Program-made: the position numbers and the translations under genes
Notes under the pieces: model-generated
What the model was told of the DNA's origin: nothing
Database searches by the model: none
Seen by the model: only the letters and a program-made list of their open reading frames with translations
Part shown: positions 1 through 64,000 of the stretch, in pieces
How the letters are laid out: the number at the start of each line of letters is the position of its first letter
Position numbering within the stretch: the first letter of the stretch is position 1
NCBI RefSeq assembly: GCF_016907535.1
Contig: NZ_JAFBCF010000001.1
Location: 2,604,001-2,668,000, forward strand
DNA: 64,000 nucleotides
Reading direction: 5' to 3'
Source of the DNA: Microlunatus panaciterrae
GTDB lineage: Bacteria; Actinomycetota; Actinomycetes; Propionibacteriales; Propionibacteriaceae

Positions 1-1219
1 ACCCGCGGCTGGTCCAGTACGCCGTACGCCGGTCGTAGCGGGTGAACTCGATCCGCTCCAGCCATTTGGTACCGGAGACGAAGCCGTACAGCCCGGGGAC
101 CAGCATCCTGGCGGGGAACCCGTTCTTGTCCGGCAGCACCTCGCCGTTCATCCCGACGACGATCATCGCGTCCCGGCCGTCACTGACCGCCTGGTAGGGC
201 GTGCTGCAGGTGTAGCCCTGGTCGCTGGAGTAGCTGAACACCTGGTCGACGCCCGTCTGGACGCCGACCCGCTTGATGATCTCCGTGAAGGGGACGCCGA
301 GCCAGCTTGCTGTCCCGACATAGGGCCCGCCCACCTCGTTGGAGACACACGTCATGGTGATGTTGCGCTCGATCATCGGCAGCTCGAGCAGCTGTCGGTA
401 GCTGAGGGTCAGCGGGCGGTCGACCAGGCCGTCGATGGTCAGGCTCCACTGGTCAGGGTCGATCCGAGGGGTCACCAGGGCGATGTCGACGCGGTAGAAG
501 TCGTCGATCGAGGTCAGGAACGGGGTGTTCCCCTCGACCTGTGCTGCGGCCGGCACCGGCGCCGACCGCGATCCGGGTGAGGGCAACCCCAGCCTCCGTC
601 GGGCCTCGGCGCCGGCCAGCCGGAGCTGGCTGACCACGATCCCTCCTCCGCCGAGGACGGCGGCAGTCAGTGCGGTGGCCCCGATGCCGGCCAGCAGGGC
701 GCGGCGGGACGGGTGCGGGGCCGACCCGGCGGTACGGCTGCGACCGCCGATCCGACTGACCCGGTCGAGAGCCACCAGGCCGGCCAGCCCCGCGGCCACC
801 GACGGCAGTGCATCCCAGGGCGTCGCGCCCGGACGCAGTGTCGCCGCCAGCACCCCGACCGCCCCGAGCAGGGCGATGCCGGTCAGCGCCACCGGCCGAC
901 GTCGCCACGCCAGCAGGCCGAGCAGGGCAGCGATGAGCAGCAGCACGACGGCGATGCCAGTCACCAGCACCGGCTTGTCGGCGGTGCCGAAGGTCCGGAC
1001 GGCGAACTCCTTGGCCGGTGTCGGGGCGACGTCGATGAGGCTGGATCCGACGGCGATCAAGGGGGAGGCGTTGGGGTTCACCAGGGCCGCGACCCCGTGG
1101 CCGGCTCCGATCGCCGCAGCCGCTGCGGCCAGACCGGCCGCCAGTCGCCAGCCGGCGGCGGGCTGGTCCTGCGGCTCCGCGCCGGGCCGGGAGTCCGTCC
1201 GTTCCCTGGTGTCAGTCAC
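1..1219 (-). CDS. Sulfite-oxidase-like molybdopterin oxidoreductase, membrane-anchored (C-terminus outside window)
   Basis: Read from a GTG at 1219, the frame stays open to the window edge, giving about 406 residues. The N-terminal half has several hydrophobic segments (around residues 25-190), so it is membrane-anchored. From about residue 240 it matches the molybdopterin-binding fold of the sulfite oxidase/YedY group: SIDDFYRVDIAL, then MTCVSNEVGG with the cysteine expected to bind molybdenum, then an NG(F)PARMLVPGLYG-type stretch. The dimerisation domain would lie beyond base 1. It is divergent from the isochorismate synthase, with 69 bp between the starts. Substrate unknown; other actinobacterial members with this layout are generically called molybdopterin-dependent oxidoreductases. 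Confidence 0.85.
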   Translation of the reverse strand, partial: MTDTRERTDSRPGAEPQDQPAAGWRLAAGLAAAAAAIGAGHGVAALVNPNASPLIAVGSSLIDVAPTPAKEFAVRTFGTADKPVLVTGIAVVLLLIAALLGLLAWRRRPVALTGIALLGAVGVLAATLRPGATPWDALPSVAAGLAGLVALDRVSRIGGRSRTAGSAPHPSRRALLAGIGATALTAAVLGGGGIVVSQLRLAGAEARRRLGLPSPGSRSAPVPAAAQVEGNTPFLTSIDDFYRVDIALVTPRIDPDQWSLTIDGLVDRPLTLSYRQLLELPMIERNITMTCVSNEVGGPYVGTASWLGVPFTEIIKRVGVQTGVDQVFSYSSDQGYTCSTPYQAVSDGRDAMIVVGMNGEVLPDKNGFPARMLVPGLYGFVSGTKWLERIEFTRYDRRTAYWTSRG

Positions 1220-1276
1220 ATCTGGTGTTCGTCGCCGAGGGGTCGGACAGATTGGTCCGGCGGTTCGAGGGCGCAC

Positions 1277-1282
1277 TACGCT
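1277..1282 (+). promoter_or_regulatory. Predicted -10 of a leaderless promoter for isochorismate synthase
   Basis: TACGCT (TANNNT pattern) lies 6 nt before the GTG at 1289, so transcription would start at or next to the start codon. A weak -35 candidate, TTGGTC, is at 1252-1257. There is no purine-rich ribosome site before the GTG, which agrees with a leaderless mRNA. Confidence 0.5.
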
Positions 1283-1288
1283 GGCGAC

Positions 1289-2539
1289 GTGACGTGGCCA
1301 CCAGACTCAGCGCCGCCGCTTCGCGCCCATACGGTGGAGATCGCCGACCCCGGCCCGCTCGCCAGGTGGATGCCGCGCCAGGACGCGTACGCCTGGATCA
1401 AACAGGGCGACGGCATGGTGGGCTTCGGCGAGGTTGTCCGGCACAAGGCGCTCACCATCTCCGAGGCCGAGGAGTGGTGGTCCGACCTGGCCGGCAGCGT
1501 GATCATCGAGTCCGAGCTGGACGATCCACCGGCCGGATCCGGCCTGATCGCCTTCGGCACCTTCGTTTTCGACCCGAACAACTCCGCGGACCAGTCCACA
1601 CTGATCGTGCCGGAGACGATCATCGGCCGGCGCAACGGGCGCAGCTGGCTGACCCGGATCGGCGTCGAGCCGGGTGGCGTCGGCATGTCCCTGCCCGACC
1701 CGCCCTGCCCGCCCCGGAATGTGAGCTATGCCGACGGCTCGCTGACCGGGCCCGAGTGGGAGGCCGCCGTCGCCCAGGCGGTGGCGCGGATCAACGCCGG
1801 AGAGTTCGACAAGGTGGTACTGGCGCGGGACCTGCTCGCCTTCTCCGACGGCCCGATCGACCCGCGCTGGCTGGTGCAGCGGCTGGCCGAGGAGTACAGC
1901 CGCTGCTGGACCTACCTCGTCGACGGTCTGGTCGGCGCGACTCCCGAGATGCTGGTGCGTCGGGAAGCCGGCCTGGCCACCTCGAGAGTGCTGGCCGGCA
2001 CCATCCGCCGCTCCGGCGACAACAACCGCGACCTCGCCCTGGCCGCCGCCCTGTCCCAGTCGAGCAAGGACCTGGAGGAGCACGAGTACGCGGTCAGCTC
2101 GGTGGCCCGAGCGCTGAGCCCGTTTTGCTCGGGGATGAACGTGCCCGACGCGCCGTACGTGCTGGCGCTGCCCAATGTGCTCCATCTCGCGACCGATGTG
2201 ACCGCCGTCGCCGACCGTGTCGCCAACTCGCTGGTCCTGGCCGCGGCGCTGCATCCGAGTGCTGCGGTCTGCGGCACGCCGACCGACGTCGCCCGGGCGA
2301 CCATCGCCGAGCTGGAGCATCTGGACCGGGGCCGGTATGCCGGTCCGGTGGGCTGGGTGGATGCCCACGGCGACGGTGAGTGGGCCATCGCGCTGCGCTG
2401 CGGCCAGCTGTCGGCGACCGACCCCAACCAGATCAGGCTGTTCGCCGGCTGCGGCATCGTCGCCGGCTCCGACCCGGAGGCCGAGCTGGCCGAGTCCAAC
2501 GCCAAGCTGGTCCCGATGCGCGACGCCCTGGGGGAGTAG
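1289..2539 (+). CDS. menF: Isochorismate synthase (chorismate-binding family)
   Basis: Converts chorismate to isochorismate, the entry step to menaquinone or to siderophores. The 416-residue product has the chorismate-binding domain in its C-terminal two thirds: EFDKVVLARDL, TPEMLVRR, LAGTIRRSGD, the SKDLEEHEY helix, the CGTPTDVA segment and the GRYAGPVGWVD / ALRCGQL / FAGCGIVAGSDP end. The GTG at 1289 is preferred over upstream in-frame starts because a TANNNT box sits 6 nt ahead and the upstream sequence belongs to the divergent gene. With complex I and a polyprenyl synthase nearby, menaquinone synthesis is the likelier role; an EntC role cannot be excluded, since no other men or ent gene is in view. 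Confidence 0.88.
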   Translation: MTWPPDSAPPLRAHTVEIADPGPLARWMPRQDAYAWIKQGDGMVGFGEVVRHKALTISEAEEWWSDLAGSVIIESELDDPPAGSGLIAFGTFVFDPNNSADQSTLIVPETIIGRRNGRSWLTRIGVEPGGVGMSLPDPPCPPRNVSYADGSLTGPEWEAAVAQAVARINAGEFDKVVLARDLLAFSDGPIDPRWLVQRLAEEYSRCWTYLVDGLVGATPEMLVRREAGLATSRVLAGTIRRSGDNNRDLALAAALSQSSKDLEEHEYAVSSVARALSPFCSGMNVPDAPYVLALPNVLHLATDVTAVADRVANSLVLAAALHPSAAVCGTPTDVARATIAELEHLDRGRYAGPVGWVDAHGDGEWAIALRCGQLSATDPNQIRLFAGCGIVAGSDPEAELAESNAKLVPMRDALGE

Positions 2540-2546
2540 CCCCCGC

Positions 2547-2600
2547 CGAACGGCAGCGGGTGGCTCGGTTTGCGCCCCCAATCCGACCACTGGCTGCCAC
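2547..2600. repeat. 54-bp palindromic repeat, copy 1, bracketing a DUF559 gene
   Basis: The first 24 bases and last 15 bases are identical to the copy at 3710-3763, while the 15 central bases differ at about half of positions. GGCAGCGGGTGG near the start pairs with CCACTGGCTGCC near the end (11 of 12 positions, counting one G-U), so each copy can fold into a hairpin. This copy ends 5 bp from the stop codon of the minus-strand DUF559 gene. Confidence 0.85.
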
Positions 2601-2605
2601 TCGGC

Positions 2606-3637
2606 TCAGCCGAGCAGCGCCGTCTTGTCCGCGGCGGTCAGGGAGTCCCACGGATCGTCCCACCACTCCGGTGGCCGGATCGTCCACCGGTCCCGACTCC
2701 GGTCACGCTGGAGACCGCGCCGATGGGCTGCTCGCAGCCGCTGCCGCAGCTCCGCCCGGTGTCGGCGCAGGTCGAGGCTGTCGGCTCGCGTGACCACCAG
2801 GCCGAGCGCCTCGAACTTCTCCTCGCGTACGTTGTCGCGGTTGTGCTGGTCCCGGAGCCGATGGCCCTGCCCGTCGAACTCGGTCACCAGGCCGGCCTCG
2901 AGGTCGAGCAGGTCGGGAACGCCGACGAGATTGCCCCGGAGGTCGAACAGCGGCTGGTTGACCAGCGGCTTCGGCAGACCGGCCTGCAGCAGATAGAACA
3001 GCCGCAGCCGTGACTCCCAGGTGCTCAGCGTGTTCGGATCGGCTAGGACGACCGCCCGTCGCGCCCTGGTGATCCACCGCTGACGGGCGGCGGTGCCGAT
3101 GTACCGCGCCAGGTCGCTGAGCTCGACGGTGCCGGCCTTCGACATCGCATCGAGGAACACGACGGCCTCCACCAAGTCTCGGGCCAGCCTGGCGCCGTCG
3201 AGGGCGGTGCGGAACGGACGCGTAACCCGGATGCCGCAGCGCTCGACCACCTGGTCGCCGGGAAGCTCGTCCCGCGAGTACCTGATCTTGTCGGTTGACT
3301 GTCGGCCGAGATCGGCACCGAGACAGATCTGGACCGGTTCCGGTCGCATGGTCCAGGGGTCGCGGCCGTCGAGCAGGTCGACACCCTGGATGAAGGCGGC
3401 GGCCCAGCCGCCGATCGCGCCCCGCTCGGTTACCAGCGGGTAGGCGTCCAGGATCCGCTGTGTCGTGGTCAGACCGACTACCGGATCGAGGGCGGGCGCG
3501 AAGTAGCCGCGGCTGGTGCTCCGCCACGCTCGACCTCGGGTCGACCCACGGCTCACCCCGGCCGACCTGAGCTCGGCGGCGGACCTCGGTCGATGGGCCT
3601 GCCGGAGCTCGGACTCGAATCGGGTCAATGTCCTCAT
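2606..3637 (-). CDS. DUF559/AbiEi-type nuclease-like protein 1
   Basis: The 343-residue protein has an N-terminal region resembling the AbiEi-type antitoxin/winged-helix proteins of actinobacteria (a LRSAGVSRGSTRGRAWRS-type segment followed by GYFAP). Its C-terminal domain has the order E208, PD242, E253-F-D255 expected of a PD-(D/E)XK (Vsr/DUF559) fold. The ATG at 3637 (MRTLTRFE) is chosen because residues upstream of it are encoded by the flanking repeat. The gene is alone, converges on isochorismate synthase and is enclosed by direct repeats at 2547-2600 and 3710-3763. Nuclease activity and a mobile role are inference; the family has no settled function. Confidence 0.75.
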   Translation of the reverse strand: MRTLTRFESELRQAHRPRSAAELRSAGVSRGSTRGRAWRSTSRGYFAPALDPVVGLTTTQRILDAYPLVTERGAIGGWAAAFIQGVDLLDGRDPWTMRPEPVQICLGADLGRQSTDKIRYSRDELPGDQVVERCGIRVTRPFRTALDGARLARDLVEAVVFLDAMSKAGTVELSDLARYIGTAARQRWITRARRAVVLADPNTLSTWESRLRLFYLLQAGLPKPLVNQPLFDLRGNLVGVPDLLDLEAGLVTEFDGQGHRLRDQHNRDNVREEKFEALGLVVTRADSLDLRRHRAELRQRLRAAHRRGLQRDRSRDRWTIRPPEWWDDPWDSLTAADKTALLG

Positions 3638-3709
3638 CTGCTCAGCCTGCGCCGCAGAGTGGGTGGGGAAAGAGGAGAGCGCCAAGGCTGTGGACAACGT
3701 GGTGCGCGT

Positions 3710-3763
3710 CGAACGGCAGCGGGTGGCTCGGTTCGAGCCCCGATCAGGACCACTGGCTGCCAC
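3710..3763. repeat. 54-bp palindromic repeat, copy 2, upstream of DUF559 gene 1
   Basis: Direct-repeat partner of 2547-2600, with the same length, identical ends and a diverged centre. It lies 72 bp before the ATG of the DUF559 gene. Confidence 0.85.
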
Positions 3764-3810
3764 CCGATGCTCGAGCGTGGCCCGTTCATGGAAGGAACCA
3801 CGGGACAGGT

Positions 3811-3840
3811 GATTTACGCAAGGATGTGATCACGTAAATC
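3811..3840. promoter_or_regulatory. Inverted repeat upstream of the nuo operon, possible operator
   Basis: GATTTACG at 3811-3818 and CGTAAATC at 3833-3840 form a perfect 8-bp inverted repeat with a 14-bp spacer, which also contains most of the smaller palindrome GTGATCAC (3827-3834). The sequence is AT-richer than its surroundings and lies about 340 bp before nuoA. Binding by a regulator is inference. The rest of 3638-4182 (545 bp) holds the DUF559 repeat, this site and a possible leader ORF, and no other gene that I can support. Confidence 0.35.
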
Positions 3841-4003
3841 TGGGAGATATCCCTTGCAGGACAGGGGAATCGCCGAGCCGACAGATGGCCACCCGGATGA
3901 CGGGCGAGTACCGATGGTCATAGACTGTCCCAGAGATAGTGAAGGAATTCACGAGCGCGGGACGTCCCCGGACGCCTTTCCGAAACAACTAGCAGGAGTG
4001 ACG

Positions 4004-4186
4004 ATGTCAGCAGCCTTGATCGGGTTGCGCCACGGCCCGTCGACAGGCCCTGGGTCTGTTGTCTCCTCGTCCTCCGGGCTCGGCGACTTGACGCCGTGCC
4101 GACTTGACGCTGCGATGGACAGGTTGAGCCACGCCCAGCGCCAGATGTCACCCCTCCCACCAAACCGAAGGGTAGCTAGCCGGTGA
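4004..4186 (+). CDS. Possible 60-residue leader ORF coupled to nuoA
   Basis: An ATG at 4004 follows AGGAG with a 5-nt spacing, and the frame runs 60 codons to a TGA whose first two bases lie inside the nuoA GTG (GTGA overlap). The translation (MSAALIGLRHGPSTG...) has no recognisable family. The good ribosome site and the exact stop-start overlap are what one expects of translational coupling, but the composition is not clearly protein-like, so this may be chance. Confidence 0.25.
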   Translation: MSAALIGLRHGPSTGPGSVVSSSSGLGDLTPCRLDAAMDRLSHAQRQMSPLPPNRRVASR

Positions 4187-4542
4187 ACCCCTATGTGCCG
4201 ATCATCGTCTTGTTCGCGATCGCCGCGGGCTTCGTTGCGCTGACGATCATCACCAGCCTGCTCGTCGGGCCCGGCCGCTACAACCGGGCCAAGTACGACT
4301 CGTACGAGTGCGGGATCGAGCCCACGCCGCAGCCGGTGGGCGGTGGCCGGTTCCCGGTGAAGTACTACATCACCGCGATGCTGTTCATCGTGTTCGACAT
4401 CGAGATCGTCTTCCTCTACCCGTGGGCGGTGGCCTTCGACAGCATGGGCGTGTTCGCGCTGGTCGAGATGGTGCTGTTCATTGCGACGGTCTTCGTCGCC
4501 TACTTCTACGTGATGCGCCGGGGAGGCCTGGAATGGGACTGA
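4183..4542 (+). CDS. nuoA: NADH-quinone oxidoreductase subunit A
   Basis: Small membrane subunit of complex I, 119 residues with three hydrophobic helices. The family signature SYECGIEP sits in the first loop, followed by KYYITAMLFIVFDIEIVFLYPWA with the conserved acidic residues of helix 2. It contacts NuoH and the quinone channel. It is the first gene of a same-strand operon running to at least 20.0 kb; the GTG start overlaps the stop of a possible leader ORF. Confidence 0.97.
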   Translation: MNPYVPIIVLFAIAAGFVALTIITSLLVGPGRYNRAKYDSYECGIEPTPQPVGGGRFPVKYYITAMLFIVFDIEIVFLYPWAVAFDSMGVFALVEMVLFIATVFVAYFYVMRRGGLEWD

Positions 4543-4605
4543 CCTCCGGCACCCTGCCCCCGGCACCGGGCACCACTGGCACGCAACCAAGAAGCGAGGA
4601 CTGAT

Positions 4606-5163
4606 ATGGGTGGCGTTGAAGAGAAGCTCCCGAGCGGCGTCCTGCTGACCACTCTCGAGGGCCTGTTCGGCTACATGCGCAGTGCGTCGTTCTGGCCGGC
4701 CACCTTCGGCCTGGCCTGCTGTGCGATCGAGATGATGACGTACGGCGCTCCGCGTTACGACTCCGGCCGCTGGGGCCAGGAGGTCTTCCGGGCCTCACCG
4801 CGCCAGGCCGACCTGATGATCGTCGCCGGCCGGGTGAGCCAAAAGATGGCCCCGGTACTGCGCCAGATCTACGACCAGATGCCGAACCCCAAGTGGGTGC
4901 TGGCGATGGGGGTCTGCGCCAGCTCGGGCGGCATGTTCAACAACTACGCGATCGTCCAGGGCGTCGACCACGTCGTCCCGGTGGACATCTACCTGCCTGG
5001 CTGCCCGCCGCGACCGGAGATGTTGATCGACGCCATGTTCAAGCTGCGGGACAAGGTGGCGCACACGCCGATCGGCATCAACGCCGAGAACGCCCAGACC
5101 GAGGCCGAGCAGGTCGCGCTGGAGGCGCCGGCCACGCACGAGATGAAGGGGCTGCTGCGGTGA
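4606..5163 (+). CDS. nuoB: NADH-quinone oxidoreductase subunit B
   Basis: Carries the terminal N2 [4Fe-4S] cluster that passes electrons to quinone. In the 185-residue product the adjacent cysteines C38-C39 (LACCAIEMM), the GVCASSGG cysteine and the PGCPPRPE cysteine supply the usual four ligands. It begins 63 bp after nuoA and overlaps nuoC at its TGA. A second, diverged NuoB-like gene occurs at 55254. Confidence 0.98.
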
Positions 5164-5974
5164 CTGAGGACAAGACTCCGGAGACCGGCGCGCCGGTGCA
5201 GCCCGAGCCGGCCCTTCCGGTGACCGGCAACCCGGCCCCGGTGACCCCGCCGGCGCCCGACATCTCCTCCGAGGACTCCGAGGCGGCCACCGCCGAGATC
5301 GAGAAGATGCAGGTCGCACCCGGTCGTACCGAGGTGCTGGCGACCCGCAAGGGCATGTTCGGCGTCCGCGGCACGGGCGACACCTCCGGCTATGGCGGCC
5401 TGACCAGGGTGGTCGAGTTCCCGGCCGGCTCGCAGCCGCCGTTCGGTGGCTGGTACGACCAGGTCTACGACCGGGTCGGCGCGCTCGTCCCCAACTACGG
5501 CGAGGTGATCACCAAGGTCGTCATCCACCGCGGTGAGATCACCTTCCACGTGGCCCGTGAGCACCTGCCCGTGCTGGTGCGGCATCTGCGTGACGACGCG
5601 CATCTGCGGTTCGAGTTCTGCAGCAGCGTCTCCGGCGTCAACTACCCGGCGGACACCGGCGCTGAGCTGCACGCCGTCTACCACCTGCAGTCCATGACCT
5701 ACAACCGCAGGCTCCGGCTCGAGGTGTCCGCACCCGACTCGGACCCGCACATCCCCTCCGTCGTGTCGACCTATCCCACTGCGGACTGGCACGAGCGGGA
5801 GACGTTCGACATGTTCGGCATCATCTTCGACGGACACCCGGCGCTGACCCGGATCCTGATGCCCGACGACTGGCCCGGCCACCCGCAGCGCAAGGACTAC
5901 CCGCTCGGCGGGATCCCGGTGGAGTACAAGGGCGCCACCATTCCGCCACCTGATCAGCGGAGGAGCTACAACTG

Positions 5975-5975
<1 letters not shown>
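5160..5975 (+). CDS. nuoC: NADH-quinone oxidoreductase subunit C
   Basis: The 30-kDa peripheral subunit (271 residues). The GTG at 5160 overlaps the nuoB stop (GTGA). The first 85 residues are Pro/Ala/Glu-rich, longer than in most NuoC proteins. The core follows, ending in the signature [15 protein letters not shown] and [13 protein letters not shown] with [10 protein letters not shown]. NuoC packs against NuoD and NuoB. It overlaps nuoD by one base. Confidence 0.96.
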
Positions 5976-7326
<1,351 letters not shown>

Positions 7327-7330
<4 letters not shown>

Positions 7331-8076
7331 GCGGCGAGCACGGCATGAAGACCCACTTCGAGGACTCCGGTGGTGTCGACTTCTCCGGTGACCAGACCAC
7401 CATGATCACCGAGAAGACGCTGGAGGAGATGCGCCAGATCGCGGCCCGCTACCCGCAGCCGCGGTCGGCGCTGCTGCCGATGCTGCACCTGGTGCAGAGT
7501 GTGGAGAACCGGGTCACCCCGGCCGGGATCGAGGCCTGCGCGGAGATCCTGGGCATCTCGACCGCGGAGGTCAGCGGCGTGGCCACCTTCTACACCATGT
7601 ACAAGCGCAAGCCGATGGGTGAGTACCACGTCGGGGTCTGCACCACGGCCCTCTGCGCGATCATGGGCGGCGACGAGGTGCTGGCCAGCCTGCAGGACCA
7701 CCTGGGTGTGGGCAATGACGAGACCACCGAGGATGGCAAGATCACCCTCGAGCACCTGGAGTGCAACGCCGCCTGCGACTTCGCGCCGGTGATGATGGTC
7801 AACTGGGAGTTCTTCGACAATATGACCCCCGACTCCGCCAGGGAGGTCGTCGACCGGCTCCGCAACGGCGAAGAGGTATCCGCCACCCGCGGTGCCCGGG
7901 TCTGCAAGTGGACCGAGGCCGAGCGGGTGCTGGCCGGCTTCCCCGACGGCCGGGCCGACGAGGGCCCCACCGCTGGTGCGCAGTCGCTGCTGGGTCTCAA
8001 GATCGCACGCGACAACGGCTGGCAGGCGCCTGAGGTGCCGGCAGCGGGGCAGCAACACGCAGAGGAGGGCAAGTGA
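7327..8076 (+). CDS. nuoE: NADH-quinone oxidoreductase subunit E
   Basis: The 24-kDa thioredoxin-like subunit (249 residues) carrying the off-path N1a [2Fe-2S] cluster. Ligands are visible as CTTALC (C-x4-C) and CNAAC (C-x3-C). The tail after about residue 190 is longer than in the E. coli protein, as is common in actinobacteria. The ATGA overlap with nuoD and the GTGA overlap with nuoF support the start and end. Confidence 0.97.
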
Positions 8077-9398
8077 CCGACACACTGACTCCGGTCCTCA
8101 CCGCCAACTGGGGCGACGACCGGGCCTGGAAGCTCTCCAACTACGAGCGCACCGGCGGCTACAAGGCCCTCCGGACCGCCCTCGCCATGCAGCCCGATGA
8201 GGTCGTGTCGCTGGTCAAGGACTCCGGCCTGCGCGGACGAGGGGGCGCCGGCTTCCCGACCGGGATGAAGTGGTCGTTCATCCCCAAGAACAACCCGAAC
8301 CCCACCTATCTGGTGGTGAACGCCGACGAGTCCGAGCCGGGCACCTGCAAGGACATCCCGCTGATGATGGCCAGCCCGCACACGCTGGTCGAAGGGGTGA
8401 TCATCTCCGCGTACGCGATCAAGGCTAAGTACGCCTTCATCTACGTCCGTGGTGAGGTCCTGCACGTCATCCGCCGGGTGCAGCAGGCGGTCCGTGAGGC
8501 GTACTCGGCCGGTTACGCCGGGCGGAACATCCTCGGCACCGGCGTCGACCTGGAGATCGTGGTGCACGCCGGCGCGGGCGCCTACATCTGCGGCGAGGAG
8601 ACGGCCCTGCTGGACTCGCTGGAGGGTCGGCGCGGGCAGCCCCGGCTACGACCGCCGTTCCCGGCTGTGGCCGGTCTCTATGCCAGCCCGACGGTGATCA
8701 ACAACGTCGAGTCGATCGCCTCGGTGCCCTGCATCGTGGCCAACGGCGACACCTGGTTCAGCTCGATGGGTACCGAGAAGTCGAAGGGCATGACGATCTA
8801 CTCGCTGTCCGGGCACGTCGCCAACCCGGGCCAGTTCGAGGCACCGATGGGGATCACCCTGCGTCAGCTGCTCGACCTTGCCGGTGGGATGCGTAACGGC
8901 GGCCAGTTGAAGTTCTGGACCCCCGGCGGCTCGTCCACCCCGATCCTGACCGACGAGCACCTCGACATCCCGCTCGACTACGAGGGCGTGGCCGCGGCCA
9001 AGTCGATGCTCGGCACCAAGGCGCTGCAGTGCTTCGACCAGACCACCTCGGTGGTCCGGGCCGTCAAGCGCTGGACCGAGTTCTACAAGCATGAGTCGTG
9101 CGGCAAGTGCACCCCCTGCCGGGAGGGCACCTGGTGGCTGGTCCAGATCCTCACCCGGATGGAGGCCGGTCAGGGTCAGGAGGGCGACATCGAGAAGCTG
9201 TTGGATCTCTGCGACAACATCCTCGGCCGGTCGTTCTGCGCGCTGGCCGACGGCGCGGTGTCGCCGATCGCCTCGGCCATCCAGTACTTCCGAGAGGAGT
9301 TCGAGGCCGCGATGCACACCCCGGCCTGGGAGCTGTTCCCGTACGAGAAGAGCTCGCTGTTCACCAAGACGGACGCCGAATCTGGAGCGACGGTATGA
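8073..9398 (+). CDS. nuoF: NADH-quinone oxidoreductase subunit F
   Basis: The NADH-oxidising subunit (441 residues). It shows the FMN/NADH glycine-rich segment [13 protein letters not shown], the [12 protein letters not shown] loop, the [13 protein letters not shown] motif, and the N3 cluster ligands [12 protein letters not shown] with a later cysteine in the [12 protein letters not shown] stretch. It overlaps nuoE and nuoG by 4 bp each. Confidence 0.98.
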
Positions 9399-11854
9399 CA
9401 GTCACCACCGACACCAAGAAGTCCGACGACCTCGCTCCGCGTGAGGACCTGATCACCCTGACCATCGACGATGTCGAGGTCTCGGTGCCCAAGGGGACGC
9501 TGGCGATCCGGGCCGCCGAGCTGATCGGCATCGAGATCCCGCGCTTCTGCGACCACCCGCTGCTGGACCCGGTCGGCGCCTGCCGGCAGTGTCTGGTCGA
9601 GGTGCCCGACGCCGGTAACGGCCGGGGGATGCCCAAGCCGCAGGCCTCCTGCACCCTCGAGGTGGCGCCCGGCATGCAGATCAGGACCCAGCTGACCTCG
9701 CCGGTGGCCGACAAGGCCCAGCACGGTCAGATGGAGTTCCTGCTGATCAACCACCCGTTGGACTGCCCGATCTGCGACAAGGGCGGTGAGTGCCCACTGC
9801 AGAACCAGGCGATGTCGAACGGCCGCGGCGAGACCCGGTTCGAGGGTGTCAAGCGGACCTACCCCAAGCCGATCAACATCTCCGCCCAGGTGCTGCTGGA
9901 CCGGGAGCGGTGCATCCTCTGTGCCCGCTGCACCCGGTTCTCCGAGCAGATCGCCGGCGACCCGTTCATCGCCCTGGTGGAGCGCGGTGCACTGCAGCAG
10001 GTCGGCATCTACGAGAAGGAGCCGTTCGAGTCGTACTGGTCGGGCAACACGATCCAGATCTGCCCGGTCGGCGCCCTGACCAGTGCCGCCTACCGGTTCC
10101 GGTCCCGGCCGTTCGACCTGGTCTCCACTCCGTCGGTCGCTGAGCACGACGCCTGCGGGTCGGCCATCAGGGTCGACCACCGGCGCGGCACCGTCATGCG
10201 TCGGCTGGCCGGTGACGATCCCGAGGTCAACGAGGAGTGGATCACCGACAAGGACAGGTTCGCCTTCCGCTACGGCCGCGGTGACGACCGTCTCACCCGA
10301 CCGCTGGTCCGGGACGGGGAGGTGCTGCGGCCCGCCTCCTGGCAGGAGGCACTCGACGTCGTTGTCGCCGGTCTGCAACGCGCGGCTGGCGCGGTCGGGG
10401 TGCTCACCGGTGGCCGGCTGACGGTCGAGGATGCCTACGGCTACTCGAAGTTCACCCGGATGGTGCTCGGCACCAATGACATCGACTTCCGCTCCCGGCC
10501 GCACTCGGCCGAGGAGGCCGACTTCCTGGCGGCCGCTGTGGCCGGCACCGGCCGCGGCGTGACCTTCGCCGACCTCGAGCGGGCCTCGTCGGTGCTGCTG
10601 GTGGCGCTGGAGCCCGAGGAGGAGGCCGGGATGATCTTCCTGCGGCTCCGCAAGGCGTTCCGGAAGAGGGGGCTGAAGTCGTGGACACTCGCCCCCTTCC
10701 GCAGCAACGGCGCCCGGAAGATGGGCGCAACGGTGATCAAGACCGTGCCCGGTGCCGAGGCAGAGGCGTTGGCCGCCCTGCCGGAGGAGGTGCTGCTGGA
10801 CGCCGAGTCGATCATCCTGGTCGGTGAGCGCGCTGCTGGTAGCTCGGGTGCACTGACCGCCGCGTTGGACCTCAGCCGGAGCACCGGCGCCCGGTTGGCC
10901 TGGGTGCCACGGCGGGCGGGCGACCGCGGCGCGGTGGAGGCGGGCTGCCTGCCGAACCTGCTGCCCGGTGGTCGACCGGTGGCCGACGCTGCCGCCCGCG
11001 TCGACACCCAGACCACCTGGGGGGCTGGCTCGCTGCCGGCTCTGGAGGGCCGCGACGGCGACGAGATCCTGCTGGCCGCAGCCGACCATGAGCTGAAGGC
11101 GCTGGTGGTCGCCGGTGTCGACCCGGTCGACTTCATCGACCCGCAGTCGGTCCTTGCCGGTCTCGAGGAGAGCGACTTCGTGGTCAGCATCGAGACCCGG
11201 GCCTCTGCCGTCACCGAACGCGCCAACGTCGTGTTCCCGGTGGCCCTGATCGAGGAGCGCTCCGGCACCTTCATCAACTGGGAGGGCAGGGAGCGTCCGT
11301 TCGAGGTGGTGATCAAGCAGGCCAACCCGATGACCGACCTGCGCGTCCTGGCCGCGCTGGCCGACGCGCTCGGCAAGGATCTCGGCGTTCGCTCCGCAGC
11401 TCAGGCGCGGGCCGAGCTGGCCGAGCTCGGACGCTGGGACGGCGACCGCGCCGCCGCACCGCAGATCGGCGCCGGTCGCCCCGGCGCTGCCGAGGACAGC
11501 ACCGCCGTTCTCGCCACCTGGCGGCTCGGCCTGGACGACTCGCGGGCGATGGCCGGCGAGCCGCATCTCGCGGCCACCGTTCGCAGGCCGGTGGCACGGC
11601 TCAGCCCGGCCACCGCCGCGGCAGCCGGCATCACCGACCGGGTGAGCGTCTCGAACGACCGCGGTGCCGTCAGCTTCCCGGTGGAGATCGTCGACGACAT
11701 GGTCAACGGAGTCGTCTGGATCCCGACCCGCTCAGCCGGAATGGGCGTCGGCGAGCATTTGGCCACCACCGCCGGTGATGTGGTACGGATTGGCCCTGCC
11801 GCGCTGACCGCCGACGTGGCCCCAGCTGAGCAGAGAGAGGGGAGTGTCGTATGA
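9395..11854 (+). CDS. nuoG: NADH-quinone oxidoreductase subunit G
   Basis: The large iron-sulfur subunit (819 residues). The ATG at 9395 overlaps the nuoF stop; an in-frame ATG 99 codons upstream lies inside nuoF. The N-terminal [2Fe-2S] domain has [18 protein letters not shown]. The next clusters use [13 protein letters not shown] and [11 protein letters not shown], and ICPVGAL follows. The rest is the molybdopterin-oxidoreductase-like domain, which in complex I has no molybdenum. It passes electrons from NuoF toward NuoI. It overlaps nuoH by 4 bp. Confidence 0.97.
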
Positions 11855-13230
11855 CCACCTGGGCAGGACTCACCCCGATGGATCTCACCCTGTTCGGCAA
11901 CGACCCATGGTGGCTGGTGCTGATCAAGGCGTTGTTCGCCTTCGTGCTGCTGCTGGTGCTGACGCTGTTCACCATCGTCTTCGAGCGCAAGGTCGTCGGC
12001 AAGATGCAGCACCGGCGTGGCCCCACCATGAACGGCCCGTTCGGCAGCCTGCAGTCGCTCGCCGACGGCATGAAGCTGATGTTCAAGGAGGACTTCACGC
12101 CGAAGGCCGCCGACAAGGTCATCTTCATGCTGGCTCCGTTCGTCTGCTCCATCCCCGCCATCACCGCGTTCTCGGTGATCCCGTTCGCCGGCACCGTCAA
12201 GGTGCCCTTCAGCGACCGGACCACTCAGCTGCAGGTGTCCGACCTGCCGGTCTCGGTGCTGTTCGTGGTCGCGATCGCCTCCGTCGGTGTGTATGGCATC
12301 GTGCTGGCCGGCTGGTCGTCCGGCTCCACCTACGCGCTGCTCGGCGGACTGCGCTCCAGCGCCCAGGTGATCTCGTACGAGGTCGCGATGGGCCTCAGCC
12401 TGGTGGCGGTCTTCCTCTATGCCGGCTCGATGTCCACCTCCGAGATCGTCGACGCGCAGGCACACCCGCAGATGGTGAACCTGTTCGGCTTCGACATCGG
12501 GCTGCCCAGCTGGTACGCCATCGTGCTGATCCCGTCCTTCGCCATCTACATCATCTCGATGATCGGCGAGACCAACCGGGCTCCGTTCGACCTGCCCGAG
12601 GCCGAGGGTGAGCTCGTGGGTGGCTTCCACACCGAGTACTCCTCGATGCGGTTCGCGATGTTCTTCATGGCCGAGTACATGAACATGATCACCGTCTCGG
12701 CGCTGGCCACCACGCTGTTCCTCGGCGGCTTCCACGCACCGCTGCCGTTCAACCTGATCCCTGGCCTGGACTCTGGCTACTGGGGGGTCCTGTGGTTCGT
12801 GCTCAAGGTGCTGGTCTTCCTCTTCATGTTCGTCTGGCTCCGCGGCACCCTGCCCCGGCTGCGGTACGACCAGTTCATGCGCTTCGGCTGGCGCTGGCTG
12901 ATCCCCCTGTCCCTGGTCTGGATCGTCGCCGTGGCGGCGTTCCGGGTCGGAACGGCGGAGGGCTGGTTCCGGACCAGGGGCTTCTGGATCGTCGCCGCGG
13001 TGATCTTCATCGGGCTGATCGCCTTCTCGTTCCTGGGCGGCAAGGAGGAGCCGGAGGAGGAGCAGCAGCCCGAGGGCGAGTTCGACGCGTTCGCCGGGGG
13101 CTACCCGGTGCCGCCGATGCCCGGCCAGGAACTGCCCGAGCTGGCCGGTGTGCTGAGCGCGCAGGCCGAACCTGAGGACACGACTGTGCGACGCGACAGC
13201 GTCCGATCCGAGAACGGAGCTGATTCCTGA
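11851..13230 (+). CDS. nuoH: NADH-quinone oxidoreductase subunit H
   Basis: Membrane subunit joining the peripheral and membrane arms and lining the quinone channel (459 residues, about eight helices). Conserved stretches are [14 protein letters not shown], the [11 protein letters not shown] segment and [22 protein letters not shown]. The last 80 residues form a hydrophilic, acidic and proline-rich extension (after about residue 385) absent from the E. coli subunit. It overlaps nuoG by 4 bp and nuoI by 1 bp. Confidence 0.97.
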
Positions 13231-13859
13231 TGGGCCTGCTTGATCCGATTGCCGGGTTCGGGGTCACGTTCAAGACGATGTTCCGCAAGACCTTCACCCA
13301 GGAGTACCCGCTCAAGCCCAAGGTGACCGCACCGCGGTTCCATGGCCGGCACCAGCTCAACCGCTGGCCGGACGGGCTGGAGAAGTGTGTCGGTTGCGAG
13401 CTGTGCGCCTGGGCCTGCCCGGCGGACGCGATCTACGTGGAGGGCGCCGACAACGTCGACGCCGTCGACGGCGAGCAGAGTGGCCGCTATTCACCGGGTG
13501 AGCGCTACGGCCGCGTCTACCAGATCAACTACCTGCGCTGCATCCTGTGCGGTCTGTGCATTGAGGCCTGCCCGACCCGGGCACTCACGATGACGAACGA
13601 GTTCGAGCTCGCCGATGACAGCCGCGCCAAGCTGATCTACGAGAAGCAGGATCTGCTCGGTCCGCTGCTGCCGGGAATGCAGGAGGCACCGCATGAGCGC
13701 AAGCTCGGTGACGACGAGCAGGCCTACTTCCTCGGCCTGCCGGCCTCCGGCCGGCCGGACGACCGGGCCGGTGACATCTCCTCCTACGTACCGCCGGTGA
13801 TGAACAAGGGCTTCAAGAAGCCCAGCGAGACCAACACGAGCAAGGGGAACCGGAAGTGA
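13230..13859 (+). CDS. nuoI: NADH-quinone oxidoreductase subunit I
   Basis: Ferredoxin-like subunit (209 residues) carrying clusters N6a and N6b. The two motifs are [12 protein letters not shown] and [14 protein letters not shown]-terminal hydrophilic tail after about residue 150 is typical of actinobacterial NuoI. It overlaps nuoJ by 4 bp. Compare the 108-residue NuoI-like protein at 56245. Confidence 0.97.
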
Positions 13860-14677
13860 ACCTGCTGATACCGATGGTCACCGGGCCGACGGTAGCCTTC
13901 TGGCTGCTCGCGCCGATCATGGTGCTGGCCGCGCTCGGTGTGGTGCTGTCCAAGAAGCCGGTCCACGGGGCCATGTGCCTGGCGACGGTGATGATCTCGC
14001 TGGCGGTGCAGTATGCGGCGCAGGACGCGCCGTTCCTGTTCGCGGTGCAGATCATCGTCTACACCGGCGCGATCCTGATGCTGTTCCTCTTCGTCCTGAT
14101 GCTGGTGGGGGTCGACGCCGCCGACTCGCTGGTGGAGACGATCAAGGGGCAGCGTCCGCTGGCCGCCATTGCCGGTGCGGCCTTCGTGGTGCTGCTGGTG
14201 TTCGCCGTCGGCAACGGGCTGGTCGGCCAGCCGGTCGGCCTGACTGCGGCCAACGAGGCCAACGGCGGGAACGTCCCCGGCATCGCGGCGCTGCTGTTCA
14301 CCCGTTACGTGTTCGCCTTCGAGGCGACCTCGGCGCTCCTGATCACCGCAGCGCTGGGGGCCATGGTGTTGGCTCACCGGGAGCGGCTGACCAAGAAGAA
14401 GCGGCAGCCCGAGCTGGTGAAGGAGCGGATGCGCAAGTACGCCGAGACCGGCCAGCATCCCGGACCGTTGCCCACCCCCGGCGTGTTCGCCCGGCACAAC
14501 GCCGTCGACACCCCCGCCCTGCTGCCCGACGGCTCGGTCTCCGAGCTGTCGGTGTCGGAGACCCTCAAGGCGCGCGGTGTGGTGCTGGACAGCTATGAGC
14601 TGTCGGCCCCGGTGGAGAAGACGGTCAAGGCGATCGCCGCCGACGGCTCCGGCGCGGACGAGGAGGGCAGGGCCTGA
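13856..14677 (+). CDS. nuoJ: NADH-quinone oxidoreductase subunit J
   Basis: Membrane subunit (273 residues) with five predicted helices in the first 170 residues; [21 protein letters not shown] is the highly conserved helix 3. The remaining 100 residues are a cytoplasmic extension not found in the shorter proteobacterial NuoJ. Overlaps of 4 bp with nuoI and 1 bp with nuoK place it firmly in the operon. Confidence 0.96.
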
Positions 14678-14976
14678 TGGACCCGAACAACTACATCGTC
14701 CTGTCGGCGCTGCTGTTCACGATCGGCGCTGTCGGCTTCACGATCCGGCGCAACGCCATCGTCGCCTTCATGTGCGTCGAGCTGATGCTGAACGCCTCCA
14801 ACCTCGCCCTGGTCACCTTCTCCCGGATGCACGGCCAGCTCGACGGACAGATCGCCGCCTTCTTCGTGATGGTGGTGGCTGCTGCCGAGGTGGTCGTCGG
14901 CCTGGCGATCATCGTGGCGATCTTCCGGACCAGACGTTCGGCCTCGGTCGACGACGCGAACCTGTTGAAGTTCTGA
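14677..14976 (+). CDS. nuoK: NADH-quinone oxidoreductase subunit K
   Basis: A 99-residue three-helix subunit, homologous to MrpC/MnhC. The conserved stretch [16 protein letters not shown] contains the helix-2 glutamate needed for proton transfer; the second glutamate lies in [11 protein letters not shown]. Its length is exactly typical of the family. Confidence 0.97.
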
Positions 14977-14986
14977 GAGGACCAAG

Positions 14987-16903
<1,917 letters not shown>

Positions 16904-16916
16904 GAGAGAGCAGACA

Positions 16917-18440
16917 ATGACTATGACTCTTCCCTGGCTGACGATTCTCGCCCTGGTCCCGCTGGTGGGCGCCCTGGCGCTGATCCTCGTGAAGGGCAAG
17001 GCCGCCAAGCAGGTCGGTCTCGGCTTCTCGATCCTCACCCTGGTCATCGCCGTGGTGGTGGCGCTGCAGTACAGCAACGGCGGTGGGATGCAGTTCGTCG
17101 AGCAGCACAAGTGGATCGGCGCGTTCGGCGCCCACTATGCACTCGGCGTCGACGGGCTCGGACTGACTCTGGTGCTGCTGACCGTGGTGCTGGTTCCGGT
17201 GGTGCTGGTCGCCAGCTGGAACTCCGCGGACCAGGCCAGCCGCTGGACCTCACGTGCCTTCTTCGCGCTGGTGCTGGTGCTGGAGAGCTTCTCGCTCTAC
17301 GTCTTCACGGCCACCGACGTGCTGCTGTTCTACATCTTCTTCGAGGCGACGCTGATCCCGATGTACTTCCTGATCGGCAGCTTCGGTGGTCCGCGACGCT
17401 CGTACGCGGCGATCAAGTTCCTGCTGTTCTCGCTGGCCGGCGGCCTGATCATGCTGGCGGCGGTGGTCGGCCTCTATGTGGTGTCGGCTCGGGCCGGTCA
17501 GCCGACCTACCTGCTGTCCGACCTGATGAACCTGAACATCTCCGGCAACACCGGCCGTTGGCTGTTCCTCGGCTTCATGTTCGCGTTCGCGGTCAAGGCG
17601 CCGATGGTTCCTTTCCACACCTGGCTGCCGGATGCCGCGGAGCAGTCGCCGGCGGGGGCGTCGGTGCTGCTGGTCGGCGTGCTGGACAAGATCGGCACCT
17701 TCGGCATGATCCGGTTCTGTCTCGGCCTGTTCCCCGAGGCCAGCACCTGGGCGACCCCGGTGGTGGTCATCCTGGCCGTCATCTCGATCCTCTACGGGGC
17801 CATCGTGGCCATCGGCCAGAAGGACCTGATGCGACTGATCGCCTTCACCTCGATCAGCCACTTCGGCGTCATGGTGCTGGGCATCTTCGCCTTCACCAGC
17901 CAGAGCCTGACCGGCTCCACCTTCTACATGATCAACCACGGCTTCACCACCGGCGCCTTGTTCCTGCTGGCCGGCTACATGATCAGGCAGCGCGGCTCGC
18001 AGGCGATCGCCGACTTCGGCGGCGTGCAGAAGGTGGCGCCGGTGCTGGCCGGGCTGCTGCTCTTCTCCGGCCTGTCGTCACTGGCGCTGCCGGGGCTGTC
18101 CAGCTTCGTCTCGGAGTTCATGGTGCTGGCCGGCACCTTCTCCCGCTACCCGGTCTACGGCGTGCTGGCCACGCTGGCGACCGTGCTGGCCGCGCTCTAC
18201 ATCCTGATCATGTACCAGCGCACGATGACCGGGCCCGTGACACCCATGGTGGAGGCGAAGATGACTGACATCACCGCGCGGGAGAGGTGGGCGCTGGCCC
18301 CGCTGGTGCTGCTCATCCTGTTCCTCGGCATCTTCCCGAAGCCGATGCTCAACCTGATCGAGCCCGCCATGCAGACCACCATCCAACATGTCGGCGTGTC
18401 CGACCCGACGCCCAAGATCACCGCGGAGGGCGGCAAGTAA
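16917..18440 (+). CDS. nuoM: NADH-quinone oxidoreductase subunit M
   Basis: Antiporter-like subunit (507 residues). The ATG at 16917 is 13 bp after nuoL and follows GAGAGAG; the longer frame from 16866 would run back into nuoL. It shows FFEATLIPMYFLIG, KAPMVPFHTWLPDAA and SISHFGVMVLGIFAF. It has fourteen hydrophobic helices, as in the family. Confidence 0.97.
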   Translation: MTMTLPWLTILALVPLVGALALILVKGKAAKQVGLGFSILTLVIAVVVALQYSNGGGMQFVEQHKWIGAFGAHYALGVDGLGLTLVLLTVVLVPVVLVASWNSADQASRWTSRAFFALVLVLESFSLYVFTATDVLLFYIFFEATLIPMYFLIGSFGGPRRSYAAIKFLLFSLAGGLIMLAAVVGLYVVSARAGQPTYLLSDLMNLNISGNTGRWLFLGFMFAFAVKAPMVPFHTWLPDAAEQSPAGASVLLVGVLDKIGTFGMIRFCLGLFPEASTWATPVVVILAVISILYGAIVAIGQKDLMRLIAFTSISHFGVMVLGIFAFTSQSLTGSTFYMINHGFTTGALFLLAGYMIRQRGSQAIADFGGVQKVAPVLAGLLLFSGLSSLALPGLSSFVSEFMVLAGTFSRYPVYGVLATLATVLAALYILIMYQRTMTGPVTPMVEAKMTDITARERWALAPLVLLILFLGIFPKPMLNLIEPAMQTTIQHVGVSDPTPKITAEGGK

Positions 18441-20038
18441 TGACCGAGACTGCTCTGTTCCTGCCGGTGCTGGAGATCACCGCACCCAAGCTCGAGTACG
18501 GCCTGTTGATGCCGTTCATCCTGATCTTCGCCGGCGCCTGCCTGGGTGTCCTGGTGGAGGCGGTCTTCCCGCGGGCGCTGCGTTTCAACGTGCAGCTCGC
18601 GGTGACGTTCATCTCCATCCTGGCCGCGATCTTCATGGTGCTGCGGAACTGGATCGTCGGAACCGAGGCCATCACCGCCGTCGGCTCGGTGGCCGTCGAC
18701 GGGCCGACCTACTTCCTCTGGCTGACCCTGCTGATCCTCAGCGGGCTGGCCTTCCTGGTCTTCGCCGAGCGCCGGCTGGAGAACGGGGCGACGGCCTTCG
18801 CGCCGCAGGCTGCGGCCGTGCCCGGCACCGCGATGGAACAGGAGGCGGTGGCGGCGAGGATCGAGCACACCGAGGTCTTCCCGCTGGCGCTGTTCGCGCT
18901 GTCCGGCATGATGCTGTTCCCGGCCTCGAACGACCTGATCACGATGTTCGTCGCCCTCGAGGTGCTGTCGCTGCCGCTCTACCTGCTGTGCGGGCTGGCG
19001 AGGCGGCGCCGGCTGCTGTCGCAGGAGTCGTCGCTGAAGTACTTCATGCTGGGTGCGCTGTCGTCCGGCTTCTTCCTCTACGGCGTGACCCTGCTGTACG
19101 GCTACTCCGGCTCGTTCAAGCTGGCCGACATCGACGCAGCACTGCGTACCGGCACCCAGAACGACGGCCTGCTGCTGGCCGGCCTCGGCCTGCTCGGTGT
19201 CGGGCTGCTGTTCAAGGTCGGTGCGGTCCCGTTCCACTCCTGGACGCCCGACGTCTACGTCGGGGCGCCGACAGCGGTGACCGGCTTCATGGCCGCCTGC
19301 ACCAAGATCGCAGCGGTCGGGGCGCTGCTGCGGGTGTTCTACGTCGGCCTCGGCGCGGACCGCTGGGACTGGCAGCCGATGATGGGCATCATCGCGGTGG
19401 CGACGATGGTGGTCGGCTCGGTGCTCGCGATCACCCAGACCGATGTGAAGCGGATGCTGGCCTACTCCTCGATCGCCCACGCCGGGTTCCTGCTGACCGC
19501 CTTCGTCGGCGCGTCCCAGCTCGCCACCGGCAAGCCTGCCGGCTCGATCTCCAGCGTCGGCGCGATCATGTTCTACCTGGCCGCCTACGGCGTCTCCACC
19601 ATCGGGGCGTTCGCCCTGCTGACGATGGTCCGCGGCCGGGCTGGCGAGGCGGCGCTGCTGTCCTCCTGGTCGGGGCTGGGCAAGACGTCGCCGATGGTGG
19701 CGGGCGTGTTCGCGCTCTTCCTGCTGAGCTTCGCCGGGATCCCGCTGACCAGCGGCTTCATCGGGAAGTGGGCGGTGTTCGTCGCCGCCTGGGCCGGCGG
19801 GGCGTACTGGCTGGTCATCGTGGCGGTCCTGATGAGCCTGGTGGCTGCCTTCTTCTACATCCGCGTCATTGTGCTGATGTTCTTCTCCGACCCCGGAGTC
19901 GAGGCCCCCGAGGTGGTACGCCCCAGCTGGACCACGCTGACGGCGATCGGTGTTGGAGCGGTCGCTACTGTGGCCCTAGGTGTGTTCCCAGGGCCGCTGC
20001 TGGATCTCGCTCAGCACGCGGGTGAGTTCCTCCGCTGA
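18440..20038 (+). CDS. nuoN: NADH-quinone oxidoreductase subunit N
   Basis: Third antiporter-like subunit (532 residues). The ATG at 18440 overlaps the nuoM TAA (TAATG); upstream in-frame codons are inside nuoM. Typical stretches are FVALEVLSLPLYLLCGLA, LLFKVGAVPFHSWTPDVY and AYSSIAHAGFLL. It closes the 14-gene complex I set. Confidence 0.97.
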   Translation: MTETALFLPVLEITAPKLEYGLLMPFILIFAGACLGVLVEAVFPRALRFNVQLAVTFISILAAIFMVLRNWIVGTEAITAVGSVAVDGPTYFLWLTLLILSGLAFLVFAERRLENGATAFAPQAAAVPGTAMEQEAVAARIEHTEVFPLALFALSGMMLFPASNDLITMFVALEVLSLPLYLLCGLARRRRLLSQESSLKYFMLGALSSGFFLYGVTLLYGYSGSFKLADIDAALRTGTQNDGLLLAGLGLLGVGLLFKVGAVPFHSWTPDVYVGAPTAVTGFMAACTKIAAVGALLRVFYVGLGADRWDWQPMMGIIAVATMVVGSVLAITQTDVKRMLAYSSIAHAGFLLTAFVGASQLATGKPAGSISSVGAIMFYLAAYGVSTIGAFALLTMVRGRAGEAALLSSWSGLGKTSPMVAGVFALFLLSFAGIPLTSGFIGKWAVFVAAWAGGAYWLVIVAVLMSLVAAFFYIRVIVLMFFSDPGVEAPEVVRPSWTTLTAIGVGAVATVALGVFPGPLLDLAQHAGEFLR

Positions 20039-20075
20039 GCGGTGAGCTGCTGGGGCTTGGCGATGGAGAGGTGCA

Positions 20076-21056
20076 GTGCTAGCTGAAGAGACGCGGAACG
20101 AGGAGTTCGCCGACTCCGTCCGCGACCTGCTCGACGTCGTCGAAGGCGAGCTGCTGGCCGCGGCCGAGGCCAACACCGCGCTGGTGACCGAGGCGGCCAG
20201 GCACATCATCTCGGCCGGCGGCAAAAGGTTCCGGCCGCTGCTGGTCGTCCTGGCCTCCCAGTTCGGACCGTCGGCTGCCCGCGACGATGTGGTCAGGTCT
20301 GCTCTGGTGGTCGAGTTGACCCATGTTGCGAGCCTGTACCACGACGACGTGATGGACGACGCCCGGCTGCGCAGAGGATCGCCCAGCGCCAACGTGCGGT
20401 GGGGCAACTCGGTCGCCATCATGGTCGGCGACTTCCTCTTCGCCCGGGCCTCCGACATCGTCTCGGAGCTGGGCACGGACTTCGTCCGGATGCAGGCGCG
20501 GACGTTCGCCCGGCTGGTGCAGGGCCAGATCGCCGAGTCGGTCGGCCCGCAGGACGGCGAGGACCCGCTGCAGCACTACCTGCAGGTGGTGGCGGACAAG
20601 ACGGGTTCGCTGATCGCCACCTCGGCCGTGTTCGGGTCCAAGGTCGCCGGCGCCGACCGAGAGGTGCAGGACATCCTGGCCGCGTTCGGTGAGGAGATCG
20701 GCATGGTCTTCCAGCTCAGCGACGACATCATCGACATCACCAGCGACGAGACGGGAAAGACCCCCGGCACCGACCTGCGCGAGGGCGTGCCCACGCTGCC
20801 GATCCTGCTGGTGCGGCAGTCGGCGGACGCCGGCGACGCCCGGCTGCTCGAACTGCTCGACTCCGACCTGAGCGACGACGACACGCTGAGCGAGGCGCTG
20901 GCACTGCTCCGTCGCCACCCGGCGGTGGAGCGGGCCCGAACCGAGGTCCGTCGCCGGGCCGAGCAGGCCCGTGCGCTGCTCGAGCCGCTGCCCGACGGGC
21001 CGGCCAAGTCCGCCCTCCAGGACCTCTGCGACTCAGTCGTCACCCGCTCCTCCTGA
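20076..21056 (+). CDS. Polyprenyl diphosphate synthase (menaquinone side chain type)
   Basis: Trans-prenyltransferase (326 residues) that extends isoprenyl diphosphates. The first aspartate-rich motif is D90-D91-V-M-D94 and the second D216-D217-I-I-D220; GGKRFRP and the DKTGSLIATS stretch are also present. It starts at a GTG 37 bp after nuoN, probably in the same transcript. The operon context and the long-chain look (small residues ahead of the first motif) suggest hepta- to nonaprenyl diphosphate for menaquinone, which would supply the quinone that complex I reduces. Chain length is not readable from sequence alone. Confidence 0.92.
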   Translation: MLAEETRNEEFADSVRDLLDVVEGELLAAAEANTALVTEAARHIISAGGKRFRPLLVVLASQFGPSAARDDVVRSALVVELTHVASLYHDDVMDDARLRRGSPSANVRWGNSVAIMVGDFLFARASDIVSELGTDFVRMQARTFARLVQGQIAESVGPQDGEDPLQHYLQVVADKTGSLIATSAVFGSKVAGADREVQDILAAFGEEIGMVFQLSDDIIDITSDETGKTPGTDLREGVPTLPILLVRQSADAGDARLLELLDSDLSDDDTLSEALALLRRHPAVERARTEVRRRAEQARALLEPLPDGPAKSALQDLCDSVVTRSS

Positions 21057-21072
21057 CCGGGCCTCCTTGTCG

Positions 21073-21096
21073 GTTTCCCAAGTCGACTTGGGAAAC
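21073..21096. repeat. Perfect 24-bp palindrome after the polyprenyl synthase gene
   Basis: The half-site GTTTCCCAAGTC is followed directly by its exact reverse complement, GACTTGGGAAAC. It overlaps the left arm of the hairpin at 21090-21141. It could be part of the terminator or a dimeric protein site. Confidence 0.7.
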
Positions 21097-21141
21097 TGTT
21101 ACGCAGCCAGGGGAATCTCCCTGGCTTCGTGACAGTTTTCC
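21090..21141 (+). terminator. Long hairpin ending the nuo/polyprenyl synthase transcript
   Basis: Arms 21090-21112 and 21119-21141 (23 nt each, 6-nt loop) pair throughout except for one mismatch and two G-U pairs. TTTT occurs in the right arm. A third segment, CCTGGCTGCGT (21140-21150), is a perfect complement of 21101-21111, so two mutually exclusive folds exist. It lies upstream of the argG promoter, so termination of the preceding operon is the simplest role. Confidence 0.6.
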
Positions 21142-21182
21142 TGGCTGCGTACGGGCGGAGAGCCGCACGGCCAGCCCCTGAT

Positions 21183-22641
<1,459 letters not shown>

Positions 22642-22662
22642 GCCAAGCTCCCTGATCGCCAG

Positions 22663-23436
22663 TCACTGACCGGGCCGTGAAGCGCCCTCGACCGAAAGAT
22701 CGATCTGGATGGCAAGGGGCTTTCGCTCGAGGGATCCTCGCTGAGCGAAGGGGTGAGGATGGCGGTGCAACTGGCGATAGGCGGTTGGGCTCATGCCACG
22801 TTCCCGGCTGAACTCGTTCGACATGTGGCTCTGGTCGTAGTAGCCGGTCTGGTGAGCAACCGTGGTCAGGGAGAGATCAGTCGTGGAAAGAAGCTCACAG
22901 ACGGCCATCAGACGCACCGAACGCAGGTACCGGTGTGGAGTCGTGCCGAAATGAAGTTTGAACTGTCGGGTGAAGTAGCTGGGCGACATGGCTGCCGCGT
23001 CGGCCAGCTCCTCAACCGTGATCTTGCGGTGATACTCCCCGGCGATCATCTCGATGGCAGCGGTTAAGGGCAGAAGCTCATCCTTCAGGCTGTGCCGGGG
23101 CTTCAGGCTCTTGGTCACCCCCGCCAGGCCGATGATCTCCTCCCTCTCGTCTCGAAGCGGCCACTTGGTTGTGGTGAACCAGTCGTACGAGCCGTCGACG
23201 TTGCGGACGAGCTCGACGAGGTCGACGACCCGCCTTCCTGCCTGCAAAATGTCCTCGTCGTATTGACGGTAGTGCTCGACCAGGTGGGCCGGTGAGATGT
23301 CTTCGTCCCTGAGCCCGATCACCTGGCGGGCGTGGCGATAACCGAGATGGCGCACGAGCGCGTCCGTGCACAGCACGAAGCGACGCTGATCGTCCTTCAC
23401 AAAGAACAAGTTGCCCAGCTCGTTCATGGCATCCAT
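22663..23436 (-). CDS. PAS-AraC transcriptional regulator
   Basis: A PAS-like sensor (about residues 5-115: LGNLFFVKDDQRRFVLC, then IGLRDEDISPAHLVEHYRQYDEDIL and DWFTTTKWPLRDE) followed by two AraC helix-turn-helix motifs (about 155-245: ITVEELADAAAMSPSYFTRQFKLHFGTTPHRYLR and the second ending RERGMSPTAYR). The frame is open upstream to 23706, but the extra 90 residues look non-coding, so the ATG at 23436 is preferred; the exact start is uncertain. It is divergent from the sugar ABC operon and is its likely regulator. Confidence 0.8.
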   Translation of the reverse strand: MDAMNELGNLFFVKDDQRRFVLCTDALVRHLGYRHARQVIGLRDEDISPAHLVEHYRQYDEDILQAGRRVVDLVELVRNVDGSYDWFTTTKWPLRDEREEIIGLAGVTKSLKPRHSLKDELLPLTAAIEMIAGEYHRKITVEELADAAAMSPSYFTRQFKLHFGTTPHRYLRSVRLMAVCELLSTTDLSLTTVAHQTGYYDQSHMSNEFSRERGMSPTAYRQLHRHPHPFAQRGSLERKPLAIQIDLSVEGASRPGQ

Positions 23437-23765
23437 GGTTACCCGGAATAACAAGGCTACCTGCTGAATCGGTTTGGATGTGGGCAACGGTGTGCTCTTC
23501 TTTCCATGGCTGGCAATGCACCATGGTCGATTCTGACGACCAAGCAGCTGCAGCATTTGTCGAGTGTGCAAGCAGAATAGCCGCCCATGCTCACGCGCGT
23601 CCATGTGCCCGCTGCTGCAAGAAGAGCGGGATCGAGCAGGAATTTCCATGACATAGGCACAAGTTTCCAAGGCCCTGCCGATCTGGCGGTCATAGCCTGA
23701 GGCCACTTGAACACTCCACAGAACGCCATTTTCGGTGACGGATGCAAGCAGGGGCTGGAGAAACG
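23437..23765. other. Divergent intergenic region between AraC regulator and sugar operon
   Basis: About 330 bp that should hold the promoters of both the regulator and the ABC operon. A ribosome site, GGAG, is 5 nt before the permease ATG at 23766. I see no strong inverted repeat or convincing -10/-35 pair. The base composition is less GC-rich than in the nuo region. Confidence 0.5.
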
Positions 23766-24758
23766 ATGACGTTGGCTAGGCTGGCTGGTGGGGACGGCCC
23801 CGGGCGGGGAGCAGGCGATGTGTCGATGTCTGCGCAGCGCGTCAGCGGTGCCGACCGGCCACGCAAATTCCGGATGACTCGCCAAGCCAGGGTCGAGGCC
23901 CGGGCCGGCTACCTCTTCCTGCTTCCGAACCTCCTGGGCTTCCTCATCTTCAGCCTGGTTCCCATCGCTGCCTGCCTGGCGTTGACGTTCACCAAATGGA
24001 ATCTCATCCTCCCGCCGGCATTCACTGGCGGGAAGAACTACCAGCAGATGGTCAGCGACCAGCTGTTCTGGAAGACGTTGGGCAACACCGCTTACTACAC
24101 GATCGGTGCTGTGCCCATCGCCATCTTCATCGCCTTCTGGTTGGCATTGTTGTTGAACCGAGGTATGCGCGGCGTCAAGTTCTTCCGCACCATCTACTTT
24201 CTGCCGTATGTGACCTTGACGGTGGCGATAGCCATCGTTTGGTCTTGGATCTATAACCCCGACCTCGGCCTGATCAACTATGTCGTCGGACTCTTTGGCA
24301 TCGACGGTCCAGATTGGCTGCAGAGCCCTACCTGGGCGATGCCGGCGATCATCATCATGAGCGACTGGAAGGGCATCGGTTACCCGATGCTGATCTTCCT
24401 TGCCGCCCTCCAAGGGGTGCCGGAAGAGTATTACGAGTCGGCGAAGATCGATGGAGCCAACTGGCTTCAACGAGTTACCCACGTCACAGTGCCGACGATC
24501 GCGCCTGCGACCTTCTACATCATTGTGATCTCGTTCATAGGCGCGATGCAGGGCTTTGACCAGTTCTACGTCATGACGAAGGGCGGTCCTGCATACGCAA
24601 CCACCACCATCGTGATGTACATCTACCAGCAGGGTTTCCAGTGGTTCAACATGGGCTATGCGGCCACGCTGGCCGTGGCCCTCTTCCTCGTTATCTCGCT
24701 CATCACCGCGTTGATGTGGCGCGTCAACTCCCGCGGCCCAAGCCTGTCGGCGAACTGA
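23766..24758 (+). CDS. Sugar ABC transporter permease, subunit 1 (MalF/UgpA type)
   Basis: Membrane subunit of a carbohydrate importer (330 residues, six helices after a 50-residue cytoplasmic N-terminus). The EAA loop that docks the ATPase reads YYESAKIDGANWLQRVTHVTVPT. The ATG at 23766 follows GGAG with good spacing; an ATG 8 codons earlier lacks a ribosome site. Its partners are the permease at 24784 and the binding protein at 25721. No ATPase gene is present, so a shared MsiK-like ATPase is likely. Confidence 0.93.
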   Translation: MTLARLAGGDGPGRGAGDVSMSAQRVSGADRPRKFRMTRQARVEARAGYLFLLPNLLGFLIFSLVPIAACLALTFTKWNLILPPAFTGGKNYQQMVSDQLFWKTLGNTAYYTIGAVPIAIFIAFWLALLLNRGMRGVKFFRTIYFLPYVTLTVAIAIVWSWIYNPDLGLINYVVGLFGIDGPDWLQSPTWAMPAIIIMSDWKGIGYPMLIFLAALQGVPEEYYESAKIDGANWLQRVTHVTVPTIAPATFYIIVISFIGAMQGFDQFYVMTKGGPAYATTTIVMYIYQQGFQWFNMGYAATLAVALFLVISLITALMWRVNSRGPSLSAN

Positions 24759-24783
24759 TTCACAAGCAGAGGAGGAGCCTGAC

Positions 24784-25662
24784 ATGAACCGCACATCCAG
24801 CGCCACAGTCAATCAGCACGTAATGAGCAAGAAGACACGACGCAGAATCGGCAACGCGCTCGCAACTGGCGCCTCGACCTTGATCGGCATCCTCTTCTTC
24901 GCTCCGTTCGCGTGGATGGTGTCGAGTTCGTTCAAGGACATCTCCGAGATCTATGACTTTCCACCCAAGTTCATTCCTCAACAGATCAAATGGTCCAACT
25001 ACGCTGACGCCTGGAACGCCCTCCCGTTCGACATCTTCTTCCTCAACAGCGCGATCGTGGCTGTCGCAACAACGGTCGGAGTCATTCTCACTTGCTCGCT
25101 GGCCGGCTACTCCTTCGCGCGGCTCCGGTACCCCGGGCGCGACAAGATCTTCCTGGCGTACCTCGCGACAATGATGATCCCGTTTCCGGTGCTCATGGTG
25201 CCGCTGTTCGTGATCATGAAGAATCTTCAGCTCGTCGACACTCTGTGGTCCTTGATCCTCCCCGCGGTGTTCACCCCAGCAGGCACCTTCCTGATGCGCC
25301 AGTTCATCCTCACACTGCCTCGGGAACTCGAAGAGGCGGCACGCGTCGACGGCTGCGGGTTCTTCGGCATCTACTGGCGGATCGTGCTACCGCTGATGAA
25401 ACCCGTCATCGCGACGCTGGCGATTTTCACGTTCCTGGGTTCCTGGAACGAGTTCCTCTGGCCGCTCATCTCGATCAGCTCGATCGATCAGAAGACTCTG
25501 CCGCTCGGGCTCACCATGTTCCAGTCGCGGCTGTCGGGGCGGACCCCGTGGAACCAGGTGATGGCCAGTGCCACGTTCACGATCATCCCGGTCCTTGTCC
25601 TCTTCATTCTGGGCCAGAAGTACTACGTCAAGGGCATCGTCACCACTGGAATCAAGGGCTAG
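24784..25662 (+). CDS. Sugar ABC transporter permease, subunit 2 (MalG/UgpE type)
   Basis: Second membrane subunit (292 residues, six helices). The EAA loop is ELEEAARVDGCGFFGIYWRIVLP. It has the YSFARLRYPG and MVPLFVIMKNLQLVDTLWSLI stretches seen in the family. It is 25 bp after subunit 1, with GGAGG ahead of its ATG. It forms a heterodimeric channel with subunit 1. Confidence 0.93.
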   Translation: MNRTSSATVNQHVMSKKTRRRIGNALATGASTLIGILFFAPFAWMVSSSFKDISEIYDFPPKFIPQQIKWSNYADAWNALPFDIFFLNSAIVAVATTVGVILTCSLAGYSFARLRYPGRDKIFLAYLATMMIPFPVLMVPLFVIMKNLQLVDTLWSLILPAVFTPAGTFLMRQFILTLPRELEEAARVDGCGFFGIYWRIVLPLMKPVIATLAIFTFLGSWNEFLWPLISISSIDQKTLPLGLTMFQSRLSGRTPWNQVMASATFTIIPVLVLFILGQKYYVKGIVTTGIKG

Positions 25663-25720
25663 CTCTGTCAACCGGCGGCGACGCCTTCTACCCATCAAGC
25701 CTCAAGTCAAAGGAGACATC

Positions 25721-27088
25721 ATGACCATTCCCGGAAAGCTCTCAAGCCCACAACTCAGCAGACGCCGTCTCTTGACTGGCACCGCGGCAGCGGCGGGCGG
25801 ACTCGCCCTGCCATGGCTCACCGGCTGCACGAAGGACAGCTCCAAGAACGTCGCTGCATCGACCACGGGGCAATGGAAGGCCATGACGTGGGAGGGGAAG
25901 GACGAGATGAAGAAGTGGAATCTTCACCTCGGCAACTTCTTCAAGAAGTATCCGGACATGAAGTGGTCTGTCGACTTCGGAATCGACTGGGAACAGTACT
26001 GGACCAAACTGCAGACTTCGGTCGCCGCTGATGCAGCCCCTGACATGTGTTGGATGCACGACACCCGACTCTCGCTCTTCGCCTCCCAAGGGCTGTTGCA
26101 GCCGTTGGACGAGTACCTTACGAAGGCTACGCCAGAAGGATGGCCGGACGAGTTCTACCGGTCTCAGGTGGACTCCTTCCGCTATCAGGACAAGCAGTAT
26201 GCCTTCCCGTACGACTGGGCAGCGGGGGGCCTGTACATCAACCTCGATTGGCTGGAGAAGGCGGGCGTCCAGGTCCCAGACGAGAGCTGGACGTATGACG
26301 ACCTGCTCGAAGCGGCCAAGAAGCTGACGGCCAAAGCAGGCACACCAGGCAAGCAATGGGGCCTGTCTCTGCCCACCGACAGCTACTTCAGCTATGCCAC
26401 AGTCAAGGCCTTCGGTGGCGAGTTCGTGTCTGGGGATCCGCTGGAGATGCACTACACGGACCCCGGGACGATCGCTGCCTATCAGTATCTCTACGACGCG
26501 ATCTGGACCCACAAGGTCATGCCCAGTAACAGCCAGATCACTGCTGCTACCGGGGGTAGCGGGGACACCTCCGCTTTCTTCTCCAGCGGCAAGGTGGCGA
26601 TGCTGCACTCACTCAACGATGCCGCCTTCGTTATGGAGGACCTCATCAAGGGCAGGTTCCGCTGGACCGTGGCACCGATGCCGACCGGACCTGCCGGCCG
26701 ATTCCAGGGAGTCGGAGGCTCAGCATTCGCTATCCCCAAGGGATCGCGGCATCCTGACGTGACCTACGAGTTCATAAAGTATGCGCTGAGCGATCCCAAG
26801 TCCCTCCCCGTCACGGCCAAAATGGGATCGATGTTCGTCTCCAACACCAAGTACTGGAAAGACGGTGTGCCCTCCAAGGACGTGCTCGATCCAACGGCCT
26901 ACAAGCACACCTTCTATGACCTCGGGAAGTCGGCGGGCACGCATCCTCGCTACTTCCCCAACTACGGTCGCTGGGACAGTTCGGTCTACACGAAGAACAT
27001 GGACAACCTGTGGGCGAACAAGGAGTCTGACGTCGCCAAAGTACTCGGTCAGATCCAGACCGAGACCCAACCACTGCTGCAGGCATGA
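25721..27088 (+). CDS. Extracellular sugar-binding lipoprotein (ABC family 1)
   Basis: Solute-binding protein (455 residues). The N-terminus has a twin-arginine-like SRRRLL (13-18), a hydrophobic stretch and a lipobox LTGC with C36 as the lipid-bearing cysteine, so it is probably exported by Tat and anchored outside. The rest is MalE/UgpB-like (PDMCWMHDTR, the FSSGKVAMLHSLNDAAF segment, GGSAFAIPKGSRHPDVTYEFIKY). AAGGAG precedes the ATG at 25721. It sits after both permeases, an unusual order. Substrate unknown. Confidence 0.92.
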   Translation: MTIPGKLSSPQLSRRRLLTGTAAAAGGLALPWLTGCTKDSSKNVAASTTGQWKAMTWEGKDEMKKWNLHLGNFFKKYPDMKWSVDFGIDWEQYWTKLQTSVAADAAPDMCWMHDTRLSLFASQGLLQPLDEYLTKATPEGWPDEFYRSQVDSFRYQDKQYAFPYDWAAGGLYINLDWLEKAGVQVPDESWTYDDLLEAAKKLTAKAGTPGKQWGLSLPTDSYFSYATVKAFGGEFVSGDPLEMHYTDPGTIAAYQYLYDAIWTHKVMPSNSQITAATGGSGDTSAFFSSGKVAMLHSLNDAAFVMEDLIKGRFRWTVAPMPTGPAGRFQGVGGSAFAIPKGSRHPDVTYEFIKYALSDPKSLPVTAKMGSMFVSNTKYWKDGVPSKDVLDPTAYKHTFYDLGKSAGTHPRYFPNYGRWDSSVYTKNMDNLWANKESDVAKVLGQIQTETQPLLQA

Positions 27089-27124
27089 ATGAGTCGTCGT
27101 CCGCTACATCCTCAGGAGGTGTCG

Positions 27125-28081
27125 ATGTCTACTGATCTCAGCGGCTCCGCGACTCAAGGAGACGAAACGCGAAGCTCGTTGCCGCGAATCGCGTTCGGGA
27201 GCTGGGCCTTTGCCTTTGGGCCGTTCGAGGCGGACCCTTGGAGTTTCGAACGCACCTGCCGCTATGTGGCCGAGGCAGGTTTTGACGGGATCGAGATCAA
27301 CGGGTTCCGTCCCCACCCGCATGACGAGGACCATGCAACGGATGTGGACTGCGAACCGGTCCGCGACCTGCTCCAGCAGCTCGGGCTCGGAATTTCTGCC
27401 TATGCTCCTGACTTCCGCAGCACGCCACCCGCCGACGTGCCGATCAAGGACTACCTCGCGCGGGTGGACAGCACCTTGGCCTTCTGTAACCGCCTGGACA
27501 TCAGCATTCTCCGAACCGACACCATCTCTCCACCGGGGCCAATCGAGGCTGGGCGATTGGCCCGGCTGGCGGCTGCCTGGCGAGCGGCCGCGGCTAGGGC
27601 GGAGGATCGGGGTGTGCTCCTGGTGTGGGAGTTTGAGCCGGGGTTCTGGCTCAATCGCCCGAGCGAAGTGCTGCGCCTACTCGAGGCGGTGGATCACCCC
27701 AACTTCAAAGTTCTCTTCGACACCTCGCACGCCTACACGGGGGCGGTGATGGGAGCAAGGCAGGGTGCCGAGCCGGAACTTCTGGCCGGTGGGGTAGCTG
27801 AGTATGCCCAGCTGCTCTCGGGGCAACTGGGGCATCTGCATCTGATTGACAGCGACGGGTCCCTGCACGACGACGAGACCAGTGCCCATCTTCCGTTCGG
27901 AAAGGGCCACATTGACTTCGACCATGTCGTCGGGGGCATCCGGGATGAAGCACTCTCATTGCCCTGGTGGACGGTCGATTTCTGCTTCTGCCCGACAACC
28001 GAAAAGGATGGTCGACTGTCCGTGCCCTATGTTCATCAGCTTCTCTACCGCATGACAGCACTGGAAGTGGACGCCCAATGA
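27125..28081 (+). CDS. TIM-barrel sugar isomerase/epimerase-like protein 1
   Basis: AP-endonuclease-2 type (sugar phosphate isomerase/epimerase) barrel of 318 residues. Visible family elements are GFDGIEINGF on strand 1, VWEFEPGF, VLFDTSHAY and GHLHLIDSDGS, giving the usual Glu/Asp/His metal ligands. The last strand reads WWTVDFCF, with Asp where the family normally has Glu. AGGAGG lies 5 nt before the ATG at 27125. It overlaps the next gene at ATGA. Substrate unknown; a keto- or deoxy-sugar intermediate of this operon is inferred. Confidence 0.82.
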   Translation: MSTDLSGSATQGDETRSSLPRIAFGSWAFAFGPFEADPWSFERTCRYVAEAGFDGIEINGFRPHPHDEDHATDVDCEPVRDLLQQLGLGISAYAPDFRSTPPADVPIKDYLARVDSTLAFCNRLDISILRTDTISPPGPIEAGRLARLAAAWRAAAARAEDRGVLLVWEFEPGFWLNRPSEVLRLLEAVDHPNFKVLFDTSHAYTGAVMGARQGAEPELLAGGVAEYAQLLSGQLGHLHLIDSDGSLHDDETSAHLPFGKGHIDFDHVVGGIRDEALSLPWWTVDFCFCPTTEKDGRLSVPYVHQLLYRMTALEVDAQ

Positions 28082-29115
28082 AAGCAGCAGCAATTACCGG
28101 CCCTGGCACCATTGTCATCCGGGATCAGGAGGCACCACAGGCGCGTGGTGGACGCGACCTCGTGGTGGTGAAGATACTGGTCTCACCGTTATGTACCGAG
28201 TTCAAGTCAAGGAGAGCGGGACATCTCTCCGATGAACTGGGCCACGAGGCCGCTGGGGTGGTGGTCGATGCTGCATCCTCACAGTTGGTGAGCGAAGGCG
28301 ATCGCGTCGTGGTGATGCCACAGTTCGCCTGCGGACGCTGCTGGTTGTGCCTGCGTGGCGAACACATCCACTGCCCCAATCAGCGCGACCCCCTTGCAGA
28401 GTCCGGGTCGAGCCACGGCAGGGGCACGATCGCGCAGTATGTGATCAAGCCGGACTGGTTGCTGATCAAGGTTCCCGACGACATTTCGCTTGAGCACGCG
28501 TCGATGGCTTGCTGCGGTTTCGGGCCCACTTTCACCGCGCATCAACGACTCGGGACTTCCGCCTTGGACAGCGCTGCCGTCTCAGGTTGTGGGCCCGTGG
28601 GTCTGGGCGCAGTCATCCAGGGAGTCACCAGGGGGGCAGAGGTGATCGCGCTTGAGACGCAGTCCTATCGCTCCGCACTGGCCGCCAAGCTGGGCGCCAG
28701 TCATGTTTTTGACCCGCGCGAGAGCGGCGTCCCCGAACAGATCGCCAGCCTGACACAGGGCCGCGGAGCCTCCGTCGGAATCGAGACGAGCGGCGCGCCT
28801 ACGGCCGCGCGGTTGCTCGCCGACGCCATCAGGACTCGCGGGCGGATGGCGATCGTCGCATGGACACCCGAAGTCGTCCTCCCAGCGATCGTGCCAGCCG
28901 GTCTAGAGGTCCACGGTTGCTGGCACTGGAACCACCAGCATTTCCTGCAGGACATGTGGACCATGATCCGCAAGTCAGGACCGGCCATCGACCTGATGAT
29001 CACACACCGAATGTCGCTGGACGACGTGGCCAGGGCAATGGATCTTCAGGATCGCGGAGAATGTGGAAAGATCGTCCTCTATCCCTTCGGTTCGGAAGCG
29101 GTTGATGCAGCATGA
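28078..29115 (+). CDS. Zinc-dependent medium-chain dehydrogenase
   Basis: NAD(P)-dependent alcohol/polyol dehydrogenase (345 residues). Catalytic zinc ligands are C39 and H56-E57 (GHEAAG), and the structural zinc site is C85-C88-C91-C99 (CGRCWLC...C). The Rossmann segment is [11 protein letters not shown]. The ATG overlaps the upstream stop (ATGA), so it is co-translated with the TIM-barrel gene. A likely job is oxidising a hydroxyl of the imported sugar to a ketone. Confidence 0.92.
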   Translation: MKAAAITGPGTIVIRDQEAPQARGGRDLVVVKILVSPLCTEFKSRRAGHLSDELGHEAAGVVVDAASSQLVSEGDRVVVMPQFACGRCWLCLRGEHIHCPNQRDPLAESGSSHGRGTIAQYVIKPDWLLIKVPDDISLEHASMACCGFGPTFTAHQRLGTSALDSAAVSGCGPVGLGAVIQGVTRGAEVIALETQSYRSALAAKLGASHVFDPRESGVPEQIASLTQGRGASVGIETSGAPTAARLLADAIRTRGRMAIVAWTPEVVLPAIVPAGLEVHGCWHWNHQHFLQDMWTMIRKSGPAIDLMITHRMSLDDVARAMDLQDRGECGKIVLYPFGSEAVDAA

Positions 29116-29816
29116 AGAAGATCGTTGTCTTGGCTGGCGAACCTGAATATGGCGCACAGGATTCGATGCGCCCGATAGCTGACCTACTGGCCTCGGCGCT
29201 GGACGTGTCGATCGACTACAGGGAACCATCGGTCATTGCCGATGAGCCGGATTTTCCTGAATCCAGCTTCGGTGACCTGTCGACGCTGTCGGACGCGGAT
29301 CTATTGATCATTTACACCAGGTTCCGCCGCTTGATTGATGCGGACATGGTGGCACTGGATTCCTATCTTCAGGGAGGTGGTGGAGTGGTCGGGTTGCGTA
29401 CATCCACCCACGCATTCCGGTTTGAACCGGGGTCTAGGTGGTACTCCTGGAATGACTCCTTCGGCCGCGACGTCCTCGGTTCGCCCTGGATCAGCCATCA
29501 CGGACACAGCTCGAGCACCGATGTCGCAGTGTTGGACGACGCTCCCGCTGACCTGGTGCAAGGGTTGCCGCGAGAGTTCCATGTGCGCTCCTGGCTCTAT
29601 CGCACTGAGCTCGCGGGTTGGGCGCACCCGATCCTCAGCGGGAATCCGGTCGATCCCGAGACCCAGCCCGATCAGGGACCGGTGGCCTGGTACGGCACCC
29701 CTCAGGGGCGCCGTACGTTCTACACCAGCCTGGGCCATGTCGAGGACCTTGCCGAGGATGCAGTCCGCAGGCTGCTGGTCAATGCTGTGGCCTGGACACT
29801 TGGTGGTCGACCTTGA
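29112..29816 (+). CDS. ThuA-like glutamine-amidotransferase-fold protein
   Basis: A 234-residue protein of the ThuA family (class I glutamine-amidotransferase-like fold): DADLLIIYTRFRRL, QGGGGVVGLRTSTHAF and the later YGTPQGRRTFYTSLGH with RRLLVNAVAWTLG. ThuA proteins occur with sugar oxidoreductases in trehalose/sucrose and keto-sugar catabolism, though their reaction is not firmly settled. It overlaps both neighbours by 4 bp. Confidence 0.85.
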   Translation: MKKIVVLAGEPEYGAQDSMRPIADLLASALDVSIDYREPSVIADEPDFPESSFGDLSTLSDADLLIIYTRFRRLIDADMVALDSYLQGGGGVVGLRTSTHAFRFEPGSRWYSWNDSFGRDVLGSPWISHHGHSSSTDVAVLDDAPADLVQGLPREFHVRSWLYRTELAGWAHPILSGNPVDPETQPDQGPVAWYGTPQGRRTFYTSLGHVEDLAEDAVRRLLVNAVAWTLGGRP

Positions 29817-30589
29817 GCAGCGGGCCGGCCCCGGTCGAGCTGGCCCACACAGAGTCCGGCAAGGGCGATCCCGTCATCCTCATCATGGGCTTGAACGCCT
29901 CGGGCGCGGCCTGGCGCCCCCACGTCGATCAGTGGTCGCGGACCTTCCGGTGTCTCGCTGTCGACAACAGAGGGGCCGGCGAATCGCCGGCGCCTCTCGG
30001 CCCCTACACCACCGCGGAGTTGGCCGACGACTACGCGAATCTGATCCGAAAGCTCGATCTTGGAGTCTGTCGGGTGGTCGGCATCTCGATGGGCGGCGCG
30101 ATCGCGCAAGAGCTTGCACTGCGTCATCCTGAGCTCGTCGAGCGTTTGGTGCTGGTTGCCACCTGGGCCGGAGCCGACCCCTACACACGCGACATCTTGA
30201 CGTTGATCGACTTCGTCCGCAGTAGCGCCGACGAGGCAACGTTCAACATGTTCCTGCAGACGCTGGTGTGGACGCCGGATTGGTTCAGCAGCCATGACCA
30301 CGATCTGACGATGGCCAGGCAGGTGCCCCCGTCAGTCGGTCCGGACGCACTCGCCGCTCAGGTGCAGGCATGCCTCACGCATGACACCCTGGATCGGCTG
30401 GGCGGGATTGCCGTTCCCACGTTGGTCACTGCGGGACGGCTGGACCGCTTTGTCCCGATACGACTCAGCAGGACAGTGGCGGAGGAGATCCCGGGTGCCC
30501 GCTTGGAGATCTTCGACGAGAGCGGACACGTACACCACTGGGAAGAGCTGCAGCGGTTCAATGACTATGTGGAGGAATGGTTGAAGTGA
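29813..30589 (+). CDS. Alpha/beta hydrolase
   Basis: A 258-residue alpha/beta-fold hydrolase with the oxyanion segment LIMGLNASG, DNRGAGES and the nucleophile elbow GISMGG (S92), then a GRLDRFVP-type acid loop and SGHVHHWE for the catalytic histidine. It resembles 3-oxoadipate enol-lactonase and related esterases. The start is set at the TTG at 29813, which overlaps the ThuA stop; the longer frame from 29618 lies inside the ThuA gene. A lactonase role in the operon is a guess. Confidence 0.85.
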   Translation: MSSGPAPVELAHTESGKGDPVILIMGLNASGAAWRPHVDQWSRTFRCLAVDNRGAGESPAPLGPYTTAELADDYANLIRKLDLGVCRVVGISMGGAIAQELALRHPELVERLVLVATWAGADPYTRDILTLIDFVRSSADEATFNMFLQTLVWTPDWFSSHDHDLTMARQVPPSVGPDALAAQVQACLTHDTLDRLGGIAVPTLVTAGRLDRFVPIRLSRTVAEEIPGARLEIFDESGHVHHWEELQRFNDYVEEWLK

Positions 30590-31401
30590 CATCAGTGGCG
30601 GATTTGAGCTATGCATGCCAGACCTACAGTTGGCAGATGAGCATCGATCGCTACCGTGGCCAGGTGGAGCATATGGCTTCGGTTGCCTCTCGGGCCGGCT
30701 TCACCGGATTCGAACCCGAGTTGGTGATGCTCGGTGATGACTGGAGTGTCTCCAGGCTGCGCCACATCCTTGATCAGCACGGACTTTCGCTGGCTGCAAT
30801 GGTCTTGGTCGAAGAGTGGCGTGGTCCCTGCGAGACAGAGAGCGAACGGGCCGATGCCGAATCAGTGATCAAGGCCGTCGCAGCATCCGGGGGCGCAAAG
30901 CTCGTCCTCTGCCCGTTCCCCGGTGCCGATCGCTCCGACCTGGCGGAGCGTCAGGTCAACGCCATGGCATGCATGGAGGCGGTCGCCAAGCGCGCCGCCG
31001 ATGTGGGAGTCCACTGCACCTTTCATCCCAACTCGCCGACAGGGTCGGTATTTCGGACAGCCGAGGACTATCGCCGGATGGCTGATCTGCTGCCCGACCT
31101 CATTGGCTACACGCCCGATATCGGACACATCGCTCGAGGCGGGATGGATCCCCTGACCGTCATCCGGCAATGGCGGGATCGAATTGACCATGTACATGTC
31201 AAAGATGTCGCGGAAGATGGGACGTGGGCGGAAACCGGAGCAGGCGTCGTCGACGTCCGCGGCGTCCTGGAGCATCTGGCGGCGACTGACTTCACCGGCT
31301 GGGTCACCTTTGAAGACGAGTCGGCTGCGGCCGAGACAGATCCGGATCAGGCAACCGCGCACAACGGAGACTACGTGCGAACGCTGAAGGGCGGGAGTTG
31401 A
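30586..31401 (+). CDS. TIM-barrel sugar isomerase/dehydratase-like protein 2 (IolE-like)
   Basis: AP-endonuclease-2 type barrel (about 271 residues). FTGFEPELV on strand 1, CTFHPNSPTGSVF, YTPDIGHIARGGMDP and HVHVKDV resemble inosose dehydratase (IolE) and relatives more than the other two barrels here; the end reads WVTFEDES. The GTG at 30586 overlaps the hydrolase stop and has GGAGG about 10 nt upstream; an ATG at 30577 is an alternative but would sit against that ribosome site. Confidence 0.8.
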   Translation: MTSVADLSYACQTYSWQMSIDRYRGQVEHMASVASRAGFTGFEPELVMLGDDWSVSRLRHILDQHGLSLAAMVLVEEWRGPCETESERADAESVIKAVAASGGAKLVLCPFPGADRSDLAERQVNAMACMEAVAKRAADVGVHCTFHPNSPTGSVFRTAEDYRRMADLLPDLIGYTPDIGHIARGGMDPLTVIRQWRDRIDHVHVKDVAEDGTWAETGAGVVDVRGVLEHLAATDFTGWVTFEDESAAAETDPDQATAHNGDYVRTLKGGS

Positions 31402-31403
31402 TC

Positions 31404-32300
31404 ATGACCACAGCGGCGGAAGCGACATCTCTGGCGGATCGGTTGCCGATTGCGGTGAATACGTTTGTCTGGCACTCACCGGTCAACGACGTGCTGCTCG
31501 CCGAGACTCTCGACAAACTCTCGCGCTGGGGCTACGACGGGGTCGAGATCGCCTGTGAGGATGTTGGTGACTGGGACCCCGGCCGCGCTGGGGAACTGTT
31601 GCAGTCACTCGGTTTGCGCTCGGTTGTGGGCGCCGTGTTCGGCCCGGGGCGTGAACTGGCCTGCGCGGAGGCGTCGGTCATCGAAGCGACTCAAGACTAC
31701 GTACGTGCGGTGATCGACATCGCCGAACGGCAAGGTGCGCCGATGGTGATCGGTCCGATGTACACCTCTGTCGGCCGGACCTGGCGGATGAGCGCGGACG
31801 AACGACGGGCGGCCTTGGAGCAGTTGCGCGAGTCCCTGGCGCCCTTGTGTGACTATGCCGGCGCCAGAGGAGTCCGCCTCGCGGTCGAACCCCTGAACCG
31901 CTACGAGACGAGCCTGCTCACGACCGCCGAGCAGGTGATGGAGCTGATCGATCCATTACCGGCTGAGACCATCGGGGTGAATCTCGACACCTATCACATG
32001 AACATCGAGGAGAAGAGCTTTCGCGACGCCTTCGATGTTGTCGGTGCCCGGCTACTCCATCTACAAGTGTGCGGTAATGATCGTGGCGCGCCCGGCGAGG
32101 ATCACCTGGATTGGGAGGACATCAGGAGCTGCCTGCAACGCATCGGGTATCGCGGCATGTTGGGGTTCGAGTCGTTCACGGCCGACAACGCCTCTATTGC
32201 CACTGCTGCCTCGATCTGGCGCCCCTTTGCTCCTACCCAGGACGAGTTGGCGCAACGGGCTCTGACGCATCTGACCGCCTGGCGGGCGGGTTGGACTTGA
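31404..32300 (+). CDS. TIM-barrel D-tagatose 3-epimerase-like protein 3
   Basis: A 298-residue barrel of the D-tagatose/D-psicose 3-epimerase group. Ligand positions look complete: AVEPLNRYETSLLTT (Glu), NLDTYHMNIEE (Asp), LLHLQVCGNDRGAPG (His) and GFESF (Glu). GGGAG lies 6 nt before the ATG at 31404. It is the last gene of the sugar operon. It probably interconverts a ketose with its 3-epimer. Confidence 0.85.
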   Translation: MTTAAEATSLADRLPIAVNTFVWHSPVNDVLLAETLDKLSRWGYDGVEIACEDVGDWDPGRAGELLQSLGLRSVVGAVFGPGRELACAEASVIEATQDYVRAVIDIAERQGAPMVIGPMYTSVGRTWRMSADERRAALEQLRESLAPLCDYAGARGVRLAVEPLNRYETSLLTTAEQVMELIDPLPAETIGVNLDTYHMNIEEKSFRDAFDVVGARLLHLQVCGNDRGAPGEDHLDWEDIRSCLQRIGYRGMLGFESFTADNASIATAASIWRPFAPTQDELAQRALTHLTAWRAGWT

Positions 32301-32315
32301 GCCTCTACGGGTGAA

Positions 32316-32352
32316 CCGGCTCAGCGGGTACGCCGTCGTCTCGCTCAGCCGG
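32316..32352. terminator. Hairpin between converging epimerase and larC genes
   Basis: CCGGCT (32316-32321) pairs with AGCCGG (32347-32352), and AGCG with CGCT inside it, with a single mismatch between the two stems. It lies 15 bp after the epimerase stop and 9 bp after the larC stop, so it could end both transcripts. There is no T-tract. Confidence 0.4.
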
Positions 32353-32361
32353 CGGGGTGAA

Positions 32362-33747
32362 TCAGTGCGCGTGCCCGTGGTCGTGCGAGTGCCCGTGCCC
32401 GTGGCCATGATCATGTGGGTGATCGTGGCCATGACCGGCGCTGACCTCGGGGGTCGGCAGCGGAGCGCCCGCCGTCAACCGGGCCCGCACAACAGCCGCG
32501 TTGGCCTCGGCATGCAGATCGGCCACCGGTAGCCCTTGCGTGGATGCAAGCGCCGCCACCTCGTCGAACTCGGGGGTGGCCTGGACGATCCGGCCGCTCC
32601 GGTGCGAGATCTTCACCGTCACGTCCTGACCCGCCACCTGCACCCGGGCACTGCGACGGGCCAGCACCCGCCGGGCCACCGCGTGCTGGCGGATGCCGAT
32701 GGTGCTGGTCTGGGCGAAGATCACGTCGGCGATCCGGTCGGCCCGGTCGGCAGCGGCCAATGCGCACAGCGTGTGCGCCGGCCGGCCCTTCTTCATCAGG
32801 ATCGGCACCAGCCAGGCATCCATGGCACCGGCCGACAGCAGCGCCTCCAGCACCCCGGGCCACAGCCGCGGGTCCAGATCATCCACGTTCGCCTCGAGCT
32901 GGACGGCCTGTTCCAGGTCACCGTCCACCGCTGAGGCCAGAGCGGGCGCCGAACCCCTCTGTGCGGCTGCCGGGGCTCCGGCGGGAGCGCCGACCAGCAC
33001 CCGGACCACATTCGGCCAGCCATCGAAGTCCTTGTTGCCCGCCCCGACCCCCACCGTACGGAGCGTGAACGACGGCCCGTCCTCGCAGCGCTCGGCCAGA
33101 GCCCGAACCAGCGCCACACCGGTCGGGGTGGCCAACTCGCCCACCGGTCGCGGGTCGTCGCCGGTGCGGCGCGGGTTGGCCACCAGCGGCCAGTCCCGGG
33201 CCAGCTGGGCCACGGCAGGCACCGGGACCGGGATGTCACCATGGGCGATCCGGACCCGACCGGCACCCACCGCCAGCGGTGAGGCGGTGACCGTGCCCAC
33301 CCCCAGCAACCGGAGTGCCTCACAGCAGCCGACCACGTCGGCGATGGAGTCGAGCGCACCCACCTCATGGAAGTGGACGTCCGCCGGCGGAATGCCGTGC
33401 ACAAAGCCCTCGGCGTCGGCCAGCAGGGAGAAGGTGGCCAGTGCCCGCTGTCTGGTGATGGGCGCCAGGTCGGCGTCGGCGAGCAGAGCACGGATCGACG
33501 CCCAGGTGCGGTGCGGCGGGTCGTCGACAAGCACGTCCACCTCGACCTTGCCGGACCGCTGGCCGCCACGGTTCACCTCGGTTCGGGTCAGCCGGACCGA
33601 GCGTGGGACGACGGCGTCCACCGCCGCCTGGACGCGGTCCAGGTCCGCGCCGGCGTCCACCAGGGCGCCGAGCAGCATGTCACCCGCGACGCCGGCGGTC
33701 ACATCCAGCCAGGCGTGTACGGCCTGAGCAGGAGCGGGCGAGCTCAC
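32362..33747 (-). CDS. larC: Nickel-pincer cofactor biosynthesis protein LarC
   Basis: Inserts nickel into the pyridinium-dithiocarboxylate nucleotide made by LarB and LarE. The 461-residue protein is one continuous reading frame (LarC1 plus LarC2); in Lactobacillus the same protein needs a ribosomal frameshift. Landmarks are WLDVTAGVAGDMLLGAL, VHFHEVGALDSIADVVG, LATPTGVAL and QLEANVDDLDP. The last 25 residues are almost all His, Gly and Asp, a likely nickel reservoir. The GTG at 33747 overlaps the larB stop. Confidence 0.94.
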   Translation of the reverse strand: MSSPAPAQAVHAWLDVTAGVAGDMLLGALVDAGADLDRVQAAVDAVVPRSVRLTRTEVNRGGQRSGKVEVDVLVDDPPHRTWASIRALLADADLAPITRQRALATFSLLADAEGFVHGIPPADVHFHEVGALDSIADVVGCCEALRLLGVGTVTASPLAVGAGRVRIAHGDIPVPVPAVAQLARDWPLVANPRRTGDDPRPVGELATPTGVALVRALAERCEDGPSFTLRTVGVGAGNKDFDGWPNVVRVLVGAPAGAPAAAQRGSAPALASAVDGDLEQAVQLEANVDDLDPRLWPGVLEALLSAGAMDAWLVPILMKKGRPAHTLCALAAADRADRIADVIFAQTSTIGIRQHAVARRVLARRSARVQVAGQDVTVKISHRSGRIVQATPEFDEVAALASTQGLPVADLHAEANAAVVRARLTAGAPLPTPEVSAGHGHDHPHDHGHGHGHSHDHGHAH

Positions 33748-34472
33748 GCTGTGTCCGGGTTGCCGTTGGCGGCGATCTGAGCCGCCAGGTGGCCACCTCC
33801 GTACCCGTTGTCGATGTTGACGACACCGACCCCGGGGGAGCAGGAGTTGAGCATGCTGAGCAGGGGGGCCAGCCCCTCGAACGCGGCGCCGTAGCCGACC
33901 GAGGTCGGCACCGCCACCACCGGGGTCCGGACCAGGCCGGCGACCACGGACGGCAGGGCACCGTCCATGCCGGCCACCACCACCACCACAGCAGCCTCCC
34001 GGAGCACGTCGAGCCGGCCCAGTACGCGATGCAGCCCGGCCACACCTACGTCGACCACCAGCACGGTCCGTCGACCCAGGTAGCGTGCCGTCAGCTCGGC
34101 CTCCCGGGCCACGGCGAGGTCGGAGGTGCCGGCAGCGGCGACGACGACCAGGCCGCCGGTCGGCTCCGGCGGAGTCGTCGGCCACACCACCAGCTTGGCG
34201 TCCTCATGGTGTACGGCATCGGGCAGCTCGGCCAGCACAGCCTCCGCCTGCTCCGCTGAGGCCCGGGTGAACAGCACCGGGCTGATCACGCCACTCTGCT
34301 CGTGGGCCCGGTCGCGTACGGCGGCGGCGATCGCCCGGATCTGCACGATCGACTTGTATTCGCAGTAGATGGCCTCCGGATAGCCCCGTCGGAGCGCCCG
34401 GTCATGATCGAGATGGGCCAGCGCCTCGAGCTCGACCGGCGGCTGCCACTTCTGCTCGGACAGCTCAGCCAC
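33744..34472 (-). CDS. larB: Nickel-pincer cofactor biosynthesis protein LarB
   Basis: Carboxylates and hydrolyses nicotinic acid adenine dinucleotide to the dicarboxy-pyridine nucleotide used by LarE. The 242-residue product has the PurE-like C-terminal domain (VVVAAAGTSDLAVAREAE, VVVAGMDGALPSVVAGL, PVVAVPTSVGYG) and the N-terminal stretch HDRALRRGYPEAIYCEYKS. It overlaps larE by 8 bp and larC by 4 bp. Confidence 0.94.
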   Translation of the reverse strand: MAELSEQKWQPPVELEALAHLDHDRALRRGYPEAIYCEYKSIVQIRAIAAAVRDRAHEQSGVISPVLFTRASAEQAEAVLAELPDAVHHEDAKLVVWPTTPPEPTGGLVVVAAAGTSDLAVAREAELTARYLGRRTVLVVDVGVAGLHRVLGRLDVLREAAVVVVVAGMDGALPSVVAGLVRTPVVAVPTSVGYGAAFEGLAPLLSMLNSCSPGVGVVNIDNGYGGGHLAAQIAANGNPDTA

Positions 34473-35349
34473 GCTGCACCTCCAGCAGGGCCAGGGTGAA
34501 CGCGCCCGACTGGATCCCGGCCAGGTCGAGGGCAGCGAACCGGAATCCGGCGCGGATGACCACCTCGTGGATCGCGTCGCGCACCTGCGGCTCGACGGCT
34601 CGGGCGAGGTCGGCCGGCATCAGCTCGAGCCGGGCGATCTCACCGTGGTGGCGGACCCTCGAGTCGGCGAACCCCAGTGAGCGCAGGCCCGACTCGGCCT
34701 GCTCCACCTGGCGCAGCTTCTCCGGGGTGACCTCCTGGTGGTGGGGGATCCTGGACGCCAGGCAGGGCGCGGCCGGCTTGTCGGCGCACGGCAGAGCCAG
34801 GGCACGCGCGATCTCACGTACCGCCTTCTTGGTCAGACCCGCCTCGGCCAGCGGCCGCAGCACCCGGTGGTTGGTCGCCGCCTGGGCGCCCGGACGATCG
34901 GGTCGACGGGCGTCGTCGGCGTTCTCCCCGTAAGCCACCGCCGTCAGCCGGTGGGCCTCGACGACGTCGTCGGAGATCCGGTTGAACAGCTCGTCCTTGC
35001 AGTGGAAGCAGCGGTCGGGGCCGTTGGCGCGGTAGGCCGCGTTCTGGCCCTCGAAGGTCTCCACCTCGATCACCCGGGCGCCGATGAACCGGGCCACCTC
35101 GTGGGCGGCGGCACGCTCGTCCGCAGCGAGGCTGGGCGAGACGCCGAGAATGGCCACTACCCGGTCAGGACCCAGCGTACGGACCGCCAGCGCCAGCAGC
35201 ACGGCCGAGTCGACGCCACCGGAGTAGGCCACGCCCAGCGGTCCGCTGTCCTCGATCGTCGCAGCCACCCGTCGCACCGACTCGCGCAGCTCGGGCGTCA
35301 GCAGGTGGTCATCGTCCGAACGGCTCATCGCCTGAATCGTCTCAGTCAC
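34465..35349 (-). CDS. larE: ATP-dependent sacrificial sulfur transferase LarE
   Basis: Adenylates the carboxylates of the LarB product and donates sulfur. The 294-residue protein has the PP-loop SGGVDS (43-48), RCFHCKDELF (C114, C117) and DKPAAPCLASR with C196 in the place of the sacrificial cysteine of the Lactobacillus enzyme (alignment by eye). C188 is a further cysteine nearby. The GTG at 35349 is chosen because TAAGTT ends 7 nt before it; an ATG 7 codons on is an alternative. First gene of larE-larB-larC. Confidence 0.93.
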   Translation of the reverse strand: MTETIQAMSRSDDDHLLTPELRESVRRVAATIEDSGPLGVAYSGGVDSAVLLALAVRTLGPDRVVAILGVSPSLAADERAAAHEVARFIGARVIEVETFEGQNAAYRANGPDRCFHCKDELFNRISDDVVEAHRLTAVAYGENADDARRPDRPGAQAATNHRVLRPLAEAGLTKKAVREIARALALPCADKPAAPCLASRIPHHQEVTPEKLRQVEQAESGLRSLGFADSRVRHHGEIARLELMPADLARAVEPQVRDAIHEVVIRAGFRFAALDLAGIQSGAFTLALLEVQRG

Positions 35350-35356
35350 AGCCAAC

Positions 35357-35362
35357 AACTTA
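35357..35362 (-). promoter_or_regulatory. Predicted -10 of a leaderless larEBC promoter
   Basis: On the minus strand TAAGTT is followed by 7 nt and the larE GTG. No ribosome site is present. It lies back to back with the LacI promoter about 90 bp away. Confidence 0.45.
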
Positions 35363-35449
35363 CTGCTGACCCCGAACGCCCGCGCCACCGCTCCGGGTTG
35401 CGCAACGCGTCGGTACCGGTGGCGCTTTGCCTGGTGCGGCACGAGCGCC

Positions 35450-35455
35450 TAGCGT
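35450..35455 (+). promoter_or_regulatory. Predicted promoter of the LacI-type gene
   Basis: TTGCCT (35427-35432), a 17-bp spacer and TAGCGT (35450-35455) make a reasonable actinobacterial housekeeping promoter. The resulting 5' leader would be about 18 nt and contains GAAGGAGG ahead of the GTG. Confidence 0.45.
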
Positions 35456-35478
35456 GGCGGTCGAAGGAGGTGGCCGCC

Positions 35479-36528
35479 GTGGAGGGCCGCAACGAGGCGT
35501 CACCGGGTGAGGAGCCCGCCGATCCGCCGCCGCCCGCGGGCGCGGCGACGATCTATGACGTCGCCAAGGCCGCCGGAGTGGCCGCCTCGACCGTCTCCCG
35601 CGCGCTGTCTCGTCCGGGCCGGGTCAGCTTCAAGACCGCGGAGCGCATCCGCGAGGCAGCCGAGGAGCTCGGCTACCGGGCGGGGTCGATCCGGCGTACG
35701 GTGCCCGCGGGCCGCAGCCGGATGCTGGCGATGGTGGTCGCCGACATCACCAACCCGGCTTTTTTCGGCATGATCCGCGGCGCGGAGCGGACCGCCAAGA
35801 GCGCCGGCTACACCCTGCTGGTCGTCGAGACCCAGGAGTCTGAGGAGGCCGAGCACGAGACGCTGACCAGGCTGCTGCCGTTCGTCGACGGGGTGATGCT
35901 GACCAGCTCCCGGATGCCGGACTCGGCCATCCGGGGTGCCGCGAAGCAACGACCGCTGGTGGTGCTGAACCGGGTCGTCGGCCAGGTGCCGTCGGTGATG
36001 AGTGACAACGTGAAGGCGGCGAAGCGCGCCGCCGAGCACCTGGGCGAGCTGGGACACCGGTCGATCTGCTATCTGGCCGGCCCGGACGCGTCCTGGGCCG
36101 ATGGCATGCGGTGGCGCGGGCTGCGCGAGGCGGGGGAGGAGCTGTCGATCCAGGTCCGCCGGTTGGGCCCGTGCCAGCCGACCCTGCGCGGTGGTGGGGC
36201 ACTGGCCGAGCAGTGGCTGGAACGACCGACGTCGGCCGTGCTGGCCTACAACGACCTGGTCGCCATCGGGTTCATGCGCGCGGTGACCGAGGCCGGTTGC
36301 AGCATCCCCGCAGACGTATCGGTGATCGGGTTCGACAACATCCTGGACTCGGCCCTGGTCACCCCCCGGCTCACCACCCTGGCCGCTCCGCTGGTCTCGC
36401 TCGGGGAGGCGGCGGTCAGTCACCTGCTGGCACGCGCCCGCGACGGCCAGCCGGAGAACTACCAGCCGATCCTGATGCCGGCCCGGCTGGTCGTGCGTGA
36501 GTCCACCGCGTCCTACCGTGGCCGTTGA
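35479..36528 (+). CDS. LacI-family transcriptional regulator
   Basis: DNA-binding repressor of 349 residues. The N-terminal helix-turn-helix is TIYDVAKAAGVAASTVSRALSR, followed by the hinge and the periplasmic-binding-protein-like sensor (MVVADITNPAFFGMIRGAE, DGVMLTSSRMPD, AVLAYNDLVAIGFMRA, VIGFDNILDSALVTPRLTTLA). AAGGAGG precedes the GTG at 35479; the much longer open frame upstream is antisense to larE. It is divergent from larEBC and separated from the sugar operon by lar, so its targets are unclear. Confidence 0.92.
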   Translation: MEGRNEASPGEEPADPPPPAGAATIYDVAKAAGVAASTVSRALSRPGRVSFKTAERIREAAEELGYRAGSIRRTVPAGRSRMLAMVVADITNPAFFGMIRGAERTAKSAGYTLLVVETQESEEAEHETLTRLLPFVDGVMLTSSRMPDSAIRGAAKQRPLVVLNRVVGQVPSVMSDNVKAAKRAAEHLGELGHRSICYLAGPDASWADGMRWRGLREAGEELSIQVRRLGPCQPTLRGGGALAEQWLERPTSAVLAYNDLVAIGFMRAVTEAGCSIPADVSVIGFDNILDSALVTPRLTTLAAPLVSLGEAAVSHLLARARDGQPENYQPILMPARLVVRESTASYRGR

Positions 36529-36544
36529 GCGGTCGGCCTTGGCC

Positions 36545-36841
36545 GAAAAGTCGTCACATGCTGACTTTCTTTCGCCCGGACTCGGTGGGGCTGCCGGAGG
36601 CGCGGGCGCGTGTCGAAAAGTCGTCACGTGCTGCGGTCTGTGCTCGTACCCTCGGGACAGAGAGCGAAAAAGTCGTCACGTGCTGCGTCGTGGGTCGTGG
36701 TCGGCCCGCCAGCGCAAAAGTCGCGTTCTGATGAGTTCTGTACCGGGAAGAGCGCTCAGGTCCCGGAGATGTCGCGTTCTGATGACTTCTGTATGGGAGG
36801 AGCGCTCAAACCCCGCAGAAAAGTCGCGTTCTGATGAGTTT
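36545..36841. repeat. Non-coding array of six short repeats (two types)
   Basis: Three A units (GAAAAGTCGTCACRTGCTG) begin at 36545, 36615 and 36667, and three B units (core GTCGCGTTCTGATGA) have their cores at 36720, 36771 and 36823. Consecutive units are 48-52 bp apart except the first gap (70 bp). The B units carry further shared sequence including GAGCGCTCA, so B is a tandem duplication with a period near 52 bp. It fills most of the 378-bp gap between two converging genes. No protein frame is convincing. Function unknown. Confidence 0.8.
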
Positions 36842-36906
36842 CGCCCGGGAAGGGGATGAAGGCCGCTCCGACCCGCACGAGAGAGCGCGACAACGCCGCG
36901 GACGAG

Positions 36907-37896
36907 TCAGGGCAGCCGGCGGGAGAGCCAGTCGAACACCACGTGCTCATACTCCGCCCGCGCCGGCTGGTCGGACAGGGCCAGGTCGTGGCGACCGCCG
37001 GGGATCCGCCGAACCGTCACGTCGTTGCCGAGCCGGGGGGCCAGCGAGGTCATGTGCTCCACGTTCAGCACGCAGTCAGTGCTCATCAGCTCGTTCGGGG
37101 TGGGATGGACGGGGTGGCCGGATCGCGAGGAGGTGCAGACCAGCACCGGCACACCGATGTGCAGACCGCGCCGCACCCGCGCGTGCCCGCGTCGGATGGC
37201 GCGCAGCCAGCCGGCGTGCACAGGGAAGCCGGCCAGCGGCTTCCAGGCCAGGTCGTAGTTCCACTGACCACCGGTGGAGGTGTGCAACGAGCGCCCGTAC
37301 GCGTCGCCCAGCTGGCCGACCCGCACGTGCGGCACGAACCCGCCGACCAGGTCGATGACCCGGGTCGCGATCACCCGGTTGAACCAGTTCGAGTTGAGAT
37401 CGAACCACGGACTGTTCAGCACCAGGGCGATCACACCGCCGGGATGGTCGCTGACGTACAGCGGCGCGATCAGGCCTCCGGTCGAGTGTCCGAGCAGCAC
37501 GACCTTCTGGTGTCCGTGCTCCTCGCGGATGATCTTGAGGGCGGCGTCGATGTCCTCGTCGTACGTGCGCAGGTCGGTCACCCAGTTGGGGCTCTGCCCT
37601 GGCCGCATCGAACGGCCGTACTTGCGCAGGTCGAGGGCGTAGAAGTCGTAGCCGTGATCGCGCCAGAGCGCGGCATGCTCGACCTGGAAGAAGTAGTCGA
37701 CGAAGCCGTGCAGATACAGCACGGCCCGGGGATGCTCACCGTTTCCCGCTTCGCGCCGGTGCACCAGAGTCGCCACCGGCTGGCCCTCATCGTCCGGGGC
37801 CAGCTCGATCGTGCGGGCCACCCAGTCGTCGCCCAGCACGTCGTCGACGAACTGCTCCGGCGTCGGGACAGCAGACTCGGCATCGCTCACGCCCAC
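36907..37896 (-). CDS. Alpha/beta hydrolase, monoacylglycerol-lipase-like
   Basis: A 329-residue serine hydrolase of the hydrolase-4 (monoacylglycerol lipase/lysophospholipase) type: VLYLHGFVDYFFQ, LDLRKYGRSMRPGQ, nucleophile GHSTGG (S138) and GGRHDLALSD for the catalytic histidine. It has no signal peptide, so it is probably cytoplasmic. The start is a GTG at 37896; a second in-frame GTG lies two codons later. The function within its neighbourhood is unknown. Confidence 0.85.
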   Translation of the reverse strand: MGVSDAESAVPTPEQFVDDVLGDDWVARTIELAPDDEGQPVATLVHRREAGNGEHPRAVLYLHGFVDYFFQVEHAALWRDHGYDFYALDLRKYGRSMRPGQSPNWVTDLRTYDEDIDAALKIIREEHGHQKVVLLGHSTGGLIAPLYVSDHPGGVIALVLNSPWFDLNSNWFNRVIATRVIDLVGGFVPHVRVGQLGDAYGRSLHTSTGGQWNYDLAWKPLAGFPVHAGWLRAIRRGHARVRRGLHIGVPVLVCTSSRSGHPVHPTPNELMSTDCVLNVEHMTSLAPRLGNDVTVRRIPGGRHDLALSDQPARAEYEHVVFDWLSRRLP

Positions 37897-38142
37897 ATCA
37901 TCGCAGTTCGGTGCTGCATCGGCTGGCGGTTCTTGAGCAAATCCTGAGGCGCACCTTGGCCAACGAGGACGTCGGGTAAAGGAACGGGGGGCAGGGTTGT
38001 CCTCAGAACGAATCGGCGGCAGTCAACATCCAGGTCGAGGCTGAGGGGGACGCCGATGATCGACCAGGCCTGGCGTGGCCGCAGGTGCAAAAAGCAGCCA
38101 TGTCTATCGGGCCGGGTCGACCGGTTCTGTGAGGGGGGATCT

Positions 38143-38616
38143 ATGTCGGGGGACGGATCCGAAGGTACGGGGGGATCTCTTTCTGGAGATGCATCCTGCA
38201 AGGGGGGAGCGTCGGGCTCGGTGGCGGAGTCGCCGAGCCCGACCATCCAACAGGTGGGCACGGACCCGCCCGCGCTGGGCTGGACCACCGATGTCCTGGC
38301 CAATGACGGTGAGATCGTCCAACACTTCGTCGTCGACTATCTCGCCATGCTGGATGAACGGTTCGAGCGCATCCGGCGTCATGTCGAGAACGGCGACCAC
38401 AAGGAAGCGCTGATCGCGCTGCTCAGCCTGGAGTCGTCCAGCCACATGGTCGGCGCCTTCGACCTGGTCGCTGCGGCCCGCAGGCTGCGCGAGACGATCG
38501 GGCACACCGACGCGATGGAGCTGCAGGCACTGCTCGCGGCCTTGCTCGACGCGGTTCGTGAGGCCGACGCACAGCTGCGGTGCAGCTGGCAGCTCGGCCC
38601 TCGGTCGGAGCTCTAG
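38143..38616 (+). CDS. HPt-like protein lacking the phosphoacceptor histidine
   Basis: 157 residues: a Gly/Ser-rich, low-complexity N-terminus (1-50), then a helical domain (about 52-150) that resembles histidine phosphotransfer modules. The consensus HxLKGSSxxxGA aligns to LSLESSSHMVGA, putting Leu94 at the phosphorylated histidine and Glu97 at the lysine; H101 is seven residues off. It therefore should not accept phosphate in the usual way. The ATG at 38143 follows a G-rich ribosome site; an ATG 29 codons earlier is less likely. It converges on a response regulator gene. The HPt assignment is mine and tentative. Confidence 0.6.
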   Translation: MSGDGSEGTGGSLSGDASCKGGASGSVAESPSPTIQQVGTDPPALGWTTDVLANDGEIVQHFVVDYLAMLDERFERIRRHVENGDHKEALIALLSLESSSHMVGAFDLVAAARRLRETIGHTDAMELQALLAALLDAVREADAQLRCSWQLGPRSEL

Positions 38617-38636
38617 CCCGGCCTGTCCGGGATCGG

Positions 38637-39458
38637 CTAGCGCCGGTCCCGGCGCTCGGCCAACCGGTAGCCGACGCCGCGGACGGTCTCGATGAACCGC
38701 GGCGCGGCGACCCGGTCGTTGAGCTTGCGGCGCAGGTTGGCGATGTGCACCTCGAGTGCCCGCCGGTCGGCGTCGGCGACGTAGCCGCCGGTCACCTCGT
38801 CACCACGCACCAGCAGCACCAGGTCGTCCTTGGCGATCACCCGGCGCTGGCGTTCCATGATGGCCCGCAGGACGTCGAACTCGCTTCGGGTCAGCTCCAC
38901 CGGTGTGCCGTCGAGCTGGCAGAGCCGCATCTCCGGGTTGATGCTCAATCCGTTGTGCATCAGCCACTCGCCGGGCTCCGCCGGCTCGGCCGGCGGTTCT
39001 ACGGTCGACGCGGCCGGCAGCGACGCGACCCGGTCGGCGTCACCGTTGCCGGTTGCCGGAGCCGGGCTGCTGGCCTCGTTCAGCCGGGTCCGGCGCAGCA
39101 TCGCCTCGATCCGGGCCCTCAGCTCACGGTGCCGGAAGGGCTTGGTCAGGTAGTCGTCAGCACCGGCGTCCAGACCCATCAGGGTGTCGATCTCGTCCAG
39201 CCGGGCGGTGAGCATGATGATGTACGTCGAACTGAACCGGCGGATCCGTCGGGCCACCTCGAACCCGTCGATGCTCGGCAGGTTGATGTCCAGAGTGGTC
39301 AGGATGGGCGAGTGCTGGCGGATGGCGGCGACGCCCTCCATCCCGTCGGAGAACGCGTGGGTCGTGAAGCCCGCCTGTTCCAGCACGGCCTCCAGCAGGT
39401 TGCGGATGTCGTCATCGTCCTCGATGACCACCGCAACTCGGTCGGTGCCGTCTGTCAT
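38637..39458 (-). CDS. OmpR/PhoB-type response regulator
   Basis: A 273-residue two-component regulator. The receiver (1-120) has acidic D14-D15, phospho-acceptor D57 (TTLDINLP), T84 and K106. A 45-residue Ala/Pro-rich linker, longer than usual, joins it to a winged-helix DNA-binding domain (about 168-268) with LTRSEFDVLRAIM and HIANLRRKL plus IETVRGVGYRL. No histidine kinase is adjacent; the only candidate partner is the degenerate HPt-like protein. Apparently leaderless. Confidence 0.93.
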   Translation of the reverse strand: MTDGTDRVAVVIEDDDDIRNLLEAVLEQAGFTTHAFSDGMEGVAAIRQHSPILTTLDINLPSIDGFEVARRIRRFSSTYIIMLTARLDEIDTLMGLDAGADDYLTKPFRHRELRARIEAMLRRTRLNEASSPAPATGNGDADRVASLPAASTVEPPAEPAEPGEWLMHNGLSINPEMRLCQLDGTPVELTRSEFDVLRAIMERQRRVIAKDDLVLLVRGDEVTGGYVADADRRALEVHIANLRRKLNDRVAAPRFIETVRGVGYRLAERRDRR

Positions 39459-39464
39459 GCGACT

Positions 39465-39470
39465 AAGTTA
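39465..39470 (-). promoter_or_regulatory. Predicted -10 of the response regulator gene
   Basis: On the minus strand TAACTT is followed by 6 nt and the ATG at 39458; no ribosome site is present. Confidence 0.45.
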
Positions 39471-39501
39471 GCCGACGCGTCGTCGGTTCGCAGACCGAAG
39501 G

Positions 39502-41469
39502 TCACCAGATCTTCACCCGTTGATCTTCGTCGAGCCAGAGACCGTCGTCGGGAGTGACGTCGAAGGCTGCATAGAACTCGGCCACGTTGCGGACCACCTG
39601 GTTGCAGCGGAACTCGTTGGGCGAGTGCGGATCGGTGGCAAGCCGCTGCTTGACCATCTCGTCGCGGGCCTTCTGCTGCCAGACCGCGCCCCAGCTGAGG
39701 AACAGCCGCTGGACATCGGTGTAGCCATCGATCGGCTCAGGTGTCGCACCGTCAAGCGACAGCTGGTAGGCCTTGTACGCGATGGAGATCCCGCCGAGGT
39801 CACCGATGTTCTCGCCGATGGTGAGTTCACCGTTGACCTTGTGACCCGGGGTCTGGGCCGGCTCCAGCGCGCTGTACTGAGCGATCAGCGATCCGGTCCG
39901 CTCCTCGAACGCCTCGCGGTCCTTCTCGGTCCACCAGTCCAGCAGTCGTCCATCACCGTCGCAGGTCGAGCCCTGGTCGTCGAAGCCGTGGCCGATCTCG
40001 TGTCCGATCACCGCGCCGATGCCGCCGTAGTTGACCGCGTCGTCGGCGTGCTCGTTGAAGAACGGCGGCTGCAGGATCGCCGCCGGGAAGACGATCTCGT
40101 TGCGCAGCGGGTGGTAGTAGGCGTTGACCGTCTGCGGCGTCATCAGCCACTCGTCACGGTCCACCGGCGCACCGATCTTGGCCAGTGACCGGTTGAACTC
40201 GAAGTCGTGGGCCCTGATCACGTTGCCGATCACGTCGTCGGCCTTGATCTCCAGCGCGGAGTAGTCACGCCACTTGACCGGGAAGCCGATCTTCGGGATG
40301 AACTTGGACAGCTTGTCGAGCGCTCTGGTCTTGGTCTCGTCGGTCATCCAGTCCAGGTCGTTGATCGAGCGTCGGTAAGCCTCGATCAGGTTGGCGACCA
40401 GCTCGTCCATCCGCTCCTTGGCGACGGGGGAGAAGTGACGTTCGACGTAGATCCGGCCGACCGCCTCGCCGAGCGCACCCTCGACCAGCTCGACGCCACG
40501 CTTCCACCGCTCCTTCAGCACCGGCGTACCGGACAGCACGGTGCCGTAGAAGTGGAACCGCTCGGCGACGAAGGCGCTGGACAGGTATGGCGACATGGAC
40601 GAGATCAGCCGCCAGCTCGCCCAGGCCTTCCAGTCGGGCAGCCGGTCGGCAGTGATCAACTCGGCCACCTGGGCGAAGAAGGACGGCTGGCCGTTGACAC
40701 ACTCCGCCACCTTGTCCTCACCGATCTCGGCCCCCTCGAGGAAGGCCCGCCAGTGCAGAGCAGGCGCTGCCTGCTCGAACTCCTCCAGAGTCATCAGGTT
40801 GTACATCTGCCGCAGGTCCCGGGTCCGGACCTTGTCCCAGTGCGTCTTGGCAATGGCCGTCTCCAAGCCGAAGACCCGCTCGGCCCACCCCCCGGCGTCC
40901 TCGACTCCGGCCAGCTCGAGCGACCTGGCGATGTGCTCCTGATACTGGGTCCGGATCTCGGCATAGCTGTCGAGCCGGTAGTACTCCTCGTCCGGCAGCC
41001 CGAGCCCGGACTGCATGACGAACATCAGGTAGCGCGTCGGGTCGCCCGGATCGGTCTCGACGTCGAAGTCGAACAATCCCGGCACCGCGCGGCGGGAGAA
41101 GGCCCCCATCAACCGCATCAGCTCCTCCGGCGTCTCGACGCCATCGATCCGGCGCAGCGGTCCCGCGAGTGGACTCGCCCCGGCCGCCTCGATCGTCTCG
41201 GCAGCCATGAAGCTTGCGTAGAGGTCGGCGATCTTCGCGTCGTCGGTCCCCGGCTCCGGTGCATCCATGCCGGTGATGATGTCCCTGACGGCAGCCTCGG
41301 CCTGGTCGCGCAGGACCATGAAAGCGCCGGTCAGGGGCTTGTCGTCGGGGATCTCTGCGGTCTTCAGCCAGCTGCCGTTGACGTGCCGGAACAGGTCGTC
41401 CTGCACCCGGACGCCCTGGTCGAATGCGGCGAAGTCGAAGGCTGGCTGGGGCGCTGGGGATTCGGTCAC
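39502..41469 (-). CDS. M13-family (neprilysin/PepO) metallopeptidase
   Basis: Zinc endopeptidase of 655 residues, full length for the PepO type. The zinc site HEIGH is at 490-494 (VIGHEIGHGFDDQG), the third ligand region is GENIGDLGG, and the substrate-binding NAYYHPLRNEIVFPA and the C-terminal RVKIW are family hallmarks. There is no signal peptide or N-terminal membrane helix, so it should be cytoplasmic. GTG start at 41469, with a TANNNT box 7 nt ahead. Confidence 0.95.
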   Translation of the reverse strand: MTESPAPQPAFDFAAFDQGVRVQDDLFRHVNGSWLKTAEIPDDKPLTGAFMVLRDQAEAAVRDIITGMDAPEPGTDDAKIADLYASFMAAETIEAAGASPLAGPLRRIDGVETPEELMRLMGAFSRRAVPGLFDFDVETDPGDPTRYLMFVMQSGLGLPDEEYYRLDSYAEIRTQYQEHIARSLELAGVEDAGGWAERVFGLETAIAKTHWDKVRTRDLRQMYNLMTLEEFEQAAPALHWRAFLEGAEIGEDKVAECVNGQPSFFAQVAELITADRLPDWKAWASWRLISSMSPYLSSAFVAERFHFYGTVLSGTPVLKERWKRGVELVEGALGEAVGRIYVERHFSPVAKERMDELVANLIEAYRRSINDLDWMTDETKTRALDKLSKFIPKIGFPVKWRDYSALEIKADDVIGNVIRAHDFEFNRSLAKIGAPVDRDEWLMTPQTVNAYYHPLRNEIVFPAAILQPPFFNEHADDAVNYGGIGAVIGHEIGHGFDDQGSTCDGDGRLLDWWTEKDREAFEERTGSLIAQYSALEPAQTPGHKVNGELTIGENIGDLGGISIAYKAYQLSLDGATPEPIDGYTDVQRLFLSWGAVWQQKARDEMVKQRLATDPHSPNEFRCNQVVRNVAEFYAAFDVTPDDGLWLDEDQRVKIW

Positions 41470-41476
41470 GGTGTCG

Positions 41477-41482
41477 ATGCTA
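41477..41482 (-). promoter_or_regulatory. Predicted -10 of a leaderless promoter for the M13 peptidase
   Basis: TAGCAT on the minus strand, then CGACACC and the GTG start (7-nt spacing), with no ribosome site. Confidence 0.45.
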
Positions 41483-41518
41483 CCCAGGTCGGGGAAAGCG
41501 GTCAGAGCCGCCCGAACG

Positions 41519-41554
41519 CACCGATGCCCCGGCCTGCAGGCCGGAGCATCGGTG
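41519..41554 (-). terminator. Strong hairpin terminator after the Pro/Gly-rich protein gene
   Basis: CACCGATGC (41519-41527) pairs perfectly with GCATCGGTG (41546-41554), and inside this CCGGCCTG/CAGGCCGG form a second perfect stem. It is just downstream of the gene ending at 41569 and upstream of the M13 peptidase promoter. There is no clear T-tract, as is usual in high-GC genomes. Confidence 0.7.
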
Positions 41555-41568
41555 GGATGGGCGGGATG

Positions 41569-42900
41569 TCAGCGGGTCCAGGTGACCTTGAGCGGTTCGG
41601 ACGCCAGATCTGCGGAGACATCCGCGAAGCGCAGCCGGCTGTCCTGGCTGAAGGTCATCGGCTTGCCGTTGCTGGTGCCCTTGGCATCGAAGGACATCTT
41701 GAACGTGACCGACGCCTTCGCCGTCGACTTGGCCTCGTAGTCGAGCCTGGGCTTGAAGTCCGAGCCGAACGGGTCGTCCTCCAACGTCCACTTGATCGTC
41801 TTGGTGTCGACCTTCTGCTGACTGGTCGGCTTGGCTGCGAACGGGCAGCCGGTGGGGGCGAGCTTCTTCTGCTTCACGCAGGCCGTCATCGAGTCCTTGG
41901 CGGCCTTCTTGAAGGCGCTGAAACCGGCCTCGGTGATGGACGCCTTGATGTCGGAGGTGTTCGGGTAGTCCGACGGGCTGGTCACCAGCAGGACGTTCGA
42001 GCTGCCGTAGTCGATGAACTTCGATCCGGTGGTGAACTCGTACGATCCGGGAAGCAGCTTCACCTTGTCGGTCTTCACCTCGACGCCATTGATGATCATC
42101 GGCAGGCTCTTGTCCCGGGTGTAGCTCAGGTCGAGTTCGGCGAAGGCCTCCTTGACCTTCCACTTGCCGTCGAACTTGTCGACGTAGAACGACTCGGTGA
42201 CCGACTCCTCGCCCATCTTGTAGGTGGCGTCGACGCTGTAGGCGTTGTCGTCGGCGACCTCGGGGACGTTGATCGCGGTGATCGGAGCCCGGCCGTTGGA
42301 GGCCTGCAGCACCTCGTTGGTCAGGAACGTCTTGTCGGCCGGCTGGTCCTCGCTCAGGTCGAGAGCAGCCTGCGCATTGCTCGCAGCGAGTGCCTCGAGG
42401 TAGGACTTGACCGCATCGGAGGCCTTGGTGGCGGGCGGGGCGGAGGTCCTCGTACCGGTTCCGCCGGTGTCGGTCTTGTTACCGCCGCTGAGCAGGATCG
42501 CCCCACCGGCCACGCCGAGCACGATCAGCGCCAGTACGGCAGCTCCGACGATGAGGAAGATCTTGTTGTTGTTCTTCTTCGGGCCGCCGGGACCGACCGG
42601 CCCACCCGGACCGCCGAACTGGCCAGGGCCCTGGGGACCACCAGGCTGACCCGGACCGTAGACGCCGGGCGCGCTTCCGGGGCTGCCGGGCCCGCCATAG
42701 CCCGGACCACCCTGCGGGGGCATACCCTGGCCGGGTACACCCTGGCCGGGGACGCCGTACGGCGGCTGCGGTCCACCGGGTCCTGCGCCGTAGCCGGGGC
42801 CACTGGGCTGGCCGAATCCTGGACCCTGGGGCTGCTGCCCCTGGCCGTAAGGGCCGGGCTGGGGGCCCTGCGGTGGCCCAGGTGGGTAGTTTCCGCTCAT
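41569..42900 (-). CDS. Pro/Gly-rich single-pass membrane protein with extracytoplasmic domains
   Basis: 443 residues. Residues 1-107 are almost entirely Pro, Gly and Gln with PGQG-type repeats. KKNNNK and one membrane helix (about 114-136) follow, then a Thr-rich linker and about 300 extracytoplasmic residues. The part after the linker (VKSYLEALAASNAQAALDL) looks like an NTF2/DUF4878-type unit, and LPGSYEFTTGSKFIDYG resembles the later domains of TcaA-like actinobacterial proteins. C-terminal end is SEPLKVTWTR. Precise function unknown; a cell-envelope role is inferred. Confidence 0.8.
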   Translation of the reverse strand: MSGNYPPGPPQGPQPGPYGQGQQPQGPGFGQPSGPGYGAGPGGPQPPYGVPGQGVPGQGMPPQGGPGYGGPGSPGSAPGVYGPGQPGGPQGPGQFGGPGGPVGPGGPKKNNNKIFLIVGAAVLALIVLGVAGGAILLSGGNKTDTGGTGTRTSAPPATKASDAVKSYLEALAASNAQAALDLSEDQPADKTFLTNEVLQASNGRAPITAINVPEVADDNAYSVDATYKMGEESVTESFYVDKFDGKWKVKEAFAELDLSYTRDKSLPMIINGVEVKTDKVKLLPGSYEFTTGSKFIDYGSSNVLLVTSPSDYPNTSDIKASITEAGFSAFKKAAKDSMTACVKQKKLAPTGCPFAAKPTSQQKVDTKTIKWTLEDDPFGSDFKPRLDYEAKSTAKASVTFKMSFDAKGTSNGKPMTFSQDSRLRFADVSADLASEPLKVTWTR

Positions 42901-42983
42901 GTCTCACTCCGTCGCATCAAGGGTCATCGAGGGGATGATGCCGCGCCTCAGGATAGCGAGAAGTGGGTTCATCGTCAGATCGA

Positions 42984-43017
42984 GTGATCATGGTCGGCCG
43001 ACGCCGACCATGATCAC
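42984..43017 (-). terminator. Perfect hairpin terminator of rmlA
   Basis: GTGATCATGGTCGG (42984-42997) and CCGACCATGATCAC (43004-43017) are exact complements with a 6-nt loop. The right arm includes the rmlA stop codon, so the stem forms directly at the 3' end of the gene. It also lies before the membrane-protein gene, whose own start is at 42900. Confidence 0.75.
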
Positions 43018-43895
43018 GGCACCATGTTGCGTTGCCGGTTCAAGATATCGAGGAGATAGCTGCCATAGCCGGACTTGGCCAGCGCCAGCGCACGCTGCTC
43101 CAACTCGTCATCGGTGAGGAATCCCTGCCGCCAGGCGGCCTCCTCCGGTGCGCCGACCTTGAGGCCCTGCCTGGCCTCGAGGGTTCGGACGAAGTTGTTC
43201 GCATCGTTGAGGGACTCGAAGGTCCCGGTGTCGAGCCAGGCGGTACCGCGAGGCAGCACGCCGACCTGCAGGCTGCCGGCGGCGAGGTAGGCGCGGTTGA
43301 CGTCGGTGATCTCGTATTCCCCGCGCGCCGAGGGCTTGAGCTCGCGGGCGATCTTGATCACCTCGTTGTCGTAGAAGTAGAGGCCCGGGACCGCATAGTT
43401 CGACTTGGGGATCGCCGGCTTCTCCTCCAGCGAGATCGCCCGACCCTCCCGGTCGAACTCGACCACGCCGTAGGCCTGCGGGTCCGCCACCCAGTAGGCG
43501 AACACCGCGCCGCCGTCGACGTCCTGGAAGCGCCGCAACTGGGTACCCAGGCCGGGCCCATAGAAGATGTTGTCGCCCAGCACCAGCGCGACCTTGTCGT
43601 CGCCGATGAAGTCTGCACCGATCACGAACGCCTGGGCGAGGCCGTTGGGCACCTCCTGGGTGGCGTAGCTGATGGCGATGCCGAACTGCGACCCGTCACC
43701 CAGCAGCCGCCGGAAACCCTCGGCGTCGTGCGGCGTGGTGATCACGAGGATGTCCCGGATGCCGGCGAAGATCAGGGTCGACAACGGGTAGTAGATCATC
43801 GGTTTGTCGTAGACCGGCACCAGCTGCTTGCTGATCCCGAGGGTGACCGGGTGAAGCCTGGTCCCGGACCCGCCGGCCAAGATGATCCCGCGCAT
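43014..43895 (-). CDS. rmlA: Glucose-1-phosphate thymidylyltransferase
   Basis: First step of dTDP-L-rhamnose synthesis: dTTP plus glucose-1-phosphate to dTDP-glucose. The 293-residue protein begins [18 protein letters not shown] with the nucleotide-binding loop, then [40 protein letters not shown] and [14 protein letters not shown] is 8 nt before the ATG at 43895; a GTG two codons earlier would be too close to it. Divergent from rmlB. Confidence 0.96.
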
Positions 43896-43944
43896 CGTCA
43901 CGTCTCCTCGCTTGCTGTGGCCGGTCCGGACGACGTCCGGCTGA

Positions 43945-44994
<1,050 letters not shown>

Positions 44995-44998
44995 CAGC

Positions 44999-46423
44999 GT
45001 GGCCGAGGCCGTCGTCAGCCGGACGCCCATCCCCGGCCTGCTGGTCGTCGATCTTCCGGTGCACCGCGACAACCGTGGCTGGTTCAAGGAGAACTGGCAG
45101 CGGGCCAAGATGGTCGCGTCCGGACTGCCCGACTTCCAACCGGTGCAGAACAACGTGTCTTTCAACGAGCGGGCTGGCGCCACCCGCGGCATCCACGCCG
45201 AGCCGTGGGACAAGTACGTCTCCGTGGCCACCGGGAGGGTCTTCGGGGCCTGGGTCGACCTGCGGCAGGGCCCCACCTTCGGTGCGGTGTTCAGCACCGA
45301 GCTGGGACCCGACAAGGCCGTCTTCGTCCCGCGCGGAGTCGGCAACGCGTTCCAGACGCTGACCGACGCCACCGCCTACTCCTATCTCGTCAACGAGCAC
45401 TGGAGCGCCGAAGCGAAGAGCTCCTATGCCTTCGTCAATCTCGCCGACCCGCAGCTCGGCATCAGCTGGCCGATCGCCCTGGACCAGGCGGAGCTGTCCG
45501 AGGCCGACCAGAACCATCCGCAGCTGTCCGCGGTGCGGCCGGTGGCTGCCAGGCGGACGCTGATCCTGGGCGCCAACGGGCAGGTGGGGACCGCCTTGCG
45601 GGCGCTGCTCCCCGATGCCGACAGTGCCGACCGCAGCGCGGTGGACCTGACGCGGCTCGAGACCCTGGACAAGATCAACTGGGCCGACTACGACACGGTG
45701 GTCAACGCCGCCGCCTACACGGCGGTCGACGTGGCAGAGACACCTCAGGGACGCCGCGACGCCTGGGCGGTCAATGTCACCGCCGTCGGCCGGCTGGCTG
45801 AGATCGCCCGTCGGCACAGACTGCTGCTGGTCCACCTCTCGTCCGACTACGTCTTCGACGGTGAGCAGGAGCTGCACACCGAGGACGAGGCACCCTCCCC
45901 GTTGGGGGTCTACGGACAGACCAAGGCAGCCGGCGACGCGCTCGTTGCGGCTCTGCCGCAGCACTACATCCTCCGCACCAGCTGGGTGGTCGGGGACGGC
46001 CGGAACTTCGTCCGCACTATGGCCGACCTGGCCGCCAGGGGCGTGCGCCCTGCGGTGATCGACGACCAGCTGGGCCGGCTGACGTTCGCCGACGACATCG
46101 CCCGCGGGGTGGCGCACCTGTTGAGGAACCGTCCCGCGACCGGGACCTACAACCTCACCTCGGCTGGCCGGTCGATGTCCTGGGCCGACATCGCCGAGCT
46201 GGTCTATCGGCATCGGGGGCGGTCGGAAGCCGACGTGCAGCGCGTGTCGACCGAGACCTATGGCGAGGGCAGGCAGCTGGCGCCACGGCCGCGGCACAGC
46301 GTGCTGGACCTGGCCAAGATCATCGAAGTCGGATTCAAACCCGCCGACGGCGAGTCGGCGCTGCAGACCTATCTGGACTCGTTGCCGACGACGTCAGAGA
46401 CGAAGGACGGCTCGAAGAACTAG
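44999..46423 (+). CDS. Bifunctional dTDP-4-keto-rhamnose 3,5-epimerase/reductase (RmlC-RmlD fusion)
   Basis: A 474-residue fusion carrying the last two steps of dTDP-L-rhamnose synthesis. Residues 1-180 are an RmlC cupin ([18 protein letters not shown], catalytic H66; [13 protein letters not shown]). Residues 185-474 are an RmlD-type reductase with [10 protein letters not shown] (191-197), NAAAYTAVD and Y305-x3-K309 (YGQTK). With rmlA and rmlB alongside, the pathway is complete. Start is a GTG at 44999, shortly after the rmlB stop. The reaction order suggests channelling, but that is inference. Confidence 0.93.
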
Positions 46424-46445
46424 GTTCGCGCGGCTGTCAGCGGAG

Positions 46446-46451
46446 TAGCGT
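46446..46451 (+). promoter_or_regulatory. Predicted -10 of a leaderless promoter for the ABC exporter
   Basis: TAGCGT, then GCTGCCT (7 nt) and the GTG at 46459. It makes the exporter operon independent of rmlCD, which ends 23 bp earlier. Confidence 0.5.
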
Positions 46452-46458
46452 GCTGCCT

Positions 46459-47400
46459 GTGAGCCCATCGATCGATGTCTCCGCTCTGGTCAAGACCTTC
46501 GGCCGGATCCGCGCCCTCGACGGTCTCGATCTTCAGGTCGAGACCGGTGAGGTTCACGGCTTCCTCGGTCCCAACGGTTCGGGAAAGTCCACCACGATCA
46601 GGATTCTGCTCGGACTGCTCAGAGCCGACTCCGGTTCGGCCACCGTACTGGGAGGGGACCCCTGGGTCGATGCGGTCGAGCTGCACCGTCGGCTGGCTTA
46701 CGTCCCGGGCGAGGTTAACCTCTGGCCGAACCTCTCCGGCGGCGAGGTGATCGATCTGATGGGCCGGTTGCGCGGCGGTCTCAACCGTGGTCGCCGGGAC
46801 GAGCTGCTGCAGCGATTTGATCTTGACCCGGCCAAGAAGGGGCGGACCTACTCGAAGGGCAACCGGCAGAAGGTGGCGCTGGTTGCAGCCCTTGCCTCGG
46901 ATGCGGAGCTGCTGGTCCTGGACGAGCCCACGGCAGGGCTCGACCCGCTGATGGAGGCGGTGTTCACCGAGTGCATCAATGAGCTCAAGGACGACGGTCG
47001 CACAGTGCTGCTGTCCAGCCACATCCTGGCCGAGGTGGAGGCGCTCTGCGACCGGGTGAGCATCATCCGGGCCGGCAGGACCGTCGAGTCGGGCACGCTC
47101 GCTGATCTTCGGCACCTCACCCGGACCTCGATCGAGGCCGAGACTGGTAGGACGGCAACCGGCCTCGAGTCCCTCGACGGCGTCTACGACCTGTCGGTGG
47201 AGGGCCACCGGGTGCGGTTCGAGGTGGACACCGACAAGCTGGACTCCGCCCTGCGTGCACTGGGCGCGTTCGGCATCCGGACCCTCCGGAGCCAGCCTCC
47301 GACGTTGGAGGAGCTGTTCCTCCGCCATTACGGCGACCAGCTGCTCGCACCGGAACCGTCCGAGGACGACTACCGGCCACGCCATGCCCGGGTCGAATGA
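46459..47400 (+). CDS. ABC exporter ATP-binding protein (drug/antibiotic resistance type)
   Basis: Nucleotide-binding subunit (313 residues) with Walker [10 protein letters not shown], the Q-loop region replaced by [13 protein letters not shown], signature YSKGNRQKV (a variant of LSGGQ), Walker [14 protein letters not shown] and the H-loop SSHIL. The C-terminal 90 residues are the extra domain common in antibiotic-export ATPases. The GTG at 46459 is chosen for its promoter spacing. It overlaps its permease at ATGA. Confidence 0.93.
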
Positions 47401-49004
47401 TGGCCCCGTCCGGTCTGGGTGCACTGTCCGGCCTCCCCGCACTGGTCCGGCTGAACCTCCGCCGGGATCGGGTGATGCTGCCGATCTGGCTGGCCAGCAC
47501 GGCCGCGCTCGCTGCCATCGGTCCACGTAGCGCCCAGACCCTGCTGCCGACCCAGGCAGACTATGACGCCTTCGCCGCGACCGCGCAGGGCAATGCCGCC
47601 TTCACCGTCATGCTGGGCCAGCCGCTGCAGGTGAACACCCCGGGCGGGTTCATCTCCTACCGGGTCGGCATCTTCCTGGCGGTGCTGGTGTGTTTCATGA
47701 ACATCACCGTGGTCAACCGGCACACCCGTGCCGACGAGGAGGCGGGTCGCACCGAGCTGACGCGATCCGGGGTGGTCGGGCGCAACGCACCGCTGACTGC
47801 GGCACTGGGGGTCGCCCTGCTCGCCGACCTGGTCGTCCTGCTGGTCGTGCCCGCCGTCCTGATCGCCAACGGACTGCCGACCGTCGGCTCGATCGCGCTC
47901 GGGGTGTCGAGCGCCGTCGCCGGCCTGGTGTTCGCCGGGATCGCCTCGGTCGCGGCACAGCTGAACGCCTTCGCGCGCGGAGCCTACGGGCTCTCGGCCG
48001 CGCTGATCGGTGTCTCCTACCTGGTGCGCGGGGTGGGCGACTCGGCTGCGCCCGCCCTCTCCTGGTTCTCACCGTTGGGCTGGTTCAAGGCGGTCCGTCC
48101 GTTCGCGGGCGAACGATGGTGGGTGTTGCTGGTCTCGTTGGCCTTTGCTGCGGCGATGGTCTGGCTCGGCTATCTGCTGGCTGGCCGTCGAGACCTGGGC
48201 GCCGGCGCGCTCCAACCACGCGCGGGCAGGCTCTCGGCAGCGCCGTCGCTGTCCTCCTCGTTCGCACTGGCCGTACGGCTGCAGCGCGGCACCTTCGTCG
48301 GCTGGCTGGTGGGGATGCTCGTCCTCGGGGTGACCTACGGCTCGGTGGCGAAGAGCGTGACCGACCTGTTCGATGAGAACCCCGCCCTGCGGCGCTATCT
48401 CGAGATCGCCGGCGGCGGCGACCCGGTGCAGGCGTTCATCGCTGCCGCGGCGTTGATCATGGCGTTGATCGGATCCGGCTTCGCTTTGCAGACGAGCCTG
48501 CGCGCCCACGGCGAGGAGGGTGCGGGTCGGGTCGAGCCCTTGCTCGGCGCGGCAGTGTCGAAGGTCGGGTGGCTGGGAAGCTATGTGATCATCGCCGTCG
48601 TCGGCACCATCGTGATGCTCGTCGCGGCCGGCTTCGGATTCGGGCTGGTGCACGGGATTCGCAGCGGCGACCTGGGACAGGTCGGAGTCGTCATCGCCGC
48701 CATGCTGGTGTACGCCCCTGCAGTGTGGGTGCTGATCGGAGCCGCCCTGATGCTGGTCGGCCTATGGCCGGCGGGGACTCCCGCGGTCTGGGGACTGCTC
48801 GCCGCCTGTCTGGTGCTGACGTTCTTCGGCTCGGCTCTCGATCTGCCTCAGTGGCTGATCGACCTCTCCCCGTTCGCCCATGTTCCGGGGCTGCCCTCGG
48901 CCGAGATGGCGTGGCCACCACTGCTCTGGCTGACCTTGATCGCCGCAGCCCTGATCGGTGTGGGTCTGGTCGGCTTCCGCCGCAGGGACCTGCAGACCCC
49001 CTGA
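47397..49004 (+). CDS. ABC exporter permease (polyketide/tetronasin-type)
   Basis: A 535-residue integral membrane protein with about twelve helices in two halves ([15 protein letters not shown]..., [21 protein letters not shown] after the first helices, and again [21 protein letters not shown] in the second half). The repeated E-E-x-G-R-x-E element is characteristic of actinobacterial antibiotic ABC permeases such as those for tetronasin. It is coupled to its ATPase by an ATGA overlap. Substrate unknown. Confidence 0.9.
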
Positions 49005-49362
49005 CGAGCGACATCGAGCCGGTGTCGGCGACACCGAGAAACAGTTCCGGGGAAAACTGAGCGGATCTTCACCTGACCCTCACTGCCGGCTGGAGTTGGG
49101 CAAAGGTCGGCCGGTCATTGTTGGTGTTGTCGGATCGGGGGGTTCGCACAGCCGCTTCGGACCAGGGTTCGGAGCAGGCACGAGGTCCGCGCGGTTGAGG
49201 TCATCGGTTCAGTACAGGGGGAGGACCGGCCACCTCAGCCGCGCGGGTCTCGGATCACCACAGGGTGGTCCGGGCTGGAGGCTGGTGGGGGCGATGTCGC
49301 AGGGCGCTCCCACCAGCCCCCAACGCGCGGCGTTGCTTGATGGCGGTGGCGTGGCCTGACCT

Positions 49363-49393
49363 TGTCGAAGGGCTCTGGTGTGGCCCTTCGACA
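49363..49393. terminator. Hairpin downstream of the ABC permease
   Basis: TGTCGAAGGGC (49363-49373) and GCCCTTCGACA (49383-49393) are perfect complements with a 9-nt loop. It is 360 bp after the permease stop, so it may be a dispersed repeat more than that gene's terminator. The remainder of 49005-49362 shows no gene I can support. Confidence 0.45.
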
Positions 49394-49474
49394 GGCTCAG
49401 GGCACGTGGACCGCCGGCTCAGGGCACGTGGATTCCGGCTCAGGGCACGCGGACCGCCGGCTCAGGGCACGTCC
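49394..49474. repeat. Tandem repeat, four copies of a 21-22 bp unit
   Basis: The unit starts GGCTCAGGGCACG at 49394, 49416, 49437 and 49459. Copies 1 and 3 extend with NGGACCGCC, copy 2 is one base shorter and copy 4 is cut off after 16 bases. It follows directly on a hairpin that resembles the same CTTCGACAGGCTCAGG family. Located 70-150 bp before a dehydrogenase gene. Confidence 0.8.
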
Positions 49475-49543
49475 TTCGACCGGCACGGCGGCGCTCTAGG
49501 CTGTGGGGGCAACTGAAGCCCCACACAGTGTCGGAGGATCTGG

Positions 49544-50560
49544 ATGAAAGCGGTGGTCGCACACGGGCCGATGGACCTGCGGGTCGACGACCTGCCCGAA
49601 CCGTCGCCTGCCCACGGTGAGGCGCTGGTCCGGATCGAGTATGGCGGGATCTGCGGGTCTGACCTCGGCTATTGGCGCAAGGGGCAGTCCGGGACCGCGA
49701 TTCTGAGGCACCCGATGGTGCTGGGCCACGAGGTCGCCGGGGTGGTGGTCGCGCTCGGTGACGGAGTGTCCGACGTGAGCGAGGGCCAGCCGGTCGCCAT
49801 CCACCCGGCTACGGTGTGCGGTCGATGCACCCTCTGCCGAGAGGGCCGCTCCAACCTCTGCCCGACTGTGCGCTACCTCGGCTCAGCCGCCTTCGACCCG
49901 CACTGGGACGGCGCCTTCTGTGTGCTCAAGGCCGTCCCGGCCGCTCAGCTGCGACCACTGCCCGAGGGTGTCGGGACCCGCCGCGGCGCGGTCGCCGAGC
50001 CCTTGGGTGTCGCCCTGCACGCGGTACGGCGAGCCGGCGACCTGACCGGAAGGACGGTGCTGGTCAACGGCTGCGGCCCGATCGGCGCCCTGGTCGTGAC
50101 GGCGGCCAGGCGCGCCGGTGCGGTGAGGGTGGTCGTGGCGGACCTGTCGCCGCAGTCCCTGGCGATCGGGACCGAGCTCGGCGCCGACGACGTGGTCGAG
50201 GTGGCGGCAGGCCAGCCGTTGCCGGCCGACGTCGATGTCGCCTTCGAGGCCTCGGGTGCGCCCGGTGCGCTCGGGGGCGTGATCGCGGCTGTGGTGCGCG
50301 GCGGTGTCCTGGTGCAGGTCGGCAGCCTGCCCGCCGGCCCGGCGGAGCTGGCGCTCGGCGCTCTGGTCAGCAGGGAGATCGACTACCGCGGCGCCTACCG
50401 GTTCGTGGACGAGATCACCGAGGCCGTCGCTGCGCTGGCCTCCGGTCTCGACGTCGACCCACTGATCACGCACACCTTCGACGCGACGGACGTCGTTAGG
50501 GCGTTCGGCACCGCCGCCGACCGCAGCACCGGCAGCAGCAAGGTGCTGCTGCGGTGGTGA
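49544..50560 (+). CDS. Zinc-dependent dehydrogenase, L-idonate 5-dehydrogenase-like
   Basis: A 338-residue medium-chain dehydrogenase. Catalytic zinc ligands are C37 and H62-E63, the structural zinc site is C92-C95-C98-C106, and the NAD motif is NGCGPIGAL. ICGSDLGYWRKGQSG and PMVLGHEVAG together with GSAAFDPHWDGAFC match the L-idonate 5-dehydrogenase group more than sorbitol dehydrogenases. GGAGGA is 5 nt before the ATG. It stands alone, converging on the DUF2127 gene. Confidence 0.87.
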   Translation: MKAVVAHGPMDLRVDDLPEPSPAHGEALVRIEYGGICGSDLGYWRKGQSGTAILRHPMVLGHEVAGVVVALGDGVSDVSEGQPVAIHPATVCGRCTLCREGRSNLCPTVRYLGSAAFDPHWDGAFCVLKAVPAAQLRPLPEGVGTRRGAVAEPLGVALHAVRRAGDLTGRTVLVNGCGPIGALVVTAARRAGAVRVVVADLSPQSLAIGTELGADDVVEVAAGQPLPADVDVAFEASGAPGALGGVIAAVVRGGVLVQVGSLPAGPAELALGALVSREIDYRGAYRFVDEITEAVAALASGLDVDPLITHTFDATDVVRAFGTAADRSTGSSKVLLRW

Positions 50561-51028
50561 TCAACCGCGGTGCTGGTCGCTCGAGGTCCGGGCAGCGCGA
50601 TGCTCACGCTGTTTGCGGTACTCGCGCCAGGTGAGGGCGACGATCGCCAGGTCGAAGACCGTCAGGATGATCATCGCCGGCCCGGGGGCGAGGACGATCC
50701 GGTAGGCCTGGTAGCCGATGAAGATGATCAGCACGCCGATCATCCAGGGATAGGCCCACAGCCGGTTCTGTAGCAGGGCGACCACCAGCACGATCTTGAC
50801 GATGCCGTGCGCCAGCAGATAGATCGACCCGAAGACGAGGCCATTGCCGGTAATACCGTCGGCCGTCTGCAGGATGTGCCTGGCGACGAAGTCGTGCGGG
50901 TCCTCGGAGAGCTCGGCCTGGGTCATCAGCACCACCAGCCGGTGCAGCCGGTCCGGGGTCACGAACAGCAGCAGCAGGCCGCCGATCGTCTCTGCCAGGC
51001 CGTTCAGCCCCTTGAGGATGATGCCCAC
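50561..51028 (-). CDS. DUF2127 membrane protein
   Basis: A 155-residue protein with about four helices: GIILKGLNGLAETIGGLLLLF, GLVFGSIYLLAHGIVKIVLVVALL, YPWMIGVLIIFIGYQAYRI and GPAMIILTVFDLAIVALTWREYR. This is the DUF2127 pattern. The first available conventional start is a GTG at 51028, but the frame stays open upstream and encodes LFKPQDSLDRLFE, which resembles the N-terminus of homologs; no ATG or GTG is available there. Function unknown. Confidence 0.75.
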   Translation of the reverse strand: MGIILKGLNGLAETIGGLLLLFVTPDRLHRLVVLMTQAELSEDPHDFVARHILQTADGITGNGLVFGSIYLLAHGIVKIVLVVALLQNRLWAYPWMIGVLIIFIGYQAYRIVLAPGPAMIILTVFDLAIVALTWREYRKQREHRAARTSSDQHRG

Positions 51029-51149
51029 CTCGAACAGGCGGTCCAGCGAGTCCTGTGGCTTGAACAGGGTGCCACCCCATCTCTCGTGGTTGCAGCGGCC
51101 GGTCGGAATGATCAGAGCCCAACCTACGCCGGGCCCGCGGAGATGCCGC

Positions 51150-52076
51150 TCAGACCGGTTCGGGTACGACGTCGCGGGCCTTGCGGTTGGCGTTCGCCCT
51201 GGCGAACACCGAGGCGGTCAGCACCGCCAGGGCGACCCACACCAGTCCGAAACCGACCCACCGTCCGGTCGACATCGACTCGTGGAACAGCAGCACACCG
51301 AGCAGGAACTGGAAGGTCGGCGTCATGTACTGCAGCAGACCGATCGTGCTCAGCGGCACCCGGGTCGCCGCTGCCGCGAAGAACAGCAGTGGCACCACCG
51401 TCACCAGCCCACCGGAGACCAGCAGCAGGCTGTGGGCCCAACCGAGATGGCCGAACGTGAGGCGGCCGACCAGCTGCAGGTGGATGAGGTAAGCCAGCGC
51501 CGGCAGCACCAGGAAGGCTGACTCGACCGTCAAGGTCTCGATCGCGCCGGCGTTGATCTGCTTCTTCAGTACTCCGTAGCTGGCGAAGCTGACCGCCAGG
51601 GCCAGCGCGATCCAGGGTGGGTGACCGTAGTCGATGGTCAGCACGACCACCGCCACGGCGGCGATACCGACAGCGACCCATTGCATCACGGGCATCCGCT
51701 CACCGAGGAAGATGACGCCGACCAGGATCGACAGCAACGGGTTGATGTAGTACCCGAGGGCGGTCTCGACGACGTGTCCGTTGTTCACGCCCCAGATGTA
51801 GACACCCCAGTTGACCGAGATCGCGGCCGCAGCCAGGCCGAGCAGAAGCAGGCTGCGGCGGCTGGCGAGCCGTCCGAACCAGCCACGCGGGAGGAAGACG
51901 AACGACAGGATGACCGCGACCAGCAGGGACCAGACGATCCGGTTCGCCAGGATCTCCAGCGCGCCGGCCCGCTTGACCAGAGGCCAGAACAGCGGCACCA
52001 GCCCCCAGATCCCATAGGCGCCGAGTCCGTAGAGCACGCCGCGGCGCACCCGGGGGTCGGGGTCATGGCCGGTCAT
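51150..52076 (-). CDS. rarD: RarD-like EamA transporter
   Basis: A ten-helix drug/metabolite transporter (308 residues). The RarD signature is GVLYGLGAYGIWGLVPLFWPLVKRAGALEILANRIVWS at the N-terminus, followed by WGVYIWGVNNGHVVETALGYYINPL. The substrate of the family is not established. It begins at ATG 52076, 34 bp after the korB stop, and may be co-transcribed with korAB. Confidence 0.9.
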   Translation of the reverse strand: MTGHDPDPRVRRGVLYGLGAYGIWGLVPLFWPLVKRAGALEILANRIVWSLLVAVILSFVFLPRGWFGRLASRRSLLLLGLAAAAISVNWGVYIWGVNNGHVVETALGYYINPLLSILVGVIFLGERMPVMQWVAVGIAAVAVVVLTIDYGHPPWIALALAVSFASYGVLKKQINAGAIETLTVESAFLVLPALAYLIHLQLVGRLTFGHLGWAHSLLLVSGGLVTVVPLLFFAAAATRVPLSTIGLLQYMTPTFQFLLGVLLFHESMSTGRWVGFGLVWVALAVLTASVFARANANRKARDVVPEPV

Positions 52077-52110
52077 GGTCGACGATCCTCCGGGCGCGCC
52101 GGCCCCGCGG

Positions 52111-53199
52111 TCAGCGCACAGTCCAGGTGTCGCCGCCGGCCACCATGCGCTGCAGGGCGTCGTCGTCGCCGCCCTGGGCCGACGCCAGCGCGACCTGTTC
52201 GCGAGCGAGGTCGTCGTAGGTGGGCAGCTCGACGCTGCGGAAGATCCCGATCGGGGTCCGGTTCAGCACACCGGAGTCGGTCAGCCTGGACAGCCCGAAC
52301 GCGTACGACGGGTCACTGCGATGGGCATCGTGCACCACCAGCGACTCGACGCCGACAGCGGCGACCTCGACGACGCGGAACTCACCCGACACCGGGTCGC
52401 GGGTCACTCCCAGCCGGCCGTCGTTGCCGAAGACGATCGGCTCGCCGTGACGGAGCGGGATGATCGCGTCCGCCGAGGTGTCGTTGTCCTTGAGGGCGTC
52501 AAAGGCGCCGTCGTTGAAGATCGGGCAGTTCTGGTAGATCTCCACGAACGACGTGCCGCGGTGCGCCGCGGCCGCCCGGAGCACCTCGGTCAGGTGCTTG
52601 CGGTCGGAGTCGATGGTCCGGGCCACGAAGGTGCCCTCGGCGCCGAGCGCCAGCGACACCGGGTTGAACGGGTTGTCCAGCGAGCCCATCGGCGTGGACT
52701 TGGTCACCTTCCCCAGCTCGGAGGTGGGGGAGTACTGGCCCTTCGTCAGACCGTAGATGCGGTTGTTGAACAGCAGGATCGTCATATTCACGTTGCGGCG
52801 CAGCGCGTGGATGAGGTGGTTGCCGCCGATCGACAGCGCGTCGCCGTCGCCGGTCACCACCCAGACGCCCACATCCGGACGGCTGGTGGCGACACCGGTG
52901 GCGATCGCCGGCGCCCGACCATGGATCGAGTGCATGCCGTAGGAGTCGACGTAGTAGGGGAAGCGTGATGAGCAGCCGATGCCCGACACGATCACCGTGT
53001 TCTCCTTGGTGATCCCCAGCTCCGGCATGAACCCCTGGAACGCCGCCAGCACCGCGTAGTCACCGCAGCCGGGACACCAGCGCACCTCCTGGTCGGAGGT
53101 GAAGTCCTTGCGGTTCAGCGGCTCGAGCGACAGCGGCACGCCGGCCAGACCCGGGTAGGTCACACCGTTCGGTGCGGGCTGCTTGGTGGGGGCGGTCAC
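52111..53199 (-). CDS. korB: 2-oxoacid:ferredoxin oxidoreductase, beta subunit
   Basis: The thiamine-diphosphate and iron-sulfur-bearing subunit (362 residues). It has RWCPGCGDYAVL (cluster cysteines), the metal/diphosphate motif GDGDALSIGGNHLIHALRRN with NNRIYGLTKGQYSPTS, and GIGCSSRFPYYVDSYG. With KorA it oxidatively decarboxylates a 2-oxoacid, probably 2-oxoglutarate, to the acyl-CoA while reducing ferredoxin. It overlaps korA by 4 bp. Confidence 0.95.
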   Translation of the reverse strand: MTAPTKQPAPNGVTYPGLAGVPLSLEPLNRKDFTSDQEVRWCPGCGDYAVLAAFQGFMPELGITKENTVIVSGIGCSSRFPYYVDSYGMHSIHGRAPAIATGVATSRPDVGVWVVTGDGDALSIGGNHLIHALRRNVNMTILLFNNRIYGLTKGQYSPTSELGKVTKSTPMGSLDNPFNPVSLALGAEGTFVARTIDSDRKHLTEVLRAAAAHRGTSFVEIYQNCPIFNDGAFDALKDNDTSADAIIPLRHGEPIVFGNDGRLGVTRDPVSGEFRVVEVAAVGVESLVVHDAHRSDPSYAFGLSRLTDSGVLNRTPIGIFRSVELPTYDDLAREQVALASAQGGDDDALQRMVAGGDTWTVR

Positions 53200-55109
53200 T
53201 GCGGTGCTCCTTGAAGGTCGTCGATCTCCCGTTCGAGATCGAGTGCGAGTTCGCTGAGGGAGATCGGCAGCCCGCGGACCCGCGAATAGCTGTGCACGTC
53301 CACGAGGTACTTCGCCCGCAGCATCATCGCCAGCTGGCCGAGGTTCATCTCGGGCACGATCACCCGGTCGTAGGACCGCAGCACCTCACCCAGGTTCGCC
53401 GGGAACGGGTTCAGATGCCGCAGATGGGTCATGGCGACCCTGCGGCCCGTCTTGCGGACCCGGCGGACTGCGGCGACGATCGGCCCGTAGGTCGATCCCC
53501 AGCCGAGCACCAGCACCCGCGCCCCCCGGCCGGCCGAACCGCTGCCGGCCGCACCGTTGACATCGGGGGTCGGGTCGTCGACGACCAGGTCGGGGATGTC
53601 GCGCACGATGCCGTCCACCTTCGCCTGCCGGGTGCGCACCATCTCGTCATGGTTGGCCGGGTCGTACGACACGGCGCCGGTGTCCTTGGCCTTCTCGATG
53701 CCACCGATCCGATGCTGCAGGCCGGGGGTACCCGGCTTCGCCCACGGGCGGGCCAGCGTCTCGGCGTCGCGCAGATACGGCAGGAAGGTCGGTTGGCCCT
53801 TCGCGTCGGTGCTGTTCGTCTCGGTGGCGAAACCGGGGTCGATCGGCGGGATCAGCGAGAGGTCCGGCACCTGCCACGGCTCAGCACCGTTGGCGATGTA
53901 ACCGTCGGACAGCACGATGACCGGCGTACGGTACTTGACCGCGATCCGGGTCGCCTCGATCGCGGTGTCGAAGCAGTCGGCCGGCGACTGGGCGGCGAGC
54001 ACCGGCACCGGGGCCTCCCCGTTGCGCCCGAACATCACCTGCAGCAGGTCGGCCTGCTCGGTCTTGGTGGGCATGCCGGTGCTGGGCCCGGCGCGCTGGA
54101 TGTCGCAGACCACCAGCGGCAGCTCCGTCATGACTCCCAGTCCGATGGTCTCGGCCTTGAGCGCGATGCCGGGCCCGGACGTGGTGGTGACCCCCAGGTG
54201 GCCGGCGAAACTGGCGCCGAGGGCGGCCCCGACTCCGGCGATCTCGTCCTCGGCCTGGAAGGTGGTGACGCCGAAGCGCTTGTGCTTCGAGAGCTCGTGC
54301 AGCACATCGGAGGCGGGCGTGATCGGGTAGGCGCCGAGGAAGAGCGGCAGCCCGGCCTTCTTGGAAGCCGTGACCAGTCCGTACGCGAGCGCGAGGTTGC
54401 CCGAGATCTGCCGGTACTGCCCCGGCGGCATCGGTGCCGGCGCGACCTCGTAGGTGACGGCGAACACCTCGGTCGTCTCGCCGAACGCGTACCCGGTCTT
54501 GAAGGCGGTGATGTTGGCGTCGCGGATGGCGGGCTTGTTGGCGAACTTGCTGCTCAGGAAGCTGAGGGTGCCCTCGACCGGGCGGTGGTACAGCCAGGAC
54601 AGCAGCCCGAGCGCGAACATGTTCTTCGACCGCGACGCGTCCTTGCGGGAGAGGTGGAAGTCCTTGACCGCAGCTACCGTCATCCCGGTCAGGTCCAGGG
54701 CGTGCAGTTGATAGTCCGCGAGGGAGTCGTCCTCGAGCGGGTTGGTGTCATAGCCCACCTTGGCCAGGTTGCGCTTGGTGAAGTCGGCGGTGTCGGCGAT
54801 GATCACCCCACCCCGCGGCAGGTCGGCGATGTTGGCCTTCAACGCCGCAGGGTTCATCGCCACCAGGACGTCCGGCCGGTCACCGGGGGTCATGATGTCG
54901 TAGTTGGCGAAGTGCAGCTGGAAGCTGGACACCCCGGGGAGCGTCCCCTGCGGTGCCCGGATCTCTGCCGGGAAGTTGGGCAAGGTCGAGATGTCATTGC
55001 CGAAGACGGCCGAGTCGGCGGTGAACCGGTCACCGGTCAACTGCATGCCGTCGCCGGAGTCGCCTGCGAAACGGATGACTACTCGGTCGAGGGTGTGAAC
55101 CTGTTTCAC
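53196..55109 (-). CDS. korA: 2-oxoacid:ferredoxin oxidoreductase, alpha subunit (gamma-alpha fusion)
   Basis: About 637 residues, with the gamma domain first (RFAGDSGDGMQLTGDRF) and then the pyrimidine-binding alpha domain (LGAYPITPASDVLHEL), as in actinobacterial KorA. The GTG at 55109 (VKQVHTLDRVV) fits homologous N-termini and has GAAGG upstream; an ATG at 55145 is 12 codons longer but has a purine stretch directly against it. It is divergent from the mini-Nuo trio, with about 110-145 bp between them. Confidence 0.94.
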   Translation of the reverse strand: MKQVHTLDRVVIRFAGDSGDGMQLTGDRFTADSAVFGNDISTLPNFPAEIRAPQGTLPGVSSFQLHFANYDIMTPGDRPDVLVAMNPAALKANIADLPRGGVIIADTADFTKRNLAKVGYDTNPLEDDSLADYQLHALDLTGMTVAAVKDFHLSRKDASRSKNMFALGLLSWLYHRPVEGTLSFLSSKFANKPAIRDANITAFKTGYAFGETTEVFAVTYEVAPAPMPPGQYRQISGNLALAYGLVTASKKAGLPLFLGAYPITPASDVLHELSKHKRFGVTTFQAEDEIAGVGAALGASFAGHLGVTTTSGPGIALKAETIGLGVMTELPLVVCDIQRAGPSTGMPTKTEQADLLQVMFGRNGEAPVPVLAAQSPADCFDTAIEATRIAVKYRTPVIVLSDGYIANGAEPWQVPDLSLIPPIDPGFATETNSTDAKGQPTFLPYLRDAETLARPWAKPGTPGLQHRIGGIEKAKDTGAVSYDPANHDEMVRTRQAKVDGIVRDIPDLVVDDPTPDVNGAAGSGSAGRGARVLVLGWGSTYGPIVAAVRRVRKTGRRVAMTHLRHLNPFPANLGEVLRSYDRVIVPEMNLGQLAMMLRAKYLVDVHSYSRVRGLPISLSELALDLEREIDDLQGAPQ

Positions 55110-55241
55110 CCGCGTCTGCCTTCTTCCTGAGTGCGGTCGTGACATTCCCTGGGATGGCTGGTTGCCCGGTCACAACTCTGTCCATGATAAGTCGGCCGGT
55201 GGAACCGCCCGGCACCATCCATCAGCCGGACGGCGCCGTAC

Positions 55242-55247
55242 TAGCCT
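55242..55247 (+). promoter_or_regulatory. Predicted -10 of the mini-Nuo operon
   Basis: TAGCCT, then 6 nt and the GTG at 55254. No ribosome site is visible. It lies in the korA/mini-Nuo divergent region. Confidence 0.5.
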
Positions 55248-55253
55248 GACGGC

Positions 55254-55685
55254 GTGGCTGGTTTGCAGTGGATTGACTGGTACGGCGACGGTCGCGTCAT
55301 CGTTGTCGACGTCGGACTGGCCTGCTGCACACTGGAGTTCGAGTCCGCGGCAGCCGCCCGCGGCCGCCCGACGACGGCCCAGCCGCCCGCGCTGTCGGCG
55401 GACAGCCAGGTGGTGGTGGTCGTGTCCGGCACCGTCACCGACCGGCTCGCCCCAGCCGTCGCCGCCGTCGTCGATGCCGCCAGCGACCTGACGGGAACCA
55501 GGCCGTACGTCATCTCGTTCGGCGCCTGCGCTTCCAGCGGTGGCCCCTACTGGGACTCGTACGCAGTGACCAAGGGGATCGACCAGCTGGTCGACGTCGA
55601 CCTCTACCTGCCGGGATGCCCGCCGCCGCCAGAGGCGCTGCAGGCCGTCCTGGACCGGCTGAGCACCGCCGGGTCGGCGCGATGA
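55254..55685 (+). CDS. NuoB-like protein of a mini complex I module
   Basis: A 143-residue relative of complex I subunit B (and of NiFe-hydrogenase small subunits). All four cluster N2 ligands are present: C24-C25 (LACCTLEFE), C92 (FGACASSGGPYW) and C122 (PGCPPPPEAL). It is shorter than NuoB (185 residues) and clearly diverged from it. First of three overlapping genes; no NuoD-like gene is present to complete a quinone site. It may bind electrons from ferredoxin reduced by KorAB. Role inferred. Confidence 0.88.
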   Translation: MAGLQWIDWYGDGRVIVVDVGLACCTLEFESAAAARGRPTTAQPPALSADSQVVVVVSGTVTDRLAPAVAAVVDAASDLTGTRPYVISFGACASSGGPYWDSYAVTKGIDQLVDVDLYLPGCPPPPEALQAVLDRLSTAGSAR

Positions 55686-56248
55686 GCTCCACGAGCGAGC
55701 GCCGGGTCCCTGCCGTCGACTGGGTCAGCAGCGTGGCCGCGCTGAAGGATGCGGGATTCGACTACTTCGACTGGCTCGGCTGTGTCGACGAGATCGGCCG
55801 CGCCGATGAGCTCGCCATCGTGCTGCGGCTGCTCAACCTCACCGCTGGTGGGGCCGTCCTGGTCACGACCCGGGTGCCTCGCTCGGCCCCGGTGCTGGCG
55901 AGCCTGCGTACGGTCTTCGCCGGCGCCACCTGGCACGAGCGGGAGGCGGCCGAGCTGTTCGGGGTCGAGTTCGCCGGTGGTGACCGACGACGGCTGCTGC
56001 TCAGCCCGGAGTACGAGGGCACCCCGCTGCGCAAGGACGAGGTGCTGGCCGCCCGCTCCACGCTCGGCTGGCCGGGCGCCAAGGAGCCGGGCGAGTCGGT
56101 GGCGGCGCCGAGCCGGCGCCGGATGGTGCCGCCCGGGGTGCCCGACCCCGCCGTGTGGGGCGACCGGGACCCGGCGAGCGGACCGGCCGACCCGACCGAG
56201 GTGGCGGCCTCCGCCGTCGGCGGCCGGGTCCGGCGGAGGACCCGGTGA
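55682..56248 (+). CDS. NuoC-like protein of a mini complex I module
   Basis: 188 residues, with the 30-kDa subunit signature: [38 protein letters not shown]. In NuoC the comparable stretch ends the core domain, so the fold is complete but the N-terminus is short (about 70 residues). A proline-rich tail follows. ATGA overlap with the NuoB-like gene and GTGA overlap with the NuoI-like gene. Confidence 0.86.
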
Positions 56249-56571
56249 CCAGCCACGGCTCGATCGTCCTGGTCGAGTCCAACTGCACGTCGTGCATGAT
56301 CTGCGCGCGCGAATGCCCGAGCTGGTGCATCACGATCGACTCCCACACCGAACCGGTGGCCGACCTACCCCCGGGCGCGCGTGATCGGACCGTCAACGTC
56401 CTCGACCGGTTCGCGATCGACTGGTCGCTCTGCATGTACTGCGGCATCTGCGTCGAGGAGTGCCCGTTCGACGCCCTGCACTGGTCCGACCGGCTGGCAC
56501 TGCCCGGCGGCACGCTGCACGAGCTGGTGCACGAGATCGAGGACCTGGCGCCGCGCAGCGGCCGGCCCTAA
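56245..56571 (+). CDS. NuoI-like two-cluster ferredoxin of a mini complex I module
   Basis: A 108-residue ferredoxin-like protein with two complete 4Fe-4S motifs: [12 protein letters not shown] and [12 protein letters not shown]. It resembles the core of NuoI without its N-terminal amphipathic membrane-associated helices or its tail. The GTG at 56245 overlaps the preceding stop. Its own stop overlaps that of the convergent GH20 gene by 4 bp. Confidence 0.87.
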
Positions 56572-58145
56572 CCGTGCAGGTGCGCCTCCGGTCGCTGCAG
56601 TGCCCCGGTGCCGCCCTGCTGCCAGGGGTGCGGACCGGACTCCGGGCGGTAGTTCACCCCGGCCGCATCCAGTCGCTCCAGGTGCCCCGCCAACCGGCCG
56701 GAGAACTCGGCCCAGGAACGACCGTCCGGCTTCGACCAGGCGACCTCGCTGTGGGCGCAGGCGCGGGGGAACAGCATGTACTGCACCCGCCGCATGTTCG
56801 GCATGTACTCGGTCCAGATCTGGCACTGGGTGCCGAGGATCTTCGGGTGGGACCCGGCCGGGATCTCGTTCAGCGGGTCCAGCGCGTAGGCCTGCTCGGT
56901 GGTGATGCCACCACCGATGCTGTACGGCTCGGTCGCCTCCGGGCTCGGGTAGTAGTCGAAGTAGGTGTGCGACGACGGCGACATCACGACCTCACCGCCG
57001 GCGGCGGCAGCATCGACGCCGTACTGGGCCTTCCGCCAGGCCATCGTGACGGCGCCCTCGAGGTGGCCCTCGTCATTGATCTCGTCCCAGCCGACGAGCT
57101 GGCGCCCGCGCGCAGCCAGCCAGTCCCGCAGCTGTCCGGTGAACCACTGCTGCAGATGGTCGGGGCCCGCGAGCCCGCGCTGCTCGGCGAGCGCCTTGGC
57201 GGCCGGGCTGGCCAGCCACTCGGTGCGGGGGCACTCGTCACCGCCGACATGCACGTAACGGCTGGGGAAGATCTCCAGCAGCTCCTCGTACAGGTCGAAG
57301 ACGAAGCTGACGGCGTCGTCGGAGAGGTTGAGCACCTCGTCGAAGATCCCGAAGGTGGTTGCCGGCGCGTAGGTCTTCGACGGGTCGTTGCTCAGCTCGG
57401 GGTAGGCCGCCAGCACCCCGAGCACGTGGCCGGGGAACTCCAGCTCAGGGACGATCGTGATGCCGCGCTGGTCGGCATAGCTGACCAGCGAACGGAGCTG
57501 GTCCTGGGTGTAGAAGCCCCCGTGCGGGGTGCCGTCGCCTCGGTCGTCCTTCGGCCTCCGCGTCTCCGCGCGGTGGCTGCCGACCTCCTGCAGCCGCGGG
57601 TACTTCTTGGACTCGAACCGCCAGCCCTGATCCTCGGTGAGGTGCAGGTGGAAGACGTTGTACTTGTGGGCGGCGAGCTGGTCGATGAACGCGTAGAGAT
57701 CCTGCAGCGGCATGAAGTGGCGGGCCGTGTCGAGCATCACGCCGCGCCAGCCGAACCGCGGCTGGTCCTCGATCACGACTGCCGGCAGCTCCAGGTCGCC
57801 GCCGCTGGGGGCGGACCGGAACACGCTCGGCCCCAGCAGCTGCCGCAGGGTCTGCACAGCCCAGTTGACCCCGCGGTCGTCCGCTGCCGCGATCTCGACA
57901 CCGTCGGCCGTCACGGTCAGGCGGTAGCCCTCGGCGGGCAGGGTGTCATCCTCGACGATCGCGAGGGCGCCGGTCTCGGAGCGGGGCAGCTCCAGCCCGG
58001 TGCCCGGAGCGAGCAGCCGACGGGCGATGGCGGCCCACTCGGGGGTGGCGGCGATGCCGAGATCCTTCGGGAGCGCGTAGGAGCCCTGCTGCAGTTGGAC
58101 CGAGCTGGGCTGGGGGACGAGATTCAGTGGGGCGCCTGCAGGCAT
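56568..58145 (-). CDS. Beta-N-acetylhexosaminidase (GH20)
   Basis: Glycoside hydrolase of 525 residues that removes terminal N-acetylglucosamine/galactosamine. It has the small N-terminal GH20b domain ([17 protein letters not shown]), then the barrel with [23 protein letters not shown] and the catalytic D303-E304 in [12 protein letters not shown]. No signal peptide, so it probably acts on imported chito-oligosaccharides or cell-wall fragments. GGAAGG precedes the ATG. Confidence 0.95.
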
Positions 58146-58222
58146 TGATCTGACCTTCCGCGATGGATTGGGCTGACTCGGCCCACCCTACCGACGGCCA
58201 CCCGCGCGGCGGCGGGGGCTGT

Positions 58223-58306
58223 CGCAGAGGTCACTTTCGTCCGACTCCGCCGCTGGGGCGCAGCCGCGTCAGTCGCCGCCATCCACAGACGAGGGTGACA
58301 TCTGCG
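58223..58306. repeat. Palindromic repeat upstream of DUF559 gene 2 (68-bp core, copy 1)
   Basis: The core at 58231-58298 starts TCACTTTCGTCCGAC and ends GACGAGGGTGA. Extended arms 58223-58241 and 58288-58306 (19 nt) pair with one mismatch and two G-U pairs. A copy with the same 68-bp length and matching ends is at 59271-59338. It lies 68 bp before the ATG of the DUF559 gene. No other gene is seen in 58146-58366. Confidence 0.75.
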
Positions 58307-58366
58307 CCCATCCACAGCCGGCCCACTCCGGTGCACGATCGGAGGCGGCAGCCGCAATGTCCGGTC

Positions 58367-59266
58367 ATGGGAGACCTCACTGACGTTCAAGGAGAGATCG
58401 CGCTGCTGCTGCGGCAGGCGCAGGGTGTGATCGCCGTCCGCGACCATCCGAGGCTGGCCAGGTCGGTCGGCCGGCTGGCGGCACGCGGGGCCCTGGTGCG
58501 GCTGTTGCCGGGGGTCTATGTCGCAGCCGGACTCGAGCAGGATGTGTTGACCCGAATCCGTGCCGCGGCCCGGTGGGACCCGGACATGGTGCTTTTCGGG
58601 GCAGCCGCAGCATGGGTGTCGTTCTGGCCGACCGTGCCGGTGGCCGTCGTCGAGCTCGTCACCAGGCAGCGACGGATCCAACCGACGGGCTTCCACCTCA
58701 GCCGTCGACTCATCCCGGCCGAGCTGGTGGTGGAACGTCGCGGGCTGCGGTTCACCAGCCCGGCGCTTACTGCGCTCGACCTCTGCTGCACCCCCCTCGG
58801 CGGGAATGGCATCGACGTCGCCCTGCGGAGCCGTGCGACGACCCTTGCAGCCATGCGCGGTGCCTTGGAACTGACGAGGAACCGGAGAGGGAACGGCGAT
58901 CGGCGTGAGTTGTTGCTGGACTCACGGGATGCCCCGTGGTCGGAAGCGGAGAGGCTGGCGCACCGGCTGTTGCGCGCCGCCGGGATCACCGGCTGGCGCA
59001 GCAACCAGCCGATCCGCACCGCCGACCGCACCTACTGGGGAGACATCGTTTTCGAACGCGAGCGTCTGGTGCTGGAGATCGACGGGCGGGCCTTCCACGA
59101 CGGGGACCACCCGGCCGCAAGGGAGACCTTCGAGAACGACCGTTGGCGGCAGAACCGGCTGGTGCTGGCCGGGTGGCGGGTGATCCGCATCACCTGGTCG
59201 ATGCTCAACCAGCATCCCGACCAGGTGGTCGCACTCGTCCGGCAGGCCCTGGAGCATTCTGTCTGA
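58367..59266 (+). CDS. DUF559-type nuclease-like protein 2
   Basis: 299 residues. The N-terminal half looks like the AbiEi-type winged-helix/antitoxin region (ARGALVRLLPGVYVAAG), and the C-terminal domain carries the PD-(D/E)XK/Vsr-like residues E193/E195, D226 (WGDIVFE) and E237-I-D239 (LEIDGRAFH), then FENDRWRQNRLVLAGWRVIRITW, a classical DUF559 end. It is bracketed by direct copies of a palindromic repeat. Activity untested; paralogous in architecture, not sequence, to the gene at 2606. Confidence 0.8.
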   Translation: MGDLTDVQGEIALLLRQAQGVIAVRDHPRLARSVGRLAARGALVRLLPGVYVAAGLEQDVLTRIRAAARWDPDMVLFGAAAAWVSFWPTVPVAVVELVTRQRRIQPTGFHLSRRLIPAELVVERRGLRFTSPALTALDLCCTPLGGNGIDVALRSRATTLAAMRGALELTRNRRGNGDRRELLLDSRDAPWSEAERLAHRLLRAAGITGWRSNQPIRTADRTYWGDIVFERERLVLEIDGRAFHDGDHPAARETFENDRWRQNRLVLAGWRVIRITWSMLNQHPDQVVALVRQALEHSV

Positions 59267-59269
59267 AAA

Positions 59270-59339
59270 ATCACCCTCGTCCGACGGCGCCGCCGCCGGC
59301 GCGGAGGCGTGCCAAGCCTGGTCAGCCGACGAGGGTGAT
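59270..59339. repeat. Palindromic repeat after DUF559 gene 2 (copy 2), also a likely terminator
   Basis: ATCACCCTCGTC (59270-59281) and GACGAGGGTGAT (59328-59339) are perfect complements, with an inner GC-rich stem. The core 59271-59338 has the same length (68 bp) and ends as 58231-58298. It begins 4 bp after the DUF559 stop. Read on the minus strand, the stem is followed by TTTTT, so it can also end transcription of the gene at 59347-59694. Confidence 0.75.
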
Positions 59340-59346
59340 CTTCCGG

Positions 59347-59694
59347 TCAGGCGTTCTCGTCGGCGTCGTGCTCTTCGGCCTTCTCCGCCGCGGTCTCCGA
59401 GACGTCGCCGACCGAGTCGGCCGGAGTCTCGGCGCCGGTGGCGGCCGGCTCGGCGGCGTCGCCGTGGAGCCGGCTCTTCACGTCCTCGGCCACCTCAGTC
59501 GCCTTGTCCTTGGCGGCCTCAAGGCCTTCCTTGGCCTTGTCGCCGAGGTCTTCGGCCTTGTCCTTGGCGGCCTCAAGGCCTTCCTTGGCCTTCTCGCCGA
59601 GGTCTTCGGCCTTGTCCTTGGCGGCCTCAAGGCCTTCCTTGGCCTTGTCGCCGAGGTCTTCGGCCTTGTCCTTTAGATTGTCGAGGAAACCCAC
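59347..59694 (-). CDS. Small Lys/Ala/Glu-rich helical protein with three 18-residue repeats
   Basis: 115 residues. VGFLDNLKDKAED at the start, then three copies of an 18-residue unit (LGDKAKEGLEAAKDKAED type), then a Val/Lys segment and an acidic, Ala-rich tail. The pattern of amphipathic, charged 11/18-residue helices resembles LEA group 3 and CsbD-like stress proteins. The GTG at 59694 is chosen because AAAGGA lies 7 nt ahead; a GTG six codons earlier lacks one. Role in stress or envelope protection is inference. Confidence 0.75.
   Translation of the reverse strand: MGFLDNLKDKAEDLGDKAKEGLEAAKDKAEDLGEKAKEGLEAAKDKAEDLGDKAKEGLEAAKDKATEVAEDVKSRLHGDAAEPAATGAETPADSVGDVSETAAEKAEEHDADENA
59512..59673. 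repeat. Three tandem 54-bp repeats inside the helical-protein gene
   Basis: Copies begin at 59512, 59566 and 59620 and differ by only one base (copy 2 has C where the others have G, giving Glu for Asp). Exactly in frame (18 codons). The near-identity implies recent duplication or gene conversion. Confidence 0.92.
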
Positions 59695-59792
59695 AGCTGA
59701 ATCCTTTCTCACACCGGTCCTGCTATTGGGTCCATCCTAGGAGCCGGCCGAGCACGGCCACCGGAGTGGACGTCCGGCCCGGACCTGGGCGC

Positions 59793-60284
59793 TCAGCGGT
59801 AGTTGGTGAACTGCACGTCGAAGTCGTAGTCCTGGGCCTTGATCAGTGCCTGGACCTCCTGCAGGTCGTCACGCTTCTTGCTGCTGACCCGCAGCTCATC
59901 GCCCTGGATCTGAGCCTTGACCCCCTTGGGGCCCTCGTCCCGGATGAGCTTGGACACCTTCTTGGCGTTGTCCTGGCTGATGCCCTCGGCGATGCTCGCG
60001 GTGATCTTGTAGAGCTTGCCCGAGGACCGTGGTTCGCCGGCATCGAGCGACTTGAGGCTGATGCCGCGCTTGACCAGCTTGGACTGGAACACGTCCAGGA
60101 CCGCCTTGACCCGCTCCTCGGAGTTGGCCTCCATCTCGATGACGTCACCCGACCAGGCGATCGCCGCATCGGTGTTCTTGAAGTCGAACCGCTGCCGCAC
60201 CTCTTTGACCGCCTGGTTCAGGGCATTGTCGACCTCCTGGTGGTCGACCTTGCTGACGATGTCGAACGAGTTCTCCGATGCCAT
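59793..60284 (-). CDS. YajQ-family nucleotide-binding protein
   Basis: A 163-residue protein of the YajQ/UPF0234 family: [83 protein letters not shown] and the QFTNYR end are hallmark segments. Some homologs bind cyclic di-GMP and regulate transcription; others bind RNA or are of unknown role. GAAGGAG is before the ATG. Confidence 0.95.
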
Positions 60285-60442
60285 CGCGAATCTCCTTCGG
60301 TCGGGTTGGGTACTGGTGTGCCCATTGTGCCCAACTCCGCCCCGACCGGCGGCGGAACCCCCGGATCGTAGTCTGAGGCTCGATTGGGCGCCGCGGCGCA
60401 GGAGTTGCTATTGTTTCTCCTCGCCGCGGGATGCCGCGGTGC

Positions 60443-60527
60443 GGCAGGTTGCCCGAGCGGCCAATGGGAGCGGACTGTAAATCCGTCGGCGATGCCTACG
60501 CAGGTTCGAATCCTGCACCTGCCACCA
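60443..60527 (+). tRNA. tRNA-Tyr (GTA)
   Basis: An 85-nt class II tRNA: acceptor GGCAGGT/ACCTGCC, a long variable arm, T-arm GCAGG-TTCGAAT-CCTGC and encoded CCA. The anticodon GTA is at 60477-60479. Confidence 0.97.
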
Positions 60528-60665
60528 GTGGTGCCCGTCCTCGTCGACGCAGCCGAGGAGTCTGGTGCTTCCCGATCGTGGTCGGCTGGATCTCCCGATT
60601 AGCGCTCGGCGGGCTTCGTTGTGTATCTTTGTGCGTCGGCGCGCGGGTTACCGGGCGCGGGTAAG

Positions 60666-60738
60666 GCCCCTATAGCTCAGTAGGTAGAGCGTCTCCATGG
60701 TAAGGAGAAGGTCTGCGGTTCGATTCCGCATGGGGGCT
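60666..60738 (+). tRNA. tRNA-Thr (GGT)
   Basis: A 73-nt tRNA: acceptor GCCCCTA/TGGGGGC, anticodon stem TCTCC/GGAGA with loop ATGGTAA (anticodon GGT at 60699-60701), and T-loop TTCGATT. No CCA is encoded. Confidence 0.97.
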
Positions 60739-60803
60739 CTGAAGTTCGGACCCGGCGCAACCGCGCGCCGGTGAAAGGCCAGTAGACTGGCGCCGGACCT
60801 CGA

Positions 60804-60879
60804 AGCGGGATAGCTCAGGCGGTAGAGCAAGCGGCTCATAATCGCTGTGTCGCGGGTTCGAGTCCCGCTCCCGCTACCA
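60804..60879 (+). tRNA. tRNA-Met (CAT)
   Basis: A 76-nt tRNA with acceptor AGCGGGA/TCCCGCT, anticodon CAT at 60837-60839 and encoded CCA. The first pair is A-T, and the anticodon stem lacks three consecutive G-C pairs, so this is the elongator form and not the initiator. Confidence 0.93.
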
Positions 60880-60948
60880 GCTACGACCAGCAGTACAGGT
60901 AGGACCACGCAGTACAGGGCAGCACCACTCAGAGATTAGGAACCGACC

Positions 60949-61116
60949 ATGGCCAAGAGCACAGATGTCCGGCCGAAGATCACGCTCGCCTGCACCGAGT
61001 GCAAGGACCGGAACTACATCACCAAGAAGAACCGGCGCAACGACCCGGATCGTCTCGAGCTGAAGAAGTTCTGCCCGCGCTGCCACAGCCACACGGCGCA
61101 CCGCGAAACGCGCTGA
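60949..61116 (+). CDS. rpmG: 50S ribosomal protein L33
   Basis: 55 residues: [18 protein letters not shown], then [24 protein letters not shown]. The two CxxC pairs (CTEC and CPRC) make this the zinc-binding form. It sits just after tRNA-Met, the normal actinobacterial place, in front of the hadA/hadB region. ACCGACC precedes the ATG, with a weak ribosome site. Ends at a hairpin beginning at 61149. Confidence 0.97.
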
Positions 61117-61148
61117 GCAACCACGCCCGACCGGGTGAAGCACCGACG

Positions 61149-61178
61149 ATGAGCCGTCCGCAGCAGCGGGCGGCTCAT
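61149..61178 (+). terminator. Hairpin terminator of rpmG overlapping the start of the next gene
   Basis: The 13-nt arms 61149-61161 and 61166-61178 pair at all positions (one G-U) with an AGCA loop, and are followed by TTGTCATT. The left arm begins with the only upstream ATG of the CbiX-like gene, so translation from that ATG would be hindered if the hairpin forms. Confidence 0.7.
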
Positions 61179-61868
61179 TTGTCATTGCCGCCCCTGATCG
61201 GCCTGGCCCACGGCAGCCGGCATCCCGGGGTACGCCAGTCGCTGGCCACCCTGATGTCGGCCGCCGGTGCACTGCCACCGCAGCCGCCGACCCGACCGGC
61301 CTTCCTTGACCTCACGGAGCCGGATCTGACGACCGTGGCCTGCTCGCTGGCCGAGGCCGGCTACGGCCGGGCGGTGGTGGTCCCGCTGCTGTTCACCGAG
61401 GCGTTCCACTCCCGGGTGGACGTACCGGAGTCGGTCCGGCGGGCGAGCGAGGTGAGTGGTCTGCGGATCGTCACCGCGAACGTGCTCGGCACGGGGGAGG
61501 AGGTGCTGCAGGTGCTGCAGGCCGGCACCGAGCAGCTCCGGATCGGCTCAGAGCAGACCATCATGCTGTTCTCGGTCGGATCCTCCGATGACGAGGCCAA
61601 CGACGCCGTGGTGGACCTCGCCGCCCGATGGCAGCAGCGGCGTGGCAGCCCGGTGGTGCCCGCCTTCGGCACCCGGGAGCCTCGAGGTCGCGACGTGCTG
61701 GCGTCGCTGGCCGGTCCGGTGACGGTGGTGCCGCTGTTCGTCTCACCCGGCCTGCTGCTGGACGCGCTGATCCAGAAGACCGATCGACCAGACATTCGGG
61801 TCGCACCACCGTTGGAGGCGCGGCTGGCCCCTCTGGTGGTCCAGCGCTATCTGGAGAGCCTCCGTTGA
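61149..61868 (+). CDS. CbiX/SirB-type sirohydrochlorin chelatase-like protein
   Basis: A 239-residue member of the CbiX family. Conserved points are IGLAHGSRHPGVRQSL (the metal-binding HGSR), VVPLLFTEAFHSRVDVPE (second-half histidine) and VVPLFVSPG. The family inserts cobalt or ferrous iron into sirohydrochlorin. The ATG at 61149 lies inside a terminator hairpin; TTG at 61179 or 61185 (LSLPPLIGLAHGS) may be the true start. It stands alone between rpmG and FadR, so its precise metal is unknown. Confidence 0.82.
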   Translation: MSRPQQRAAHLSLPPLIGLAHGSRHPGVRQSLATLMSAAGALPPQPPTRPAFLDLTEPDLTTVACSLAEAGYGRAVVVPLLFTEAFHSRVDVPESVRRASEVSGLRIVTANVLGTGEEVLQVLQAGTEQLRIGSEQTIMLFSVGSSDDEANDAVVDLAARWQQRRGSPVVPAFGTREPRGRDVLASLAGPVTVVPLFVSPGLLLDALIQKTDRPDIRVAPPLEARLAPLVVQRYLESLR

Positions 61869-61877
61869 CGGTGGGCG

Positions 61878-62633
61878 TCAGGCGGCGGGCGGCGCCGACG
61901 GGTCGTCGTGGACGAAGTCCTCGACCTTCAGCAGATGGAAGTCCATCAGCAGTCGGGCCCGGTCCGGGTCGTGACTGCGCAGCGCCCCCAGGATCGCGGT
62001 GTGCTCCTCGTGCGCCCGGCGCTCCTGGCCCTCGCTGTGCAGCCCCATCCAGACCCGTGCCCGGGCCGTCCGGCTGGCCAGTGCCTCGATCAGGGCGGCC
62101 AGCGCCGCGTTCCGCGACGACCTGGCGATCACCCGGTGGAAGGCGATGTCCGCCTCGACGAAGTCCTCGGACTGGTGGCTCTCCCGCAGCAGTGGCTCGA
62201 CGCTGTCCAGGATCGCCTGCGCCTCGACCAGGGCCTGGTCGCTGATGTGCAGCGCCGCGCGGGACGCCGACTCCGCCTCCAGGACCCGGCGGACGGCGTG
62301 CAGGTGGGAGCGGTGCTCGGGCGTCTGCAGTTCCACCATGAAGCCCATCGGCGCCAGCAGCAGCCCGGCGTCGAGTGAGGTGACGTAGGTCCCGTCGCCC
62401 TGCCGGGTCTCCAGAACGCCCATGATGCAGAGCGCCCGGACCCCCTCCCGGAGCGATCCCCGGGACACCTTGAGCCGGGCAGCAAGGTCCTTCTCGATCG
62501 GAAGCCTCGAGCCGGCCGACAGCTCGCCGGCGACGATCATGTCCTTGATCCCGTTGAGGACGACGTCGGTCTGCGACTCGCGGTTGGCCACTGGCGCCGT
62601 CTCGGTGACGGCGGTGTCGGATCCTGCATTCAT
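61878..62633 (-). CDS. FadR/GntR-family transcriptional regulator
   Basis: A 251-residue regulator. The N-terminal winged helix-turn-helix (about 20-90: VVLNGIKDMIVAGELSAGSRLPIEKDLAARLKVSRGSLREGVRAL) is followed by an all-helical FCD ligand domain (about 105-235). The FCD metal residues are plausible (D in ADIAFH, H at its end). The ATG at 62633 is chosen for a CATAAT box 6 nt upstream; the frame is open further, but there the composition is poor. Ligand unknown. Confidence 0.9.
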   Translation of the reverse strand: MNAGSDTAVTETAPVANRESQTDVVLNGIKDMIVAGELSAGSRLPIEKDLAARLKVSRGSLREGVRALCIMGVLETRQGDGTYVTSLDAGLLLAPMGFMVELQTPEHRSHLHAVRRVLEAESASRAALHISDQALVEAQAILDSVEPLLRESHQSEDFVEADIAFHRVIARSSRNAALAALIEALASRTARARVWMGLHSEGQERRAHEEHTAILGALRSHDPDRARLLMDFHLLKVEDFVHDDPSAPPAA

Positions 62634-62639
62634 CTGATC

Positions 62640-62645
62640 ATTATG
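62640..62645 (-). promoter_or_regulatory. Predicted -10 of the FadR-type gene
   Basis: CATAAT on the minus strand (near TATAAT), 6 nt before the ATG at 62633. No ribosome site is visible, so this transcript is likely leaderless. Confidence 0.45.
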
Positions 62646-62764
62646 CGTGCTGGCGGATCGGAAGGGAATGCGGGAACCGGGAGCCTCGGCGGCGCCGTCG
62701 AAGCCGCATCGCGATGCGACCGTCGGCGTTCGGCGCATCCCTCACCTCCGCCCGAAGGAACCAC

Positions 62765-63448
62765 ATGTCACACTCTCTGCCCCGGCCGCGCCTGTTCGCC
62801 CTCCGAGCCCTCCTGCTCACCCTCGTCGTCGCCCTGGTCGGCGCCATCGGCGTCGGTACGGCACCGTCGGCACAGGCAGCCACCGTCAGCTGCACCATCA
62901 GCTCCACCCGCACTGTGCGCTACGGCGACTCCGGCAGCTGTGTGCGGCTGCTGCAGCAGCGGCTGGGTGGCCTCGCAGCCGATGGCGCCTTCGGCCCCAA
63001 GACCCTGGCCCGGGTCAAGACGTTCCAGCGTTCCCACGGGCTCAGCCCGGACGGGGTTGTCGGTCCGTTGACGTGGCGGGCGCTGCGGGGCTCCGCTGTC
63101 ACCGCAGATTCGGGCGGTGCGCCCTCCTGCTCTGTCAGCTACCGCGGTCGGACGCTGCGGAACATGTGCGGCACCGCGGTCGCCTATGTCACCTTCTCCC
63201 ACAGCGGCACCCGCCGGGTGATGGCGATCGGGGCCGACGGTCGGGTCTACAACATCGTGTACTACCCCTCCACCGGCTACCTGTCGACCTGGCAGAGCCT
63301 CGGTGGCGTCGCCCGCGGTGGCGTGTACCTCTACACCAACGGTGGTCCCGACAACTTCCGCGTCCGCACCACGGGAACCGACGGGCGCTGGTACTGCCAG
63401 CACTACACCGGCCGCTGGTCCGGCTGGCAGCGCTGCCCGCGGGCCTGA
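62765..63448 (+). CDS. Secreted peptidoglycan-binding protein
   Basis: 227 residues. Residues 1-40 are a Sec signal (RPR charged start, then LLLTLVVALVGAIGVG and AQAA cleavage). Residues 48-100 are a PG_binding_1 domain (VRYGDSGSCVRLLQQRLG, DGAFGPKTLARVKTFQRSHGLSPDGVVGPLTWRAL). The C-terminal 110 residues, Tyr/Gly/Trp-rich with four cysteines, form a second domain I cannot name. GAAGGA precedes the ATG. Cell-wall location inferred. Confidence 0.88.
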   Translation: MSHSLPRPRLFALRALLLTLVVALVGAIGVGTAPSAQAATVSCTISSTRTVRYGDSGSCVRLLQQRLGGLAADGAFGPKTLARVKTFQRSHGLSPDGVVGPLTWRALRGSAVTADSGGAPSCSVSYRGRTLRNMCGTAVAYVTFSHSGTRRVMAIGADGRVYNIVYYPSTGYLSTWQSLGGVARGGVYLYTNGGPDNFRVRTTGTDGRWYCQHYTGRWSGWQRCPRA

Positions 63449-63492
63449 CGCCTGCGGCGTCTCACGCGTAGGTGGTTGCGGTGCGGCCCCGC

Positions 63493-63498
63493 TAGCCT
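63493..63498 (+). promoter_or_regulatory. Predicted -10 of a leaderless promoter for the MaoC-like gene
   Basis: TAGCCT, then GTGGCC (6 nt) and ATG at 63505. Identical hexamer and spacing to the mini-Nuo promoter at 55242. Confidence 0.5.
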
Positions 63499-63504
63499 GT
63501 GGCC

Positions 63505-63936
63505 ATGGCCATCTCAGCAGAGCACGTCGGGCGCAGCTATCCGCCCACGGCGCCCTATGTCGTGTCGGTTGCCAAGATCGCCGAGTTCGCCCGGGCCATC
63601 GGCGACGACAACCCGGCCTATCGTGGCGACCAGCCGATCGCGCCACCGACGTTCGTTGCGGTGATCTCGTCGGCTGCCTGGGAGGCGATGTTCGACGACC
63701 AGGAGTTGGGTCTGGCGCTCCGCCGCATCGTGCACGGAGACCAGCGGTTCAGCTATGAACGGCCGTTGCGGGCCGGTGACCGGGTGACGGCGACACTCAC
63801 CATCGACAAGGTCCGGGTGCGCGACACGGCCGACATCATCGGCTCCTCGGTGCGGGTGGAGACCGTGGAGGGCGAGCTGGTCTGCACCGCCGCCGCGACC
63901 TTCTTCCACAGCCATCAGGAGAGTGCCGATGAGTGA
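63505..63936 (+). CDS. MaoC-like dehydratase N-terminal domain protein (HadA type)
   Basis: 143 residues of the FAS1-like/MaoC N-terminal family: SVAKIAEFARAIGDDNPAYRGD, APPTFVAVIS, RIVHGDQRFSYERPLRAGDRVTATLTIDKVR. This is the non-catalytic partner of a hot-dog-fold dehydratase pair; HadA/HadB and HadB/HadC act in 3-hydroxyacyl-ACP dehydration. An in-frame GTG two codons earlier is possible. Overlaps the next gene by 8 bp. Confidence 0.88.
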   Translation: MAISAEHVGRSYPPTAPYVVSVAKIAEFARAIGDDNPAYRGDQPIAPPTFVAVISSAAWEAMFDDQELGLALRRIVHGDQRFSYERPLRAGDRVTATLTIDKVRVRDTADIIGSSVRVETVEGELVCTAAATFFHSHQESADE

Positions 63937-64000
63937 GGTCAGCGATCTGGACGGTATCCACCAGGGCGGCGTCTCGGTCGGCACCGGGCTGCCGCCGCTG
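63929..64000 (+). CDS. MaoC-family dehydratase, HadB type (N-terminal fragment)
   Basis: Only 24 codons are inside the window (MSEVSDLDGIHQGGVSVGTG, then LPPL). The position directly after the HadA-like gene with an 8-bp overlap, and the loop V-x-V-G-x-x-LPPL typical of the catalytic hot-dog partner, support the call. The rest lies beyond 64000. Confidence 0.7.
   Translation, partial: MSEVSDLDGIHQGGVSVGTGLPPL

Follow-up and report, generated by a model that had tools for sequence, protein, structure and literature searches.

Why would a solitary nuclease gene lie between two copies of a palindromic repeat, and do so twice in one stretch of a genome, each time with a different repeat? This question is raised by 64,000 nucleotides of Microlunatus panaciterrae DNA, referred to here as the window. 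In the parts of PMC3733652 consulted, dispersed bacterial palindromes are attributed to RAYT transposases or have no enzyme assigned to them. The nuclease class concerned is common in these actinobacteria, where it is mostly annotated as DUF559, and would offer many natural enzyme/target pairs. Matching palindromes would give this large, poorly known family a role, the system would offer a test of the spread of short palindromes in the absence of a transposase, and the several pairs within one genome would make direct specificity-swap experiments possible. Titles and abstract openings, a body of literature that leaves subscription papers and preprints mostly outside and is compatible with an earlier description, link no DUF559 or Vsr-like protein with flanking or dispersed palindromes. 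The reading favoured here, at a probability of roughly 55 %, is that the loci follow a REP/RAYT-like plan whose enzyme is a nuclease not homologous to RAYTs, with each enzyme and its cognate palindromes forming a unit.

The two loci and their proteins

The features of the window are listed in Table 1. Gene 1 is separated from its repeats by about 72 bp upstream and 5 bp downstream, and gene 2 by about 68 and 4 bp, which reproduces the spacing reported in the first-pass annotation; the design that it had ascribed to the repeats, complementary ends around a diverged centre, is legible in all four copies. Around gene 1, the flanks form a direct repeat (2544-2603 and 3707-3766) with 85 % identity over 60 nt. 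The neighbours of the two genes encode Chorismate_bind, Oxidored_q4 (NuoA), Glyco_hydro_20 and a YtxH-like protein, then DUF520, and neither gene adjoins an AbiEii-like (nucleotidyltransferase toxin) gene.

Table 1. Nuclease genes, repeats and associated elements in the window
Feature	Position	Strand	Details
Downstream palindromic repeat of gene 1	2547..2600	-	arms GGCAGCGGGTGG / CCACTGGCTGCC
Gene 1, AbiEi-like/DUF559-like nuclease	2606..3637	-	start ATG at 3637
DnaA-box-like element between gene 1 and its upstream repeat	3688..3697	-	TTGTCCACAG
Upstream palindromic repeat of gene 1	3710..3763	-	
Orphan palindrome, family flanking the DUF559-type gene L010	21075..21094	.	TTCCCAAGTCGACTTGGGAA
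Orphan tandem array, repeat family whose arrays flank L005	36713..36845	+	3 units
Upstream palindromic repeat of gene 2	58231..58298	+	arms TCACTTTCGTC / GACGAGGGTGA
Second box, within upstream repeat of gene 2	58281-58288		ATCCACAG
Box between gene 2 and its upstream repeat	58310..58317	+	ATCCACAG
Gene 2, AbiEi-like half + Vsr/DUF559 nuclease half	58367..59266	+	start ATG at 58367
Downstream palindromic repeat of gene 2	59271..59338	+	ATCACCCTCGTC ... GACGAGGGTGAT

Profile comparison matches the DUF559-type proteins to DUF559/MTES_1575 and AbiEi models, and the PADLOC AbiEi profiles match their N-terminal half. In the gene 2 protein, an AbiEi-like half (residues 6 to 187, approximately) is followed by a Vsr/DUF559 nuclease half (about 190 to 299), and its structure model matches both folds: a Vsr-like catalytic fold, in which the active-site residues are conserved, and an AbiEi-type antitoxin fold. 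The DUF559 match of the gene 1 protein lies below the Pfam cut-off, and its PD-(D/E)XK residues are retained. The protein joins an AbiEi-antitoxin-like half to a nuclease resembling Vsr and I-Bth0305I; the reasoning of the first-pass annotation, which speaks of a Vsr-like nuclease, leaves the AbiEi-like half undescribed. It differs in this fusion, and in its position between two intact palindromes, from Vsr and from the EDxHD homing endonuclease I-Bth0305I (label as in the part of PMC6083498 consulted). Unlike the AbiE type IV toxin-antitoxin system, genes 1 and 2 have no AbiEii-like partner beside them, a nuclease is present, and repeats lie on both sides, with some dispersed.

The palindromes might instead be operators through which the AbiEi-like half represses its own gene, with the nuclease acting elsewhere (e.g. 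in defence or mismatch repair) and the dispersed copies serving as a regulon or decoys. AbiEi antitoxins autoregulate via inverted repeats, according to the consulted part of PMC7319586, the PADLOC matches fall on the N-terminal half, and a DnaA-box-like element stands beside the upstream copy, close to the promoter; such elements and ATCCACAG-type elements show enrichment. The consulted part of PMC12907096 adds a Caulobacter DUF559/Vsr-like nuclease, VsrA, that is discussed as a mismatch-repair endonuclease; the word stem "palindrom" occurs nowhere in that paper. An operator role leaves unexplained why another copy with the same spacing follows at the 3' end, in many cases over the stop codon, as well as the unit arrays on both sides of the paralogue L005 and the 165 dispersed matches of its repeat family in one species. 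Congeners lacking gene 1 also speak against it, and a purely regulatory role appears rather unlikely.

The comparison with congeners was anchored on nuoA, and none of 19 has a gene 1 homologue within 1.5 kb upstream of it. The chorismate-binding gene is within reach of nuoA in just three: it is directly adjacent in L139 and L140, where the gene 1 site is empty, and other DNA intervenes in L147. An empty site retaining one repeat had been expected; L139 and L140 carry no palindrome at the site either, and they are too diverged for reconstruction of the target. YajQ has a match in 18 congeners, none of which carries gene 2 beside it, a result of little weight as neighbour order is not conserved.

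Flanking palindromes across the gene class

Plain flank-to-flank alignment was rejected as a class test: in the M. panaciterrae genome it rises clearly above shuffles at four of ten loci (L009, 104; L006, 73; L010, 44; L007, 37), and was therefore replaced by palindrome-aware tests. Gene 2 is itself among the loci at which it does not exceed shuffles, since its score of 30 equals the highest value in the null set. The tests covered 107 DUF559-type genes, namely the ten of this genome and 97 of 123 PF04480 places in relatives (2 truncated places and 24 others were left out). In the first test, a pass required at most three mismatches over four 12-mers, and was reached by 36 of the 107 genes compared with 0 of 254 control ORFs of the same genome and 2 of 161 neighbouring ORFs in relatives. 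In the four-arm test, which is scored out of 60, a cut of at least 51, set after the table had been seen, admits 56 of the 107 genes and 2 of 415 controls; other cuts give 59 versus 5 (at least 50), 49 versus 2 (at least 52) and 20 versus 0 (at least 57). The two passing controls are not independent, because each touches a DUF559 palindrome: L104:2744-3458 overlaps a DUF559 gene, whereas L125:4536-5511 lies next to one and has the same palindrome family. Gene 2 has four mismatches in the first test, a level reached by 3 of the 254 controls, and scores 52 in the four-arm test, a level reached by 2 of the 415; its flanking pair is accepted because the palindrome tests, rather than plain alignment, support it.

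Eight of the ten genes in this genome pass the four-arm test. L002 fails (48) with its upstream copy outside the stretch used for scoring, L004 has a score of 50, which 5 of the 415 controls reach, and the first test misses L004 and L009. The first-pass annotation had staked its proposal on repeats being common beside these genes in relatives and rare beside unrelated ones; flanking palindromes are indeed common at DUF559-type genes, and controls are nearly devoid of them. In the four-arm test 49 of the 97 genes in relatives fail, as do 51 of the 107 overall, and the named set contains 18 loci from outside Kribbella, just 3 of which pass. One failure, L120, is a miss, its score rising to 56 when the broken gene is taken at its full length; other failing genes may truly be without repeats. 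The expectation of direct repeats at 70 bp upstream and 5 bp downstream held insofar as flanking palindromes are frequent, but as a general rule this geometry was rejected: relative to the stop codon, which it often overlaps, the start of the downstream palindrome varies between some 70 bp ahead and some 60 bp beyond, and copies can also have an inverted orientation or form tandem arrays (L010, L005), with arrays of units bordering L005 on both sides.

Where arms are compared between loci, their similarity tracks that of the proteins (r 0.88), which, together with the four-arm counts, upholds the proposal of an element centred on a nuclease, with a separate repeat for each enzyme. When parts of the protein were set against arm distance, in a comparison with unanchored arms, no single domain stood out. 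The ten paralogues of this genome have ten different repeats, each gene with its own pair and none shared between genes. Judged from these patterns, cognate pairing of enzyme and repeat is well supported. A cassette for site-specific recombination (an attC-like or dif-like module, its recombinase elsewhere) would likewise have similar sites on either side of a gene, conserved at their ends and diverged in the centre, and gene 1 and its repeats are missing together in two relatives; with gene-specific pairs, and no sites common to different genes, in this genome, such a cassette is very unlikely.

Arm spacing is conserved across loci while the centres are diverged, and it moves in steps of about 11 bp, so that it seems to be phased to the DNA helix. 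These steps fit double-stranded DNA and weigh against the palindromes being RNA hairpins at both ends of the transcript, with a role in processing or stability or as an RNA partner of the nuclease. Palindromes do lie at both gene ends, and G-T mismatches exceed A-C in the downstream copy (61 versus 36); the upstream copy has no such excess (41 versus 46), and orphan palindromes are not tied to the nuclease gene, which makes hairpins very unlikely.

Dispersed copies and orphan palindromes

Palindromes with conserved ends occur away from the enzyme genes, as expected of REP-type elements, for some families only. The 165 matches of the L005 family in this genome contrast with none in 19 congeners, for which a stricter pattern was used. 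Orphan palindromes were found for the families of L002, L006 and L010, and no dispersed copies for the flanked enzymes L001, L003, L007, L009 and L016 in 489 kb searched. For L006, matches to a single arm (293) do not exceed the control (345), and the case for its two orphans is made from spacing and reading. At the orphan at 21075, the alignment stops at that very point in eight congeners; for another, L212 of genome G027, both flanks are far apart in G039, G033 and G030, and a single flank is present in G036 and G024. Neither comparison yielded a clean insertion site.

Six Kribbella-type genomes were scanned with one arm pattern, which matched 19 to 41 arms in four and 7 and 12 in the two others, against 0 to 7 per genome for the reversed pattern. 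Scattered copies match the arm variant at the genome's own enzyme in three of the six, and G036 has four flanking arms of its variant and no scattered copies. In G024 and G033, the scattered variant differs from that of the examined enzymes: 9 of 12 arms in G024 are CCAACACTCA, whereas arms of the GCCATCAGTAC type enclose its frameshifted gene, and 16 of 19 in G033 are CCACCACACA, its two nearest intact enzymes having other arms. That the frameshifted gene has no flanking palindromes was considered and rejected, as it scores 56 over the whole broken gene, with a different arm. The cognate enzyme is assumed to have been lost from both genomes.

These mismatches would also be expected if the gene were a passenger carried between palindromes that another enzyme moves, a reading compatible with the comparative nature of the evidence and with a transposase search that covered the Y1 class alone. 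Within that class, the Y1 (HUH) transposase (PF01797) was found in none of the 11 genomes searched. Among the ORFs tested, flanking is specific to the DUF559-type class. Arm similarity tracks protein similarity, differing repeats recur around ten paralogues in one genome, and together these results make a passenger distinctly unlikely.

A candidate mechanism and its relation to known systems

In the favoured REP/RAYT-like arrangement, the nuclease presumably spreads the repeats. The AbiEi-like half would recognize the palindromic arms in their double-stranded form, each enzyme being specific for the arms of its own flanking and, for some, dispersed palindromes; the enzyme would cut or nick at the palindrome, and repair would place copies of the palindrome, and on rare occasions of the entire unit, at new sites. 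Some enzymes have tens to more than 100 dispersed copies in addition to the flanking pair. Host repair must be invoked because a hydrolytic nuclease cannot join strands. More tentatively, and at somewhat less than even odds, this may be a second, independently evolved form of REP-type spread, in which a nuclease that reads DNA through an antitoxin-like half cuts double-stranded DNA and host repair copies the cognate palindromes. The DnaA-box-like element at the promoter might time this to replication, and one genome would hold many mutually orthogonal pairs. The comparative basis comprises the flanking pairs, their restriction to one class among the ORFs tested, the covariation of arm and protein, the spacing, the dispersed copies of an enzyme's own variant in several genomes, the joint absence of gene and repeats in two congeners, and the lack of Y1 transposases in the 11 genomes searched.

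The likeness to REP/RAYT elements that had been noted at the outset is strengthened by the dispersed copies and by the correlation of arm with protein. As with REPINs and RAYTs (features from the consulted parts of PMC8049555 and PMC3733652), there are dispersed palindromes with conserved ends and a variable spacer, and a dedicated single gene flanked by its palindromes, here in just over half of the genes tested; both are mostly chromosomal and partly vertically inherited. Unlike them, the enzyme is an AbiEi-Vsr/DUF559 nuclease rather than a Y1 tyrosine transposase, one genome has ten different repeats around ten paralogues, and arm spacing seems helix-phased. Two further systems appear in the consulted parts of PMC3733652. 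TIRtrons resemble L001, L007, L009 and L016 as a single enzyme gene with its own terminal repeats, although the TIRtron enzyme is a tyrosine transposase, and CGTC REPs resemble the present families as dispersed palindromes reportedly without a dedicated transposase.

Nuclease genes enclosed by palindromes

The first-pass annotation described both DUF559-type nuclease genes of the window as lying between two copies of a repeat with complementary ends (arms) and a diverged centre, and this description was borne out at each. The genome (4.07 Mb, single contig) carries ten such genes, recovered with both window proteins and PF04480, and nine of them, their flanks read by eye, have palindromic repeats on both sides whose sequence is particular to each gene.

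Features of the window, paralogous loci and relatives
Feature	Location	Description
Gene 1	window 2606-3637, minus	repeat of 54-60 nt either side, copies 85% identical; neighbours chorismate-binding enzyme / NuoA
Gene 2	window 58367-59266, plus	repeat of 68 nt either side; neighbours GH20 enzyme / YtxH-like protein
DnaA-box-like elements	window 3688-3697; 58281-58288; 58310-58317	TTRTCCACA(G)
Inverted repeat	window 3811-3840	GATTTACG...CGTAAATC, upstream of nuoA; similar sequences in congeners L139, L140, L147
Separate repeat	window 36550-36700	AAAAGTCGTCACGTGCTG-like, ~3 times, directly adjoining L005-type array
Tandem repeat	window 49394-49472	GGCTCAGGGCACG-type, two 36-nt copies, 97% identical
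Small YtxH/CsbD-like protein	window 59347-59712	internal repeats of 54 bp (18 residues)
L002 units	L002 2390-2520	repeated CCTCACCCCGCGCCCTGAG-like units and inverted CTTCGACAGGCTCA-type repeat, between gene and upstream palindrome
L003 repeat		GGAGCGCGGAA...
L005 repeat		arrays of ~51 nt units, facing each other
L007 repeat		TTGGCGGGCT...AGCCCGCCAA
L009 repeat		pair of 67 nt copies
L010 repeat		two adjacent palindromes, inverted order
L016 repeat		CTGTGGGCGGGAT...
Duplicated stretch, G030	L220 791-1567; L221 651-1427	783 bp, 96% identical, inverted; has additional repeats within it, and also an orphan palindrome

The annotation's proposed check of DUF559 genes for flanking repeats was carried out on 107 genes, comprising the ten above and 97 of 123 PF04480 places in relatives (99 taken, two of these dropped as truncated), with 415 control ORFs (254 from the same genome, 161 neighbours in relatives). 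A first test, allowing at most three mismatches over four 12-mer arms, was passed by 36/107 genes versus 2/415 controls. A four-arm score (maximum 60) of at least 51, a cut picked after viewing the score table, was reached by 56/107 genes versus 2/415 controls, and both of these controls touch a DUF559 palindrome. Among relatives alone 48/97 passed, and one miss, L120, scores 56 once the whole broken gene is spanned. Within the genome itself eight of the ten reach the cut; L004, with flanking repeats weak on reading, scores 50, and L002, which passes the first test, scores 48, its upstream copy lying outside the scoring window used. A further set of 38 named loci came from a scan with a close alignment of one Kribbella clade; L236 and L243 in it had already been included in the first set, as L101 and L103. 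Nineteen passed the first test: 16/20 Kribbella-type loci (one record labelled Streptomyces) and 3/18 others, mostly Nocardioides. L238 passes at four mismatches and L237 at five; L239 and L245 fail, and palindromes are readable there by eye.

Pairing and spacing of the arms

Arm identity between loci tracks protein identity across 18 Kribbella-type loci, L239 and L245 being left out (r 0.876; 0/5000 permutations as high). Arm identity is 0.87 within loci, a value inflated by the arm-picking procedure, versus 0.69 between them. Arms such as CCACCACACACCAA, CACTCACAAAG, AGGCCATCACAAT and CACCGCTGCACAT substitute for one another between loci, on both gene sides, and one syntenic place has CCAACACTCACC arms in G036 versus GCCATCAGTAC-type arms in G024. 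Common descent adds to the correlation, and what counts is separate sites changing together; cognate pairing of enzyme and arm, taken alone, is very probable.

In 33 of 36 strict loci the arm spacings of a gene's two palindromes differ by no more than 1 bp. Among 26 exact-arm pairs of Kribbella-type genomes, of which six are flanking copies and in which L220 and L221 share one duplicated stretch, spacings are 62-63 (two), 73-75 (21), 84-85 (two) and 118 (one, involving a third arm). The values step by roughly 11 bp, which is a hint, carried by just four pairs, that the arms may be read as double-stranded DNA.

Dispersed copies and sites lacking the gene

The L005 family has 165 matches at up to three mismatches in its own genome (control, one match); a stricter pattern gives 135 there and none in 19 congeners. 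Repeat copies away from their gene (orphans), sought in 489 kb of the genome, number three for the L002 family, two for L006 (single-arm matches not above control) and seven at six places for L010, with no correctly spaced orphan for L001, L003, L007, L009 or L016. Kribbella-type arm variants were tallied from the match listing of one arm pattern, flanking arms included. The variant at the genome's own enzyme makes up 36/38 arms in G027 (CCACCACTCA), 28/41 in G030 (CCACCACACA) and 19/22 in G039 (CCACCACTCA). G036 has seven, four flanking and three of another variant. In G024, 9/12 are CCAACACTCA, differing from the arm at its frameshifted gene; in G033, 16/19 are CCACCACACA, differing from those beside L180 and L185, the two nearest of its enzymes that are intact. 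The count is 0-1 in each of five genomes from another family, which lack a match to the Kribbella-type enzyme, and a reversed-pattern control gave 0-7 matches per genome. Three of the six genomes thus fit own-variant dispersal, one is without orphans, and G024 and G033 fit only on the assumption that a cognate enzyme was lost. At twelve orphan places (L220/L221 a duplicate) arms are conserved and centres different. The duplicated stretch of G030 is perhaps another mobile element.

Strains without gene 1 had been expected to keep an empty site with one repeat. Congeners G016 and G013 do retain the neighbours and lack the gene, but not even one repeat is left, 14 and about 30 bp lying between stop and shared box. 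Exact insertion ends were not found when gene sites and orphans were compared among relatives. The G033 enzyme (70% identical) lies elsewhere in its genome, between palindromes. The Kribbella-type gene occupies the same place in G027, G036, G039 and G024, and in G030 mainly on one side; inheritance there is therefore vertical.

A possible mechanism and its relation to REP/RAYT

The comparison shows the gene class, the two palindromes, arm similarity that tracks the protein, dispersal and joint absence in two congeners. From this we infer that the AbiEi-like half would read the palindrome arms, the nuclease half would cut at the palindrome, and repair would then spread the repeats; the chain as a whole is given a probability of about 0.55. 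The main rival, under which the palindromes are operators for autoregulation, could hold alongside such spread. The arrangement works as in REP/RAYT and differs in the defining enzyme, the test for which failed here; it is therefore not a member of that system. On a definition of kinds by architecture only, it would count as a non-homologous analogue of REP/RAYT. A search of open-licence papers found no link between the DUF559-type enzyme class and such repeats, and the arrangement is called categorically new on that ground.

The motif TTRTCCACA, which resembles a DnaA box, occurs in the 5' flank of 39/109 DUF559-type loci versus 0/240 control 5' flanks from the genome of the window, and in none of the 3' flanks or gene-body stretches of the 109; RTCCACAG occurs in 63/109 versus 4/240. 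The element may tie expression of these genes to replication initiation. Beside gene 1, the inverted repeat upstream of nuoA is perhaps an operator of the nuo operon, and YtxH/CsbD-like proteins such as that beside gene 2 adjoin YajQ in 7/18 congeners.
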